This document shows, one piece after another, positions 1 through 64,000 of a stretch of 64,000 nucleotides of DNA (the first letter of the stretch is position 1; each line of letters starts with the position of its first letter). The notes beneath the pieces are model-generated. The model saw nothing but the letters and a program-made list of their open reading frames with translations. It did not search any database and had not been told where the DNA came from. This DNA comes from Micractinium sp. NFX-FRZ (taxonomy: Eukaryota; Chlorophyta; Trebouxiophyceae; Chlorellales; Chlorellaceae), in NCBI GenBank assembly GCA_029339195.1, contig JAPTJF010000211.1, forward strand, positions 37,558-101,557, in the 5' to 3' direction. Both the position numbers and the translations under genes were made by a program.

Positions 1-455
1 GTACAGTGAGTACGCAGTGGTCACCCCCTGCCTGCATCTGGTGCTTCTACGCTGTAGAGTGAGGGCGGGCAGGCAGCACGACAGAGCAAGGACGGTCCCT
101 CTGGTTGGACCACCGATTAGCCCGGCATGCCAGCAGAGCCAAGGGGCTGGGCAAGGGCTGGGCGGGCAGCGGCGGCAGGGCAAAGGGCCAGCAACACAGC
201 AGAGGCAGCAGAGGCAGGGCAGGAGCAGGGGCAGGGGTGGGTGGGCAGGGGCAGCAGGGGCAGAGGCAAGGCAGACAGGGGCGGGGATGGGTAGGAAGGA
301 GCAGCAGAAGCAGCAGAGGCAGGGGCAATAAATGGGCAGGCAGGCGCCGCAGAGGAAGAGATGGGCAGGGGCAGGGCAAAGGGGCAGCAACACAGCACAA
401 GCGGCAGAGGCAGGTATGGGCAGAGGCACGAGGCAGGGGTGCCACAACGACGTGC

Positions 456-3400
456 CTGCGGCTTGCCGGAGATGGTCAGCGGGTAGCTGTCCACAAACTT
501 CCAATAGCGGGGGACCTGCCGGGGGTTGGGTTGGGTGGGCAGGTGGGTGAGCAAGCGTGAGGCATTGCCACTACAACACCGCATGGCTTGGACGGTGGGT
601 GGCTGGGTGGGTGAGCAAGCCAGCGTGCGGCACTACGACTGCCCAGTGCCTGCCCACCTTGTAGCGGGGCCACCTGCCCCTTGCACCACCGGCCCCCCGA
701 CCCACCGCCTGCCCAGCTCCCTGCCCACCTTGTAGCGGGCCACCTGCCCCTTGCACCACTCCCGCAGCTCCGCGCGCTTCACTCCCTCAAACCCGTCCCT
801 GCGGGCAGGCGGGCAGGCAGAAGAGAGCAAAAAGTGAATCGGCAGGGAGGGGCAGAGTGGCTTGAGAGGCCAGCACTTTGTCGCTGCTCCGCTCGCCCCA
901 GGCCCTCAACACACGCCCATGGCAGGTGGACAGCAGAGGAGGGTAAGTAGGCGGGCGAGCGAGGGGTGAGGAGGGGCGGAAGGAAGGCAGGCGGCCTGCA
1001 AAAACCAGCTGCCCAGCAGCCACCCGGCAGCCGCCTCGTGCTCACCAGCGTACCGCCCACCCTGCCAGCTCAGCACCACCTCACCGCCCACCCTGCCAGC
1101 TCAGCGCCACCTCACCGCCCACCTGAGCTTGATCCATGCGCACAGCACCTCGCCGTACCGCTGGCTGGGCACGCCAAACACCTGCACGTCTGCCACGGCG
1201 GGGTGGCCGTGCAGGAACTCCTCCACCTCCCTGCAGAGAGAAGGGTTCAGTGCGTGGTAAGGGTGAGGGGGCAACATGTGGGTGTGCCTGCCACAGCCGG
1301 GTGGTCATGGAGGAGCTCCCCTGCCTCCCTGCACCACACAGGAGGAAGGTTGGGTGTGTGCGGTGCGTGCTGGGGTTGAGGGCTTGTGCCTGCCATCGAC
1401 GAAGGTCCTCCACCCCCGCGGCACCCAGGTGCCGTCAAGCTAGGCGCCTCAACTGCACACCAAACACTTGCAAACAACTAGCACCATAAACCACCATAAC
1501 CGACAGCACCCATCATGGATGTCCTCGTCCTCCACACATCCCGGGCAGCTCCCGTCCCTTCATCACCCCGGGCCCACTGCATGCCCGCCTGGAATTGACC
1601 CGCACATCTGTGCACGTGGCCAAAGCGCACAACAACAAGCAGCCGTGCCGGCAGCGCTCACCGCGGGTACATGTTCTCCTCCTGCCCCCCCCCTCCAGGT
1701 GACCACAGCGCATCACAGCAGCGGGCATGCCGCACAGGTGCTCACCGCGGGTAGATGTTCTCCCCCCCCCAGATGACCATGTCCTTGATCCTCCCCACCA
1801 CGTTGCAGTACCCCTGCCCATCAATGGTGGCCAGGTCACCCGTGTGCATCCACCCCTCCTGCACACAAAGGGAGAACAGATGGGTGAGGGTGGGAGGAGA
1901 GGTGGGGTAGGCAGGCGAGGGATGCAGGGAGGCCCAGCCATGCTGTCCCGCACGCACACTCACACACACACACCTGGGCGCAATAGGCGGGCCGTCGTGG
2001 CCGCATCCTCGCGCACAATTGCAGTACCATCGCACTGCCACACACGCATCACCCCTCGATGCGCTGCAGCCCCGGCACCCTGCACACACAAAGCGCACCC
2101 ACACCCACACAGTCGCACCTGGTCAATGACGGCCGCCGTGGCCGCATCGTCACCCCAGTACCCCCGCATCACACTGTAGCCACGCACACACAGCTCTCCC
2201 ACCTGCACCACGGTGGGAGTGGCGGCAGCAGGGTGGCAGTTAGGAAGGATGGGGTCAGTGGCACACAGTCGGCAGGCAGCGGCACGGAGGGTGGCAGTTA
2301 ATAAGGACGGGGTCAGCGGCACACGATGGGCAGGCAGCAGCAGTGAGGGCGGCAGTTGACAACGACAGGGTCGGCGGCGGGGACGGCTCGACAGAGAGGG
2401 GCACTGCCAGTTGCCACGCCCGGCGGCTGCCCCCCACCCCCCACCCCGCCCCCTTACACACAAAACAGGCAAGCTGGGCAGTAGGCCCAGGCCTGAGAGC
2501 AGGCTCTGCCACACATTAACAGTCACAGCCACTCACCGCGCCCAGCGGCAGCGTGCGCCCGTTCCCCGGGTCGATCACTTTGGCCTCGAGGTGGGGGTGG
2601 ATGCGGCCCACTGTGGACACGCGGCGATCCACCGGGTCTGCAGGGGGAGGCAGAGAGATAGAGATTGTCAGACCAACCCACCGTTTCGCTCGAAACTGGA
2701 GGGACGATGGGGGAAGGCACCAGGCGCGTGCAGGCAAGCAGGCGGGCGGGCACAGGGCCACGCAGGGACCCCGCGGCAGAGAGGCCTGCGGCCCGCCCAC
2801 CCGACGTGCAGCCACAATGCGCGCGCACCCACCGTCTGCGCCAGTCTGGAAGGAGACGGGGGAGGTCTCGGTCATGCCGTAACAGATGGTCACGTCACTC
2901 ATGTGCATCTCGGTGCGCACCTGCAGGGCAGGTCGGGAGGAGGAAAGGTAACGGAGGCAAAGAGGAGAGGGAGGGTGAAGGGCGAGGCAGTGATCAAAGG
3001 GCCAGGCGTGCTGCACAGGTGGGCTACAAGGCGGCTTTAAAGGGCAGGGGAGGCTGCAGAAACCTGGAGATGAGGTGCGTGATTACTTGATGCAGAGGAG
3101 GCCAGAGGCGGCAGCACCATGCATTCCTGCCACGCTTGTTTGCGGAGCTCCAGCAACACACCGTCCTGCTGGTACCCATGCCACTGGAAGGGAAACCGGG
3201 GCAACAGCAAGACACCCGCAATGTTCACAGTCAACCCGCCCCACCTTCTTCATGACTTCCACAGGGCAGGTGGACCCTGCCATCACGCCGGTGCGCAGGC
3301 TGTCCAGGCGGTACTGCTTGAAGCTGCAATAAAAAGAGGGTGGGTGGGAGGTTTGGCTGAGTGCGTCTGGACGAGCAGCGATAAGGTGGGGGCCGCAGTC

Positions 3401-6400
3401 TGTCCCCAGCACACGCGCCTGCAAGCGCCCCCACGGGCCACGCCCCACGTGGCACGACTGCTCCCTCACTTGGGCAGCACCAGCTTACTCAGCGACACTT
3501 AGTGCTGGGACGCTGCTGCCTCCCGCGCAGCAATCAACAGGACATGGTTCAGTTCAAACCAACTCACTTGGGCAGCGCCAGCTCAGCGATGAACATGGTG
3601 GGCACGCCGTAGAGCGAGGTGCAGCGCTCGGAGGACACCGCCGCCAGCGTGGCCTCGGGGAAGAAGGATTCTGCCGGGGTGGTGAGAAACAGGGGGGGGG
3701 AGTGTTGCAATTGTTGGTGAGAAACAGCGGGGGGGAGTGTTGCAGTTGTTGGCGAGAAAGTCGACCCAAATGACTTTGCTCCCACTCACCCCACCCACCC
3801 ACCCACGCACCAGCAGGGGACCCCAGGCTGCTTCCAGCAAAGCAACTCAGCCAGCAAGGCTAGCCAATCAACAAGCAACAGTGCATCACCTGCAGGGTAG
3901 ACCATGGCCGCGCCCGAGGTGACGCACGCCGTGTTGCCAATCACCATCCCGAAGCAGTGATAGAGCGGCACAGGGATGCACACCCTGCAGCACAGAAAGG
4001 GGTGGTGCGGGGGTGGCTGATTTGATGGGGCAAGCGTCCAGTGGTGCCCAGTGACTTCAAGAGACAAGTGTGTCCATTTGGTCCCCAGTGACTTGATTAT
4101 GTGAGGAAGCTGGGCAGCCACGCGGCCATCCCACGGCAATGCTGCCAGCACGCCTGTAGTAAATCAGTAAGCGCCAGTGTGCCCAGCGGCGCTCCCCTAT
4201 GCCTACCTGTCGGCCTCTGTGTATCGGCAGGTGCGGGCGATGAAGAGGCCGTTGTTGAGTATGTTGCGGTGGCTCAGGGTGGCCGCCTTGGGCCGGCCCG
4301 TGGTGCCTGCCATGACAGGGGGGCAGGGACGACAATGGGAAGCGATGAGGTGACGTGGGATGAGTTGAGGAGGGCGGGGAGTGATACGACGTGAGCCGGG
4401 TTGAGGTGAGATGAGATGAGATGGGGTCTGTGCCCCGGAGTGTAAGCCAGCCCTGGCGCTGTCGCGGGCGGGGCGGCAACAAGCCGCCGCGGCCGCAGCC
4501 GGTGCGAACCACACGGCACTGCTCGACCTCACGACACTGCTCGTGTAAACCAGTGACACTATGGTACCGTCTACCCAGCCGTGGCACCACAGCAGCACCG
4601 CCACATCACCCACCCGCTCACACACCTGACGTGTACTGGAGGCTGAGGGGGCCGTCGGGCAGCAGCTGCTGACCAGCATGCCACGTCAGCACCGCCACAT
4701 CAGCACTGCCATGTCAGCATCCCACCCGCCCACCTGACGTGTACTGGATGTTGATTGGGTCGTCCGGCAGCAGCTGCGCTTCCCGCTGCCGCAGCTGCGC
4801 CTCCAGCTCCGGTGCGGCGCCGCCCGCCAGCAGCGCCTGCCAGCTCAGGTAGCCTGTGAGGCATGAAGGGTGGGGGCAGGACAGAGGGCAGGAGTGTCAG
4901 GGCAGCAGGCAGGTTGGGAGAGGCGGATTGGAGGCTGCCCGCCAGTAGCGCCTGCCAGCTCAGGTAGCCTGTGAGGCATGAAGGGTGGGGGCAGGACAGA
5001 GGGCAGGAGTGTCAAGGCCTTGAGCAGGTGCAGAGAGCGCAGCCAGAAAGGGGGCAGGCAGCGGCCCCCGGGCACGAGGGATGGGCGGCTTCGGGCAGGC
5101 TGGGGGAGGGCAACAGATGCATGTATCGGAGAACAGGGGTGCCAGGCCATGCAGGGTGTGTGAACAAGCCCAGCCAGGCCAGGCGTCCCCGTGTGGCGCG
5201 GTTATACGCCCCCACCCAGCGCCAGCCTCTACCGCCCACCACCAGCCACCCCTCAGGGCAGCCGCCCTGCCCCACCCGCCCGCCTGCCCACCCACCTTCC
5301 GGCGCGGCGCCGTCGTCGCCCTCACCCTCGCCTGCGCCCAGCACCACGCGATGCCGCAGCTGCGGCGCCTGCTCTGCCACCTCGCTGCTACCTGCCATCT
5401 CCAGAAACTCGGTCCCTCCCCGCAGCCCCGGCGCAAGCACCAGGGTGGTGACGCCTGATTGGGCCAGAGCATACGCCAGCTCAGCAGCCCGGTAGGCGGG
5501 GTTGATGTTGACCTGGCGCCAGACAGGGTGGAGCCGTACAGGGGGCAGGGTTAAACCAGGAGACACTGAGCGATCCTGCGTGCCGCCAGCTCAGCAGCCC
5601 GGTAGGCGGGGGTTGATGCTGATCTGGCGCCGGGGTGACAAGTAGTCTACTCGCACTGAGTTTTGGCCATGCGCGAGGGCATGGGGAACCAGCCCCAAGA
5701 CACATCCTCTGCCCTCCCCCACCGGGAGGCCGCCCAGGAAGGCACCCCGCCCCTGGTGGTGCGGCCCCTCCCACGCCCCGCCTCACCAGAATGGCCCCCA
5801 CTTTGGCTGTTGCAAACTGCAGCACCACCCATTCCACCCGGTTGGGTGCCCAGATGCCCACACGGTCCTCCTTCTGCGGTGGGAGGACGGGAGTGGGCCA
5901 CAAGGCGCACGCATTCATGACCAAAACACACACAGCAAGAGTTTCCTGACAGCAGTGGTTGGGAGCCCAGATGCCAACGCGGTCCTCCTTCTGCCGGGGG
6001 TGGGGGTGGGGCACACGGCCATATAGTATCAGCCACACGAGCATCCACACAGCAAGAGTCTCCGGATCACTGCAGCTGGCAGCCCACGCTGCAGAGCCCA
6101 CGCGGTTCTCCTCCTGCATCTACACGCCCCTCAATCACTCCACTTGCTGGCACACATCCGCATTCTCTTTCACCATACACCACAGTTGCACTCCAGGCTC
6201 ACCTGCACCCCGAGCGCCAGCAGGCCGCGCGCCGCCGCCTCCACCTGCAGGTGGAAAGCGCGCCAGCTCAGCCGCACGCCCTGGTGCAGGCTGACCACAG
6301 CGTCGCTGTCGGGGTAGCTCTGCACGAACGTTTGGTGACAGGGGGCAGGCAGGGGGGTGTTGTTTATGTTGAGCTGTACACCAGGACAAGGTGCAGTTGT

Positions 6401-7143
6401 CAGGGTGGCGCTGCAAGGCCGGGGCAGGGCACAGGGTGCGAGTGCAGAGTGCAGTGTGCAGGGCAACTGCACGCCGGCCTGGGGCAGCTGCCGCCCTTGA
6501 TCACACAAGCCCTTGATCACACGAGCTGCACGCTGCAGCTGCAGCCGTTTGCTGACACCCCTGGCCGCTGCTGCCTGACACGCCCGCTCACCCGCACGGT
6601 GCGGTCTAGGCACTGCCCCAGCGTCTCTTCAAGTTGGGGCACATCTGTGGCGCCCTTCACGTGCGAAAGGCCCTGCCCTTCATGCTGCTGATGCTGCGCT
6701 GGCGGCGCCGGGCTGCTGGGCAGCACTGCAGGCGATGGGGGGGGCAAGGGAGGGCAGGGGCACAGCACACATCGACTGAGCACCGTCGTGCGCAGCTACT
6801 GGGGGCAGGATGAGCTGGGCAGAAGCTCTGGGAAGCCATTTTAGGGCACCGGGACACAGTGGCACTCGGGCAATTGCCGGGGCCGTGCACCCTCCACAGC
6901 CACGCCCAACTGTCATTCTGGCGGGCTCCAGGCCAACGCATCAAACTGCTCACCTGAGCTCCTGAGGCGGGGCAGTACTGTGTCCTGCTGCCTGCTTGAG
7001 CCAGACGCCTGTGGCACCGCCACACCCCTCCGCCTGCTGCTGCTGCTGGCACCGGGGGTGGTGCCGGCGAGCGGGGGTGGCGCCGGCCGCGGTGCCGCCG
7101 CCGCCGCCGCGGAGGGCAGCTGCTGCTGCCAGGCGCGGAGCAT
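456..7143 (-). CDS. ACSF2-type medium-chain acyl-CoA synthetase, 17 exons, 3' end beyond window
   Basis: Activates a fatty acid to acyl-CoA through an acyl-AMP intermediate. Exons (minus order): 7143-6954, 6725-6592, 6319-6203, 5873-5787, 5512-5296, 4853-4734, 4306-4207, 3984-3890, 3670-3568, 3323-3245, 2920-2833, 2637-2537, 2202-2119, 1858-1746, 1230-1123, 798-729, 515-456. All phases close, giving about 622 codons, the usual ACSF2 length. Residues 1-60 are Ala/Ser/Arg-rich and look like an organellar transit peptide. Visible motifs are the ATP/AMP P-loop YTSGTTGRPK (about 286-295), YGMTETSP (about 428), [12 protein letters not shown] (507-518), [16 protein letters not shown], and the catalytic Lys in TISGK (about 620). 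The last exon may end at a GC donor, and the residues expected after that Lys were not found, so the terminus is probably off the left edge. Family membership is secure; substrate and organelle are inferred. Confidence 0.9.
655..694 (-). repeat. Intronic copy of the end of ACSF2 exon 16 plus donor
   Basis: Nearly identical to 724-762, where exon 16 ends and its donor begins (reading QVARYK then the GT). The copy sits 69 bases inside the following intron. Confidence 0.85.
1284..1334 (-). repeat. Degenerate copy of acceptor and head of ACSF2 exon 15
   Basis: Resembles 1186-1235, the acceptor plus [15 protein letters not shown]. It lies in the intron upstream of the real exon in the transcript and still carries a CAG acceptor. 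Confidence 0.6.
1660..1712 (-). repeat. Copy of the end of ACSF2 exon 14 plus donor
   Basis: Matches 1738-1795, where the exon ends GENIYPR. The copy still reads ENMYPR followed by GTGAGC. Confidence 0.8.
1975..2070 (-). repeat. Degenerate copy of the end of ACSF2 exon 13 plus donor
   Basis: Resembles 2115-2195. The real exon end reads [14 protein letters not shown]; the copy keeps a related [10 protein letters not shown] and a following GT. Confidence 0.65.
3466..3496 (-). repeat. Copy of the end of ACSF2 exon 9 plus donor
   Basis: Matches 3563-3590 (exon end reading AELALP followed by GTGAGT), 97 bases further into the intron. Confidence 0.75.
3682..3760. repeat. About 36-base tandem repeat in an ACSF2 intron
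   Basis: Two and a part copies of a unit made of gtgagaaac, a run of G, and agtgttgcaattgttg. Confidence 0.75.
4623..4672 (-). repeat. Copy of the end of ACSF2 exon 6 plus donor
   Basis: Matches 4731-4780. The copy encodes [14 protein letters not shown] against [14 protein letters not shown] in the exon, with a CAG just before and a GTGTGT donor after it. Confidence 0.85.
4939..5011 (-). repeat. Copy of acceptor and head of ACSF2 exon 6
   Basis: Nearly identical to 4824-4896, offset 115 bases. It includes the pyrimidine tract, the CAG and the first codons [10 protein letters not shown]. Confidence 0.9.
5584..5631 (-). repeat. Copy of acceptor and head of ACSF2 exon 5
   Basis: Matches 5474-5520 ([12 protein letters not shown]), offset about 110 bases upstream in the transcript. 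A single extra base breaks the frame. Confidence 0.88.
5957..6121 (-). repeat. Two further copies of acceptor and head of ACSF2 exon 4
   Basis: The exon 4 head [11 protein letters not shown] (real edge at 5838-5873) recurs at 5957-5998 with identical residues, and at 6075-6121 as [12 protein letters not shown]. The intervening intron sequence ([13 protein letters not shown] reading) is also shared, so the unit is about 118 bases. Confidence 0.88.
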
Positions 7144-8505
7144 GCCCGCGAGTGATCCTTGATGCGCCTGGTACGCAAGAAGACGTGCACCCAGTTCCCA
7201 AGGGCTGTTGGCCCGGGCAGCGGGGTCGCTTCAAACTTCGAGCGCCGTTTCCAGCAGGCAGCGCTGCTTACTGATAAGATTGCGAACTACTCGATCATGG
7301 GCAGGGTGCAAGCGACCGGATGAAGGGTCCGTGAAACCCTTTCGCAGCAGGCCACTCACACCCAGGCGGCGCAGAGGCGGCTTCGTAACAATCTCGTTGC
7401 TTCCTGGTGTTTCTTTTGACCTAGATTTGGGTTCTGGGAATCACATGCCTCCAGAATGTTGCACAGACGGTAAGGAGCCTCACAACCCTGGGGCGCCGGC
7501 CTCTGCTCCTTGCCTCCCATGGAGCTGGTTTGGATGTCGGCGGGGCTGGTCTCAGGACCCCAGTACCAGCAGCGGCGGCGCAGCAGGCCACCAACCACCG
7601 GCGCTGTGGTTGACGGAGGCAACGCCGCACTAACGAGGTGCGCTGGTGGTCCATCGCCTGCCCCGTGCACTGTGGGGCGGTCCTGTAGGCAGGTCTGTCA
7701 GGGTACATAGCATCAGGCCTACCCTGGCAGTGGCCAGCTAGCCAGCCGGGTGAATGCCCGCCTTGGCATGTGCCAGCCCTCCTTTCCGCTGGCGGCAAAG
7801 TTGGCGTTGGTTGGGCAGCAGCGCAAATGCAGGGCTGGGAATGCACGGCAGTGGGGGATGCACAAGGCGGGCACGCTGCCTTCAACAATGAGCAGCGGAC
7901 ACCCAGGATGGGAACAGATAATCAGCAAGGACTGTGCCCTGGCATGAGGGTCGGGAGGCATGCCCTTTGGCCTCCCCCTGCCCTGCTCGCTGCCTGGCAT
8001 GGCACTGCCCACACTCTTGGGAAAAAGAGCAGAGTTGAGTTGAGGTCCTTTGGAGTGCGGAGCAAGGACGCATCAGCGGGAGGGGCAAGGTGGTTGGCTG
8101 GTGGGCAGCGGCGCAGGAGGCGCAAGGCTCAGCAGCGGGGTGCAGTGTTGCAAGGATGGGGCGGCAGTGGGGGGAGTGTTCTGTTGGGAGGGCATTGATG
8201 CAGTGGATCAGTCTGGGTATTGACAGAGTAGGAGCTTGGAGAGAACTGGGTTCCCTGGGGCGGTCAGCTAGCTGCTGCCGGTGCGTTGGCAGCAGCACAG
8301 CGTGCGTCGGGCAGTCTGGCAGCAGCACAGCGTGCGTGGCGTGGGAGAGCGCTTGCGCACTGCGGCCTCTGCTTTCTCGCGCGCCGTACTTTCCGCGGGA
8401 TTTGTTAGCATGAGAATCAACTGGGCGTCCAAGCCGCTGTAACCCGACGGGGACTGTCCAACCGCTCCGGGGAGTTGCGGGGGTTGCGCACCCTAGCCAG
8501 CCCAG
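7144..8505. other. Divergent intergenic region between ACSF2-like and deacetylase genes
   Basis: About 1.36 kb between two outward-facing starts. It must hold both promoters and 5' leaders. Open frames cross it on both strands but none shows a recognisable family, intron-consistent coding pattern or start context. A short direct repeat of the 20 bases ggcagcagcacagcgtgcgt occurs twice near 8290-8340. Confidence 0.6.
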
Positions 8506-11500
8506 ATGGTCCGATCGGAGTCCACGTTGCTTCTGTTGACGCTGGTAGCTTCCGCGGCAACAGGTAAAGTCTCCGCGTCTGATCGCTGTGGCATGTGCTT
8601 TGCTGGCGGCACCTGCCCAGGGGCGCCGACAGTCTGCCGGCCGGCGGCAACTTCATGTTGGCAATGAAGTTGAATTACTGTTGACGTCAACCGCACTATT
8701 GTGCCATGATGTGCTTGCAGCCTCCGGAAAGCTCCCACGGTGGTATAACTGCAGCTGTGCCGCTGGCGCACAGGCGGGCAACACAACCGGCTGCGTCTGC
8801 CCCGCCACCGTACCGCCAGGGGGCCTCCCGCCCAGCGACACCCCACAGTTTATACTGTTCACGGTAGGCATGGACAGGCGCTTGCCAAGCTTCCACCAAC
8901 CGGCTTGGCATGATGAGGGGTTCCCTGGCATTGCGGCATTTGTCTGGTTGTCGCTCATGTGTGCAGATTGTGTGCGTGGTGGGAGGGCAAATGGGCAGGC
9001 ATGTGGAGAAAGGGGGGGCTGCCAGTGGGCCCGCCCCCAACCCTCCTGTGGCACACAACATCACCCCATCTTGCCCCTCCCCGCCCCCCCCTGTGGTACA
9101 CAACAGTGACCCTGCTCCCCCCGTCTCCCTCCCACCTACTGCAGCATGACGATGCCATCACCCCCGCTGCCGAGGCCGCGTTCCGGGCCATCCTTGACGG
9201 CCGGCGCAGCCTGGACGGCTGCACAGCCACCGCCACTCTGTTCACGCTGGCGAGAGGGACAGGTGGGGCGCTGCCTGGCGCCGCCTGGCGCCACCTGGTG
9301 CCTCTGGGATCCAAACCTAATGCTGCAGACCTGCGGGGCTGCAAGCCTAATGGCAAGGGCGCTGCCGCTGCTAGCTATTTCACCATCACGATTGACCTCC
9401 TGAATGCACCCCTGCCTGCTTGCTGACTGTGCAGACTGTGCGCTGCTGCGGGGGCTGCACCGGGATGGCTACGAATTGGCCTCTCACTCGCTATCACACC
9501 AGAAGGCAAGCGGGGGGGCAGGCATGGCTGATGCACGTTTCACCTTGACTGATGACAACAACTTGCTGAACAACTGTAGGTGCGGGCCTCTGTGCGCCCC
9601 CTGCCTGCCTGCGTGCCTGCCTGCCTGCTGTGACGAGCGCCCCAACCGACAGGTGTGCTCACTTCCATCCGCTGCCTCACCCGCTCCACCTTCTGCAGAT
9701 GAACGGCTGGAGCCGGGCGGAGGTTGAGGCAGAGGTGGTTGGCGGGCGGGCCGCCCTGGCCAGCAAGTGCAATGTGTCGGAGTCGGACATCGTGGGGTGG
9801 CGGCAGCCCTACCTCATGGCATCGCCCACCGTGCGAGAGGTGAGCGGGGGGAGGGGCTGGGCAGCTGCTTCGCCTGCCGCACTCCCAAACGGCTCTAGGG
9901 CACCGCGCCAATGCTTCCTGGAGCCAACAGTCCGCGTGCCCCCCACGCTCCCTCCTCCTCGCCCCCTTCCCGGCGTCCCCCCCCCCACCCACACACACAC
10001 CCACAGGTGCTGCTGGAGGCGGGCTTCCTGTATGACAGCACACTGCTGGAGGATCCCGAGGGCGGGTCGGTGTCCCGCGGCATGGGCGCCCGCCTGTGGC
10101 CCTACTCCCTGCGGGATGGCATCCCACAGAACTGCGAGAGGTGAGAGTGAGCCTGGGTTGGCGGTGCACCATGCTGTTGCACCGGCGTGCAACAATCTGT
10201 TGGTCGAGTCTGTTGTGTGCCTGTTGGACGTGCCAATTGGGCGCCACCGCAGTTTCTCCTCCCTGATCCCTCGCAGGTGGGCGCCTTACCAAGATTGCAC
10301 CGAGGCGGAGCGCTACCCAGGGCTCTTCGAGGTGCCAGGTGGGCAAGCCGCCCCCCCAGCCTGGTGGGGCGCCACGCTGTGCCATGCTGTGCCTGCGCCC
10401 CCTCAGCTCCCTGGCGCTCTCGCTGTGTTCCCTCCATACCCCCAGCCTTATTGTAACACCCGTATTACTTGCCTGTCCCCGAGCTACTGCTCACATGACA
10501 CCACCCTGTACTGGCCACTTTGATTCATACCATCCCCCCGCTCCCCCGCCGGAGGCCTTGCCCCTGCCTCCCGTCCGCGCCCCGCACCATCCGCCGCCCT
10601 ACTTGGTCCCAGTTTCTCTGCCACCTGCCCCTGACCCCTTCACCCCTGCCCACCCCTCCTGCCACCCGCAGTCTGGGACCTCTCCCCCACGGGCCTGTTC
10701 TCTGCCGACCCCGCCGACCGCAGCGGGCGCAGCATGTACGAGGTGCTGAAAGCGGCGTTTGACGCCGCCTACTCTGGCAACCGCGCGCCGCTGCCCATCT
10801 ACGTGCACAGCTCCTTCTTCACTCCCGAGGGGGTGCAGGCCATGCAGCGATTTGCAGGTGAGAGGCAGGCCGTGGGACAGGGGTGGACAGGGGCCATAGC
10901 AGTGGAGCTGACCAGTGTGGCCGGCCGGGGTGGCTGGTGCCGGGCTCGAAAGGCTGCTTTGCTTCCCTAGTGCCTCAATCTTGGAGCTCCGCCCTAGCCC
11001 GCATGCTCACATAGGCGTGCGCCACCCACCCCGGCTGCACTGCAGACTATGCTCTGAGCCAGCCCCACAGTTACTTTGTGACGATGCGGCAGGCTGTGGC
11101 GTGGATGCAGAATCCCGTGCCTGCGTCGCAGCTGACGCCCGCTGCGCTGGCGTGCGGCAACCCCGGCGGGGTGCCCACCACAGCAGCTGGCGCAGGCGTG
11201 CCTGCCGCTGGGCCGCCTCCGGTGGGCGCTCCTACAGCTAGCCCAGGCCCTTCAGCAGCCGCAGGGATTTTGGCCTCTGCGCCTCTCTTGACGGGAGCAG
11301 CCGGCGGGCAGCCGGCGGCTGGGGGTGGGCAGGGCAGCGCCGCGCCTCCGCCCCAGGCAGGCCTGGCGGCACCTGCCAGCGCTGCCGCTGCCCTTCCGAC
11401 GCAGGGTCAGCACGATGCCGCCGCAGCATTTGCCATCATGGCAGCGGCGGAGGAGGGGGCGCAGGCGCAGGCGCGTGAAGCAACAGGTGGCGGCTCCGGA

Positions 11501-12610
11501 GCCAACCTGGCGGCAATTTTGGGTGAGTGCCCAATGTGCTGGTATTATGAAATTGTAGTGCTGGGCAGTAGATGCCATGCCTGGGCTGCTTGGCGCTGCC
11601 TGTGCCTCACATGTTGCGGGCAGGCAAGACCTCCGGGGCCTGCGCCCAGCCAAGTCCCAACGATCTGCCCCCAGCATCTCGACCTTCTTGCCTGCCCTCT
11701 GCCTGCCTGGCGCATCCATCCCACCGGGAGGCTGCCGGTTGTTGGCTGGCCACTGAGGCACCAGATTCACTTGTGCTGACACTAAATGCTGCATCATCCT
11801 GACTTATTACTGCTCCGCACTGCCCGTGCTGCGGTACAGGCGGCGCACTGGGTGGGGCCGCTGCCGTAGCCGTGCTGGCGGCCGTGGTGGCAGTGGCTGT
11901 GCGGCGCAGGCAGCGGAGAGCGGCGGTGGAGGCGGCCCTGGCGGCGAGCAGCGCCCAGCGCTCGGCCTATGCCACCCACCTATACGCCACGCACATGCTG
12001 CAGCCAGGTGGGCAGGCACTTGCTTGGTTGTTGACCAAAGCACGCTGTGGTTGCCAGCAGGAGCGTGCAGCGGTGGCCGGTGGCTGGGCAGCGCGTGCCA
12101 GTCGCCGGCTCTGCCTGCTGGCCTCTCATGCCCAAGTTACACACAGTTGACAAAGGCTCCATGGGCCTGTGACTGCCCCTGCCCTCTGATTGGCCCTGCA
12201 GGTGCGACAGCCCACATTGCGTATGGCAAGGGCCTGAAGGACCGATTCGAGCTGACGGAAGTGGTAGAGCAATCAGGTGGGAGGGCAGCTTGCATGGTAA
12301 AGCGGGTTGTGTTTCATGGAATGCGGCGCTACATGCACCGGGGCTAGTCTTATCAGTGATTAGAAAGGTGCCGTGGCTTGCCCGTGGTGCCAGCAGTCGG
12401 GTTGGTTGGCCCGCCTGCCACACGGCATGATGTTGCCGCGAATTGGAATGGCGCATCTGGCATTAGTTCTTTGTGATGAGTAATTTTCGTTGCCTTCGAC
12501 TCTGCTGCTGCCAAGCTCATGTGTGACCGACGCAACGCGCTGCCCCCCGGCTGCTCGCAGGCACCCCCGATGGCAGCGCCCGCCGCCGCGTCCCGACAGC
12601 CTTCAACTGA
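8506..12610 (+). CDS. Chitin/polysaccharide deacetylase-like type I membrane protein, 12 exons
   Basis: Carbohydrate esterase 4 type enzyme, expected to remove N-acetyl groups from chitin-like wall glycans. Exons 8506-8563, 8721-8863, 9145-9262, 9435-9505, 9699-9839, 10007-10140, 10277-10338, 10672-10857, 11046-11522, 11840-12007, 12202-12276, 12561-12610 give 560 residues with all phases closed. Residues 1-19 form a signal peptide, followed by a Cys-rich start. Metal and catalytic motifs are HDDAIT (Asp69, Asp70), HSLSH (His124, His128), RQPY (165-168) and a late VH (His288). A Pro/Ala-rich linker (about 330-460) leads to one membrane helix (about 466-484) and a basic cytoplasmic tail. The intron after 9505 has a GC donor. 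The residue before the first Asp pair is His, where animal and fungal relatives usually have Phe. Extracellular wall-facing activity is inferred. Confidence 0.88.
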
Positions 12611-12657
12611 TGCAAGCACCCGGGGGGAGGCCTAGGGCAGGGCAGCCATGTAGGCAA

Positions 12658-12662
12658 TGTAA
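12658..12662 (+). terminator. TGTAA polyadenylation signal of the deacetylase gene
   Basis: TGTAA is the usual poly(A) signal of green algae. This copy lies 48 bases after the stop at 12610. Confidence 0.55.
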
Positions 12663-12914
12663 CAACACCCTCTGCACGTTGACCGAAATTGACAAGCAGA
12701 ACAGCCCGCACGATGATAGGCAAGCTGCAGATGGGAGGGGTGCTGCTGGCGGCTGATGCGGCGAGGTACATGGCCTGTACTTTGTCCGAATGTGTCTGCT
12801 CGCCGAGGCTCTAGAAACACGACGGCACCGGGTCCCTGCAACTTCAACCTTGCCACATCGCTTTGGTAGCACCACCAGGCAGTCGCCCGCTCCCTTCCAA
12901 CCCTCCGGAAAGAG

Positions 12915-15883
12915 ATGCGGCGGTCGTTTGCTCTGCGGGCGGCGCTGAGCGCGCTGCTGCTGGCGGCACTGTGCCATCACACAGCAGCCGCCGAGTGCGA
13001 TGAGGCATCCGCAGCTGCAGGCAAGCCTGGGCGGCAGATTTTTGTGGTTCCTGCTGCCCGCTGCCGCCGCCACCGCTGCCGCCGCAAGCGTGCCTCTCAC
13101 CACCTGCGCCCCTCCGGCACCCCCTGCAGGCTCCTGCGCGGCCGACGGCTCCGACCTGCCCCAAGAACGGACGCTGAGCCCTGGCGCCAAGTTCAAGGTG
13201 TGTTGATGGAGCGGGGGCCCTGGGCGGCCGGGCGAGGTGGCCTGGGAACCAGTGCCGGCAGGGGGTGTGCACAGACACTTCTGTGCTGCCTGCTGGCACT
13301 GGACGCATATGCCCACCCACACGGAAGACCTCCCGCCAGTGCCCGCATGTGTGCCCTCATATCCTGCCTGTAATATGTCGCGTGCACCAACCATCTCAGA
13401 TTCATGCCCGCCACGGCAAGCACTGCACCGCTCTGCGCTGCGTGCACCCTTGCCCCGGCCATGCACAATCACAGCAACCGACACGGCAAGCTTGCTTGGT
13501 CTTCCTGTTCACTGCCTTCTGCAGTTCAAACATAAGCGGATCCACAACCTGTTTCTGCGTACGCTGCGCTTGACAAAATGCATGTTATCACTAATCCCCA
13601 CTGGCTTGCAACTGCAGCTAGAACGCAAAGTTTGAGCAGAAGTGAGCTTTTGGGTTTAGGATTAGGGTTGTAACCAATAAAACCCTAAAACCCTCGAGGG
13701 CGCGACCTATTTCTGCGTGCTCTGACGTGTCTGGACTCTTGCTCAACCACCCACGTTGCTGCAGTTTGAGCGCAAGTGGATCCGCGACTTTGAGGGCGCG
13801 GTGCTGGCCCTGGACCCCAGCGGCGGCTATGCCTACCTGCTGGAAAAGGAGCGCCAGCGGGTGCAGGCCTTCACCTCGGAGGACGGTGAGCGCCTGCATG
13901 CCAGTCACAAGTGGATTGCACGCTGGTGCAAGTTGACTGCAAGGGGTTGCTTGCCTGGGTGTTGTGGGCAACGCACGGGGCCCTTGACAGGCGCACATGT
14001 GGGCATGTGCGTGTGTTGCGGGCTGCGTTTGCCTGCTGGAGAAGGAGCACCGGCGGGTGCAGGCCTTCACCTCGGAGGACAGACAGCCTCCCCCGGTGCA
14101 CTTTGGTATATTTACGTAGCGCAAGCGGCCAAGGATGCAGTGCCGGCGGGGGCAGGGCAGTGGCGGGACCTGCAGCATGCAGGCCTGCGGTGTGGGTGAG
14201 CGCCAGATGGAGACGCGCTGTCTATGCAAGGGATCCGTGCATGCACGCCGCAGCCCGCTGCCCCGCCTGCCTGCCGCCGCCCTCTGCCCTCACACCACCA
14301 CGCCGCCCCTCTGCACTATCCCATCGTGCAGGCAAGTACATTCTGTCCTGGGGCAAGCAGGGCAGCGGGGAGGGCGAGACGCTGGTGGAGCCTCGGGACC
14401 TGGCTGCTGGGGATGACGGCTCAGTCTACATTGTGGACAAGGTAAGAGTAACCATGGGCACTGATTGAAACAGCCCATCCAGCGTAGGTCTGAGTTTGTA
14501 GTCACTGCTTGCGAGTTGGCGGGTTTGGGTGCACGACGCCTCCGTCTGCATTGTGCACAAGGGTGACAATAACCCTGGGCACTTGTTGCTGTGCCAAATC
14601 ACCCCATGATCGCCCTGGCAATCCTTTGCAGTGTGCTGGTGCGGGGGTAGCTGGGGTGCGGCGTCGCCCTTCAGTACCGGGCGGGCTCTGTCCTCCTATT
14701 CTTAACGCCCCCTTGCTACTCCGCCCGAAATGCAATGTGTTGCCCCCGTGCAGTGCCAAATCAAGAAGTTTGAGCCCGGCACCGGCGACGTGCTGAAGAC
14801 GTGGGGCACCTGCGGCAGCGGCGAGGGCGAGGTGAGGGGCGAACTGCTTGCCTAGAGCGGGCATGTGTCTGTGCTGGCGCGTCGGTGCGCCAGCGCGGGC
14901 GCAAGCTGGGGTGGGGCGGCGCCCGGGCCGCTGCCCCTGCTGCGCATGCTCTCTGCTGCGCTGGCTCGCAACCGTGCATCTCCGCCAGGCGGCCCCACCC
15001 TTCCCCTGCCTCATGACGCTCCCTCGCCCCTTGCTTGACGCGTCCCCTCCCCCCACACAGTTTGTCGACCCCACCGCCATTGCGGCCGACCGCTTTGAGC
15101 GCTGGCTTTACGTGCTGGACGCGGGCGCCAAGCGGGTGCTCAAGGTGGACCCGGAGGGGCAGCTGCTGGCCAGCTGGACCGCTGCTGAGCTGGCGGGCGG
15201 CGTGGGCATTGCGGTGGGCGCCGACGGCGGCGTCTACGTGGCGGATGCCTCCTCGTCTTCCGTGCACAAGTACGACCCCAAGGGCAACCTGATCAAGAGC
15301 TTTGGCAGCAAGGGCAGCGGCGAGGGGCAGGTGCGCGGAGTCAACCGAGGAGGGGGGCTGCTCTCAGGGGGCGTGCTGGGCGGGGGAGGGAATGCAAGCG
15401 ACCGACGGCCAGCTAGCTGATCAAGAGCAAGAGCTCTGGTGGGAGTCGAGGGCAGCGGCAAGGGGCAAGCGCACAGCTGCAGCTGAGGAGCCCCAGGGTG
15501 CATGCCCCACCACCGCTGCACTACACATGCGCGCCGCCACCCCTGCAAGCCTCCCTGCCTCGGAACCATGCCACCCATCCTCCTCATACCTCTCCCACAC
15601 CCATGCATGCCCTGCTTTGCTGCCCTGCCTGCAGTTTGAGTCGGTTGCGGGCATCACGGCGGACACGGAGAACAACGTGTTTGTTCTGGACTCGTCCCTG
15701 GGCCGCGTCCAGGTGTTCACCGAGGAGGGTGCCTACCTGACTTACCTGGGCGCCAAGGGCAGCGGCGAGGGCGAGCTGGCACGCCCCACCTGGGTGGAAA
15801 CCAACAACCTGGGGGATGTGGTGTTTGTGGTTGACGATGGGAAGTTCATCAAGAAGTTTGCGCTGGAGCGTGAGGAGGCGTGA
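12915..15883 (+). CDS. Secreted NHL-repeat beta-propeller protein, 7 exons
   Basis: Exons 12915-13020, 13130-13197, 13765-13885, 14332-14441, 14754-14831, 15061-15330 and 15635-15883 give 333 residues with phases closing. The first intron uses a GC donor (AG|GCAAGC). Residues 1 to about 25 form a signal peptide with a Leu/Ala core. The rest is a series of about 45-residue blades whose ends read G-S-G-E-G-E/Q, alternating with strands such as VYIVDK, LYVLDAGAKRVLKVD and VFVLDSSLGRVQVF. That is the NHL/six-bladed propeller pattern seen in TRIM-NHL and peptidyl-glycine lyase-like proteins. No catalytic domain accompanies it, so the role is probably binding in the secretory path or wall. The ligand is unknown. 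Three of its introns carry exon-edge copies, listed separately. Confidence 0.82.
13519..13635 (+). repeat. Two degenerate copies of acceptor and head of NHL exon 3
   Basis: The real exon opens ctgcag then FERKWIRDF at 13759-13790. Copies at 13519-13552 (ctgcag then FKHKRIHNLF) and 13612-13635 (ctgcag then LERKV) lie upstream in the same intron. Confidence 0.75.
13645..13695. repeat. Telomere-like motif, inverted pair, in an NHL intron
   Basis: Reads gggtttaggattagggtt, then after a short spacer aaaaccctaaaaccc. TTTAGGG is the Chlorella-type telomere unit. It lies between exon-edge copies and the real exon. Confidence 0.7.
14029..14083 (+). repeat. Copy of the end of NHL exon 3
   Basis: Matches 13833-13885 (LLEKERQRVQAFTSED) about 196 bases downstream in the intron, reading LLEKEHRRVQAFTSED. 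The GTGAGC donor is lost. Confidence 0.85.
14531..14587 (+). repeat. Copy of the end of NHL exon 4 plus donor region
   Basis: Matches 14413-14467 (DGSVYIVDK then GTAAGAGTAACC), reading DASVCIVHK with a damaged donor. Confidence 0.8.
15418..15472 (+). repeat. Copy of the end of NHL exon 6 plus donor region
   Basis: Matches 15288-15335 (LIKSFGSKGSGEGQ then GTGCGC). The copy is frameshifted by small insertions. Confidence 0.75.
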
Positions 15884-16161
15884 CAGCAAGAAGAGGAGCA
15901 AGGAAGATAGGGCGCGGCAGGGCGCAGGAGGGTGTGGCGACCCCGCTTTGCCCGCCCCCCGCCCCGCCATGCCCACGCCACACACGGCGCCCCACCACAC
16001 TGTCCAACCAATCCTGTGTAACCAACCAACCAAACTGCGCACCGCCCTGGGCCGGGTGCACTGCTCGCCTGTTCAGCCGCCATTCCGTTTCGCTTTCATT
16101 CCCTACCATTACACGTCCTCCCGCTTACCATTTACCCCTTCGCTGCAATCGGTGTTTCTCG

Positions 16162-16166
16162 TGTAA
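16162..16166 (+). terminator. TGTAA signal of the NHL gene
   Basis: Lies about 280 bases after the stop at 15883. A second TGTAA at 16017-16021 is an alternative. Confidence 0.5.
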
Positions 16167-16316
16167 CCAGGCCTGTCCACACACCGTGCGCCCTTCAAGG
16201 CAAACCGTCAGGAGACAGGCAGGCACAGCGCGGGTCCGACAACGCCGCCAGGCCCCGCTGCTCCCGCCTTTAGCAGGCTCAGGAATCCCACGACCATTTC
16301 TCGGCAGTACAGGCAT

Positions 16317-16321
16317 TTACA
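16317..16321 (-). terminator. TGTAA signal of the NEDD1-like gene
   Basis: TGTAA on the minus strand about 180 bases after the stop at 16500. With the NHL gene signal at 16162 it leaves a gap of about 150 bases between the two converging transcripts. Confidence 0.55.
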
Positions 16322-16499
16322 TTGTACTTCATTCAGGTCAGAGAGGGGGGGGTGACGTCAGGGCGTGCGCCCCAGCGCACGCCTCATGCCCTTGGGCAGG
16401 GAGGCACAATCATACAGGACGCACTGTTGTGCTGCTGCTGCAGGGGTCAAGCGCAAGGCCGCATGGCTGGGCAGCGGGTCCTGGCCAGGAACTAATCAG

Positions 16500-19400
16500 T
16501 TAGAGCCAGAGGAAGTCCTCACGGCGGGTGGTGAGGGCTGCCAGCTGGCGGCGCAGGGCCGCCACCTCACCGCTGAGCGCCTCGTTGCGCTCCAGCACCT
16601 GCCCCACCAGCTGCCCCATGGCTGCCTGCTGCGCCTGCAAGGTGGGCGGGGAGGCGGAGGGAAAGGGCTCAGAATGTGATGGGAAGCGAGCCGGAAGCGC
16701 AAGAAAGCAACCAGCAAGTCCCCACAAATGCCGTGTGTGCCACACCTGGCATGCTGCCCTGCCCCAAGGCCCTACTACATAAGAACCACTGCATTCAGGC
16801 TGCCGCTTGCCACGTGCTGCTTGCCCCGTACTGCTGCTTGCAAGCTGCCTGCACCACACACACGGCACCTGCATTGTGCGGGTCACATCATGCTGCCTGC
16901 CTGCCCCGCTTGCCTGGAACTGGGTGATCATGTCGAGGTGCATGGCCAGCAGGTCGTCCCGCAGCGCCTGCTGCGCATCCACAGCATGCCCAGCAGTGCC
17001 TGGCGCCGGCGCAGCACTCGGCTCGCCCGCCACCTGGCACACGCCCGACACAGCGGTGGCCCAGGCCGCGCCGCTGCAGCCAAGCACCTCGGCGCTGCGC
17101 TGCGCCGCTGCAAAACTGAAGTCACCGGAGGTGCCTGCTGCTGCTGGCGTTCGCTGCTGCTGCTGCTGCTGCTGTGCTGCTGCTGCTGCTGGCGCCTGGA
17201 AGGCCGCTGGGCTGGCGGCGTCCCCCGAGGGCAGGGCGCCAATGGACCACGGTTGCTGGAAGCCGCCAGAGGCAGTGGGGGCCAGGCTGGCAGGTGCCAC
17301 ATCTGCATCTGCCACTGCCGCCGCCTTGATCTTGCGGGCGCCTGCCAGCCCCGCCTCCTCAGCTGCTGCTGCTGCTGTGGTGGCGGAGCCTGCAAACTGG
17401 CCCATGTGCTGCTGCTGCTGCTGCCGCTCCTGCTGCTGCCTGCTGGCGACCGAGGGCGGTGCCACAGCCGGCGACGGCAACGGCAGCGGCAGGTTCTCTG
17501 CAAAAGAAGGCGACGCCTGCACTGCCGGGTACATCTCCTGGTCACCTGCTGGCGGCAGCGGCGAAGCTAGCCCTGGCAGCATGCACCGCTCCGCCGCTGC
17601 AAAACTGCTGCTAAAGCCGCGGCCGCTGCTGCCAAAGTTTGGAGAGCGCTCCCCCAGCACGCTGCGCTGCTGGCGGGAGGCGGGCGCTGCCGCTGGCGCT
17701 GCCGCGGCGGCCATGCCGGGCAGCGGGCTGATACACAGCTCAGGCGCGGTGCCGCTGCTGTGACTGCGATCCACGCCTGCCAAGCTGCCGTTGCTGAGCG
17801 GGCTGATGTCCAGCGGCAGGGGCGGCGCCGGCGCAGCCAGACCCGCCTGCCTGGCGCTGTGTGCTGCTGCCAGGGCGGCCTGACGCCCTGCGGGCGGCGC
17901 CACCAGAGGGGTAACATCCAGCGCCAGCGGGGCAGCTGCCAGCAGCTCCAGCGGCGACTCTGGAACCGCTGCTGAGGTGGCCGCAGCAGTTGCTGTGCTC
18001 ATGCCGCGGCCTGCGCCACCAAGCGCACTGAGAGGAGTGATGCTCAGCTGCTGCAGGCGCTGGTCTGCCTCCCGGACATCAATGTCAGACACACCCGGCT
18101 GCCGCTGGGTGGCCGCAGGGGTGATATCGCCGCTCGCGGCAACTGCTGGTGCACGCCCATAGCGCGGCGCCACCCCCATCAGCGGCGTGACAGCCAGCGG
18201 GGCAAAGGTGCTGGGAGGCGCAGCTGCTGGTGTGGCTGCAGCGGGGCGCGGCGGGGGCGGCGCCGCCGTATTGCCAGCTGCGCCGCCTGCTGCCTGTGCG
18301 CTGTGGCTCCTCTGCAGCAAGGGTGCTGCTGCTGCCGCTGCGGTTGCTGCGCCTGTTGCCTCCCCGCCTCCTGGGGTGGCAGCACGAGAGGCTGGAGCCG
18401 ACACAGAAGCGCGGCGGTCGGCTGCACCTACAAGAGACAGGGTGTGTGCATAACCAGTGAGCATGCTTGCCAATCAGAAACTTGCTGTGCAGATCGAGGC
18501 AGCAAGAACACGGGCTGCCTCCTGAAATAGAAGCTTATTGCTGTGCAGAGCGAGCGCCAACAGGTGTCAGCGGGCCGGCAAATGGACATCATCACAACAA
18601 GTGCACGGCTCAGCACAGCAGCACTGGCTGTGGCAGTGGCAAGCAAGCTACACGACTGGCTCCCTCGCTCACCTGATGCTGGCGCTGCCACCCCCGCTCC
18701 GCTGCCTGCTGCCATGGTGCCTGCCGCAGGCGTGGCCCCCCGAGCTGCGGGGATGCGCGAGCCAATGGAGGCAGCCGCCGCTACAGAGGGTGCAGCTGCT
18801 TCCAAAGAGGCAGCTTGAGATGGTGCCACGCCTGCTGCAGGCTGGCTGCTTTGCGGGGCAGGGGCACCCGTGGCGGCAGCTGCTCCGGGGGCGGCACGGT
18901 GCCGTGCGCCCAGAGTGGTGTAGCGGTGCTGCCAGTGCAGCCCGGTGACTGGCTGGCCGTCAGGAAAGCGGATGGAGTGCAGCGGCTGGCGTGTGTTGCG
19001 GGGGTCGTACAGTCGCACAACGCCGTCTGCATAGCACAGCATAGCGCAGCACAGAGCAACTGAGCCTGGCAGCCCCAGTGAAAGCAGCAAGCAGCCAGGA
19101 TGGCCAAGTAGCAGGCCAGAGAAAGGGCGGCAGTGCAGCCGTCGGCGCGCCACCTCACACCATTCCACCTGATGCCTCTGACAAGTGGCCCCCCGGTCGG
19201 CACAACACCCCAGCTGCTGCCAGCCCTGCACCCTTGCTGTGCCTGCACCCAGCAGCCTACCACCTGCCCTGCAACGAGCTGTGGCTGCCTGCCCTGCACA
19301 CCTGCTGTGCCCACCCCCAGCAGCGTGTGGTCCTCCTTCACCATCAGCGCAGTAGCGGGAGCCCCCACAGAGATGGCAGCTACGCGGCCAGGCCCGGCAT

Positions 19401-20895
19401 TGCGGTCCTGAGCAGGGTTGGTAGGCAGGTGGGCGAGCAGGAGGGCGGGCAGGTGGGTGGGCGACTGGGCGGGCAGGCAGGGCCTTTGGAGGGGTCGGAA
19501 CGCAGGCAGGATGGCAAGTCCAGAAATGCAGCAGCGCATGGCAAACCATCACCAGTGCAGAAACGACAGCCCGCAGCAGCCCCGCATGCTGTCCCCCCTA
19601 TCCCCCCTCCCACAAACAGGCGGACCAGGGACTCACCTGCAGGCACACGCGGCCGTCACCGCCCGCGCTGTACAGCCAGCCTGGGCGCAGCGGCACAAAG
19701 TTGAGGGCGTTCACCCTCTGCCCGCCGTGGCTGCCAGCGTACTCCTCAATCAGCCTGCGGGTGGGTGCATCCCACACCACCACACCGCCGCGCTCACTGC
19801 CGGCAGCCACTGCGGCGTCGCCGCACGCGGCAAGCGCCAGGCAGGTCCGCGCAGAACTGTCTGTGCCCGGGGGCTGCAGCGGCAGCGAGCTGGCCCCGGG
19901 TTTGTGAGGGTTGGGGTACAGCACCACGCTGCCGCTGCTGCTGCAGGCAGGGCACGGGGCGCGCACCGCAACAGCAAGTCAGCCTGGCAAGCAGCCTTGT
20001 GGGGCAGTCGTAAATGTGCGCACTCAAAGCACTCGAAGGGGCCAGCTGTAGTGGTCTGCCCAGCGCGTGTTGCAGATCAAGCGGCAGATCATCTCTGCTG
20101 TGCTGCTGCTGCTGCTGCTGCTGCTGCACATACACTACTGTTGCACCCGCTGCGGCTGCACATCCTGCTGGTGTTTGGGGCAGGAGTCGCTCACCTGGCC
20201 ACCGCCAGGAATTTGTCCTCATGCTGGTACTCCACCGCCGTCACGCCTCCCACGTGGCCGCCCAGGGACGACATCGTCTGCATGAAACACATCAGGGCAG
20301 GCAGGCGGCAGGCAGGCGGGCCAGCAGTTGTTGAGGGCAAGGGACACAGCGCAAGCTGGGCTGGGCACGCTCAGGACAGGCTGTTGCTGTGACGCAACAC
20401 GACAGGTGCTGCCAGCTTGAGGGTGCGGACATGCACACGACGGTGTGGTCAACAGCCGGCCTCGCGCGCCCTGCACGGTGCAGCCAGCCGCACAACATGT
20501 GCAGCACCCACCTTGGTCTGCATGTCGTGGATGTACACGCTGCCGTTGTCTGAGCCGGCTGCGAGGCGCTTGGAGCCGCTGGACCAAGAGAGCGAGGTGA
20601 TGGCGCCGTAGGCAGAGGGCGGCGTGCCGTCGCGCGGCAGCACACACATCACCTGCCCGGTGGAATAGAGCAGCTGGATAGTGCCGTCGGCAGCGCCCGC
20701 CGCCACCACCTTGTTGTTGCGGTTCCAACGCGCATCCGTGAAGTGCGCGCCGTGCGTGACCAGCACCTCGCTGAACTGCAGCGCGCCGCCGGTGCCGGCG
20801 GGGGCGTCGGGCGGCAGCGGCGGGCGGCGGAGCAGGTGCAGGCTAGCGCCGGAGGCTGCCACAAAGCTGTCGGCGGGGTACTCGGCCCGAGACAT
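16500..20895 (-). CDS. NEDD1: NEDD1-like WD40 protein (gamma-tubulin complex targeting), 7 exons
   Basis: NEDD1 recruits gamma-tubulin ring complexes to spindle and cortical nucleation sites. Exons (minus order): 20895-20512, 20277-20195, 19940-19637, 19407-19302, 19026-18673, 18427-16914, 16634-16500. Phases close for 959 residues, longer than plant (about 780) or human (660) NEDD1 because of Ala/Gln/Ser-rich linkers in the 1.5 kb exon. The N-terminal third holds WD40 blades (for example YGAITSLSWSSGSKRLAAGS, GSVYIHDMQTK, DGVVRLYDPRNTRQPLHS). The C-terminal 60 residues form the helical module that identifies the family: LRDDLLAMHLDMITQFQ joined to AQQAAMGQLVGQVLERNEAL. The intron in that module has a GC donor at 16914/16913. 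Start ATG at 20895 opens directly into the first blade. Confidence 0.85.
19211..19259 (-). repeat. Degenerate copy of the end of NEDD1 exon 4 plus donor
   Basis: Resembles 19277-19327 (exon end GVGTA and the first intron bases), 67 bases further into the intron. Confidence 0.6.
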
Positions 20896-22764
20896 GGCAC
20901 CGTCCGCCCCGAGGGGCTGTTCTGGCCGCCTGGCTGCGCCTGACTGCCCCGAAGCGGGGCGACAGCTCCTTCAACCTCCGTTCAACCTCCCGAGGCGAGT
21001 GTGACAGCTGCCGCGCCGTGCAGCTGCAGCGTGAATGCTATGCAGCAGCGCCGAGCAGAACTGGGCTGCTAACATTCAATGTGGAACGCACCGTGGCCGG
21101 CCCAAGGCCAAGCTGGCATCTTGTGCCAAAGTTCTTGAGCTTGGTTTACACCCTGAGCAAACGTTATGAGCAGCTGCATTGGGTATAGAAGCGGGCATAT
21201 TATGTTAGCGAGGAGCCAGTTGTCCAGCGACCTCCACAGGCCCCGTTCCGAAGCTAAAGTGCGGCTGCCCGCACAGCCCTCCTCAGTGCCATTGGCTTGT
21301 GACACATCGCCGTGTACATCATCCTGGAACGGACGGGAGCAGCGCTGCCGTCGCCCAGGCCACCTGCACCTGCTTCCCGCTGGAGCCGCGCCGCCTTGCG
21401 CCGGGCGCTTGTGCGACGGCATGCCCAAGGCCCGGCCTCCACCCAGCCACTTGCCTTTCAAGCTATCCTTGCCACGCTTTGCAGCAAGTTTTGTGTCTTG
21501 CGCTTTGACCCACACTTCAGCAGAATTGCGCGATACTGCAGCTTCCAAGAGCCTGGTGTATAAACCCGGTACGGTTACGGCGGGCCACTGGTGCGGGGCA
21601 CCTCCGCCCCGCAACCAGACAACAGTTTGCTGCCACCAACGAGTGTGCAGCATGCCTTCATGCAGCACAACGCTCTGCAAGAAATCGCCATCCACCCTTG
21701 AGTGTTGTCTTACCTTGAAAGTAGACTTGTGGCGGGTACAACAGCAGGGGTAGCCGCTTGCCTTTCTGCCGCCGGTATCACCACAGCAGCTCCCACAACA
21801 TTAACACCGGCCGGCCGCTGCCCTCAGCTTGATCACGACCAATCCTCCCGAGGAATGCAGAGCTTGTTGCCTGTTTGCACCAAAGGATGCCTGGCACCAC
21901 CAACTGGCCACCTGGCTGGCACTCGGGCTTGAGGGCGCCCTAGGCGATCACCCGCCCGAACATCGCCAGGCAACATTGTAATCGTGCGATCCAACCCCTC
22001 CCGATACACCCTCCTTCGAAACCCAGTGACCGCGAGGATGGAGGTCCACGGCCCGGCAGTCCCGCGGCCTGACAGCCCTCCTTTCAAGTAGGGGCTCACC
22101 TGTGAATTGCCCAGCGTTGCGGCAAGGACGAACACGCGGCCAATTTGGCAGGCGGGAGCAGCGGGCACTCTCCACTGGCTGAGGTGGTGTGAGGCTGAGG
22201 GCGGAGCTGGGGGCGCTCAGAAGTTCTCACACGCCGAACAAGCGTGTGTGGAGGCTGGTATGGAGCACGGAGGGCTGCAGGAGGAAGGCCCCTCGCCCAG
22301 GTGCGTGTCCGCACCCAACTGCACACATTTATATTGCTTCGTCTCATGTTATTGCGAGATGTGCCGCCGGCATGCGGAAAGCTTGTTGCAGCCCCTCCCA
22401 TTATTCCAGCGGTCCGGGCGCCCGGCCCGGCGCCCAACCCAAGTTGCTGCGCCTGGTTTGGTTTGTAAGCACCATGGATCATGATTCCAGCCACGGTTCA
22501 GGCTTGCCGGCCGTGCACCGGCTGTGCATGCCTTGGGCCTGCACCATGCTGCCCGCACCATGCTGGCTGCGTGTGGCCGGGGTTGCCTGCCCCATGGCCT
22601 CTGCGCCGAATTGCAGTCCCACGGCTTATTTGTCGAGGATTGACACCATGGGGCGGACCCCACACATACACTCAATGCACACTGGCATCCACTCTCCTGT
22701 GGCCGCGACTGCTCGTTCCGGTACCCCTTACGGTACTCTGCCCACACACCTCCCCTGCCTGCAG
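20896..22764. other. Divergent intergenic region upstream of the multi-AP2 gene
   Basis: About 1.9 kb between the NEDD1-like start and the first supported AP2 exon. It probably holds a long regulated promoter and leader, and possibly an unlocated first exon of the AP2 gene. A TATAAA lies at about 21560 on the plus strand. A 208-codon minus-strand open frame (21069-21695) has no recognisable domain. Confidence 0.5.
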
Positions 22765-22832
22765 AAGCGGCACACCCAACCAGACAGCAGCAGCGACAGC
22801 AAGTTCGCTTGGCACAGGAGAGCACGTGCATG

Positions 22833-22863
<31 letters not shown>

Positions 22864-25426
22864 GCAGGCGCCGGACGACCCCGGCCCCGGCCCAAGCTCT
22901 GCCGCTCTGGATGTCCCCTGCCAGTCCCTCGTCGCCCCGCCAACGACTGCCCGCACCCAGCCAGCTGGAGCAGCTGCCCCTGCGCCCGCGCCTCCAGGCA
23001 ATCACGCCTCTGCGATGGCGTTGCAAGCGGGCGCCGCTGCCGCCGCCGGGGGTGGCAGCAGGTCGCTGGAGACGCGGGGAGGGCGTGATGGCGGCACGCA
23101 CTTGCGGCGCCCGGCCAGCATGCGGTCCCTCCAGCTGGAGCCAGCCTCGGAGAGGCGGCAGCAGCAGGGCACAGCAGGCAGCGCCAGGTGTGCGGGCGGG
23201 TGGGGTGAGTGGGTGCCGGTCTTGGTCATCGTCGTGCCAGCCTGGCAGCTGCTCCTGCTTTGTTGCCGCCCGCCTTGGAGCAAAGCTCCGTGGAGCCCTA
23301 CGTGGCTTGTGCCCTCCCCAAATTGGACGTGACGCCTTTGCACCTCCCCCCTCACCCCTGCAGCCCCGCCGGAGCGCTGCGCCCCCCTGCAGCGCCCGCC
23401 TCCAGCAGCGCTGCTGCGCCCGCCCCTGCGGGCGTGCCCCGCGCTCCTGGCGGGGGCGCCGATCCGCCGCCGGCGCCACCAGTGGGCGGCCGCACCAGCG
23501 CCACCGGCGGGGGCCCCTCCCGCTACCGAGGCGTCGTCTGGCACAAGAGCAACAGCAAGTGGGAGGCGCGGATATATGAGAGCGGCAAGCAGCGGTTCCT
23601 GGGGTACTTCACCTCGGAGGACGCTGCTGCACGGGCATATGATGAGCAAGCGGGTGGGTGTGGGTGCCAGGTGGTGCGGGTGTGGGGGCTGGCGGGGCGT
23701 GTTCTGTTCTCTTCTTGTTCTGCCGCTGCTTGTTCTGCCGCTGGGCCTGCTGGGTCCAGCTTGGATGTTGGGGCTGCTACGGGTTTGGCTTGCCAGCTGG
23801 TGCTGGCAGAAGCGCATGAGCGGGGTGGGCGGGAGAGTGGGGCAACGTACATGCAGGTAGGGGCCTGCTGTGTTTGTGGTTGGAAACGGGCACGGCGAGC
23901 GGCGCCCGCGCGCTTAGCTCCTTTGGGTTGCTGACAACACGCAGGCAGTTGCCTGCCCTTTGATCACCTCCCATCCGCCTGCCTGCCCTCCGAACCTCTC
24001 CCATCACACCTGCAGTGCGGCTGCACGGCACTGTCAGCAAGCTCAACTTCCCAGGCGAGCATTCGGCGGCCATGCCGCCAGGTGGCGTGACCAGACACGG
24101 CAGCGGCGCTAGCACCCCGCCCAAGCCTCCGCCCATCAACAGCGGCAGCACGCCCCAGGATGGCATGGGCGTCGCCGCGGGGGCGCAGGGAGCTCAGCAG
24201 GCACTCTCACATGCAGCCGAAGGCGGCCAGGAGGCCCCTCCCCCGGGTGCAACGGCCGCCGCGCCGCGCCGCGCCAGCGGGCGCGCTTCCAGCAGCCGGG
24301 CGGCCGCCGTCTCAGCAGCGGCGGCAGCGGCGCCGCAGCAGCCGCGTGTGCAGCCCATCAAAGGCTCCTCCCGCTTCAGAGGGGTCAGCTGGAACAGCAA
24401 CTGCGGCAAGTGGCGTGCCCAGGTAGGCGCACCGCGGGGTGTCGGAATGTCGTGGTGTTGTGGTCGTTTCTCGCGCACCGGTTTTATAAGAAACCCTCGC
24501 CCTGGTTGGTAGTTGGTTGACGGTTTTGAGCACGCGCTGGGACAGTTGCACTGCTCGCCGCCCGCCTCCTGCTTTGCCGCTGCCCTCTGTTCCCTGCTCC
24601 AGCACTTCAGCAGTTGCTGGGTTGGTGAAGCATATGGGTGCCTGCCCGCGCTCCCTGCCTGTGTGGCCCCCACACACCGCCTGTGTTGGTCCCGCAGCTC
24701 TTCGAAGGGCAGCAGGGCGGATCACGTTGGCTGCTGACCCCTTCTCTCGACTGCCTGCGCGCCTGCTCCTCGCTTTCTTCGACTCACGTATGCACATGCA
24801 TCCATACGTCCCTCTCTCTTGGCATGCTGGTACCGCAGGTCTGGAAGGGCAGCGAGGTGCACCATGTGGGATACTTTGAGGTGGAAGCGGACGCCGCCCG
24901 GGCATACGATGAAGCGGTGCTGCGCATCCGGTGAGCTTGCAGGCTGAGGGTGAGGGTGGGTGCAGAGTAGTTGCCAGGTCAGCCGGGAACCCGGGGAAAG
25001 CGGCCGGCAGTGGCTAGGGCCTGTTCGGCGGTGATCGGCGGGCGCTGCCCGGGCACGTTACATGGCGATACCTTTGCTTCCGACCAGTGGGCGCCAGCTG
25101 GCGCCAGCTGACGACGGGATCGCATTGGCCTGACGGCAGGGGTGAAGCGGGGTGCTGTACAGAGGCTGAAGGGCCGCTGTGTCGCATCTGGAGATGCTGC
25201 ATGGCGCGCCTTCTGCCAAACTGCCGCTGCCGCCGCTGCCGCTCCCTTGTTGCCTGCCACAGGGGCCCAGGCGCGCCAACCAACTTCCCCAGCAGCAACT
25301 ACCCGCCAGGCGCGGTGGGGCCTGAGATCAGGCAGGCGCCCAAGGGCCAGCAGCAGCGGCAGACGCCGCCCCCGCAGCGGCAGCGCCGGTCGCAGACGCC
25401 GCCCCAGCCGCGGCAGCAGCAGCAGG

Positions 25427-25498
<72 letters not shown>

Positions 25499-28400
25499 TG
25501 ATGCAGGCGCAGCAGCATACTGTGCCCCAGCAGCAGGAGCAGCCGCCGCCGCAGCAGCAGCAGCAGCATGCCCAGCAGCAGCCGGCCTTGCTGGAGGAGG
25601 AGAGCTTGGTCCCTTTGCTGGGCAGTCGGGCTGCCGGCAGCAGTGGGCCCGCAGGCCAGGCGGCCGCGGCGGCTGGGGCGGCGGCAGGGGACGGCAGCGG
25701 CGGCAGCTCGGCTTACACCGGGGTCTGTTGGGACCCAAGGCGCTCCGGATGGCTGGCAGAGCTGTGGGACGGCCAGCAGCACAAGTGAGCTGAAGTGACT
25801 GGGTTGAGCTGCCTGCACTGATTCACCAGACGCTGCGGTTGATGCCGCATGCGGCAGCGCTGTGCGCAAGCGGGCGCCCGCTCCGCTCTCGGCGAGACTG
25901 CACGATGCGTGCGCCTGGTAACGCTGTGCCGTGTGTGCCTCGCCCGGTGCACCTGCCCCTTAGCCCAAGCCTGTGCACACCTGGCACCCCCTTTCCTGCG
26001 CCCCCGCCCTCACCTTGACCGCTGCCGCTTGCTTGAAATGCTGATCTTGTGCTGCTCTTGTGCAGAGAGCTGGGCGTGCTCCCTGGAACTATAATCCCTA
26101 TAGGGTTTTAGGCGGTTTCAGATAAACATAAACTCTAATCCCTTTGCAGAGAGCTCGGTGTCTTCCCCGGGGAGACAGATGCAGCGAGGGCCTACGACCT
26201 GGCCTGCCTGGCACGCCAAGGTGCGCCGCTGCACTATCTACTTGTAGCTTCAGCGCTCCATGTTGCTGCGCTTGCTCCAGCAAGCCTGCAGCCACGGCCA
26301 CTCGCGCCGCTGCCATGGTGCCTCTGCAGCAGCAGCTTGTCGCAGCAGCAGCAGCAGCGGCGCCCGTCGCCTGCACACCCACCCGTCTGTGCACCCGGCT
26401 GTCCACTCCCCCTCCCGCTGCGTTCCTGTGCATGCCGCCGCCGCTGCGTTCCGACGCCCCTCCCATGCTGCCCACGTCTGCGTTCCGACGCCCCTCCCCC
26501 CACTGCCCATGTCTGCGTTCCGATGCCCCTCCCCCGCTGCCCATGTCTGCGTTCCGATGCCCCTCCCCCGCTGCCCATGTCTGCGTTCCGATGCCCCTCC
26601 CCCGCTGCCCATGNNNNNNNNNNNNNNNNNNNNNNNNNNNNNNNNNNNNNNNNNNNNNNNNNNNNNNNNNNNNNNNNNNNNNNNNNNNNNNNNNNNNNNN
26701 NNNNNNNNNNNNNGCTGCCCACGTCTGCGTTCCAATGCCCCTCCCCTGCTGCCCACGTCTGCGTTCCAATGCCCCTCCCCTGCTGCCCACGTCTGCGTTC
26801 CGATGCCCCTCCCCTGCTGTCCCCTTCCCCGCTGCCCCCGCACCTGTGTGCAGGCCCCGGAGCTGTCACCAACTTCCCTCTGGCAAGCTATGACACAGAG
26901 ATGGCAGCCATCGCGCTGCGCACGCTGGCCGGTGACCTGGCGACGCCGCCACCTGGCAGCGTCGACGTCCCGGCTGGCGGCGGTGACTCCGCCACATCAG
27001 CAGAGCGGGCCGCTCGGGGGGAGCAAGCGGAGCCGGAGCAGCAGGCGCAGCAGGCGCTGCAGCCAAAGGCGGAGGCGGGCGGGGGGTCAGGCATAGGCGC
27101 TGTGAGTGGAGAGACTGATGCTTATGGTGGAGGCTCACCCACCTCGTGCACAGCGGCTGGCACGCGGGCTGAGGAGCCGGAAAGTGAGGCAGCCACCAGC
27201 CAGCTCATCCCGCCCCTCAGTCCCGGTCTGGCGGCAGCCGTGGCAGTCGCCGCGCAGCCGTGCCCGCCTCTTGCTGCCGCCGCACCCCCCGCCACACCAC
27301 TGTTCAGTGGAGCCCGGGTGATGGCCAGCCCGGAGGCTCAGCAACTGGCAGCTGAGGCGCTGGCAGCCGCGCTGGCAGCGCTGGCGCCGGCAACCGGGGC
27401 GGGCGCGGAGTGCGGCGCCGCCTCTACGCCCGCTGCCGACACAGCTGGGGCCTCGTCAGCAGCAGCAGCAGCAGCAGCAGGAGGAGGAGGCCCCTCCCCG
27501 GTGCCGTTTGCCGGCTTCCCAGACGTGGCGGCTGCAGGCAAGGCCCTCAAAACTCCCGTCCTGGCAGCGGGCGCGGGCGCAGGCGCGGCAGTGCAACGTG
27601 ACGGCTCGCCCGGGCCCCCTCAAGGCACCGGCGTGGCCGCTCAGAACCGCTGCTGCGGCAGCAACCGGGGCATGTCTGCTGTGAGTCCCTTGGGTTTAGG
27701 GTTTAGGATTTTAGGGTTTTGAAAAGGGCATGTCTGCGGTGAGCCGGTGGCTTGGGCGCTTTGGGTCCCGGCGGCCCGCACCCGTCGGCCCGCACCCGTG
27801 TGCTCATCGGCTCACCAATTTGTTGGCACACCTGCCGGGACACATGTGTGCTCCTGCCGCTGCCAGGCGCCTCACCTTGCAGGCCCCCCTTTGCTTACCC
27901 GCCCCTGCCTCCACCCAAACCACCTCCCTCCCTGGCGACAGTGCCATCCCCTGCTCCAATCACACCCGCTCTGTACCCGCCCTCACCGTGCCACCCCCTC
28001 TCCATTCACACCCGCTCCGCCCCGCCCTCAACCCGTGGCCCCTGTTCCAATCAATGGCACGCTATGGCCCTCTACCCAGTCAGCCCCGCTCCAATCACAC
28101 CCTGCTGTCCCCCTCCACCCCCCCACCCATCCCCCCTTCAGTTCAACGGCGTCAGCTGGGACAAGCGCAAGCAGCGCTGGTTCTCACAAATCCAGCAGCA
28201 CGGCAAGCGCCACTTCCTGGGGTACTACGACACAGAGGAGGGGGCGGCTAAAGCGTACGACAGGTGCGGCGGGGGCAGTGGGAGTGCTTGTGTGTGCGGG
28301 GTGGAGTACGGCTGGTGTCGTGCATTAGTGCAGGGTGGAGGAGGGGTGTTTGCGTTGGTGCGTGCGGAGGAGTGGGGTTGTTGTCATGAGCGCGTGCGGG

Positions 28401-30053
28401 GTGCAGTAGGTTGTCGGCGTGAGCGCATGCGGGGCAGTTGCGTTGGTGGGGCAAGTTTGAGAGTTCTATTGCGGGAGCTACGGTTTGGTTTTTTGGGCGG
28501 GCCAGGATGTGCTGTGGGATTTCCGGGGGGCGTAGGGCGCTGAGACAGTATGCTGTGGCCTATTTGGTACTACCGTCCTTAGGCGTGCAAGTCCTGCACG
28601 GCGGCCGGCATGGTTTCCCCCATCTCCCACTGCCCCTGTGACCCGCCCTGGCTCGCCCTCTCCGCCACTCATTCGCCCTGCCCTGCCCCTGCTGCCCCGC
28701 CGCCACCTTGTCATGCCATGCAGGGCCGCGGTACGGCTGTACGGCCCCCAGGCGCAAGTCAACCTGCCTGACCACCTGCACTTGGACAGCCTGCCCCTCA
28801 GCAACAGCGGCACAGGGGGGGATGCCGCGGGCGGTGCGCCGCGCGCCGCCGGGCGGGCGGGCAGCGGGCACAGCGGGGCCACGGGCGGCCGGCGGGGCGC
28901 GCTGTCCAAAACGACCTCGGACGCAGCGACTGCGGCGGCGGCAGCGGGGGCCGGCAGCCCGGCCCCGGCGGCAGGCGAAGTCGCCCCTGCGGCAGCAGCT
29001 GTGGAGTCCGCACCCGCCATGCACCAGCAGCAGGGGCCCCAAGCTCAGCAGCAGCAGCAGCAGCAGCAGCGCCAGCAGCCTCCCGCAAGCCTCTCCCCGC
29101 TGGCAGCTTTGGAGCAGCTGGCACGCCTGCAGCAGCTGCAGCAGCTGGAGGCGCATGAAGCGCTGAGGGGTGGTGCGCAGGGGCAGTCGCCGCTGCCACC
29201 GGTGACGCAGCAGCAGCAGCAGCAGCAGCAGCAACGGCAGCAGCAGGGGGACGAGGCCGCCCTTCATGCCGCCCTGCATCAGCTGCTGCAGCCGCAGGTG
29301 CAGGCGCAGCAGGGGCCACAACAGCTGGGAGCCGCCACGGCGCCTCCCCTCGTGCCCAGTGCCAGCTCAGCGTTCCAGCCTGTGCAGGCGCCGCCGCCGC
29401 CGCCACCAGGCGTTGTGCCTGCCGGCTTGCAACGCCTCCTGCAAATGCTGGCCCCGCCCGCCCCGCCCGCCGGCGCTGCGCCAGCGGGCACGCCACCCCC
29501 GCCGTCCTTGGCCGTCGCCGGCCTGCGGCAGCTGCAGCAGCTGCTGCAGCAGCAGTCTCGGCAGGGTCTCCCTGAGGCGCTACTGCCCAGCACAGCCTCC
29601 CTGCCTGGGCATCACGCGCCACCTGGCGCTCCCAGCGGCGGCGCCGGGGAGGCTCCCAGCGGCGGCGGGCTGGACGCCTGCCTGTCGGGGCGCAAGCGCA
29701 GCAGCGGGGAGGTGGCACTGCAGGGGGGCCCGGAGGAGCAGCGAGGGCAGCAGCCCGCGACGGCAGAAGCTGCGGGCCCGCCCGAACAGCGGCAGCGGCG
29801 TGTGCAGGGTCCAGACTCGCAGGTGGGTGCTGGGGGGCAGCTGGCTGGCAACTTGAACTTGCGTGGTGCGGCGCGGGGCGCGGTGGGGGGCTCCTGTTGA
29901 GCCTGGTACCCCTGCTGCTGGTGCTGCGGGTGCATGGCGGGTGCGCAGTCCACAGCTTGGTGCCTCGGGAGGCTCTGGCGCGCATCGCCCGCTTCCCTTG
30001 CCTGTCTCGAGCGCTGCATGCCAAGCACCCTGCCTGACACGCGCATGCACACA

Positions 30054-30096
<43 letters not shown>

Positions 30097-30302
30097 GCAC
30101 ACACCGCTCATGCTGCCGCTCTTGCCTGCAGGCTGCCCCCCCTCCACCAGACCCAGCCGAGTTCCTTGCACTGGTCGCCAAGCGGGCGCGCCTGCTCGCG
30201 GACGCAGCCTCCGCAGCGCTGGCAGGGCTGCCGCACGCCGCAGCGGGCGCGCCCGCCGGCGGCGGCGCCGGCGCAGCGGGGCAACAGCACCAGCAGCGAT
30301 AG
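22765..30302 (+). CDS. Transcription factor with four AP2 domains; start uncertain
   Basis: DNA-binding regulator of the AP2 class. Exons 22765-23187, 23364-23653, 24016-24422, 24839-24930, 25263-25784, 26150-26220, 26854-27680, 28142-28263, 28724-29822, 30132-30302 join in phase to about 1,340 codons and a TAG stop. Domain 1 (SRYRGVVWHKSNSKWEAR, ending VRLHGTVSKLNFPGE) spans exons 2-3; domain 2 (SRFRGVSWNSNCGKWRAQ) spans exons 3-5; domain 3 (AYTGVCWDPRRSGWLAEL) spans exons 5-7; domain 4 (FNGVSWDKRKQRWFSQIQ) spans exons 8-9. Long poly-Gln/Ala linkers separate them. The first listed exon enters in phase 2, so a further 5' exon or an earlier in-frame start (open to 22481) is needed. One intron contains an assembly gap. 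Plant AP2 proteins usually carry one or two domains. Confidence 0.83.
24693..24735 (+). repeat. Degenerate copy of acceptor and head of AP2 exon 4
   Basis: The real edge at 24833-24875 reads ccgcag then VWKGSEVHHVGY. The copy at 24693 reads ccgcag then LFEGQQGGS, 140 bases upstream. Confidence 0.65.
25429..25497 (+). repeat. Uninterrupted (CAG)23 coding for poly-Gln in the AP2 protein
   Basis: Twenty-three pure CAG codons in the linker between AP2 domains 2 and 3. Pure runs of this length are expected to vary in length between strains. Confidence 0.95.
26058..26090 (+). repeat. Copy of acceptor and head of AP2 exon 6
   Basis: The real edge at 26144-26172 reads tgcag then agagctcggtgtcttccc. 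The copy reads tgcag then agagctgggcgtgctccc, giving the same KELGV residues before diverging. Confidence 0.85.
26091..26146. repeat. Telomere-like/A+T patch in an AP2-gene intron
   Basis: Reads atccctatagggttttagg and ends aactctaatccc, a degenerate telomere-like patch. It lies exactly between the copied and real acceptors of exon 6. Confidence 0.6.
26455..26825. repeat. 34-base minisatellite in an AP2-gene intron, interrupted by an assembly gap
   Basis: Units of gctgcccatgtctgcgttcc followed by gatgcccctccccc (34 bases) run up to the gap and continue after it. Units left of the gap mostly read cccatg; those on the right read cccacg. Confidence 0.95.
26614..26713. other. 100-N assembly gap
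   Basis: Exactly 100 undetermined bases inside the 34-base minisatellite, so the array length is unknown. Confidence 0.99.
27688..27722. repeat. Telomere-like TTTAGGG repeats in an AP2-gene intron
   Basis: Reads gggtttagggtttaggat then tttagggtttt, just after the exon 7 donor and before its copy. Confidence 0.8.
27726..27745 (+). repeat. Copy of the end of AP2 exon 7 plus donor
   Basis: The junction ggcatgtctgctgtgag (27669-27685) is repeated as ggcatgtctgcggtgag about 57 bases downstream, with telomere-like sequence between. Confidence 0.8.
29897..29964. repeat. Inverted copy of an AP2-gene exon segment in the last intron
   Basis: The reverse complement of 28992-29047 (residues VESAPAMHQQQGP) recurs here with about 85% identity and a 9-base insertion. 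The two can pair as a long hairpin in the pre-mRNA. Confidence 0.8.
30055..30096. repeat. (CT)n(CA)n microsatellite in the last AP2-gene intron
   Basis: About 14 CT units followed by about 6 CA units. Confidence 0.95.
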
Positions 30303-32265
30303 GCAGAGCACCTGTCCACTGCTGGGACTGCCCAGGCTACCACTGTGCGTGCACAACACTTGCACTTGTAGTTGTTGTGGGGAGCGCGGGCCACGCTGCA
30401 GGCAGGGCACGAGCCTGCCTCATGCGCCCCGTGCCAAGCATGCATAGCGTGCACCCTCTTTGCACCCGCCACCCGTGTGCCCCGGTCGGTGCTGCAATCA
30501 TGCATCGCCATGCCCCTCTGTCTGCCACTCTGCCTACTATCTTTGCTGTCTCCATTGCTCGCCTCCTTCCTTGCTTAACTGTTCGACATGACATGACTAA
30601 GCTAGACTCAAAACCTGCCATTTTCCCGGGCCCCTGCCTGACCAACCCCTCCCTCTTGCGCCATCACCCCAAGTTTTGCTCCCCCCTCTTGCCTGCGCCC
30701 CGGCCAGGCTGCCACCCCACGCCGCCACACCTCCTCTGCCCCTGCTCTCAGCCACACTCTGCAGCCGCTGGTCGGTCCCAGCCGAGCCGTCGAGCGCACC
30801 TCCCACGTATGCATTTACTCTCAGTGCTCTCACCGCCCTGCCTGCCTCCGCAGCCAGTCAACCAGCAGCCGCCGCTGTCACGCCCGCTCGCCTGTGCGTA
30901 TCGCCACCTGCCTCTACCCTCTCTGCGCGTTGAACGAATGCCATCCCCTTTGAGAACCCTGTCCCCCCCAGGCCCCCAGTCCCGCCTGCGTGCGCAGGCT
31001 GACTGCCCCGCCACCTATGCCCTCCTTTCCTGCAGTACCCAGCCCTAGCCCATTCGCCATTGCTGGGCTCGCACCCACCCGTTTCTGTACCATGTAGCGC
31101 CCGTTCCGTTTCATTCCTAGCCCCTGGAGCCCCGTCGCTGTACCCGCTGTCGTGTAACCACAGTACCCTTGCGCAAAGGCATGCTGGCTGGGATGACATT
31201 ATGCCTGGGTGCCTCCAATCGGCCCCAAGGTGCACTGCGTGCCACGCAATCACGGCGTCGGGCTGGCCGTACCGGCAGACTGCTGCTGTGCAGGCTCCAG
31301 TACGTCGCTCACACCCCTTGCGTGCCTGTTGCTGGCAGTAGAACCACTTGTGTCTCAAAAGTACATGCTGACAGCCCCACAGAGGCATGCCTGGGGAGCA
31401 AGGGTTCCTACAAGGTTCTATGTCAGCGCTCTTGGGCTCATCGGCAGCAGGCTGCATTGCATGCCGCTGGCCTCTCTGCCAGCACCCACGACGCCAGCAC
31501 CCACCCCACCGGTGCTGGAAACCCACAATCAGCGCCCGAAGAGCCGCCTCTCAGTTTTCAGCATGCAGACTTGTTGATGCCCCTGCTGCGTCCCCACAGT
31601 GTGTAGCCCTCCGACTGCCAGGCGTGTGGCACCTCCAGAGCAGGTTTGCCCGCATGGGCAGACTGACGCTCACCCAGCCGGCAAAGCCCCGCACGCAGCG
31701 CCTGGTGCCGCGCCTGCGGAGCTGCTTGCAAGCTGGCCACCGCCGCCATGTCATGGGGTTTCTGTTTAGGAGCTAGTACAGCTTGGACCCGAGTGAGGTC
31801 ACTGATTTGGCGGCACCAGAGGGCCTGGCGCTGGTGACGGCCACACCTCTGGTTCTTGCACCCGCCCTGTCCCCGCAACTCCCTCCCTCTGGCTCGCATG
31901 TGCCTTCGGTTTCGGAGGGGTGTCGCACGTGGCCGACAACGACTTGAAGCGGCCCTGTGGCACAAGGCAAACATACATGTGATGCCAACAGGCGTGTTGA
32001 ATGTCGGTCGCCTTGCAGCCGTAAGCCCACCCTCCCGCTGCCAGGCTCCCTAGCATCATGATCGCATGCAGGTATCAATTGAAACGCAGCTGTCACCGCC
32101 CCCATGCTGACGCCAGCAGGGCGGAGGACAAGTCACTGGTTGGTGAAGCGGCCTCTGAACACAGTGCGTGTAAAGCTCGCAATTCTTAGACCGTGACAGC
32201 AAAGATCTTTCACTGCAACGCTGGGCACTCGCACTGGCAGTGGGGCGAAGAGTGGCGTAGGCGCG
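30303..32265. other. Spacer between the two transcription factor genes
   Basis: About 2 kb between the AP2 stop and the RWP-RK start, both on the plus strand. The first part is C/T-rich 3' untranslated-like sequence with a TGTAA at 31153-31157. The second part should contain the RWP-RK promoter. No coding family was recognised in any frame. Confidence 0.55.
31153..31157 (+). terminator. Candidate TGTAA signal of the AP2 gene
   Basis: Plus-strand TGTAA about 850 bases after the AP2 stop; long, so only a candidate. Confidence 0.3.
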
Positions 32266-35200
32266 ATGGAGGACTTTGGTGACGGCAAGGGCGGCAAGGC
32301 CACGCGGAAAAAGAAGAGCCGCATGGTGAGCGACGGGTTGAGGAGCGGGGCACGCTACATGAACCTGCGTGCACTGTTTGCTAACCTCTTCTCGGCCCCT
32401 GCCTGTGCCTGCAGGGCCGTCTGCCAAGTACAATAACGTTGAACGAGCTCTCTTCCTGGTAGGCAGCCGCAGCTTGCCGCGTTTGGGCAAGTCAGACAAA
32501 GGGCCGCTTCCACCGAAGCTCACTGCTCCGGCAGCCTTCTTGCAAGCTGCCAAAGTCAATACCTTGGCCTTGATGCTCAGACTGGGATGCGCGAGCCGAG
32601 CCAGCGGGGGGGCCTGAAACCTGTGGCTCCCACACTCAGCTCCAGCCGCCCGCCCGCCTGACGCACTCGACACACGCCTTACTCTCCCGCGCCGTCTGCC
32701 ACACACTCCTGCTCCCACCCGCAGGTTCCACCTACCCGCTGAGGAAGCGGCCAAGATGATGCGGGTCTCGCTCACAGTGCTGAAGAGGGTGGCTCGCAAG
32801 CAGGGCATCACCAGGTGGGCGTTGCCACCTGGCCGCTCTGCCGCGCTGCTGCAGCCACCACCCCGCACACGTGTTGCATGCTTCGCCCCCCGGCATGCAT
32901 GCAATCGCCCCCTGGCACTGCTGGGCAGCCAGATCTGGCTTGCCGGGGTGGCAGCGGGGCCCGAAGCTCTAGGGACCCAACCACCGCCCTTGCGCTGGTA
33001 CCCGCTTTGCCGCCAGCTGGCGCCCACCTTCTCTAGCAGCTGCCAGCAGGCAGATACCTTAGGGGGCCAGCCCCCTGAAGGGCCACTTTCACACTTCCCC
33101 TCTCCCCCCTGGCGCGCGGGGCGGCCCGCAGGTGGCCCTATCGGAAGGTGAAGAGCCTCACACGCGCCATCAACGCAAACGGCGCGCACCCCGGCAGCCC
33201 CCGCATGCTGCCCTCAGGTGCGCGGGCAGCTGCTTTGGCGGTGCCGGGCCCAGGACGGCGGCGCAGTGAGCGCCCCCGGCGGCAGAACCGCGGCCCACCC
33301 TGCGTGGCAGGCAGCCGCAGGGGTCGCCCTGCCTGGCTGCAGGGCTGCATGGCGGCACTGCACTGCCCGCCGTCCCTTAGGGGCACACCTGCCGCCCTTT
33401 CACAACCGCCGTCCAACGTCCCTGCTTGGCTCCCTTGCAGAGCCGCTGCTGGGGCCCGGGCCCATGTCAGCCACACAACAGGCGATTGACCACCAAGTGG
33501 CGGCAGCCGCAGTGGCGGCAGCAGCGGTGGCCGCCAACCACGGCCCGCACCCACACCAGCAGGACTATATGCAGCAGCTGCAGCAGCACTACCCACAGCA
33601 CCCGCAGCAGCGCTACAGCACCGCGCAGCTCCAGGGCCTGCTGCAGCAGCCGGCAGCAGTGGCGCCGCTCCCGCTGCCCTCTCAGTGGCCCCAGTTGCAG
33701 CAGCAGCAGCAGCAGCAGCCGGCGGACGTGCAGGCGGCGCAGTGGGCTGGCGGCTGGCAGGCCCCCGACCCGGCTGCAATGGCGGGCCGGCTGTGGGGCG
33801 CGGCACCTGCCGCTCAGGAGCAGCAGCAGCCGCGGCCCGCGCCGGTGCACCGCCCGCAGGCGCAGCAGTGGCAGGTGCAGAAGCAGCAGGAGTGGCAGGC
33901 GGCAGTGCAGCAGCAGCAGCAGCAGCAGCAGCAGCTGGCGGCAGCACCCGCAGCGGCAGACGGCCTGGAGGGCCTGCCTCCACTGCCGCCGGAGCTCGCC
34001 GCTTTCCGCGCCGCTGTGGTGGCAGGCGCGGCGCCAGCGGGGCGGCAGGCTCCCACCCCCGCGGACAGCGCCCTCACCCCCACCTCGGCAGACACTCGGG
34101 GCATCGAAGTGCTGCTGTCAGCCATCGAGCGGGAGCAGCAGGCGGAGCAGCGCGGCGACGGCGGCGTGGATGGCGCTCCCGCTGCGCCTGCTGTGTCCGA
34201 GGAGGTCGCGGCGCCGTCGCCGCGCAGCGTGCGGCTGGCGGCGCCGCGGGCGGCGCAGGGGGCGGGGCAGGAGGGGGGCGAGGGCGAGGAGCAGCCTCAG
34301 CTGCTCAGCATTGGCTCAGAGGGCGGCTCGGCTGGTTCCAGCACGGACCCAACCATGCTTGCTTCCTTCCCGCCTCAGTCCGGCACGCCGCGCGCCTCCA
34401 CCGGCGCAGCCCCGCCTGCCACCCTGGCAGCGCTGCTGGGGGACGTGGCGGCTGCCGCGCCCGCTGGGCTGCGCCGCCAGGCTGTGGGCAGTGCGGTGCA
34501 GCTCCCGTCTCTGGCAAGCGGCGGGGGGGCCTTCCAGCCGCTGGCCTCGCAGCATGCGGCAAAGAGGCCGGCAGGTCGGGCGGAGCCGGCCGGCGACGAG
34601 CGGCCGGGGTCGCCGGGAGCGGGCATGTGGCAGGCGGCAGGGGCGGCCGCAGCTGCGGCTGCTGCTGCTGCGGCTGCCAGGCCCACGCATCAGGCGCTGG
34701 GCGCCTCGCCCTTTGGTGCCGGCAGTGGTGCAGCTGCTGCTGCCTCGCCGGCTGCCTCCCAGCACAGCAAGAGCCCCTTCGGTGCTGAGCTGTCGCTTCA
34801 AGACCTGCTAGCAAAGCGCAGCGCAAGTGCCATGCTGGCTGCCTCTGGTGAGTGCTGTGAGTGCTCAGAGCGCTGTGAGCGGGGTTGAGGCAGGCGCAGC
34901 AGCAGGGTGGTTGGCAGGGGTGGTTGGCGGTTGGTGGTTCAAGCGGAACTGGGTGCCACTCGCATTTTTGTTGGTGGGGTTGTGGGGGGTGACCGCATAC
35001 GGTTGCTGTGGCGGCAAGCAGCAGCGTGCCGCGGTGGGGCTGAGTGGCTGCTGGGGTTCGCCTCGGTGCCTACTCACTCCATGCTCGCATTTTGCTCGGT
35101 GCCGCACCAACATTCGCCCTCCTGCCCGCCCACCCTCCTGGCTGTGTGCAGCCGTGGGCGAGCTGCCGGCAGCAGCCGCGCAGCAGGCGAGTGCAGTGCC

Positions 35201-35923
35201 GACCGCAGCAGTGGCAGCGCAGCAGGGGGAGCAGGGGGATGACATGGAGCGTGTGCCCACGCTGTCCTTCCCATCGGCAGCAGCAGCCGCCGCCGCCGCC
35301 GCCGCTGGCCGCAGCAGCCCGGCAGTCTTCACTGCAGAGTTCAGCTTTGGGCTGAACCCGTCGGGCGGGGGCCCAGCTGCCGCGCAGGATGCCGGGGCGC
35401 GCGCGAGCCGCGAGGCGAGCCCCGCGCCGCCGGCGCCCACCCCCGAGCACGGCCGCATGCAGGCGCCGCTGCACGTGGCCACAGCTGTGGGCGCCAAGCG
35501 CCCCGCCTCGGCTGCCTGGGAGGCAGACCCGGGTGTCGGTTCGCCCTCAAAGCGCACCCAGCTGGAGGCCTTCACCCACGCAGCACTGGCACGCCAGCAT
35601 GCGGCAGCAGCCGGCGGGGATGCCGGCGCCCCCGGCAGCCCCCTGGCGAGCGCCAGCACGCAGCAGCTGCCCTCCGGCAGCGCCGCCTCTGAGCTCAGCC
35701 TGCCAACCATCATGGCGCTGCTGCGGCAGGCGGCGGGCATGCAGCCGCTGCAGGGCATGCTGGCGCAGGTGCAGGCGCAGCGCCGCCAGCTGTCGCCATC
35801 GCCGCCGCCGCAACAGACGCAACCGCAGCCGCCGCCGCTGCACCAGCAGCAGATTGACCCTCAGATGCTGCTCCAGCTGCTGCTGGCCGCCGGCGGCGGA
35901 CAGCAGGGCGCACCGGCTGCTTA

Positions 35924-35962
<39 letters not shown>

Positions 35963-36160
35963 CGCCCCGGCACCTGGGCCGTACGGCTTCCCTGCTCTCC
36001 AAGTTTCAACGGGCCGGGGAGGCGCGCTGCCGCCAGGCCCGCCGCAGCGGTCGCAGCCGCCGTCGCCGCGGTCGCAGCCACCGTCGCCGGGCTACGCGGC
36101 GGCGCAGCTGGCCTCGCTGCAGCAGCAGCTGCACCTCGAGCAGGAGCGCCGCCAGCAGCT

Positions 36161-36201
<41 letters not shown>

Positions 36202-36701
36202 CGGCCCCTCGCTCTTCCTCAGCCTCCCCAGCGCCGTCGCTGCCTGAGCAGACGGCGGTCCCTGAGCAAGTGGCGCTGTTCTGCCTGCAGGCAAGTGCTT
36301 CTCATTGCTATTTACGTCTAATGCGACGCCCCTGGGGTGTGCGTCGGGCAGGGGGGGTGCAAATCGGCTCACTGGTACAAGCACATAAGTCTCCCTCCCT
36401 TCTTTTTTTCCCCTCAGTTGGTTGCCTCGCCTGCCACTGCGCCTCCCTCACCCCTGCCTGTCCGCCGTCCCGTCCGCCTGCCCTGCCTCTGCAAGTTTGC
36501 CGCGCCGGCTGCGTGGGTGCAGCTGATCCCTGCATTGCGTTGCTGTCTCTGCCCGGTCTCACGCGTCCCATTGTACCTCCCCTCACCGTCCACTTCCCCT
36601 GCCCCCTGTCCCCCGGCCTGCAGAAGTATGCTAAGCGGCTGGGGTACGCCATTGACAACATTGCGCTGCAGCCACCCTCCCCGCCACCTCAGCACGGCTG
36701 A
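32266..36701 (+). CDS. RWP-RK domain transcription factor, poly-Gln rich, 7 exons
   Basis: Exons 32266-32325, 32415-32458, 32725-32814, 33132-33217, 33441-34847, 35152-36290, 36624-36701 give 967 residues with all phases closed. The RWP-RK DNA-binding domain lies at residues 21-74, with the diagnostic RWPYRK at 65-70 split by an intron. A short basic stretch (TRKKKSR) precedes it and may be nuclear targeting. The remaining 890 residues are low-complexity Gln, Ala, Pro and Ser with no PB1 or NIN-type domain visible, so it belongs with the RKD/MID-like group rather than nitrate-sensing NLPs. The intron after 36290 starts with GC. The final short exon (KYAKRLGYAIDNIALQ) is the only other structured-looking part. 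In green algae this class controls mating type, gametogenesis or nitrogen responses; the role here is unknown. Confidence 0.88.
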
Positions 36702-38059
36702 CGTGGCAGCTCCAAGCTGGCACGGCACGCGGATGTGGCAGCCCAACGTCCGCGGCTGCCCCGCACCCAGCAGAGCACCGCCTCCCCTCACCCTATCGAC
36801 TTTGCATCTTACAGCGCAGTGCAATGCTGCCCTACCTGCAGCGCAGCATGCACTCGCCTGCCCTTCGGTTTTTGCCCTAGCGTTTTGTGTTTGCACCCTG
36901 CCCAAGCCCCCCCACGCCAGCCTTGGTGCCAGCGTGGCCGCCCCTTCATGTGCCATTTGTCCTCCCGGCCATGCCCTGTCACCTCCGCACCCCGCCCGCC
37001 TCCCTGCGCGGCTCAGCCTGCCTGCCCTGCTCCCTTCACCCTCTCGCTTGAGCGCCCATGAGCGTCCCTTATCGCTGCTTGTTCGACTTCTTTTCACCGC
37101 TTCCCTTCCATCACCCCTCCCACCATCACCCCTCCGCCAGTCCTGCCCCACCCCATTCCTTTGTCACGCATCAAAATCACAAAACCTTCCCCAGCTTTAT
37201 CTACAGCCCCCGGCATGCACCAACGCCCATGGCCCCATGGACAGCTACTAAACTGAACCCCGCACATATGCTCCCCTGTTCTTGCGCCGCGCTCTCCCCC
37301 TCCCTTTGATGCTTTCATTGACGGCGTGCTGCGTGGGTGCTGCACAGCCTTCTCTTTCTCAGCATCTTTGATGTTGATACTGGGCCTCAGACACACTCCC
37401 CACCCGATTCGCAGCCTCAGCCTGCATGGCCCCCGCCCCCCTCGCTGCGCCTGTGCACGCCTGCGGCGCAGACCCCCTGGTACCCACATCACGCTTCTAT
37501 CCCCCCTCACTGCAACACCCTTGCCTGTGCATGTTTTCAAATCACCCGCCCCCGCCGCCCCTGTTGAAGGCCACACACCACCCTGCCGTGCCTGAGCCCT
37601 CTCTTGCGTTTGTTGACGCCCCATCCCCGGCACCCCCACCCACACCCACCTGGGCTCCAACTCTTGACCTCACAGACGCACGCACACCCAGAAGACACAT
37701 GCACAGTTGCCTGTTGTGAGGGCCGCTCCCCGTGTACCATTGTATTGTAACAAGGAGCAGCGCAGAAGCAAGGAAAGATGGGCTAGACAGGGGGCAGAAG
37801 GAGGGACGTGCAGAGGCAGCCGGCTCGGCTCTGCTGCAGAGCACAGGAGAGGGGTGGGTGTCGTTGGGGGCGGCTGGCATCCAGTTGGGGTGCTTGCCGT
37901 TTGTGTCTAACTCGCAGCCTTGCATGCAGCCTGGCATCAATTGCGCAGCAGGATCGACAGCAGGCCCGCCTGTGTCCCGCGCTTGGATCCACGGAGCCGC
38001 CAGCCTGGCTTGCACCTGCCAGTGGCACGGGCACGGCCACTGGCACTGCACTTGCGGCT
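36702..38059. other. Convergent 3' region of RWP-RK gene and unknown Pro-rich gene
   Basis: Pyrimidine-rich on the plus strand with no recognisable coding exon. This looks like a long 3' untranslated region of the RWP-RK gene, ending near the TGTAA at 37746-37750, followed by the 3' end of the minus-strand gene. Confidence 0.55.
37746..37750 (+). terminator. Candidate TGTAA signal of the RWP-RK gene
   Basis: Plus-strand TGTAA about 1 kb after the stop at 36701. The intervening sequence is C/T-rich and non-coding. Confidence 0.4.
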
Positions 38060-38266
38060 AGCGCTGCCGCCGTCTGCTTGCACCGAAAGCTGGCTGTGGC
38101 ACTGACAGGCTCAAGGTGTGCCGCTGCCTGCTTGCATCGACAGCTGGCTGCGGCGCCGGCGGCCCTCTGGGCTGCGCTCGCTGATGCAGTATCCGGTTCA
38201 TGGCGTGCCGCCGTCTGCTTGCATTGACAGCTGGGCGCGGCACTGGCGGGATCAAGGCGTGCCGGC
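38060..38266. repeat. Three related units at the 3' end of the unknown Pro-rich gene
   Basis: Units with gccgtctgcttgca, a tcgacagctggctgcgg core and tcaaggcgtgccg occur at about 38066, 38122 and 38209. The last includes the stop codon (TCA on the plus strand at 38252-38254), so the end of the terminal exon is part of the repeated unit. Confidence 0.75.
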
Positions 38267-40888
38267 ATCCACCTCCAGCTCTTGATCAGCCAGAGCTGCC
38301 GCCAGCTTCTGTTGTATGCTGGCGAGGCGGGACATCAGGTGGGGGCTGAGCTGGCAGATGCCTGCTGAGCTGGCAGCTGCCTCGACTGCGGCACCGGGCT
38401 GCAGCGCTGCACTGGCCCCTGCTGCTGCCGGCTTGCTGGACATGGCAAACGCGCCAGGAATGTGGGTGGCAGGGTGCCGCCGCGCGCTGGCAGGCCTGGC
38501 CGGCGCAGCCGCTGCTGCACCCTCGGCCGCTGCTGCCAGGCGCAGGGGCGGCAGCGGCGGGCCACTCTCGTCTGCTGGTGCATCGCCAGCTGCGCCTGCT
38601 GTGCATGCTGCGGCAGGCATGTCGTGCCGGGCGGTGACGTCGCCGCCTGCCTGCCGCGGGCTCCCCGCCTCGCTGCCACTCTCGCTGTCGCTGCTGCTGA
38701 CCGATGCTGAGCTGTCCCGGTCGCTGCAGTCGCTGCTTGAGCTCAGGGGCCCGCCTGCCAGGCTGCTTGCTGCCGCCGTCAGACATGCCTGCTGGGAGGC
38801 AGAGTGCGGCGGCGAGGCCGGGCAGCTTGCCTGCGCCTGCTCCGCGGCCTCGCCAAACCGGGCAAAGCGGGCCCGTGGCGCCGGCCGGGTGGCAGATGTC
38901 GCTGCAGGCGCGCCAGCCGTGGCAGAAGCTGCTTCTGCCGCAGGTGCTGCGCCGATCGGAGCGCCTGCAATGGCTGCCCCAGCCCCGGCCGCTTGGCCCT
39001 TTATCTCCTCATGAATGCGTGACACCAGGCCAGGCAGCTTCAGCGCGTGTGCAGCATTCTGCAGGTACGAGGCAGCAGCTATGAGTGACGCAGGGCGCTC
39101 AGGCCGGTGAGGAGGCGGGCAGTCGCCACGGCCACTAATTCAGATGTCCGGCCTCCAAGCTTCACTCATGCTGCGGCGCAGGGGTCTTGCTACTGCGCAG
39201 GGCCCTGGGGCCAGCAGAATGCCTGCTCCCGCTACCCTACCTGCAGCCGCCTGTTCCGCAGCCTCCATCCACCCCTGCCCAATCCACAGCCACACCCGCT
39301 GCTCCCCACCCCTTCCCACCCCTCCCCAATCCATCAACACCATGCAGCCCAGTCACCACCCCACCGACCTGCATCATGTGCAGCAACGCGCTGCGGGCAG
39401 CCGCCGCCCCAGCCGCCGAGGCCCCCTCCTGTGCGTTGTAGTGCTCCAGAGCCAGCCGTACAGCGTCAGTGGCCAGCATTGCATTCTGCACCTCTGCCCG
39501 CCGCCCCTCCTCCACAGCCTGCAGCAGCAGCGGGGCGGGCAAGGTTTCCATGAGCAGGCAGGCAGAGTTTCGGTGGCCAACGCCATGTTCTGCACCTCTG
39601 CCCAGACACCCTCTTGACAGTGTGCAAACAGGACCAGGGCAGGCAGGGAAGGAAGGCACAAGCGGGCATCGCTGCCACCTCTGCCTGCGGCCAACCCCGC
39701 CTGCTCCTCCCTACCCCACCCCCAGTGCTGCCGCCTGCGAACACAACCGCCCCGCACCTGCGCCTGCGAAGACAGCTGCTGCAACGCCGCCAGCCGGGCC
39801 GCCAGCGCCTCCCGCTGCTCCCCAAGAATCTGCACCGCCGCCAGCCGGTTCTGCAGCTCCGCCTGCTGGGAGGACAGGCTGGCCTCCAGGCGGCTGCACC
39901 AAGCAGGGCACAAGTTGGGCGGTGTCACCGAGATGGCAGGAGGCCAACCAGGCCGGGTGCCGGACCCAAGGTGCACTTGTCGAGTGCCGTGAGGGGCAAA
40001 GTGCCGAGATGGGGCAAAGTGCTGGGCACAGAGGGGAGGCCGTCCTAGGGCACTTAGCAGAGGCACAGGTGTGGAGAACGGGGAGGGGCAAAGGCCGCGG
40101 CACAGTGCAGCGAGGCGCGCGTCCACGCACTGTTAGGCCACACGCTGATCAGCATTGGCACGCCACCATCGAGAGGAGGGTGCTTCTTACTCGCCCACCA
40201 CCTCAGCCCCCTACCTGATCTGCTGCCGCTGGTACTCCTGCTCATGGCTGGCACGCGCTTGCTGCTGCGCCACCATCCGTCCCTGCTGCTCCTTAACCAG
40301 CGCCTGCTGCTGCACATCCTGCTGCTGCTGCTGCTGCTGGGTGGTGTTGGGTGCTGCCTGCGCTGCGGCCGGCGGCCGCCGTGCGGTCTGCGGAGGGCCC
40401 GGCAGGCTGCTGGTGCTGCCGCCGCCAGCAGTACGGGGCGTGACTAGCGCATCTCGGTAGCTGCTAGAGCTTGGTTGCCCTCTGGCAGTGAGGTTGCCAT
40501 CGATGCGGCCCTGCCGCGGCGGGGCGCCACGTGCGGTGGCAGGCGGCCGGCCAAAGTTGCGGGGTGTGGGGTCTCCCGCGCTGCCAGGGGTGGGCAGGCG
40601 CAGCTGGCTGGCAGGGCCGGGGCCGCGGGCGCTCAGCGGAGGAGGGGGTGGGGAGGGTCGGCGTGCGCTGGGCGGTGGCTGCGGCAGTGACGACCGGCGG
40701 GCACTCAGCGGGGGAGGCGGCGGCGAGAGGCGGCGTGCGCTGGGTGGCGGCTGAGGCAGCGACGACTGCCGCCTGATAGAGTCCGGAGATCTGAAATGAA
40801 CGCTGGCGCCCTGGGCCGGCTTGGCAGGCTCAAAACATATTTGAGCTGGCTCCCTGGCCCCTGCCTTCTCATTCTCCTTGGTTTCCAT
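38252..40888 (-). CDS. Unrecognised Pro-rich, coiled-coil protein, 4 exons
   Basis: Exons (minus order) 40888-40215, 39893-39758, 39518-39369 and 39058-38252 close in phase to 588 residues. The start at 40888 is the first Met after a possible splice acceptor; the same frame stays open to 41023 with another Met at 40978, so the N-terminus is uncertain. Residues 41-88 are two copies of a 23-24 residue unit made of SSLPQPPPSARR and SPPPPPLSAR blocks. Next come a Gln-rich stretch ending in QQQARASHEQEYQRQQI and a coiled-coil exon (LSSQQAELQNRLAAVQILGE). Residues in exon 3 (EVQNAMLATDAVRLALEHYN) look helical. The last exon is Ala/Ser-rich with acidic Ser clusters. No catalytic motif is seen. A cytoskeletal or scaffold role is possible but unproven. 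Confidence 0.7.
39566..39620 (-). repeat. Copy of acceptor and head of exon 3 of the Pro-rich gene
   Basis: The real head GRRAEVQNAMLATDAV (39474-39518) recurs as GVWAEVQNMALATETL about 100 bases upstream in the transcript. Confidence 0.85.
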
Positions 40889-41170
40889 CCCGAATGAATC
40901 TGCGGGATGCAAATATGTAGCCTGAATGTAGCGGAGAAGCTGTGCTGAACAGCAGCTGGGAGCAGCGTGCTGGGACATGCTGGCAGCGCTGGCAGCAGGA
41001 TCCAAAGTAAAGCTTGCGCACAACCTCGGTGTGTCCGATCACCAGGCAGGCTCGAGACAAAGTCTCTGCAAAGCTCCCCGCCTGGAAGACAGCAGAACCC
41101 TCGCACTTGCTCCTCGCACCAGCCTCCCTGTGCCCCTAACCCGCGCCACAACCTCAACGGCACCCACAAA
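40889..41170. promoter_or_regulatory. Compact divergent promoter region of the unknown Pro-rich and CPP1-like genes
   Basis: Only 282 bases separate the two chosen ATG codons, so both promoters and leaders must overlap or lie inside transcribed sequence. No TATA box is obvious. If the minus-strand gene starts at the upstream Met (40978) the space shrinks to about 190 bases. Confidence 0.5.
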
Positions 41171-43478
41171 ATGAGTGCCGTGGCCCTTCTGCGCGCCCCC
41201 AGACCCACACATGCCGTCGCTGCACACAGACGGGCTGCTGCTCGCTGCAGTAGGAGGCCAGTCCAGCGTGTCTGCAGGGCCAGCAGCGGAGACTCGGGGG
41301 GCGCGGGTGCGCGATAGTGCTGGAGCGGGAGGGCGCTGGTTGGTGGGTGGCGCGCGGCGCCGCTGCCTGGTCAGCGGCGCCGCCTGCCGTGCCGCTCAGT
41401 AGCTTTGCGTCGTGGTGGCAACAGGGCAGCTGTTAGCTGCCCAATATCATGCTGTCAATACATACACTCCTGAGAACGCACTTCAATGCCCGCATGTAAC
41501 TCTGCTTGTCGTCGCAGCGGCGTCCGTCTTCCACCCGGCGCCGCACACTTCCACCCATGTCTGCCGCCTCCTCCACACCCTACAGTACACACCCACAGCC
41601 CCTGACCCTGTGTTGCTGCCTCCCACCCTGTCGTCGCCCAGGCACGCCCCCCGCCCTGACCCTGTCCGAGGCGTTTGCTGCTCTGGGCCTGTCGGAGGGT
41701 GCTTCCTATGACGAGATCCTGGCAGCCAAGAACAAGCTTGTTGAGAAGCACCGGGACGACTTTGATCGCCGCATGCAGGTGCGCTGCCGCTGTGCATTGA
41801 CGTGCGGTTGCCCACTGTTGGGTGCTTTGCCTCTGGGGTGCACTGCGCGTGCGCGTTTTCGGGAGGGCAGCTTGGAGTAGCCTAGTGGCGGTGTGCATGT
41901 TGTGGTCGCCTGGGTGCTGCTGTTGGCCGTCTGTCGTGGTTGGCGTTGCTGCCTTGCTGGCAGCTCACCATCACTTGACGAGCAGCACCACAGCAACCTC
42001 GTGTGGCGCGTGTACGTGTGTGTGCATATGCACAGCTGTATCCGGTCCTCGGAAGCCACCAGACCTCGCCCATGCTGTGCTGTTCTGTGCTGTGCTGGGG
42101 GGACAGCTGGTCCATGTGCTGTGCTGTGCACAGGAGGCTGCTTGTTTCTGGCCCACTTTCTGCTGCCACCTGAGCCCCCACGCTGCGCCGTGCTGCGCCT
42201 TGCTGTGCAGGTGGAGACGGCATATGACCTGATCTTCAGCAGCCAGCTGCGGGCCCGCCTCACGGGCAGCCTCCCCGTCTCCACAAACGTGCGGTGCACT
42301 GCGGTGTGCCCGCTGCGCCTGCCGTGCGTGCCGTGCGCCCCTTGCATCCTGCGCACGCTTCCTGGCAGAAGATGTGGCGTGCTATGGCCGCTAGGGGGCA
42401 CTGCCCTGGTGCCCAGCAGGCGAACCAAAGGCAGCTGCCGGCCTGCCTCAGGTGTTGAATCTGCGCTGAGCTCACTGTGTGTGTGTGTGTGTGTGCAGGT
42501 GCGGTTTGCCGACGTGCGGCGGCAGCGCGCAGCCTCCAGCAGCAGCAGCGGCGCTGCCTCTGGCGGCGCGGCGGCCGCGCAAAAGGCGAAGCAGCTGCTG
42601 CAGCGCCTGCCGAGCGGCGGCGTGGCGGTTGCGGCGCCACCGCCGCGCACCGCCGCCATCGCAGCAGGCGTGTACGGCGTCCTGGCAGCCTGGACGCTGG
42701 CCCAGGGGCTGCTGGAGCCCACCCCGGCCGCAGCGGCCGCCGACGTGCCAGGCACACAACTGGCGCTGGCCACAGCTGCCACTGTGTACCTGCTGCGGGA
42801 GCAGAAGCGCGTGGGGCTGGGAAAGGCGGCGGCGCTGGCGCTGGGCGGGCTGGTGGCGGGCACGCTGCTGGGCTCTGCTGTGCAGTCGTACCTCAGAGTG
42901 GACATCATCCCTCTGCTGGTGAGTGCGCCAAGGGCGGCTTTGTATGACACTGTTTTAAAGCTATGATTGGGGGGGGCAGGGCAGGGCAGGGGCTGTGCGG
43001 GGCATCATGAAGGGCTTGGGAGTTGTGCCAGGGGTTGGGAAGAAGAGGACAGACAGGAGAGGGGCGGCTGCCACCGGTGGCCAGGTGGGTGCTGGGTGCT
43101 GGGGATGAACCGCGCCGTCGTCACTAAGAGGCGGGCTGGGATGCCATGGGCTATTGGTGCGTGCCGGTGGCAAGGCACACCCCGTCCCCCGGGAGGTGCT
43201 GCGTAGAGATGTGCTGTGGAGTGCTGGGGCACAAGTGCTGGGGCAGTGTGCCGGTGCCTGGACTGCCCCGGTGCCGCCCCGCCTGCCACCAACCTGCTGC
43301 CAAGAGGGTGTGCCACACCCTTTGTAGCGCACGCGGCGCCACGTCTTCCCCCCACGCCTCCTCACCCTGCCCTCTTTCCCTGGCTGCCCGTCCCCGGCAG
43401 GGCCTGTCCAGCCCAGGCGCTCTGGTCGGCGAGTTCAGCATCGCGGGGCTGGCTGCTGTCTGCCTCTTCCTGGCATGA
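41171..43478 (+). CDS. Chloroplast CPP1/CJD1-like J-like-domain membrane protein
   Basis: In plants CPP1 (chaperone-like protein of POR1) stabilises light-dependent protochlorophyllide oxidoreductase in chloroplast membranes. Exons 41171-41306, 41642-41778, 42211-42288, 42499-42918 and 43401-43478 give 282 residues with phases closed. Residues 1-45 are basic and hydroxylated, a good transit peptide. A J-like region (about 50-115) contains ALGLSEGASYDEILAAKNKL and KHRDDFDRRMQ; the HPD tripeptide of true DnaJ proteins is absent, as in CPP1. Four membrane segments follow from about residue 169 (AAIAAGVYGVLAAWTLAQGL, then TQLALATAATVYLL, then ALGGLVAGTLLGSAV, then a final helix ending CLFLA). Order and spacing match the CPP1/DUF3353 family. 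Its ATG lies 282 bp from the divergent start of the neighbouring gene. Confidence 0.87.
42476..42498. repeat. (GT)n run abutting an acceptor in the CPP1-like gene
   Basis: About nine GT units end directly at the CAG acceptor of exon 4, in place of a normal pyrimidine tract. Confidence 0.8.
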
Positions 43479-44242
43479 GCACGCAGCCACAGCCCACCTG
43501 TGTTGAAGCAAGCAACCCTCTCTAGCTCGGGCGTTGCTCCACAGACCAGGCAAATGAACCTTCCTACTCCCCGCCCAGACCTGTGCGCCCAAACCCGTTC
43601 ATGCTTTGCACAGTGCAGCAGGAAGGGCGCCACTGGCGGGGTCTCGTCCCAGAGATTGATCTGATTCGATGCGTTCCAGCTGCCAACGCATGCCAGGGCC
43701 TGCACTGCCCCCGTTGCATCCCACCCCGCTGCTCATGGCCGCCCGCATCGCAACCTCTCTCCTGTATACTATTGCACCTGCCCCTGGTGCATCCTTTACT
43801 CCGGTTTCAAAGAATGCCAGTTCAAAAAAGTGTAAACTTTGTGTGCACACAGCAGCTAACTCGTGTTTTGGGCTGCAAAGCACAGGATTGACAAGCTGGA
43901 GCGCGAGCCAGGTCAGGAAGGAAGGGATATTAAGCCTAGAAAATTGGGGGGAAGCGAGGAGGAGGGAGGCAAAGCAGGAGGAACAGGAGAGCAAGCCAGA
44001 TTTGTATCCCAGCAGTAAATGGTGGTTGGTTGGTACAGTAATGAACAGCTCAGGGAAAGGGAACCTTGCAGATAAAAGGGTAAGCTCACAAAACAGGTGG
44101 CTATACATGAGCACAGTGGAAGGATTATAAAAGGAGATGAGCACGCAGGGAGCAAACATCAATTGCGCCTCGGAAGCTCAGGCCGCATCAGTTAAGTATG
44201 GGTTGGTTCACTTGCGGGGGAAGCGTATGGTCAGAACATGCA
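43479..44242. other. Convergent 3' region of CPP1-like gene and unknown Ser-rich gene
   Basis: About 760 bases between two facing stop codons. It holds a TGTAA at 43831-43835 for the plus-strand gene. The right half (43900-44160) is noticeably more A-rich than the surroundings. No coding exon was recognised. Confidence 0.55.
43831..43835 (+). terminator. TGTAA signal of the CPP1-like gene
   Basis: Plus-strand TGTAA about 350 bases after the stop at 43478. Confidence 0.5.
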
Positions 44243-46863
44243 TCAGGCCTGCATTGCCGCCGCCCGCTGGCTTACGGGCGGCGGCAGGGTCATCGGGCGC
44301 AGAATGCTGGCAGCATTGCCGCACGAGTCGAGGTTGTGCCATGTGTGGGAGGGCTCGAGGTCGCCGCCGGCAGCGGGCGCCTCCTGCGCTGCTGCCCGCC
44401 GCAAAGCACGCCTGTCGCACATCATGACCTTGTCGCCACCGGCACAGAGCAAGACTTTTGAGCGGCGGCTGCTGGAGCTGCCGCCGTAGCTGTACCGCCG
44501 CTGCGGCAGGTGCGGCGACGCGTGCTGCTGTGCAGCTGCCAGCGGCGACCGCAGCGGGGCGAGCAGCGGGGGCGGCGACTGTGCGCTGCGCTGGGAGGTG
44601 CTGGCGATGCTGCCAGGGCCGCTGGCACTGCAGCTGGCAGCAACAGGTGAGGGGTTGGTGGCACGGCTATCGCTTGCCCCTGGGGGCACACCGGCCGCAT
44701 TCTCCCCGCTGCATGCAGGCAGGGCACAGAGCGAATTGATGGAGTTAGGCTCAGCATGCACCCACGTACGGAAGCGCAGACAGGAAGCAGACCAGGCACC
44801 TTCCACCGCAGCAAGAAGTGGGCAGCCATCCCCATGGCAGGTGCATATGCCGGGCCTGGCAGCAGCGACACTTGCCTGAGCAGCATCATGACATCGGCCG
44901 CTATGACCTCTGCTGCAGCTGCTGCCCGCGCCACAGACGGGCCGCCGTGAAGCCTAAGCAGCGCCCCACCGCGGGGGCGCACGCTCTGCCTGGCTCCGCC
45001 CTCGGGCCCGCAATCGCTGGCGGGCGCCCCGCAGTCGCCGCTGGGAGACGGCAGCAGCAGGCCCCAGGGGCCCAGTTTGGAGCTGCACAGATCCGCAGGC
45101 GGCGATGTGGGCAACGTGCCGTGCAGCTGCAGCGGGCCGAGGGGGCTGTAAGGGCTGACGGGGCTGGGGTGCGGCACGCTGGGTGGGGAGGCCGGCACCC
45201 CCGCCAGCGAGCTGAGCATACCCACACAAATCTCCATGGGCTGCTCCCCCTCCTGCTGCTGCTGCTGCATGCCAACGGCATTGTCAGAAGCCTGCAGAGG
45301 GTGCCCTGCTGCAGCTGCTGCCAGCGGAGAGGGTGGGACGTCCAGGCAGCGTGTCGCCGTTGCTGCCGGGCGGCGTGGAGATGCCAGGAACGACTTGAAT
45401 GCGCCCCACTCGGCGCATGCCGCGCCCGCTGCACCCTGCTGCACCCCAGTGCTGCCACAGGCAGAGGCGCTGCTGCTGCTGCTGCTGCCAGCCCCAAACA
45501 GCTTCTTGGGCTGCAGGCCGGCATCATCCCCGCTGCCGCTGCTGCGCCGCCTGCGGGGCGGCTCGCCCGCAGACTCAGCCGCCACAGCCGCCGGGCTGCC
45601 CGCGGGCGCAGCCTCCGCACAGCTCTCCGACCAAAACCGGGAGAGCGCGGCCTGCTGTGGCCGCTCCGGGGTCTTGCGTTTGCTCCGTCGCGGCGAGGGC
45701 GAGGGCGAGGAGGTGTGGCGGTCGCTGCTGCTGCGTTCCCGCCGCCGCTGCTGGTCTTCCCACGCATGGTAGGCCTCGTGGCCCAGGTGGAACATGCTGC
45801 ACACCCGCTTGGCCACCCGGCTGTTCTTCACCCGCCCCAGCTGCTTGCCGCTGCACTCGTTGAGCACGTGAGAGAGCTGTGTGGCAGAGGGCACACGGGA
45901 GACAGTGCAGGGGGGTCGGCGGGTGGGCATGTGGGTGGGGGCTGGAGGGGACGGGCAGGGCAGGCAGGCCGGCAGGCAGGCTGCAAGGCAGGGCAGGCAA
46001 GGCAGCACCCAAGGCAGACAGATGCGCATGCTGCAAGGCAGGCATCTGCTTGAGCACGTGCCAGTGCACCCAAAAGCCGAGCATGTCCCGCCAAAAGCTG
46101 TGCATCCCCCCCTGCTCACCCGCTTCAGGCGGCGCGCCCGCTCCACAAAGTCGGCAGCAGCGGGGCTTCTGCTGCCGTCGACGTGCGCCCCCGCCGCCGC
46201 ATCCCTGCTGCAGCGGTGCGCGCACAATGAAAAGTGGTTGGTTGCAAGTGCGCAGAGTGGGGGCATCAGCTCCCAAGCAAGCCACAGCTTGGCACGTGGG
46301 GGCGGGCAGTGTAAATGCAACGCAGCCCCGCCATGCACATAATCGTGCTGCATATGCCTCACTGCTCCAACGCAGACGCCAGGCAGGGCAGGGGAAGGCC
46401 ATGCGGGGCAGCATCAGCGTGTGCCAGGGGCCAGCTGAGCAGCTCACAGGTTGTCCATGACCGCGTAGTGGCGCCTCTTGACCAGGTCGCGCGCGTTGGC
46501 AGGTGCAAAGCCCCGGTGCTCCAGGCTCTTGGCGGTCTGCAGGAGGGGTTGCAGCGCACAGGTAGAAACTAGATATTTTCAGGGGCAGGGAGACGGGACG
46601 TGAGCAGCTGGGGGGGCTCAGCCACACCCCAGTAGGCAGCGCACGTGCACTGGATGTGGGGAGTATCTTTTCTTTTGGCTGGACAGCTGGAATGGCCCAC
46701 CACCCAAGTGGGGGCCTCTGGTCGCGGCAGGCTGGGCACTGGCAGGCCTGCCCTTGCACCGCAGGAAGGCAGGCCGCACCACGGCAAACAGGCACAGCGC
46801 TGCCAGCTCCGGGTCCTCGTCCCCTTCGGTCATGTGTAACTGTATGAGGTGGTTGGTGAGCGC
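44243..46863 (-). CDS. Unrecognised Ser/Pro-rich protein with a basic helical N-terminal region
   Basis: Recognisable coding blocks (minus order): about 46863-46758 (ALTNHLIQLHMTEGDEDPEL), 46536-46448 (TAKSLEHRGFAPANARDLVK), 46204-46120, 45876-about 44807, and 44708-44243. The three middle joins are in phase. The join from the first block to the second is not, so an exon may be missing, and a 5' exon with the true start probably lies between 46863 and about 47130. The conserved-looking part is helical and basic (NECSGKQLGRVKNSRVAKRV, then CSMFHLGHEAYHAWEDQQRR). About 400 Ser/Pro/Ala-rich residues follow, including an RS-like patch SPSPSPRRSKRKTPE that suggests a nuclear protein. I do not recognise the family. 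The C-terminal donor choice (44807 or 44800) is also unsettled. Confidence 0.6.
46040..46080 (-). repeat. Possible copy of acceptor and head of an exon in the Ser-rich gene
   Basis: Shares cacgtgctcaa and flanks with 45852-45890 (LSHVLNECSG). Short and divergent. Confidence 0.4.
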
Positions 46864-47485
46864 CTGCAGGCGCAGGGAGGCGCCGGCCTACAGGGGCGGC
46901 GGCGGAACACGGGACGCGGAGGCGGCGGCGGGTGGGGCCCGGTGGGCGGGGCGCGTGCAAGGGTGCTTGGAGCGCTGGCCCCGCCGCCTGCCGGCGCCCC
47001 GCTGCCGGCTTGGCTTGTGCGCCTCCTTGACCAGGCCCGCCTGATAGGTGGTACCGGCTGCATGTTCAATGGGAAGACCGCTGCCCAGACGACTTCCGGC
47101 TGGCCCTCTGCTGCCTGCATTCACCTTGTCCATCGCTAACACTAGGAGGGCCGTCTGCTCCGCCAGAACAGCCCCAGGTGTTCTGGCGCCACAACTTGGT
47201 GCTCCAGTCGGGTCGCCCAATACGGCAATGGCGGTATGACCACCACGGCAGCGCAGCCTTTCAATCACGGAACAACCCAGATCAGATGAATGTGCTTCGT
47301 CACATCACGCGGAGCAGGGCCGGCCAGAGAAGTGGAAGGGTTGGACACCAGTTTCTCCAGTGTGATCGTCCGACACTGCACCGAGACTGCCGAAAGGACG
47401 CGGCGACCTCAACCTCGTCGCTAGAACTCGAACCGCCCAGGTAGCCTGCCCAGTGAACCAGGGCTCCCTCCCCGCCTCTTCCCGC
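46864..47485. other. Divergent region between unknown Ser-rich gene and diflavin reductase
   Basis: About 620 bases that should hold both promoters. The reductase ATG at 47486 is the first Met in the open frame. A minus-strand open frame beginning MDKVNAGSRGPAG near 47130 is a candidate first exon of the neighbouring gene, but no supported join was found. Confidence 0.5.
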
Positions 47486-50400
47486 ATGCTGGACCCTAGG
47501 GAGCGCCCCTTGGCGGCGGGAGCTGCCGCCGCCGGCACAGCCGCCCTGCTCTTTATGGCATGGCGACGTCACTGCGCGTCCCTGCCAGCAGCTGCCGCCG
47601 CGCCGCCGGCCACCTCCTTTGACAGCTACCTCAGAGACCCCTCCATTGGGCGGCAGCCAGCGCCTCCCAAGCAGCAGCAGCAGCATGCATCCACCAGCTT
47701 CGAGGCCTACCTGCGCAAGCCAGCAGCCGCAGCAGCGCCCGCGCCGCAGGCAACTGGCGCCGCCACCGCCGACGCTACTGCCCCCGCCGAAGCGCCCCCC
47801 GCCGACGCCATCCCCGTAACCGTTCTCTACGGCACCGAGTACGGCTTCTCCAAGGAGGTCGCGGAGAAGGCGTGCGAGGCGCTGCGCTCCGCGCCAGCAC
47901 CCACCAACGGCAGCAGCGGCTACTGGCCGCGCCTCCTGGACATGGCCGGCCTGCCAGCTGGCATTCCTGGGCTGGCGGCGCACCAGGCGCTCCTGCTGGT
48001 GTGCTCCACCCAGGGAGACGGCGTGCCGCCCACCGAGGCCCGGGAATTCTGTGACTGGCTGGGCGGCAGTGCCGCGCCGCAGCTGGGTGGCGCGCTGCAC
48101 TTCTCCGTGTGTGCTCTGGGCGACACGTGAGCGGGTCTGCTGGTGGCGGGCTGGTTTCTGTGGAAGGTGTATCACATCGTGCCGAATGCGGCCTGTGTTT
48201 CCAGCGCGTGTGCTTGCCTGTTGCAAAATGTAAGCAGCCGTTTTCTTTTGTGGGCACACAACCGCCCCCCTTCTCGCCAACCCCCATACCATGCCGCCTC
48301 AAGGGCCCACCTCAACCCACCCTCTCTGCCCACCTTACCTCTCCCACATGCTCTCTTCATCCATGCTTTGCATTGCACGCTGCCCCCGGACCCGCCATCC
48401 ATGCAGGTCCTACCAGCACTTCTGCCGCTGCGGCCGCACACTGGACGCCAGGCTGGAGGCGCTGGGCGGCGCCCGCCTGGCGCCACGCGTGGACGTCAAC
48501 CGAGAGGACTGGAAGGCCATTGACAGCTGGGTGGAAAGCGTGCTGGCCGGGCTGGCTGCACTGCCCCTGAAAACAGTGGCGCAGCTGGGCGGGCTAGCGG
48601 CAGCGGCGGCAGAGGGCACCGGCGATGCGGGCGGCCAAGCCAAGCGGTGAGCGCCTGCCTGCCTGCCTGCCAGCCTGCCTGCCTGCCTGCCTTGCATGGC
48701 ACTCTGCTGCCTGGGCGGGCTGTTGGGTGCTGAACTGGGGTGTGAGGCGTTGAGGGGGTGAAGCTTGCCAGCATGCCTCGGCAATGCTGCCGCCGTTGGC
48801 ACACCCCTGGTGCACCTTTTGCCATCCACCCCAGCACCCACATGTGTATGACCCACCGACCCATGCACCCATGCACCCACATGGTGTGTGCACCCACCAA
48901 CCCACGCACCCACGTGTGCGTGCACCCATCAATCCGTGCACCCCCACTCTTGCAGGTGGAGCAAGGGGCGGCCCTACATGGGCCGTGTGGTGGCCCTGGA
49001 GGGCCTCTGCACCCTGAGCAGCGCGGATGACAAGAACACGATGCGGGTGGAGGTGGATCTGGGGGACTCTGGGCTGAGCTACGCCCCCGGGGACGCGCTG
49101 GGAGTCTGGCCCTCCAACTGCCCCCTGGTGGGTGGGTGGGGGGTGGGGCATGGAGAAGCAGGCCTGGGAGCGCGGGGCGCCATGCTGCACTGTGTGCTGT
49201 TTGAGGGCCGGGGGGAACATGCAGGGCCAGAGCTCCATGCCTGGCGACGCTTGACCTGCATCATGGTCTGCACACCCAGCGCTGGTCGGCCTGTCCTCCA
49301 CGGCTGTTGCCCTCTTCTGTGGCCGAGAAACCTACCACAACCAACTGCGGCTGCCGTTGCCGGACTTCTCGCACCTTTCTTCCCTCAAAATGCTGACCTG
49401 GCTGCTGACCTGGCCTGACCTGGCTGCAGGCCGTGGAGGAGCTGCTGGGCACGCTGGGCGCGGAGGGCACACTGCTGGTGCAGGTGCCAGGCTGGCACTA
49501 CGCCGACCCTGTGCTGCCAGCTGGCGCCACGTCCATGCCGCTGCGTGACGCACTGGCACGCTGCTACGACCTGCGTCAGCCCAAGCCAGAGCTGCTGCGC
49601 CTGCTGCATTCCAAGCTCACCGCAGCAGCAGCAGCAGCGGCGGCTGGCGCTGCAGTCAACGGCACCGGCGGCGCGGCAGCGGCGGCCGCGGCGCTGCTGG
49701 CGGGCAAGGGCGGCGGCAAGCAGGGCAAGGGGCGGGGCATGGGCAGGGTGGTGCAGCACACGCGCGGTGCAGACAGCGCCAGCGAGCTCAACATCAGCCC
49801 CAGCAGCACCCCAAAAGACGGCGACAGCGCGGTGCTGAGCATCAGTGTGACTGCCAGCGTGGCAGAGGTGGCGCTGACGGGGCACGACGCGCTGTGTGCT
49901 GGCGGCTGCGTGGCCGACCGCCTCGAGGTGTGGGGGCAGGCGTGCATATGCAGGCGTGCATGTAAAAGCCAGGGGCAGCAGGCGGGATGATGAATGGCGT
50001 GTGTGCATGCGTGTGTGCAGCCAGATTGGCAGGGTGGCAGCAGCCAGGCTGCTGCGATGGTGGGAGACCACTGACCAGCGCTGTGTAGCTGTTTGGTGCC
50101 GCCTCTGCATTTGTCTCTCAAGGCTGTCAAGGCTGTCAAGCTCCCGCCGACCCTGCGCCCCCCACCTTGGTGTGCAGCGCCTGGCCGCGCTGCTTGCTGA
50201 CTCAGCGGCAGCAGACGCCTACCTGGCGCCCCGCCACGCCATCGACGTCCTGCGCGACTTCCTGGCGCCAGCTGGCGCCGCCCTGCTGGGCCCCGCTGAG
50301 CTGCTGGGCACGCTGCGCCAGCTGCAGCCCCGCCTCTACTCCATCTCCTCCTCGCAGGTGGGCCGCCCCGCCAGCTGCTACCGGTTGCCTCTGTGCCGTC

Positions 50401-52005
50401 CACACACCCCACCCAGCTGTGGCTGCATTCCTCGCTGCCTTCCACAGCCGGGTGCAGGCCCCCTGCATTGAAACCGGTACCATTTTGCGCGACTGTTAGC
50501 ATTCTCCTGCGTCACCGCTTGTCTGGCCCGCCCGCCTCCTGTGCAGCTGGAGCACCCGCGCCGGGTGCAGGCCACCGTGGCGGTGGTGCGCTACTCCAGC
50601 CTGGGCGCCGACCGGCTGGGGGTGTGCTCCACCTTCCTGGCAGAGCGCCTGGCGGAGGGGCAGCAGCTGCCGGTGTACATCCACAAGAACCCGGACTTCA
50701 GGTGTGGGCGTGCTACATTTGTGTGTCACCACTTTATTGATCCTGATTACCAATGATTGCCGTTGCCACTGTCAGTTTAGGTATAGGTGGTTGTTCCCCT
50801 GGGTGGTGCATCCCTCTCCAACCGAGCGCTTAGAGTTGGCAGCTGGGTGGGCAGGGTCGGGGGCCTGTTTGTCCCCTCAGCTGCCGCTGCCGATCCGGGA
50901 CCTTTGAGGAGCAGCAGTGCCCTCAATACTCCACCACCGCCAGTGGGCGTTCTGACCCTGCCTGCTGCCTGCCCTGCTCCTCTGCCTGGCTGCCTGCAGG
51001 CTGCCTGCCGACGACGCCACCCCCATTGTGATGGTGGGCCCAGGCACCGGGCTGGCCCCCTTCCGCTCCTTCATGCAGGAGCGCATCCTGCGCGCCCAGC
51101 AGGTGGGTGCTACAGTTCCCGTCATCACTGTAGACCGTGCTGCTGCTGGCGGTTTGGGGGTGCACAGCCAGCTGGGGTGCCTGCCGGCAGTGGTAGATGC
51201 GTGGCGAGAGACTGTGAGCTTGTGGGGGCAGGGGTGGCGAGGGAAGAGGAGTAGGCAGGCAGGCGGGCATCCCGCAGCCGGCCACATGCCAGCCAGCCTG
51301 CGCGCGCGTGTGCCCCGCTCCCTGCCGTCCCGCCAAGCACCTGCATGTACCTCCGCGCATCTGCCCACCCCGTCCTTGCCGCCCCACCCGCTGCTCCACC
51401 CACGCACTCACCCCCTGACCTGCAGGCCGGCGGCGCCTTTGGGCCGTGTGTCCTCTACTTTGGCTGCCGCCGGCGCGACCAGGACTTTCTGTATGGCCCG
51501 CTGCTGGAGGGGTGGGCCGTAGAGGGCAAGCTGCAGCTGCACACCGCCTTCTCACGAGAGCAGGTGGGTGCACAAGTGGGTGGGGATGTGCATTGGATGG
51601 GGTTTGTTTGCACTGTGGGTGGGTGCTACGGCGCATTCCTGACTTGTAAGGTCGCACAGCGAGTGGGTGCCATTGCGCTCTCACATGAATCCCTGGAGGT
51701 GTCCCTCCCAGCCGCTCACCTGTGCCCGCCCGCCTCCCTCCCTCCCCCGCCGCCCTCCACAGGCGCGCAAGGTGTACGTGCAGGACCGGCTGGCGCAGAG
51801 CAGGCAGCAGGTGTGGGACCTGCTGGGCCGGCAGGGCGGCCACTTTTATGTGTGCGGAGACGCGGGGTCGATGGCGGGTGCGGTGGAGCAGGCGCTGCTG
51901 AAGATTATTGAGGAGGGCCAGGGGCAGGGGCCCCATGCGGCGGCGGCGTACCTGCGGGCGCTGTCTGACGCCGGGCGGTACCAGCGGGACGTGTGGCTGT
52001 CGTGA
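47486..52005 (+). CDS. Membrane-anchored CysJ-type diflavin (FMN/FAD) NADPH reductase
   Basis: Moves electrons from NADPH through FAD and FMN to an unknown acceptor. Exons 47486-48126, 48407-48646, 48956-49127, 49430-49927, 50178-50357, 50547-50701, 51000-51102, 51426-51563, 51763-52005 close in phase to 789 residues. An N-terminal helix (about 9-26, ending LLFMAW) precedes a linker. The FMN domain shows [15 protein letters not shown] (about 112), STQGDG (about 173-178) and [15 protein letters not shown]. The FAD domain shows [14 protein letters not shown] and RLYSISSSQ (569-577). The NADPH domain shows [16 protein letters not shown] (from about 642) and [19 protein letters not shown], ending YQRDVWLS. 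Wording around these motifs follows bacterial sulfite reductase flavoprotein CysJ more closely than P450 reductase. An Ala/Gly-rich insertion of about 85 residues sits inside the FAD/linker region. Confidence 0.87.
48653..48692. repeat. (GCCT)n microsatellite in a diflavin reductase intron
   Basis: About nine GCCT units with one variant unit. Confidence 0.9.
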
Positions 52006-52468
52006 GGGCGGCAGGTGTCAGCTTGCGGCCCGGCGCACGCTGCGCCACAGTGTGCCCCTGCACCGGCCTGGCTGGTTCCCCCCACCCGCGCCCCACCTCG
52101 CCCCACGCCGAGCGAGCGAGAGCTTGAGCGCGTGGTGCATACAAGGGTGTTGACGGGCCGAGCGGCCGCATCAAGATCGATCGATTGGAACGCAAGGCCT
52201 GCCCGGCCACCCCTGCCATGCAACTTGCGGGGGAGCGCCGTGTGCCGTCACGGCAGCCTGCTCCCCCTGCCCCTCCTGTCCCCATCATACAGCGTTCCAT
52301 TGGCGCGGCATGCTCGACAGCGCCGCCTGGAAAGCTGGAAACTCAACACCACCCCATTTGGAACTGAAACCAAGCTGCACAGCACGCATGTTGTTTCACC
52401 CCACGCCGGATGACTGATTGACATGTACATTCATATGCTACACATCCGGCCTCATCACATCCCATCCC

Positions 52469-52570
52469 ATCCTGCTGCATTCCACCCCCCCCTCCCAGCC
52501 CCTCCCAGTCTGATGCATTCCATCCCACCTCCCAGCCCCTCCCAGTCCGATGCATTCCGTCCCACCCATC
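52469..52570. repeat. About 45-base tandem repeat downstream of the diflavin reductase
   Basis: Two and a part copies of gatgcattccatcccacc with ctcccagcccctcccagtc. Confidence 0.8.
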
Positions 52571-53141
52571 ACAAACCATTCCCTTGGCATTCCATCCCAC
52601 CCACTGCCCACATTGTTCGCAGCCCTCTTTCCCCGCCACACTGCACCCGGATTCATGCCCGACCTCCACAGCTCCTTCCATAGTTGCTCTCCTTTCCACC
52701 TTTGGTTGTGCGCTGATTCAGAGGCAGCACCCTGCTTGAGCGTCCCATATTGCTGCACGTAGAGACTGTCACCCCCTTGCACTTTCCCCACTGCTGCCCA
52801 TCCCCATCCACTATCTTTGCTGCCCATCCTTGCACGCTGGCCAAGAGTGGCTGCCCCCCAAAAACGATTCGATGGCCAAGGCAGCTCAATGCTGCTGGTT
52901 GGATTCATGTGGATCACCTTGCAACAGAACATTGACGTCCAAGAGTAACCAGGAATGTTCCACAAGCCACGGAGGCAGGATTGGGCGACACACCGCCAGC
53001 AGGCAGTGCACGGAAGTGTCACTAATGCCACCGTACCGGCCCACCATGCCAGCCCACGTTTGGCTAGCGGCGCAGCTGGGATGGGACACATACAGGGGTC
53101 TGCGAGGCGTGCACTGCCACACCACCAGCAGTCTGTGGTGG

Positions 53142-53146
53142 TGTAA
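53142..53146 (+). terminator. Candidate TGTAA signal of the diflavin reductase gene
   Basis: Plus-strand TGTAA about 1.1 kb after the stop at 52005, just before the opposing signal at 53229. Confidence 0.35.
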
Positions 53147-53228
53147 ACCCCAAGTCAAGCTTGGTGCTGCCCCTGCACCTGTTGCATGGCGAGCCGCTCC
53201 TGGCCCTGTGCATGCAGCAGGGCAGCTA

Positions 53229-53233
53229 TTACA
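53229..53233 (-). terminator. TGTAA signal of the GT77 gene
   Basis: Minus-strand TGTAA 63 bases after the stop at 53296. Confidence 0.55.
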
Positions 53234-53295
53234 CGCGTACATGAAGAGCGGGCGCCGCCAGGCTGGCGCCAGCAAAGGCCAGCCAACGCTCAGGC

Positions 53296-55503
53296 TCATA
53301 ACGCTCTACTTGTGCTGCTGGTACTGCTGGGGCTGCCATCAAACCGAAACTGTGACGTCATGTTGAGCTGCACGGAGTTCTGCTTCTGCTTGTGGTACCG
53401 CGGCGACTCCTCCTCGCGCCTGCACCAGTTGGCAGCACGGAAACACATATCAATGGGATACTGCTAGAAGGAATATAAAATGCGTACAGAGTTGTGCTCC
53501 TCTCCTCGCGGCACAGTCGAGACTCTTTCGCGCGCATGCAACGTGCATCACATAGAAATGCGAGGATGCTGCCACAGAAGGCGCGCCCCCGCACAGTGAT
53601 CCTCACGGAACAGAGGCCTTTCCTTCCAATTCCTTCTCCCCTCCCTGCCCGGCGGCGGCACATCTGCTGTGCACTAGTGTGGATGCGGAAGCCTCCAGTT
53701 GCTCAGGCGCCCTCAAGGAACCTCCCTTAGTTCCCCCCAAGGGCAGCAGCAGTGCTCAATGACCGCGACAACAGCTCGGCAGCATCCCTGCAATATGCAC
53801 TTACCTACAGCAGAAGTTGGTGGTGATGTGCTCCATGCGCTTGTTGAATTGCTGCGCTGCGGTGGTGTCCTGGAACCCCGCGTACGCTCGTGCCACGTCA
53901 CCCACTCCCTCGAAGCTCAGCCGCCACACTTTGAACCTCTTGTACGGCGCCAGCAGCGGTAGCAGCCGGGCGTCGGTGAGCGCCGGAGGTACCAGCAGCA
54001 CCAGGCTGACGCCGGGCGGCTTCTTGGCAGCTTCCTTCACGCAGTCGCTGCATTCGAGCGCTGCCGACGGCTGGATGAGCAGCACAGACTCCTGCAGGTG
54101 CGCGGGTGCGGCAGCGAAACCATGCTGATGTGGATGCACTTGTTCAGTGGGCAGGCAGGCTGGCTGGCAGGCTGGCAGATTACAAGCACTCTTATGCTGG
54201 TTAGGCGGGCAGGCGAGCAAGAAGGCAATCAGGCAGGCAGGCAGGCAGGCAAGCATGCGACGTCGCTTGAACCAGAGGACTGACTGCAGCGCCATGCAGC
54301 AATCCATGCCGAGCAGGGCAGGCAGGCAGCTGGGGAAGGCGCACACCCCGGTCGAGCCAGCCAGCCAGGCACTGCCCCAGAACCTTGCCCTTTGCCGGCG
54401 TGCGTCCCTCTCCAAAACAGGTGGCCCTCCTCAGCCACCCACCCCGCCTGGCCTGCCCACCTCCCCTCCCCCTCCCTGCCAACAAGCTACGCTCACCTTG
54501 CCCATCCCTCCCATTTCAGCCACCACAGAACCCACCCGCCCACCTTGACCTCTGCCGGCGTGCGCTCGTTGTCCAGGAATGAGGACTCCCGGATGGGGAC
54601 CAGGGTGCCCTGGCCATCGTCGTCGTAGTGGCCCGGCTGGAACAGGTAGTCCTGGGGGCTGCGGGGCAGGGCAGGGAGGCACGCAGGCGGAACAGTGTTA
54701 GAAATCGTGCTTCGGCTGTGCCTTGCTTTGCGGGGTCGCTGTGGCGCTAAGCCGGCCCCTGGAAAGCTGCAAGTGCCGCCACGGGCTAGGCTGCCAGGCG
54801 TCCCCCCCGCACTTCCCAGTTCCCCGCTCTTGCATACAGGCCGCGGCATGCACTGGGCCTCGGCTGTGCGGCAGCTGCACACCCCCAACCCTGCCAGACC
54901 CAAGCCTGAAAGTCCCCCCCCCCCCCCCACCCCCACCCCACCCCGCATTCCCGCATCCCCGCCCCCACCACCCACCCGCCCACCCACCGCCACCCCCACA
55001 CACATGTTTCCATCTCCCCCAGCCTCACCATGGCACGGGCAGCGGCATGTCCTGCGCCTCGGCGGTGCGGCAGCGCACCACGCTGTACCAAATCTTCTCG
55101 CAGTAGCACACAAACTGCGGGGTGGGGTGGAAGCAGGGGCGGGGGAGGCAGGGTCTGGTCTGACAGCGCAGCAAGCAAAGGCAACTTGCACAGCTAGACA
55201 GATGCTACTAATTCTTCCGGCAGCGGCACACACCGTGGGCGCGCGCAAGCGGCGGACTGCGCCATGCCCACAGCGCGTGCACTGCGTCAGAAGGATAGCA
55301 ACCAGCAGCTTACCTTTGGAAGCATGAAGGCGCGGCCGGCGGCGGCTGCCAGGGCCATGCCCACATATGCCTGCTGCAGCTGGTGGTGGATCGTGTCCAG
55401 GTGGAAGGAAATCAGGTCCTCGTTTTCGTTCCACTTGTTGAAGTCCTTCGGGGGCTGCGGGCAGTTGGGAGGATGAGATGGTGTGTGTGTGTGTGTGGTG
55501 GTG

Positions 55504-55540
<37 letters not shown>

Positions 55541-58500
55541 AGGGCAGGTGGAAGAAAGGGGAAGGTGGAAAGAAATCAGGTGCTCGTTCTCGTTTCGCTT
55601 GTTGAGGTCCTTGGGGGGCTGTGCGTAGGATGAGAGAGGAGGGGGCGGAGGGAAGCCGGGTGGACACAAGTGAGAGAAGGTATCAAGAAGCGCGGAACAA
55701 GATACCTCTGGCTTCAGCAGGCCCGCCGGCATCCCAGCACCCACGTGCCAGCACCAGCCCACATGATTAGCAGTACCTCATGCCTATCAGCTGCAAGCCC
55801 GCACACTGGCCCAGCACCCACGCGCCAGCACCCACCAGCCGTGCCTCACATGCAGCCGCCCTGCAGGTTTGCCAGCATGCCCAGCACCCAAGTGCCAGCA
55901 CCCACCAGGTCCGCCCACATGCCCGCCAGCACCCACCGGCGATACATCATGTCTAGCAGCTGCAGATCCGCCCACATGCCCAGCACCCACGTGCCAGCAC
56001 CCACATGCGGTACCAGCAATCCCTCACCTCTGGCAGCAGCAGGCCCGCCCACCCGCCCGGCACCCACATGCCAGCACCCACCAGCAGTACCTCGCCTCTA
56101 CCGCCTGCATCCCCCCAGCCCACGTGCCACAGCAACTAGCAGCAGTACCATCAGTACCTCACCTGTGGCAGCTGCAGGTCCACTGTGACCAGGGAGGCGT
56201 TGGAGTAGTACTCTGGCGGGTCCACCCACAGGCCCATGTCCCGCAGGCGCGAGCGCTTGCCGGGGATGCCGTTGTAGGTCCATGTCATGTGGACGACGTA
56301 CGGGTCAACCTTCTTGACCTGCGCTTCATGGTGGTTGAAACACGCACGGGGACGACGTACCAATCAGAGTTGCTGACCTGCACTTGTTTTGAATGCATTG
56401 GACGATGCAGGGGTGGATCCTGTCGACCTGCGCATGGTGGCAACACATGTGCTTGGGAGTGGCTGTGCCCTCCCCTTGTAGGAATCCGCTTTGCAGCACT
56501 GTCCTCAGTGCAGGCCCTTCATGTGGTCATGGAGAAAGAGGTGATGCAAGAGAAGACAGCAGCGTTGTGTGCCATGCAATCGTGCAGGGGAAGCGCCCCA
56601 CCCACCTCGTGCTCCGAGAGCGGCGCGGCGGCCGTCACTCCCACGTGCCATGTGCCACACAACCAAGCCAGAGAAGGAAAGACACACAAGCTCTCCCACC
56701 CACCTTGTGCAGCTGCTGCAGGAAGGAGGAGTGCGCGCTCTGGGCGATGCTGCAGCAGCAGGGGCGGGCAGTGCGGGCAGGGCATGCCAGGTGCCTTCTT
56801 TAATAAGTGAGGCAGCCAGCTGTGCATTGCAGGCGCCTGCAAAAAGCTCAAGCAGCTGCTGCGGCGGCGGCAGCAGCGCCGGCCGAAGCAGCAATGGCAG
56901 CAGCACCCCACACCTCCCCTCCTCACAACAACAGCCCACCCACCAGTGGCCAGGAGCGCAACCACACACGTTGGTACAGTGCATGCGCTACCTCTCCTAA
57001 CAAGCACACACCCCTGCCCTCCCCTTGTACGTAAGCACCACCTGCCAGGCAGGATGACCCATGCCGGTGTTGCACTCCCACAAGCTCAACACCTTGCCAC
57101 CACACCTACAGCCCACCCTGACCCCCTGCCCCCCGCACACGATGCGGCGGCACCCACCTGGCGGGCAGCACCCCCATCCAGATCTTGTCTCCCCACGTGC
57201 CCACAACTCGCGGGTCGGACGGGTGACGCGTCACCATGCCCTGCACACCAAGCAGATGGCAGCGCGAATGCGCAGGGTTGAGGAAGCCAGCAGGAAGTCA
57301 GGGCCAAGCACCAGGCAGGTACCGCACCAAAAGGCACGGTCGGCCCAGCACATGCAGGGTGGGTGGCTGGCGCACGCAAGGGTGTGCGACCGAGGGTACT
57401 GAACGAATTAGAGGCGGTGTGTCCTGCCCACATCCCACATATGGGTGGCGGGTGCTGTGAAGCACGCTCCGCAAGATTTGAGCGCGTATGCATACACGCA
57501 CGTTGCAAGCGGTGGGGGCTGTGGGGCTGCTTGGCCCCGCCTGCAGGAGGGCGGCGCCAGGGCGGCCTCCTCGCCCCCCCGGTCACATGCACATACCGCC
57601 CAGCACACACCTGCCTTGCACACCCCCACCTCTGTTCATTCATCTATCTCTACGTGGACTCTCTCTCTGTACCTAGGCCTACCCCATGATACTCTGCTCC
57701 GACTCTCCCTCACTCCTCACTCCCTGGCCTCCACGCTGGCTCCCTGCCAGCTCAGCTCCCCAAACGCCGGCACCCCGCCAGCTGTCCTGCGCTCACCGTG
57801 GAGCGCGTCATTTCGTAGGAGCAGACTTGGTCGTGCCCCTTGCACTGGTCGTAATAGGCTTTATAGGCGTGCGCCCACTCCCGCACGGCAGCACTGTTGC
57901 GGATCAGGTACACACCTACAAAGGATGGTGGGCGGGAATGAAGAGCCACACAGTTGGGAGGCAACCGAGAGCCAAAGGGAGAACTGTCTCTGTGACACTG
58001 TGGGCAAGATGTGAGGCTGGGATGATGATGTGGTGCGCCTCTGAGCCGGAGTGGGAGCAGCGTGTGCTATGGACCCACCTCCTAGTCACCCAGCCGCCCA
58101 CCCCTTCAACCCACCCACCCACCCCATGCACCACGCACCAGTGTTGTAGCTGTAGTGCGGGGAGGCGGTGGCCTCCAGCCCCCCATCGCCAACCTCGTTG
58201 TGCGAGGAGGTGCCGTCATGGCTGAAAATCAGGTCTGCACGGAGGGAGAGGTAGCACATCAGGCTGTGGTTGGGGCGTGGGGGGGTGGGGCTGAAGCTCA
58301 GGTATGCATGGAGGGGGGGATAGCACAGCCGGTTGTGTGAGGGCGGGGGTGGCGGTCTCACGCGGGTCGGGACCTTGCTGCCAGAGCCGGCGCCATCGCG
58401 GCTCACGTTGAGCTGTGCTGGGGTTGGGAGGGGCGGCAGGTAACGGAAGGGCACGGGGCGTGCCACAACACGTGGTTACACAAGCCATGATGCTGCCGCC

Positions 58501-60097
58501 GTGATTCGTACGCGAACCAATGTGGGCCGTGCAAAGGGTCAGGTTCATGCAAGCGAGGAGATGGGGTGCAGGCTGAGGCATGGGTGGGACACCACCGATG
58601 CCCTCAACATGACCCACAGCCACAGCCAGTGAGGGGCGGGGGCCACCTGCGGCACCGTGCCCCCCTGTACATAGCAGCATGGCGCCCTGAACCCCACCAC
58701 GGAAAACTGGAGCAGAGATCACACCTGCGGCAGCGTGCGCCTCGTACAGCGGCATGGGGTCCTTGAACCACACCACGTCCAGGTCAGACACCACCAGGTT
58801 GAACCCCCAGTCAATGACCGCATCCACCAGAAACACCTTGCTCCAGGTCATGCGGCGCCAGCCCTCCTGGCCCCACTGCAGGCCTGAGGAAGCAGGGGAG
58901 GGGAGGCGGGCACATTGGCTGCTTGATAAAGCCCTGCCATGGTGCCACAGGCACGTGTCAGGAGCACCTTGCTCCGGGAGGTGAGGCGCCAGGGCTCCTG
59001 GCCCCGGGCGGAAGCCGGGAGGCGTGCGGGTGTTTCAGCCCAGGTCAGTCTGGCACCAGCACAGGACTGCCTGCATCTAGTCCCAGCTGCAGTTCCTCTC
59101 ACCCGGCTGTCGGAACCCTCAGCACCCAGCAAGCGCCCGACCTGCACGCACACCACTATGTGGCGCCGCACTCCACCTCTTGCCCAAATTCCACACAGCT
59201 TCCACCCAGCGCCTCCCTTTTGCAAGCCTGTGGGTTTCCTCACCAATTCGCGCACAGCATGGCTACCGCATCGCCTTTCCCCAGCACCCAAAAAACTCAC
59301 GGCCCACTTGCAGCTTCTGCCTACCAGCGCCCACAGACCATGCGCCCCACTTGCATCTGTTCCATACAAGCCTCCCCTCACCCAGCCCTCACCCAGCTTC
59401 TGCGTCTCCTCATCAATCCTCTCGAAGCAGGGCTCCCCCATCGCCGCCAGCTTGTGGGAGGTGGGCACGTCGGTGGCTGCCACCACGTAATAGTCGATCC
59501 CCGCTTTCAGCACGTGGTGCCGCCAGTTCATCCCAAAGTCCCACTGCGCCTCGTTCATCTGCAGTTCACGAGCCGAGAGTCGAGAGGCGGTCAAACAGAA
59601 GCACGCATCGTTCCACTCGGCGCGCGGGGCCCGCCGCGGCCAGGCATGCAGGAAAGCTGGCACGGGCTGGCCTAGGGGGGCAACAGTGTGGATGTTAGGC
59701 AGGTATGCACCTGTCCACTTGCAGGGCAGGGCATCAGTCTGGACGTTGGGCAGGCATGCAGGCAGGCGGCGGCAGGAGGCGGCAGGCCACACGGCCAGGC
59801 ATTGCCCGTCCCACCCACCACAGCCAGCATGACGGTGTTGTTGTGTGCCCTTCTGTCCAGGATGTCCTTTGTCAGCGCCGGGCAACGCTTGCCGCCTGCC
59901 TCTGCACCCTGAGCATCCGCCTGAAGCTGCCGCCCGGCGCCGCCGCTGCTGCCACCGCCGCTGCCTCCAAGCACTGCTGCCGTGCCGCTGGCCGCCCGCC
60001 GCCCCCCAGGCAACAATCCGTGGGATGCGGCATCGCTGCAAGCTGCCAGGGCGGCGAGCAGGGTTGCCACGAGCCCAAAGGCCCAGTGGCGCGACAT
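53296..60097 (-). CDS. XEG113-like GT77 arabinosyltransferase-type protein, 13 exons
   Basis: Plant XEG113 adds arabinose to hydroxyproline-rich wall proteins in the Golgi. Exons (minus order): 60097-59819, 59558-59393, 58883-58725, 58234-58139, 57915-57797, 57240-57158, 56749-56704, 56318-56163, 55454-55314, 55114-55029, 54658-54544, 54091-53805, 53419-53296. Every phase closes, for 618 residues. Residues 1-21 are a signal peptide or anchor. The donor-sugar DxD motif lies in VVSDLDVVWFKDPMPLY (Asp182 and Asp184). Later blocks VDPYVVHMTWTYNGIPGKRS and MGLWVDPPEYYSNASL match the order and wording of XEG113. A C-terminal domain (from PPKDFNKWNENEDLISFH) follows. It is shared with the divergent neighbour at 60376, 278 bp away. 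Acceptor specificity in an alga is inferred only. Confidence 0.86.
54383..54432 (-). repeat. Copy of the end of GT77 exon 11 plus donor
   Basis: Resembles 54542-54590 (exon end ERTPAEVK), 159 bases further into the intron. Confidence 0.65.
54839..54882 (-). repeat. Copy of the end of GT77 exon 10
   Basis: Matches 55028-55075 (RCRTAEAQDMPLPV), reading SCRTAEAQCMPRPV. Confidence 0.85.
55482..55538. repeat. (GT)n followed by a 34-base poly-G run
   Basis: A GT microsatellite then an unbroken G run at 55505-55538. It lies between the real acceptor of GT77 exon 9 and its intronic copy. Confidence 0.95.
55565..55620 (-). repeat. Copy of acceptor and head of GT77 exon 9
   Basis: The real head PPKDFNKWNENEDLISFHL (55400-55454) recurs as PPKDLNKRNENEHLISFHL about 165 bases upstream in the transcript. 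Confidence 0.92.
55690..56160 (-). repeat. Minisatellite built on the end of GT77 exon 8 plus donor
   Basis: The real exon end and donor (plus-strand reading gtacctcacctgtggcagctgcaggtcc, 56154-56181) is echoed at least five times across this intron, separated by cagcacccacgtgccagcaccc spacer blocks of variable length. Confidence 0.75.
56328..56440 (-). repeat. Two further copies of acceptor and head of GT77 exon 8
   Basis: The real head VKKVDPYVVH (acceptor at 56318/56319) recurs as VSNSDWYVVP (about 56350-56385) and VDRIHPCIVQ (about 56400-56432), each after a gcag acceptor. Confidence 0.85.
58270..58440 (-). repeat. Two further copies of acceptor and head of GT77 exon 4
   Basis: The real edge reads CYLSLRADLIFSHDGTSSH across the acceptor. 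Copies read CYPPLHAYLSFSPT and LNVSRDGAGSGSKV upstream in the same intron. Confidence 0.8.
58643..58700 (-). repeat. Copy of the end of GT77 exon 3 plus donor region
   Basis: Resembles 58721-58780 (FKDPMPLYEAHAAA) about 78 bases further into the intron. Confidence 0.7.
58930..59005 (-). repeat. Copy of acceptor and head of GT77 exon 3
   Basis: The real head QEGWRRMTWSKVFLVD (58820-58875) recurs as QEPWRLTSRSKVLLTR upstream in the intron. Confidence 0.82.
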
Positions 60098-60375
60098 TGC
60101 CGGCCCCACCTTACTCAGTTAGTATAAATAATATGATCAAGGATCGAAAACCGCATTCAAAAAAAGACTGAAGGACTGTATGTGCCCGATGAAAGCCCTC
60201 CTTTCTTGGGCTTGCTTCCGCCTTGCCCTGTTGCTTCAGAGTCCTGGCCTATTCAATCGAACGCCGCTCTGCTTCGATATCATCAGCCAGCGCCTTTTCT
60301 CGACCGCACTCGCCACCCTTCTGTGACCGGCCCCTCCCGCAGCTCCCGGGGCCTGCACGCCCCTACAAGGCGCTG
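60098..60375. promoter_or_regulatory. Compact divergent promoter region of the GT77 gene and its partner
   Basis: 278 bases between two outward-facing ATG codons of genes that share a C-terminal domain. It contains an A/T-rich patch (60116-60180), rare in this GC-rich window, which may be the core of a shared promoter. Confidence 0.5.
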
Positions 60376-63300
60376 ATGGCCGTTGCACGGCCGCTGCGGA
60401 CCACCGGCAGGCGGAGGCAGACCGGCTGGCTGCAGGTCGCAGTGTTTGCGGTGCTGGCGGTGGTCGGCGGCACGGCGCTCTGGACCAGCCTGCAGTATAG
60501 CGAGGCGCATGCAGCGGCACGCGCCAATGCTGGCAAGGTGAGGCGATGGGTGTACACGTGCGCAGGGGCAGCAGGCTTGAATGACTTATGTCATTGTTCA
60601 TGTTCTACACGTGACTTTCCGCTGCCGCTGCTGCTGCCAGCGGGTGGCGGGCACCGGCAGGCCCTGCCGCTTGCGTTTCGTAGCAGCACAGCATGCTGAC
60701 TGTCTGCTTGTGCGAGCGTTGCTGCCTTGCAGGACACAAAGGATGTCAAGGTGGGAGTAGTAGCAGAGGAGCAGCAGCCTCAGAAGCAGGCGGTTGACGG
60801 CGGGAAGGGTGGCAGCGGGAAGGCTGACCCGTCCGCCAACCTGGCAGCCTGGACCGAGCTTACCACCCTGCCAGGCGGCGACAGCAGCAGTAGCAGCGAA
60901 GGCAGCAGCAGCACTGCCAGCAGCGCAACCGAAAACAAGCAGCAGCAGGCGGAGCAGCTAGCGGACAAGCCGGCAGACAAGCCGGCAGATAAGCCGGCGG
61001 AGGCGCAGCAGGGGGCTGGCGGTGCCGACGCTGGGACGGGCAGCAGTAGCAGCAGCGGCACGGCAACTGCGCAGGCCGCCGGTGCTGCCGGCTACTTCAC
61101 TGTGGAGCTGCGGGTGCCTAAGGTGGGGTGCAGGGAAATAGAGTAGATAGTGGGCTGTTAGGGAGGGAGGGAGGGAGGTAGCCAGGCATTGTGCGCCGCT
61201 TTCAAATTGCAGGCGCCTACAGCCCAGACAGCTGGCTGGGTGCTGGCCGAGCGATGGTGTTCATCCGGGATGCACCCTTACAACCGCGTCTGCCAACCAT
61301 AGCGCCGTTGTTGGCAGTTAGGGTAACCACCCCCGCAGGCGCCTGCCACCTACAAGAGCTGGGTGCTGCCAGCCATGGGACCTGTCACTAACAACCCCTT
61401 GCGTCTGTCTGCATCAATATCAGGGCATCCTCACTTCACACCGCCGGCGCCCGCCACCACCCCCAGCCCACCCAACTCTGCCACCGTCAATCACCGCAGG
61501 TCCCTGCCACCTACAACAGCTGGGTGCTGGCCGAGGACATGCTGCTGTTCAACCGGCGAGCGCTGCAGCAGCAGCTGGAGCAGGTGTATGTGGCGCTGGG
61601 CATGGCGGCCACAGCGGGGCGCACCTTCATCCTGCCAGAGGTGATATCTGGCCCTGCAGAGTGCCCCTTGGTTTGTTGAGGGGTGTTTTCTTTCCTTCCT
61701 GCCAGTGGTAGGCGCTGGCCCGCAGCGCTCCTGGCTCCTCCTGAGCAGCAAGGGGGCCCTCCCAAACTTGGCAACACACAAGCGCATCATCTGTCCCCTC
61801 ACCCCTCCCCCGCAGCTCTCCTGCTTCTGCCTCAACAACAAGGCACCCCTGTTCACACATGTGACTCGAAACTCCCCATCTGTCCCCTGCCCCCACCCAC
61901 CCGCAGCTCTCCTGCTTCTGCCAGAACAGCGAGACGCCGCTGCCGCGCTGCCGCCGCCCCGACGCCTCCGCCTTGCAGTTCCCGGCGCCCTGCCCGCTGG
62001 CAGAGGTGCTGCAGCCGCTCGAGAAGTTTGCGTCGCCGGCTGACAAGGCGGCGGGCATGCCCCTCTCGGTGCTGCCCCACGAGTCGCTGCGCAGCCTGGA
62101 GCTGGACGAGGTGGGCGTTGCCATTTGTGTTTCGTTCTGTTTGGTTTTCTCAAGTTTCACGTGCAGCCTGGTGCTGCGCATGCTGTGCTGTTGATGTGCT
62201 GTGCATGATGTGCTATGCTGCCTTAACTATGATTGGGTGTTTTAGGGGGTTGCGGTTGTCGAGGCTTGTGAGGGCGTGTCATGTTGAAGCCTCAGTGTTG
62301 ATGCGTGTGCAGGTAATCAAGTTCCTTGAAACCATCCTGTGCCTTCCCTCCCCAAGTCCCTTCCTTTGCCCCGCCTCCCTACCCCATGCACTTCTGCACC
62401 CTTCCCTTGCCCGAGTGTGTACCTCGGTGCATCGCTGCGCCCGCCACCACGCCCACCTGACCTCCCCCCCCTTCCCACCTCCCCCACCCCACGCCTTGCC
62501 CCCGCAGAGCAAGGTGCTCGTTGTGAAGCCGTCCGCCACCGTCCTGTGGCCCGCCTGCACCCAGCCACACCCCGACCCTAACATCAAGCTGTCGTGCACC
62601 GAGGAGAGCGCGCTGCCAGGTGGCGCCACCCAGCTCATCGTCCCGCCCTCCCTCAACGACACCCACCTCCTGCCCCTCCTGGAGCCCTACCAGCGCAAGT
62701 TCCCGCTGTGGAGGCTGGACCTCTCCGACATTGGCAGCCACTGGCACGCGTACCAGGGCTGGGACTGCGCCGGTGAGCTTGCGCCTGCGGGTGCGGACGT
62801 TTCCAGGGGGTCAGGGCAGGCGCACGGGTTGGTGCAGGGGAGCAGCCGAGTGTGTGCGGGTGAGCGGGCACCAGCGGGGCATGGGACTCCGAATGGGAGT
62901 TGATGGCTGCAGGGGCGGGGTTGAGGACAGGGAGAAGCCAAAGGTAGCCGGAGCTGGTGGTGCACGGCAGGCTGCCCGCCGGCTGCTGCTTGTTGCACGG
63001 CGTGCGGGCTGCAGCGCTGCCCACCGCCGATGCCGGCAGCCGTGCCCGCCCGTCTCCCTCTGCCCGCTACACCTCTCACTTTTTTCCCACTGGCCGACCC
63101 CGGCCTCCCTCTTGTCCCCACATTTTCCACCGCCACACTCGTGAAAGGCCCGCCTGCCTTCCCGCTCCGCCAACCTGCCTGCAGAGCCTGCCCACCGGTA
63201 CGACCTGCGCATGCGCGGCGCCGCCAAGCCCTGGCCGGTGCCCTCCGGAGGCGGCATGCAGGCCATGAACATGACCACCGGCCGCATCTACTCGGATGAA

Positions 63301-63393
63301 CCAGACATGAAGGACTGCCCTGGAGGGAAGGTGGCAGCGCTGCGGCGCCTGCAGGCGGGCGCGATGGCGGCGGAGAGCGTCGCGGCTGTTTGA
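60376..63393 (+). CDS. Type II membrane protein sharing the GT77 partner's C-terminal domain, 6 exons
   Basis: Exons 60376-60537, 60733-61122, 61500-61640, 61907-62110, 62508-62772, 63185-63393 close in phase to 456 residues. One membrane helix near the start (about 18-37, LQVAVFAVLAVVGGTALW) follows a basic cytoplasmic stub. A Ser/Gln/Lys-rich stalk with DKPADKPADKPAE repeats comes next. The lumenal domain aligns with the end of the GT77 gene next door. Both have a 47-codon, phase 0-0 exon ending AAAAGRAFMLPK there and MAATAGRTFILPE here. Both continue with a Cys-rich exon ending PVPCPQDYLFQP versus PAPCPLAEVLQP. Both then have PPALTDARLLPLLAPYKRFK versus PPSLNDTHLLPLLEPYQRKF. The DxD glycosyltransferase domain is missing. 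It may be an accessory or partner protein of the secretory pathway; no direct function can be read. Confidence 0.8.
61211..61385 (+). repeat. Two upstream copies of acceptor and head of exon 3 of the GT77 partner
   Basis: The real edge at 61498-61560 reads cag then VPATYNSWVLAEDMLLFNRR. Copies begin at 61211 (gcag then GAYSPDSWLGAGRAMVFIR) and 61338 (cag then GACHLQELGAAS, the same bases in a shifted frame). Confidence 0.88.
61719..61855 (+). repeat. Two upstream copies of acceptor and head of exon 4 of the GT77 partner
   Basis: The real edge at 61901-61945 reads cgcag then LSCFCQNSETPLP. A close copy at 61810 reads cgcag then LSCFCLNNKAPLF, and a weaker one at 61722 reads cgcag then RSWLLLSSKGALP. 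Confidence 0.88.
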
Positions 63394-64000
63394 CTGCGCA
63401 CCGTTGGCCCAGCGCATTTGGGCGGGCGCAAGAGAGGGATGGCAAGGCGGCACCCGCGTTTGGTGCATGGTGCAATCCGGCGCTCGACGGCACAGCGCGA
63501 CACCCATGGGCCAGCTGGCCAGCTGCTCCGCTATCCTCTGTCTGATTTTCTCCATTGACAAGCCTGTCTCGCATCATGTCCTGTTGCAATCAAGACAACG
63601 ACGCAGTAAAGCACGGATGTGGCATGACAGAGCCAGGAAGAGGGAAATGGAAGAGTGTGAGCCATGGCGGGGTTGCATCCCATAAATTCCTCATCCATGT
63701 TAAGATGGTGGTAACATAGCGGTGATGTAAACTCAATTCAACACGTAGGAGGCACGTGCCTTGCTACGGTGCTGCTTCAGACTCAGACTAAGCGGTGGGA
63801 GCAGAGTGGGGGCAAGCCGGGGGCGGAGCGGGGCCGGCGGGCTGGGGGCTGGTCCACAGGGGCACAATTCAGACCTTTACTGCAACACCTTACGGGGTCC
63901 ATTAAGTAAGGGGGCTGCAAATCAAACTTGGGAATCCGGGCATCTGGCCAGGAAAAAGAAACGGGGGGGCGGGGGAGGTTCCGTAGCCCGTAGGGGATGG
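63394..64000. other. 3' flank of the last gene
   Basis: No coding exon recognised. The sequence becomes less GC-rich after 63560 and has a TGTAA at 63726-63730, about 330 bases after the stop, the likely transcript end. Confidence 0.5.
63726..63730 (+). terminator. TGTAA signal of the GT77 partner gene
   Basis: Plus-strand TGTAA about 330 bases after the stop at 63393. Confidence 0.5.

Follow-up and report, generated by a model that had tools for sequence, protein, structure and literature searches.

Exon-edge copies in introns of Micractinium sp. NFX-FRZ and their possible origin in tandem duplication across splice junctions

New intron sequence is usually traced to transposons or chance insertions, and Gao and Lynch are said to have found in 2009 that internal gene duplication is ubiquitous. 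Among the closest described systems is a single-gene case in which a tandem duplication crossing an intron-exon boundary carried the branch site, polypyrimidine tract, 3' splice site and exon edge, and gave rise to a new intron. Also described are the Rogers model, in which duplication of an exonic AGGT segment leads to intron gain (PMC4974935; review PMC3443670), and intron gain with short direct repeats through double-strand break repair (PMC3443670). In the open-licence literature, we found no title or abstract start describing duplication across junctions as something that supplies intron length genome-wide. Here we describe introns that contain copies of the edges of their own flanking exons, in a 64,000-nucleotide stretch of Micractinium sp. 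NFX-FRZ (the window; contig JAPTJF010000211.1, positions 37,558 to 101,557) and in further sequence of the same genome. Two of the window's proteins have their best named matches in Micractinium, not Chlorella.

Exon-edge copies in adjoining introns

Training a gene finder on the window and another 200 kb of this genome (264 kb in all) gave 491 introns, and the statistics for this sample were computed on uncorrected gene models. The 40 exon nucleotides at each junction, splice site excluded, were searched for in the adjoining intron at a threshold of at least 17 matches in 20, with low-complexity repeats filtered out of these ungapped counts. Edges recur at 39/491 donors and 23/491 acceptors, far more often than the edges of unrelated exons (1/491 at each) or exon interiors (0/171 and 1/170), the comparison by which the first-pass annotation had proposed that its claim of copied edges could be refuted. 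At a looser 16/20 the counts are 49 and 38 for true edges, 9 and 2 for unrelated exons' edges, and 3/171 and 1/170 for interiors. When the search used the edge of the next exon beyond the adjoining one, copies numbered 0/450. A gapped search, which covers 915 of the 982 junction sides (in the remainder the edge or intron is too short), detects copies in 61/491 introns at a score of 18. Against these controls, the presence of exon-edge copies in adjoining introns is confirmed. As had been claimed, the copies are of mixed age and frequent at existing junctions; they also extend beyond the window, to 10 of 10 20-kb samples from other contigs. Original and copy lie close together in direct orientation, as tandem duplication would leave them: inverted edge copies number 1/491 at donors and 0/491 at acceptors, and inverted or hairpin-based copying is rejected.

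For the window itself, 70-nt exon edges were compared with the adjoining intron in a gapped search (score at least 16), four predicted exons having been dropped beforehand. This returned 29 copies in 24 of 96 introns and 7 of 11 gene models, the deacetylase and NHL genes being fused into one (Table 1); an equal set of edges from other window exons predicts 2.0. The first-pass figure had been about 25 loci, spread over seven or more of twelve genes. Copies are indeed dense in ACSF2 (11), GT77 (8), NHL (4) and the GT77 partner (3), and the WD40 gene, an unnamed gene and the CPP1-like gene have one each. The AP2 gene had also been called dense, but none of its 12 introns holds an edge copy at this score; intron-intron repeats occur inside one of them. 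The RWP-RK gene is free of copies, as reported (0/6 introns, same score). Doubtful copies had been listed for three genes: the CPP1-like gene keeps one marginal 22-nt match, diflavin reductase has none in 8 introns, and the deacetylase half of the merged model has none. Four window genes, with 32 introns together, returned no copy. A GT77 paralogue on contig C769 has edge copies of its own.

Table 1 Exon-edge copies in the window. Donor-side copies repeat the end of the upstream exon, acceptor-side copies the start of the downstream exon.
Gene	Intron	Side	Copy	Strand	Lag (nt)	Identity	Remarks
ACSF2	516-728	donor	658..689	-	71	100%	31 columns
ACSF2	799-1122	acceptor	882..918	-	120	78%	weak, score 17
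ACSF2	1231-1745	donor	1662..1705	-	84	91%	GTGAGC kept
ACSF2	1231-1745	acceptor	1288..1328	-	98	78%	TGCAG kept
ACSF2	1859-2118	donor	1990..2045	-	141	88%	
ACSF2	3324-3567	donor	3470..3513	-	98	87%	weak, score 16.5
ACSF2	4307-4733	donor	4623..4669	-	108	87%	gene finder called exon 4626-4665, absent from relatives' proteins
ACSF2	4854-5295	donor	5188..5256	-	111	77%	weak, score 17
ACSF2	4854-5295	acceptor	4934..4968	-	115	94%	
ACSF2	5513-5786	acceptor	5584..5622	-	111	97%	38 columns; intron half undetectable, p 0.23
ACSF2	5874-6202	acceptor	5957..5990	-	117	91%	intron half homologous too
NHL	13886-14331	donor	14021..14080	+	196	87%	60 columns
NHL	13886-14331	acceptor	14169..14217	+	178	69%	weak
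NHL	14442-14753	donor	14508..14561	+	120	74%	
NHL	15331-15634	donor	15425..15467	+	138	85%	
WD40 gene	19027-19301	donor	19235..19256	-	68		marginal, score 16
unnamed gene	39519-39757	acceptor	39556..39603	-	104	83%	
CPP1-like	42289-42498	donor	42429..42450	+	188		marginal, score 16
GT77	53420-53804	acceptor	53486..53535	-	116	73%	
GT77	54092-54543	donor	54384..54414	-	160	84%	
GT77	54659-55028	donor	54836..54880	-	199	86%	
GT77	55115-55313	donor	55238..55272	-	91	94%	
GT77	55455-56162	acceptor	55563..55618	-	164	88%	56 columns
GT77	58235-58724	donor	58647..58701	-	78	87%	
GT77	58884-59392	donor	59225..59275	-	170	75%	
GT77	58884-59392	acceptor	58959..59005	-	131	81%	
GT77 partner	61123-61499	acceptor	61342..61368	+	161	96%	
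GT77 partner	61123-61499	acceptor (second)	61235..61268	+	284	88%	
GT77 partner	61641-61906	acceptor	61816..61851	+	91	81%	gene finder called exon, dropped on resemblance only

Three of the dropped exons (4626-4665, 55906-55959 and 57502-57540) were judged false after comparison with relatives' proteins, the fourth (61816-61860) solely for its resemblance to the next exon start. The gene finder called at least three false exons in the window, of which at least one (probably two) is an exon-edge copy; since copies can resemble exons, annotations of such algae may hold false short exons. Once exon 4626-4665 is removed, the ACSF2 model is out of frame with a donor at 4726; moving the donor to 4734, a position 108 nt away from its copy at 4626, gives an open frame that agrees with relatives. 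The corrected ACSF2 protein aligns to that of M. tetrahymenae gap-free around 14 of 17 junctions, and the alignment of GT77 with its closest relative is gap-free around 12 of 12. For these two genes, the proteins of relatives support the outer splice site as the one presumably in use.

The same comparisons bear on whether the copies are an artefact, either of coding repeats split by falsely predicted introns or of local mis-assembly. The false exons would suit such an artefact, and relatives' proteins were checked for the ACSF2 and GT77 models only; these genes, however, hold 19 of the 29 window copies. Lags of junction pairs modulo three are distributed 25/25/23, with no reading-frame preference, whereas 51 of 57 exon-exon repeats are in frame, and the copies have diverged to many degrees, unlike the products of mis-assembly. 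We therefore regard an artefact as very improbable, and the frame counts and relatives' proteins rule out its coding-repeat form.

Lags, splice sites and intron length

The exon-edge block is mostly 15-60 nt long. Junction-anchored lags, searched from 60 to 240 nt, are not flat: they peak at 110-120, and the range 90-150 takes in 53 of 69 gapped hits, in a test that sees little below 80. The first proposal had put the offset at about 60-200 nt. At lags of 60-80 nt there are 3/68 exon-anchored pairs against 13/35 intron-anchored ones (about 5/35 expected by chance; p = 4e-5).

Copied edges bring their splice sites with them, as originally noted: where the alignment comes no further than 1 nt short of the junction, 11/18 copies still have GT and 12/17 still have AG, against a chance level of 4-5%. 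This retention is no different from 0.74, the squared block identity, and the inner splice site decays like the remainder of the copy. Mismatch rates of 0.158, 0.165 and 0.197 at the three codon positions indicate nearly even decay. Alternative or mutually exclusive exon ends would have kept frame and codon constraint, neither of which is seen in these rates or in the lags. Selection could also have preserved the copies as rival splice-site modules with a role in tuning splicing or intron retention. Such functional decoys would suit the narrow lag window, the longer survival of the exon-derived part than of flanking intron, and the junction-like composition beyond copies described below; GT and AG are, however, lost about as fast as the block, neither lags nor codon positions show constraint, and the 32 introns of the four copy-free genes do without. 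Conserved decoys thus find no support in codon-position decay or GT/AG retention, and we consider functional ones improbable.

The copy-spacer-copy layout also resembles insertion between target-site duplications, as remnants of introners (mobile introns with long target-site duplications) might look, and for 12 of 69 spacers the 264 kb contain additional matches. Yet cross-intron matches were found in 14/491 introns, with one partner each and no shared element; lag is independent of block length (r = -0.01, 30 pairs); and in genome-wide searches with two spacer-holding stretches (39 candidates scored for each), matches at E<=1e-15 were few and did not cover the spacers checked. Neither of these two stretches has a near-identical copy elsewhere in the genome. 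With no intron family, an introner or transposon with long target-site duplications is not supported, and we give introner remnants hardly any credence.

Long introns are strongly enriched for copies, in keeping with the lengthening of introns that had been proposed: copies occur in 24/56 introns of 400-700 nt against 2/74 of 150-200 nt, and against 18/268 of 150-300 nt (p = 2e-10). The median lag is 123, and introns with copies have a median length of 342 nt (all of at least 150) or 370 nt (at least 200); intron gain by AGGT duplication would instead make the new intron as long as the lag. Of the proposal that an AGGT-like process acts at junctions, the frequency of mixed-age copies at existing junctions is supported, but the AGGT model itself is unneeded, because no new intron is made. 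The median intron without copies measures 242 nt, and copy-bearing introns measure 205 after subtraction of the lag and 289 after subtraction of the block, which fits neither addition of a whole unit nor addition of the block alone.

Extent of the proposed duplicated unit

We think it somewhat probable that the introns carry relics of recurrent local tandem duplications of junction-straddling splice-site modules, with units mostly of 90-150 bp. A unit would comprise the exon edge (mostly 15-60 nt), the splice site and about 50-100 nt of flanking intron, and each pair would have begun as a single tandem duplication. The copy nearer the exon would stay in use, its outer splice site being the spliced one (as relatives' proteins suggest for two genes), with the protein unchanged; the other copy, now intronic, would decay and leave the intron longer. 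Selection may purge short units, either for a decoy that sits too near or for want of a complete module, and the turnover of native intron may exceed that of the exon-derived copy several-fold, which would hide the intron half.

In a different scheme, a block of 20-60 nt with the splice-site core at its end would be copied to a place about 110 nt away in the intron, and the intervening DNA would not. Template switching between splice motifs, which offer short homology, would be one possible route, and staggered-break fill-in repair with filler DNA another. We hold such junction-anchored copying to be unlikely, and slightly less likely again that blocks of this size are repeatedly pasted there by a mechanism tied to splice signals or transcription and not by chance duplication; if that were so, nearly half of long introns would imitate their own exon edges.

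Evidence on the intron half points both ways. The tests cover 65/73 and 61/73 ungapped pairs and 66/69 gapped pairs. An intron half is alignable (p < 0.05) in 22/66 gapped pairs, where about 3 are expected by chance, and in 19/61 of another pair set. Near-complete tandem units are present among some pairs; the window's clearest, the ACSF2 copy at 4934..4968, doubles 69 nt of intron and 35 nt of exon out of 115. That one third of pairs carry an intron half argues against block copying, as does the composition of the 20 nt beyond the copied splice site. Compared with length-matched introns, pyrimidines reach 0.647 against 0.550 beyond acceptor copies (n = 30, p = 0.0012) and G+T 0.626 against 0.524 beyond donor copies (n = 37, p = 0.0003), and this junction-like composition holds in 41 pairs without a detectable sequence match (p = 0.023 and 0.014). 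Templated repair should also yield inverted copies, which are all but missing. In favour of block copying, homology mostly stops within about 10 nt inside the intron, and exon-selected (68) and intron-selected (35) repeat pairs are nearly separate, with 4-6 shared. Furthermore, none of the 7 youngest junction pairs (at least 90% identical) spans the unit, and 1/5 of the young intron-internal pairs does. Over all ages, homology spans at least 0.8 of the unit in 18/76 junction pairs and in 20/38 intron-internal repeats at lags of 75-170.

Simulated neutral tandem duplication leaves more than this. In the simulation the intron half can still be aligned in 78% of the pairs detected (22/66 observed) and in 91% of pairs at least 85% identical (12/31 observed), and the full unit is spanned in 71% of junction pairs and 96% of the youngest. 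Intron-internal pairs also fall below simulation, at 20/38 against 85%. With copy decay set to one third of the intron rate, the simulated values are 43% and 63% for the intron half and 82% for the youngest spans, still above those observed, so the gap is not closed. Tandem duplication followed by neutral decay, even when the exon part changes slowly, is therefore insufficient, the intron half being lost faster than simulated. The other misfit to uniform neutral duplication is a roughly two- to three-fold over-representation of exon edges: the ratio of edge to intron-window matches is 2.1 where 0.97-1.10 is predicted (in a test more sensitive above 90 nt), and that of edges to the first 70 nt of intron is 2.7 where 0.77-0.83 is predicted.

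Slower decay of exon-derived sequence, itself assumed, can explain much of this edge excess. When the query is an exon window 70-140 nt from the donor, 1/171 tests give a match in the adjoining intron, as expected if duplications survive where the exon stays intact. Repeats at lags of 90-150 nt also occur inside introns; the process first described as acting repeatedly at junctions may not be specific to them. It also tells against the duplication reading that intron-intron repeats, with all lags pooled, are most frequent at 20-80 nt and not at 110. The misfits would follow from a turnover of native intron several times that of exon-derived sequence, or from part of the copying being junction-anchored.

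Significance and comparison with known systems

A sizeable share of long introns could be traced back to the exon next to them, through a unit of characteristic kind, and it would become possible to measure within one genome how intron sequence and decoy splice sites arise and decay. As in the work of Gao and Lynch (2009), internal duplications within genes are common; the alga's units differ in being about 110 nt long, in straddling single junctions and in being mostly decayed intronic relics. Double-strand break repair likewise leaves direct repeats flanking unrelated DNA (PMC3443670), whereas repeats in the alga have a length of mostly 20-60 nt, stop at splice sites and occur at introns that already exist. 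The AGGT model shares tandem duplication, a choice of splice sites and an unchanged protein (PMC4974935, PMC3443670), but in the alga the source is a real junction, not an exonic AGGT, and the lag does not equal intron length. Closest is the single-gene boundary-crossing duplication, whose tandem unit likewise spans an intron-exon boundary and carries splice signals and exon edge. That event made a new intron, whereas in the alga existing introns appear to have been lengthened, at donors as well as acceptors, and copies are detected in 61/491 introns at a score of 18.

Gene models and occurrence of the copies

The analysis covered 264 kb of the 66-Mb genome (838 contigs), consisting of the window and ten 20-kb pieces from ten other contigs. 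Our own two-strand gene finder, trained on this material, converged on 491 introns with a median length of 248.5 nt and clear donor and TGCAG acceptor signals; 11 gene models lie within the window. Five of the six models submitted to Pfam were matched (AMP-binding, NHL, CPP1-like, diflavin domains and nucleotide-sugar transferase), and the GT77 partner was without a match. For two genes, the closest named proteins are from Micractinium tetrahymenae, followed by Chlorella and other Micractinium species, which makes a Micractinium-like host probable. In a listing of the 120 highest-ranking out of 8000 scored candidates, the relatives of the ACSF2-like protein that come next after the algal ones are largely fatty-acyl-CoA synthases from metagenomes, 64-68% identical to it, and two carry the label Actinomycetes; this similarity would fit a bacterial origin of the gene in Chlorellaceae.

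Because the copies imitate exons, the gene models needed checking. Proteins of relatives were used for the ACSF2 and GT77 models, which together account for 19 of the 29 copies in the window; the other models and the approximately 395 sample introns are gene-finder predictions. After correction, the ACSF2 protein aligns with that of M. tetrahymenae without gaps around 14 of its 17 junctions; the other three are the first (one residue), an internal one (see table) and the last, at which the model terminates too soon. All 12 GT77 junctions aligned with the closest relative after removal of two false exons.

The copies are real and present in every region sampled: Local direct repeats 20-600 nt apart number 281 at score 18, versus 7.7 in shuffled sequence. 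Coverage by repeats with a partner in the adjoining intron is highest over the exon edge, reaching 8.3% of introns across the final 15 exon bases; it drops to zero about 90 nt inside the exon. The first-pass annotation had proposed that introns carry copies of their neighbouring exon edges, and this holds against controls: edges matched in 39 + 23 of 491 cases, compared to 1 + 1 for edges of other exons and 0/171 + 1/170 for exon interiors. A gapped search of 915 junction sides returned 69 with a score of at least 18 (1.3 expected) and 127 with at least 14 (18.8 expected); a copy is thus detectable at about one in every eight or nine junction sides. The 29 window copies (2.0 expected) are found in 24 of 96 introns.

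Anatomy, intron length and spread among genes

The copies are in direct orientation, with inverted ones in 1 and 0 of 491. Pairs with 80% identity or more mostly comprise 14-60 nt of exon and 1-10 nt of intron. Lags, the distances from copy to true edge, are mainly 90-150 nt with a peak at 110-120; we found no correlation of lag with copy length and no reading-frame preference among lags. Mismatches are spread almost evenly over codon positions, and GT/AG is retained about as predicted from block identity. Some introns contain two or three copies.

Selected junctions, copy arrays and other repeats (W, window; L, loci outside the window in the same genome)
Location	Feature	Observation
W 47-7143	ACSF2-like gene	
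W 4307-4733	ACSF2 junction	Gapless; first model had mistaken a copy for an exon
W 4854-5295	ACSF2 junction	Six extra residues here
W 54147-54259	About 100 nt in GT77 intron 54092-54543	At least 44 matches listed elsewhere in the genome (71-97%); probably an intron minisatellite of CTGCCTGC type
W 61123-61499	Two-copy intron	Lags 161 and 284
G000:C769	GT77 paralogue, locus L032	Own exon-edge copies; two introns hold three-copy donor arrays, spacings 89-113 nt
L008_L009 10322-10586	Intron	By eye, several copies of acceptor and exon start in a row; spacers match one another out of order, which suggests repeated duplication inside an array
L008_L009 7304-7717	Two neighbouring predicted introns flanking a predicted 12-nt exon	Share 95 nt at 89%; probably a single intron in which a recent duplication of the junction was mistaken for a microexon
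L010_L011 239-740	Intron, and the second one after it	Share 158 nt at 93% identity; duplication larger than the junction copies

Copy-bearing introns are longer: copies occur in 2 of 74 introns of 150-200 nt versus 24 of 56 of 400-700 nt. Subtracting the lags leaves a median of 205 nt and subtracting the blocks alone 289 nt, neither of which brings these introns to the 242-nt median of copy-free ones.

The spread among window genes is uneven. No exon-edge copy was found in the 32 introns of the AP2, RWP-RK, diflavin and one unnamed gene, versus 24 of 64 introns with copies in the others (p=1e-5). By eye, the proteins of three of these four genes appear to be of low complexity, which may mean weaker constraint on their exon edges. 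The diflavin enzyme differs from them in this, and since its gene is conserved, weak exon constraint does not account for the lack of copies.

Origin of the copies

Recurrent duplication of splice-site modules is the best explanation, and we lean towards it, with slightly reduced confidence because the length comparison and the slow-copy simulations fit it imperfectly. A unit of 90-150 bp across the junction would be duplicated, and its intron half with it. In 22 of 66 pairs this half can be aligned. Over the 20 nt past a copied splice site, pyrimidines (at acceptors) or G+T (at donors) are enriched relative to length-matched introns at equal distance, and the 41 pairs without a sequence match also have this junction-like mean composition, whose retention favours duplication of the whole module. 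Intron-internal windows have repeats at such lags too (in a test with greater sensitivity above 90 nt), and 20 of 38 span most of the unit, versus 18 of 76 at junctions; with similar lags and fuller spans, introns seem to undergo duplication of this kind internally as well. Lags of 60-80 nt account for 13 of 35 intron-anchored repeats versus 3 of 68 at junctions, where such short units may be removed through splicing.

Alternatively, exon-edge blocks could be copied by a process anchored at splice signals, which would be more novel than module duplication. Not all results fit module duplication. In a simulation of neutral tandem duplication that used a slow exon and the indel rate measured on exon blocks, the intron half was alignable in 78% of detected pairs versus 33% observed, and homology spanned at least 0.8 of the unit in 71% versus 24%, with none of the seven youngest observed pairs reaching that span. 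A uniform process predicts an edge to intron-window ratio of 0.97-1.10, versus 2.1 observed. Simulated exon-derived copies decaying at 0.4 of the native intron rate yield a ratio of 2.24; at 0.33 of that rate, the intron half is alignable in 43% and the span reached in 44%, both above observed. The native flanks, G/T-rich or C/T-rich here, could turn over fast through slippage. Most likely, the copies represent a known type of mutation in unusually legible form, with the excess at the exon edge left over, and they are informative on how introns grow.

Comparison with known intron gain

The review PMC3443670 describes seven proposed routes of intron gain; tandem genomic duplication is one of them, and repair of breaks with short direct repeats another. 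Among open-licence papers, we found no description of such copying at many junctions, on both sides, in existing introns. The closest known system, described in PMC4974935, is in potato: one duplication over an intron-exon boundary brought a branch site, polypyrimidine tract and acceptor, and a new intron was made. Unlike that case, the copies here affect many junctions, on both sides, in one size class and in existing introns.
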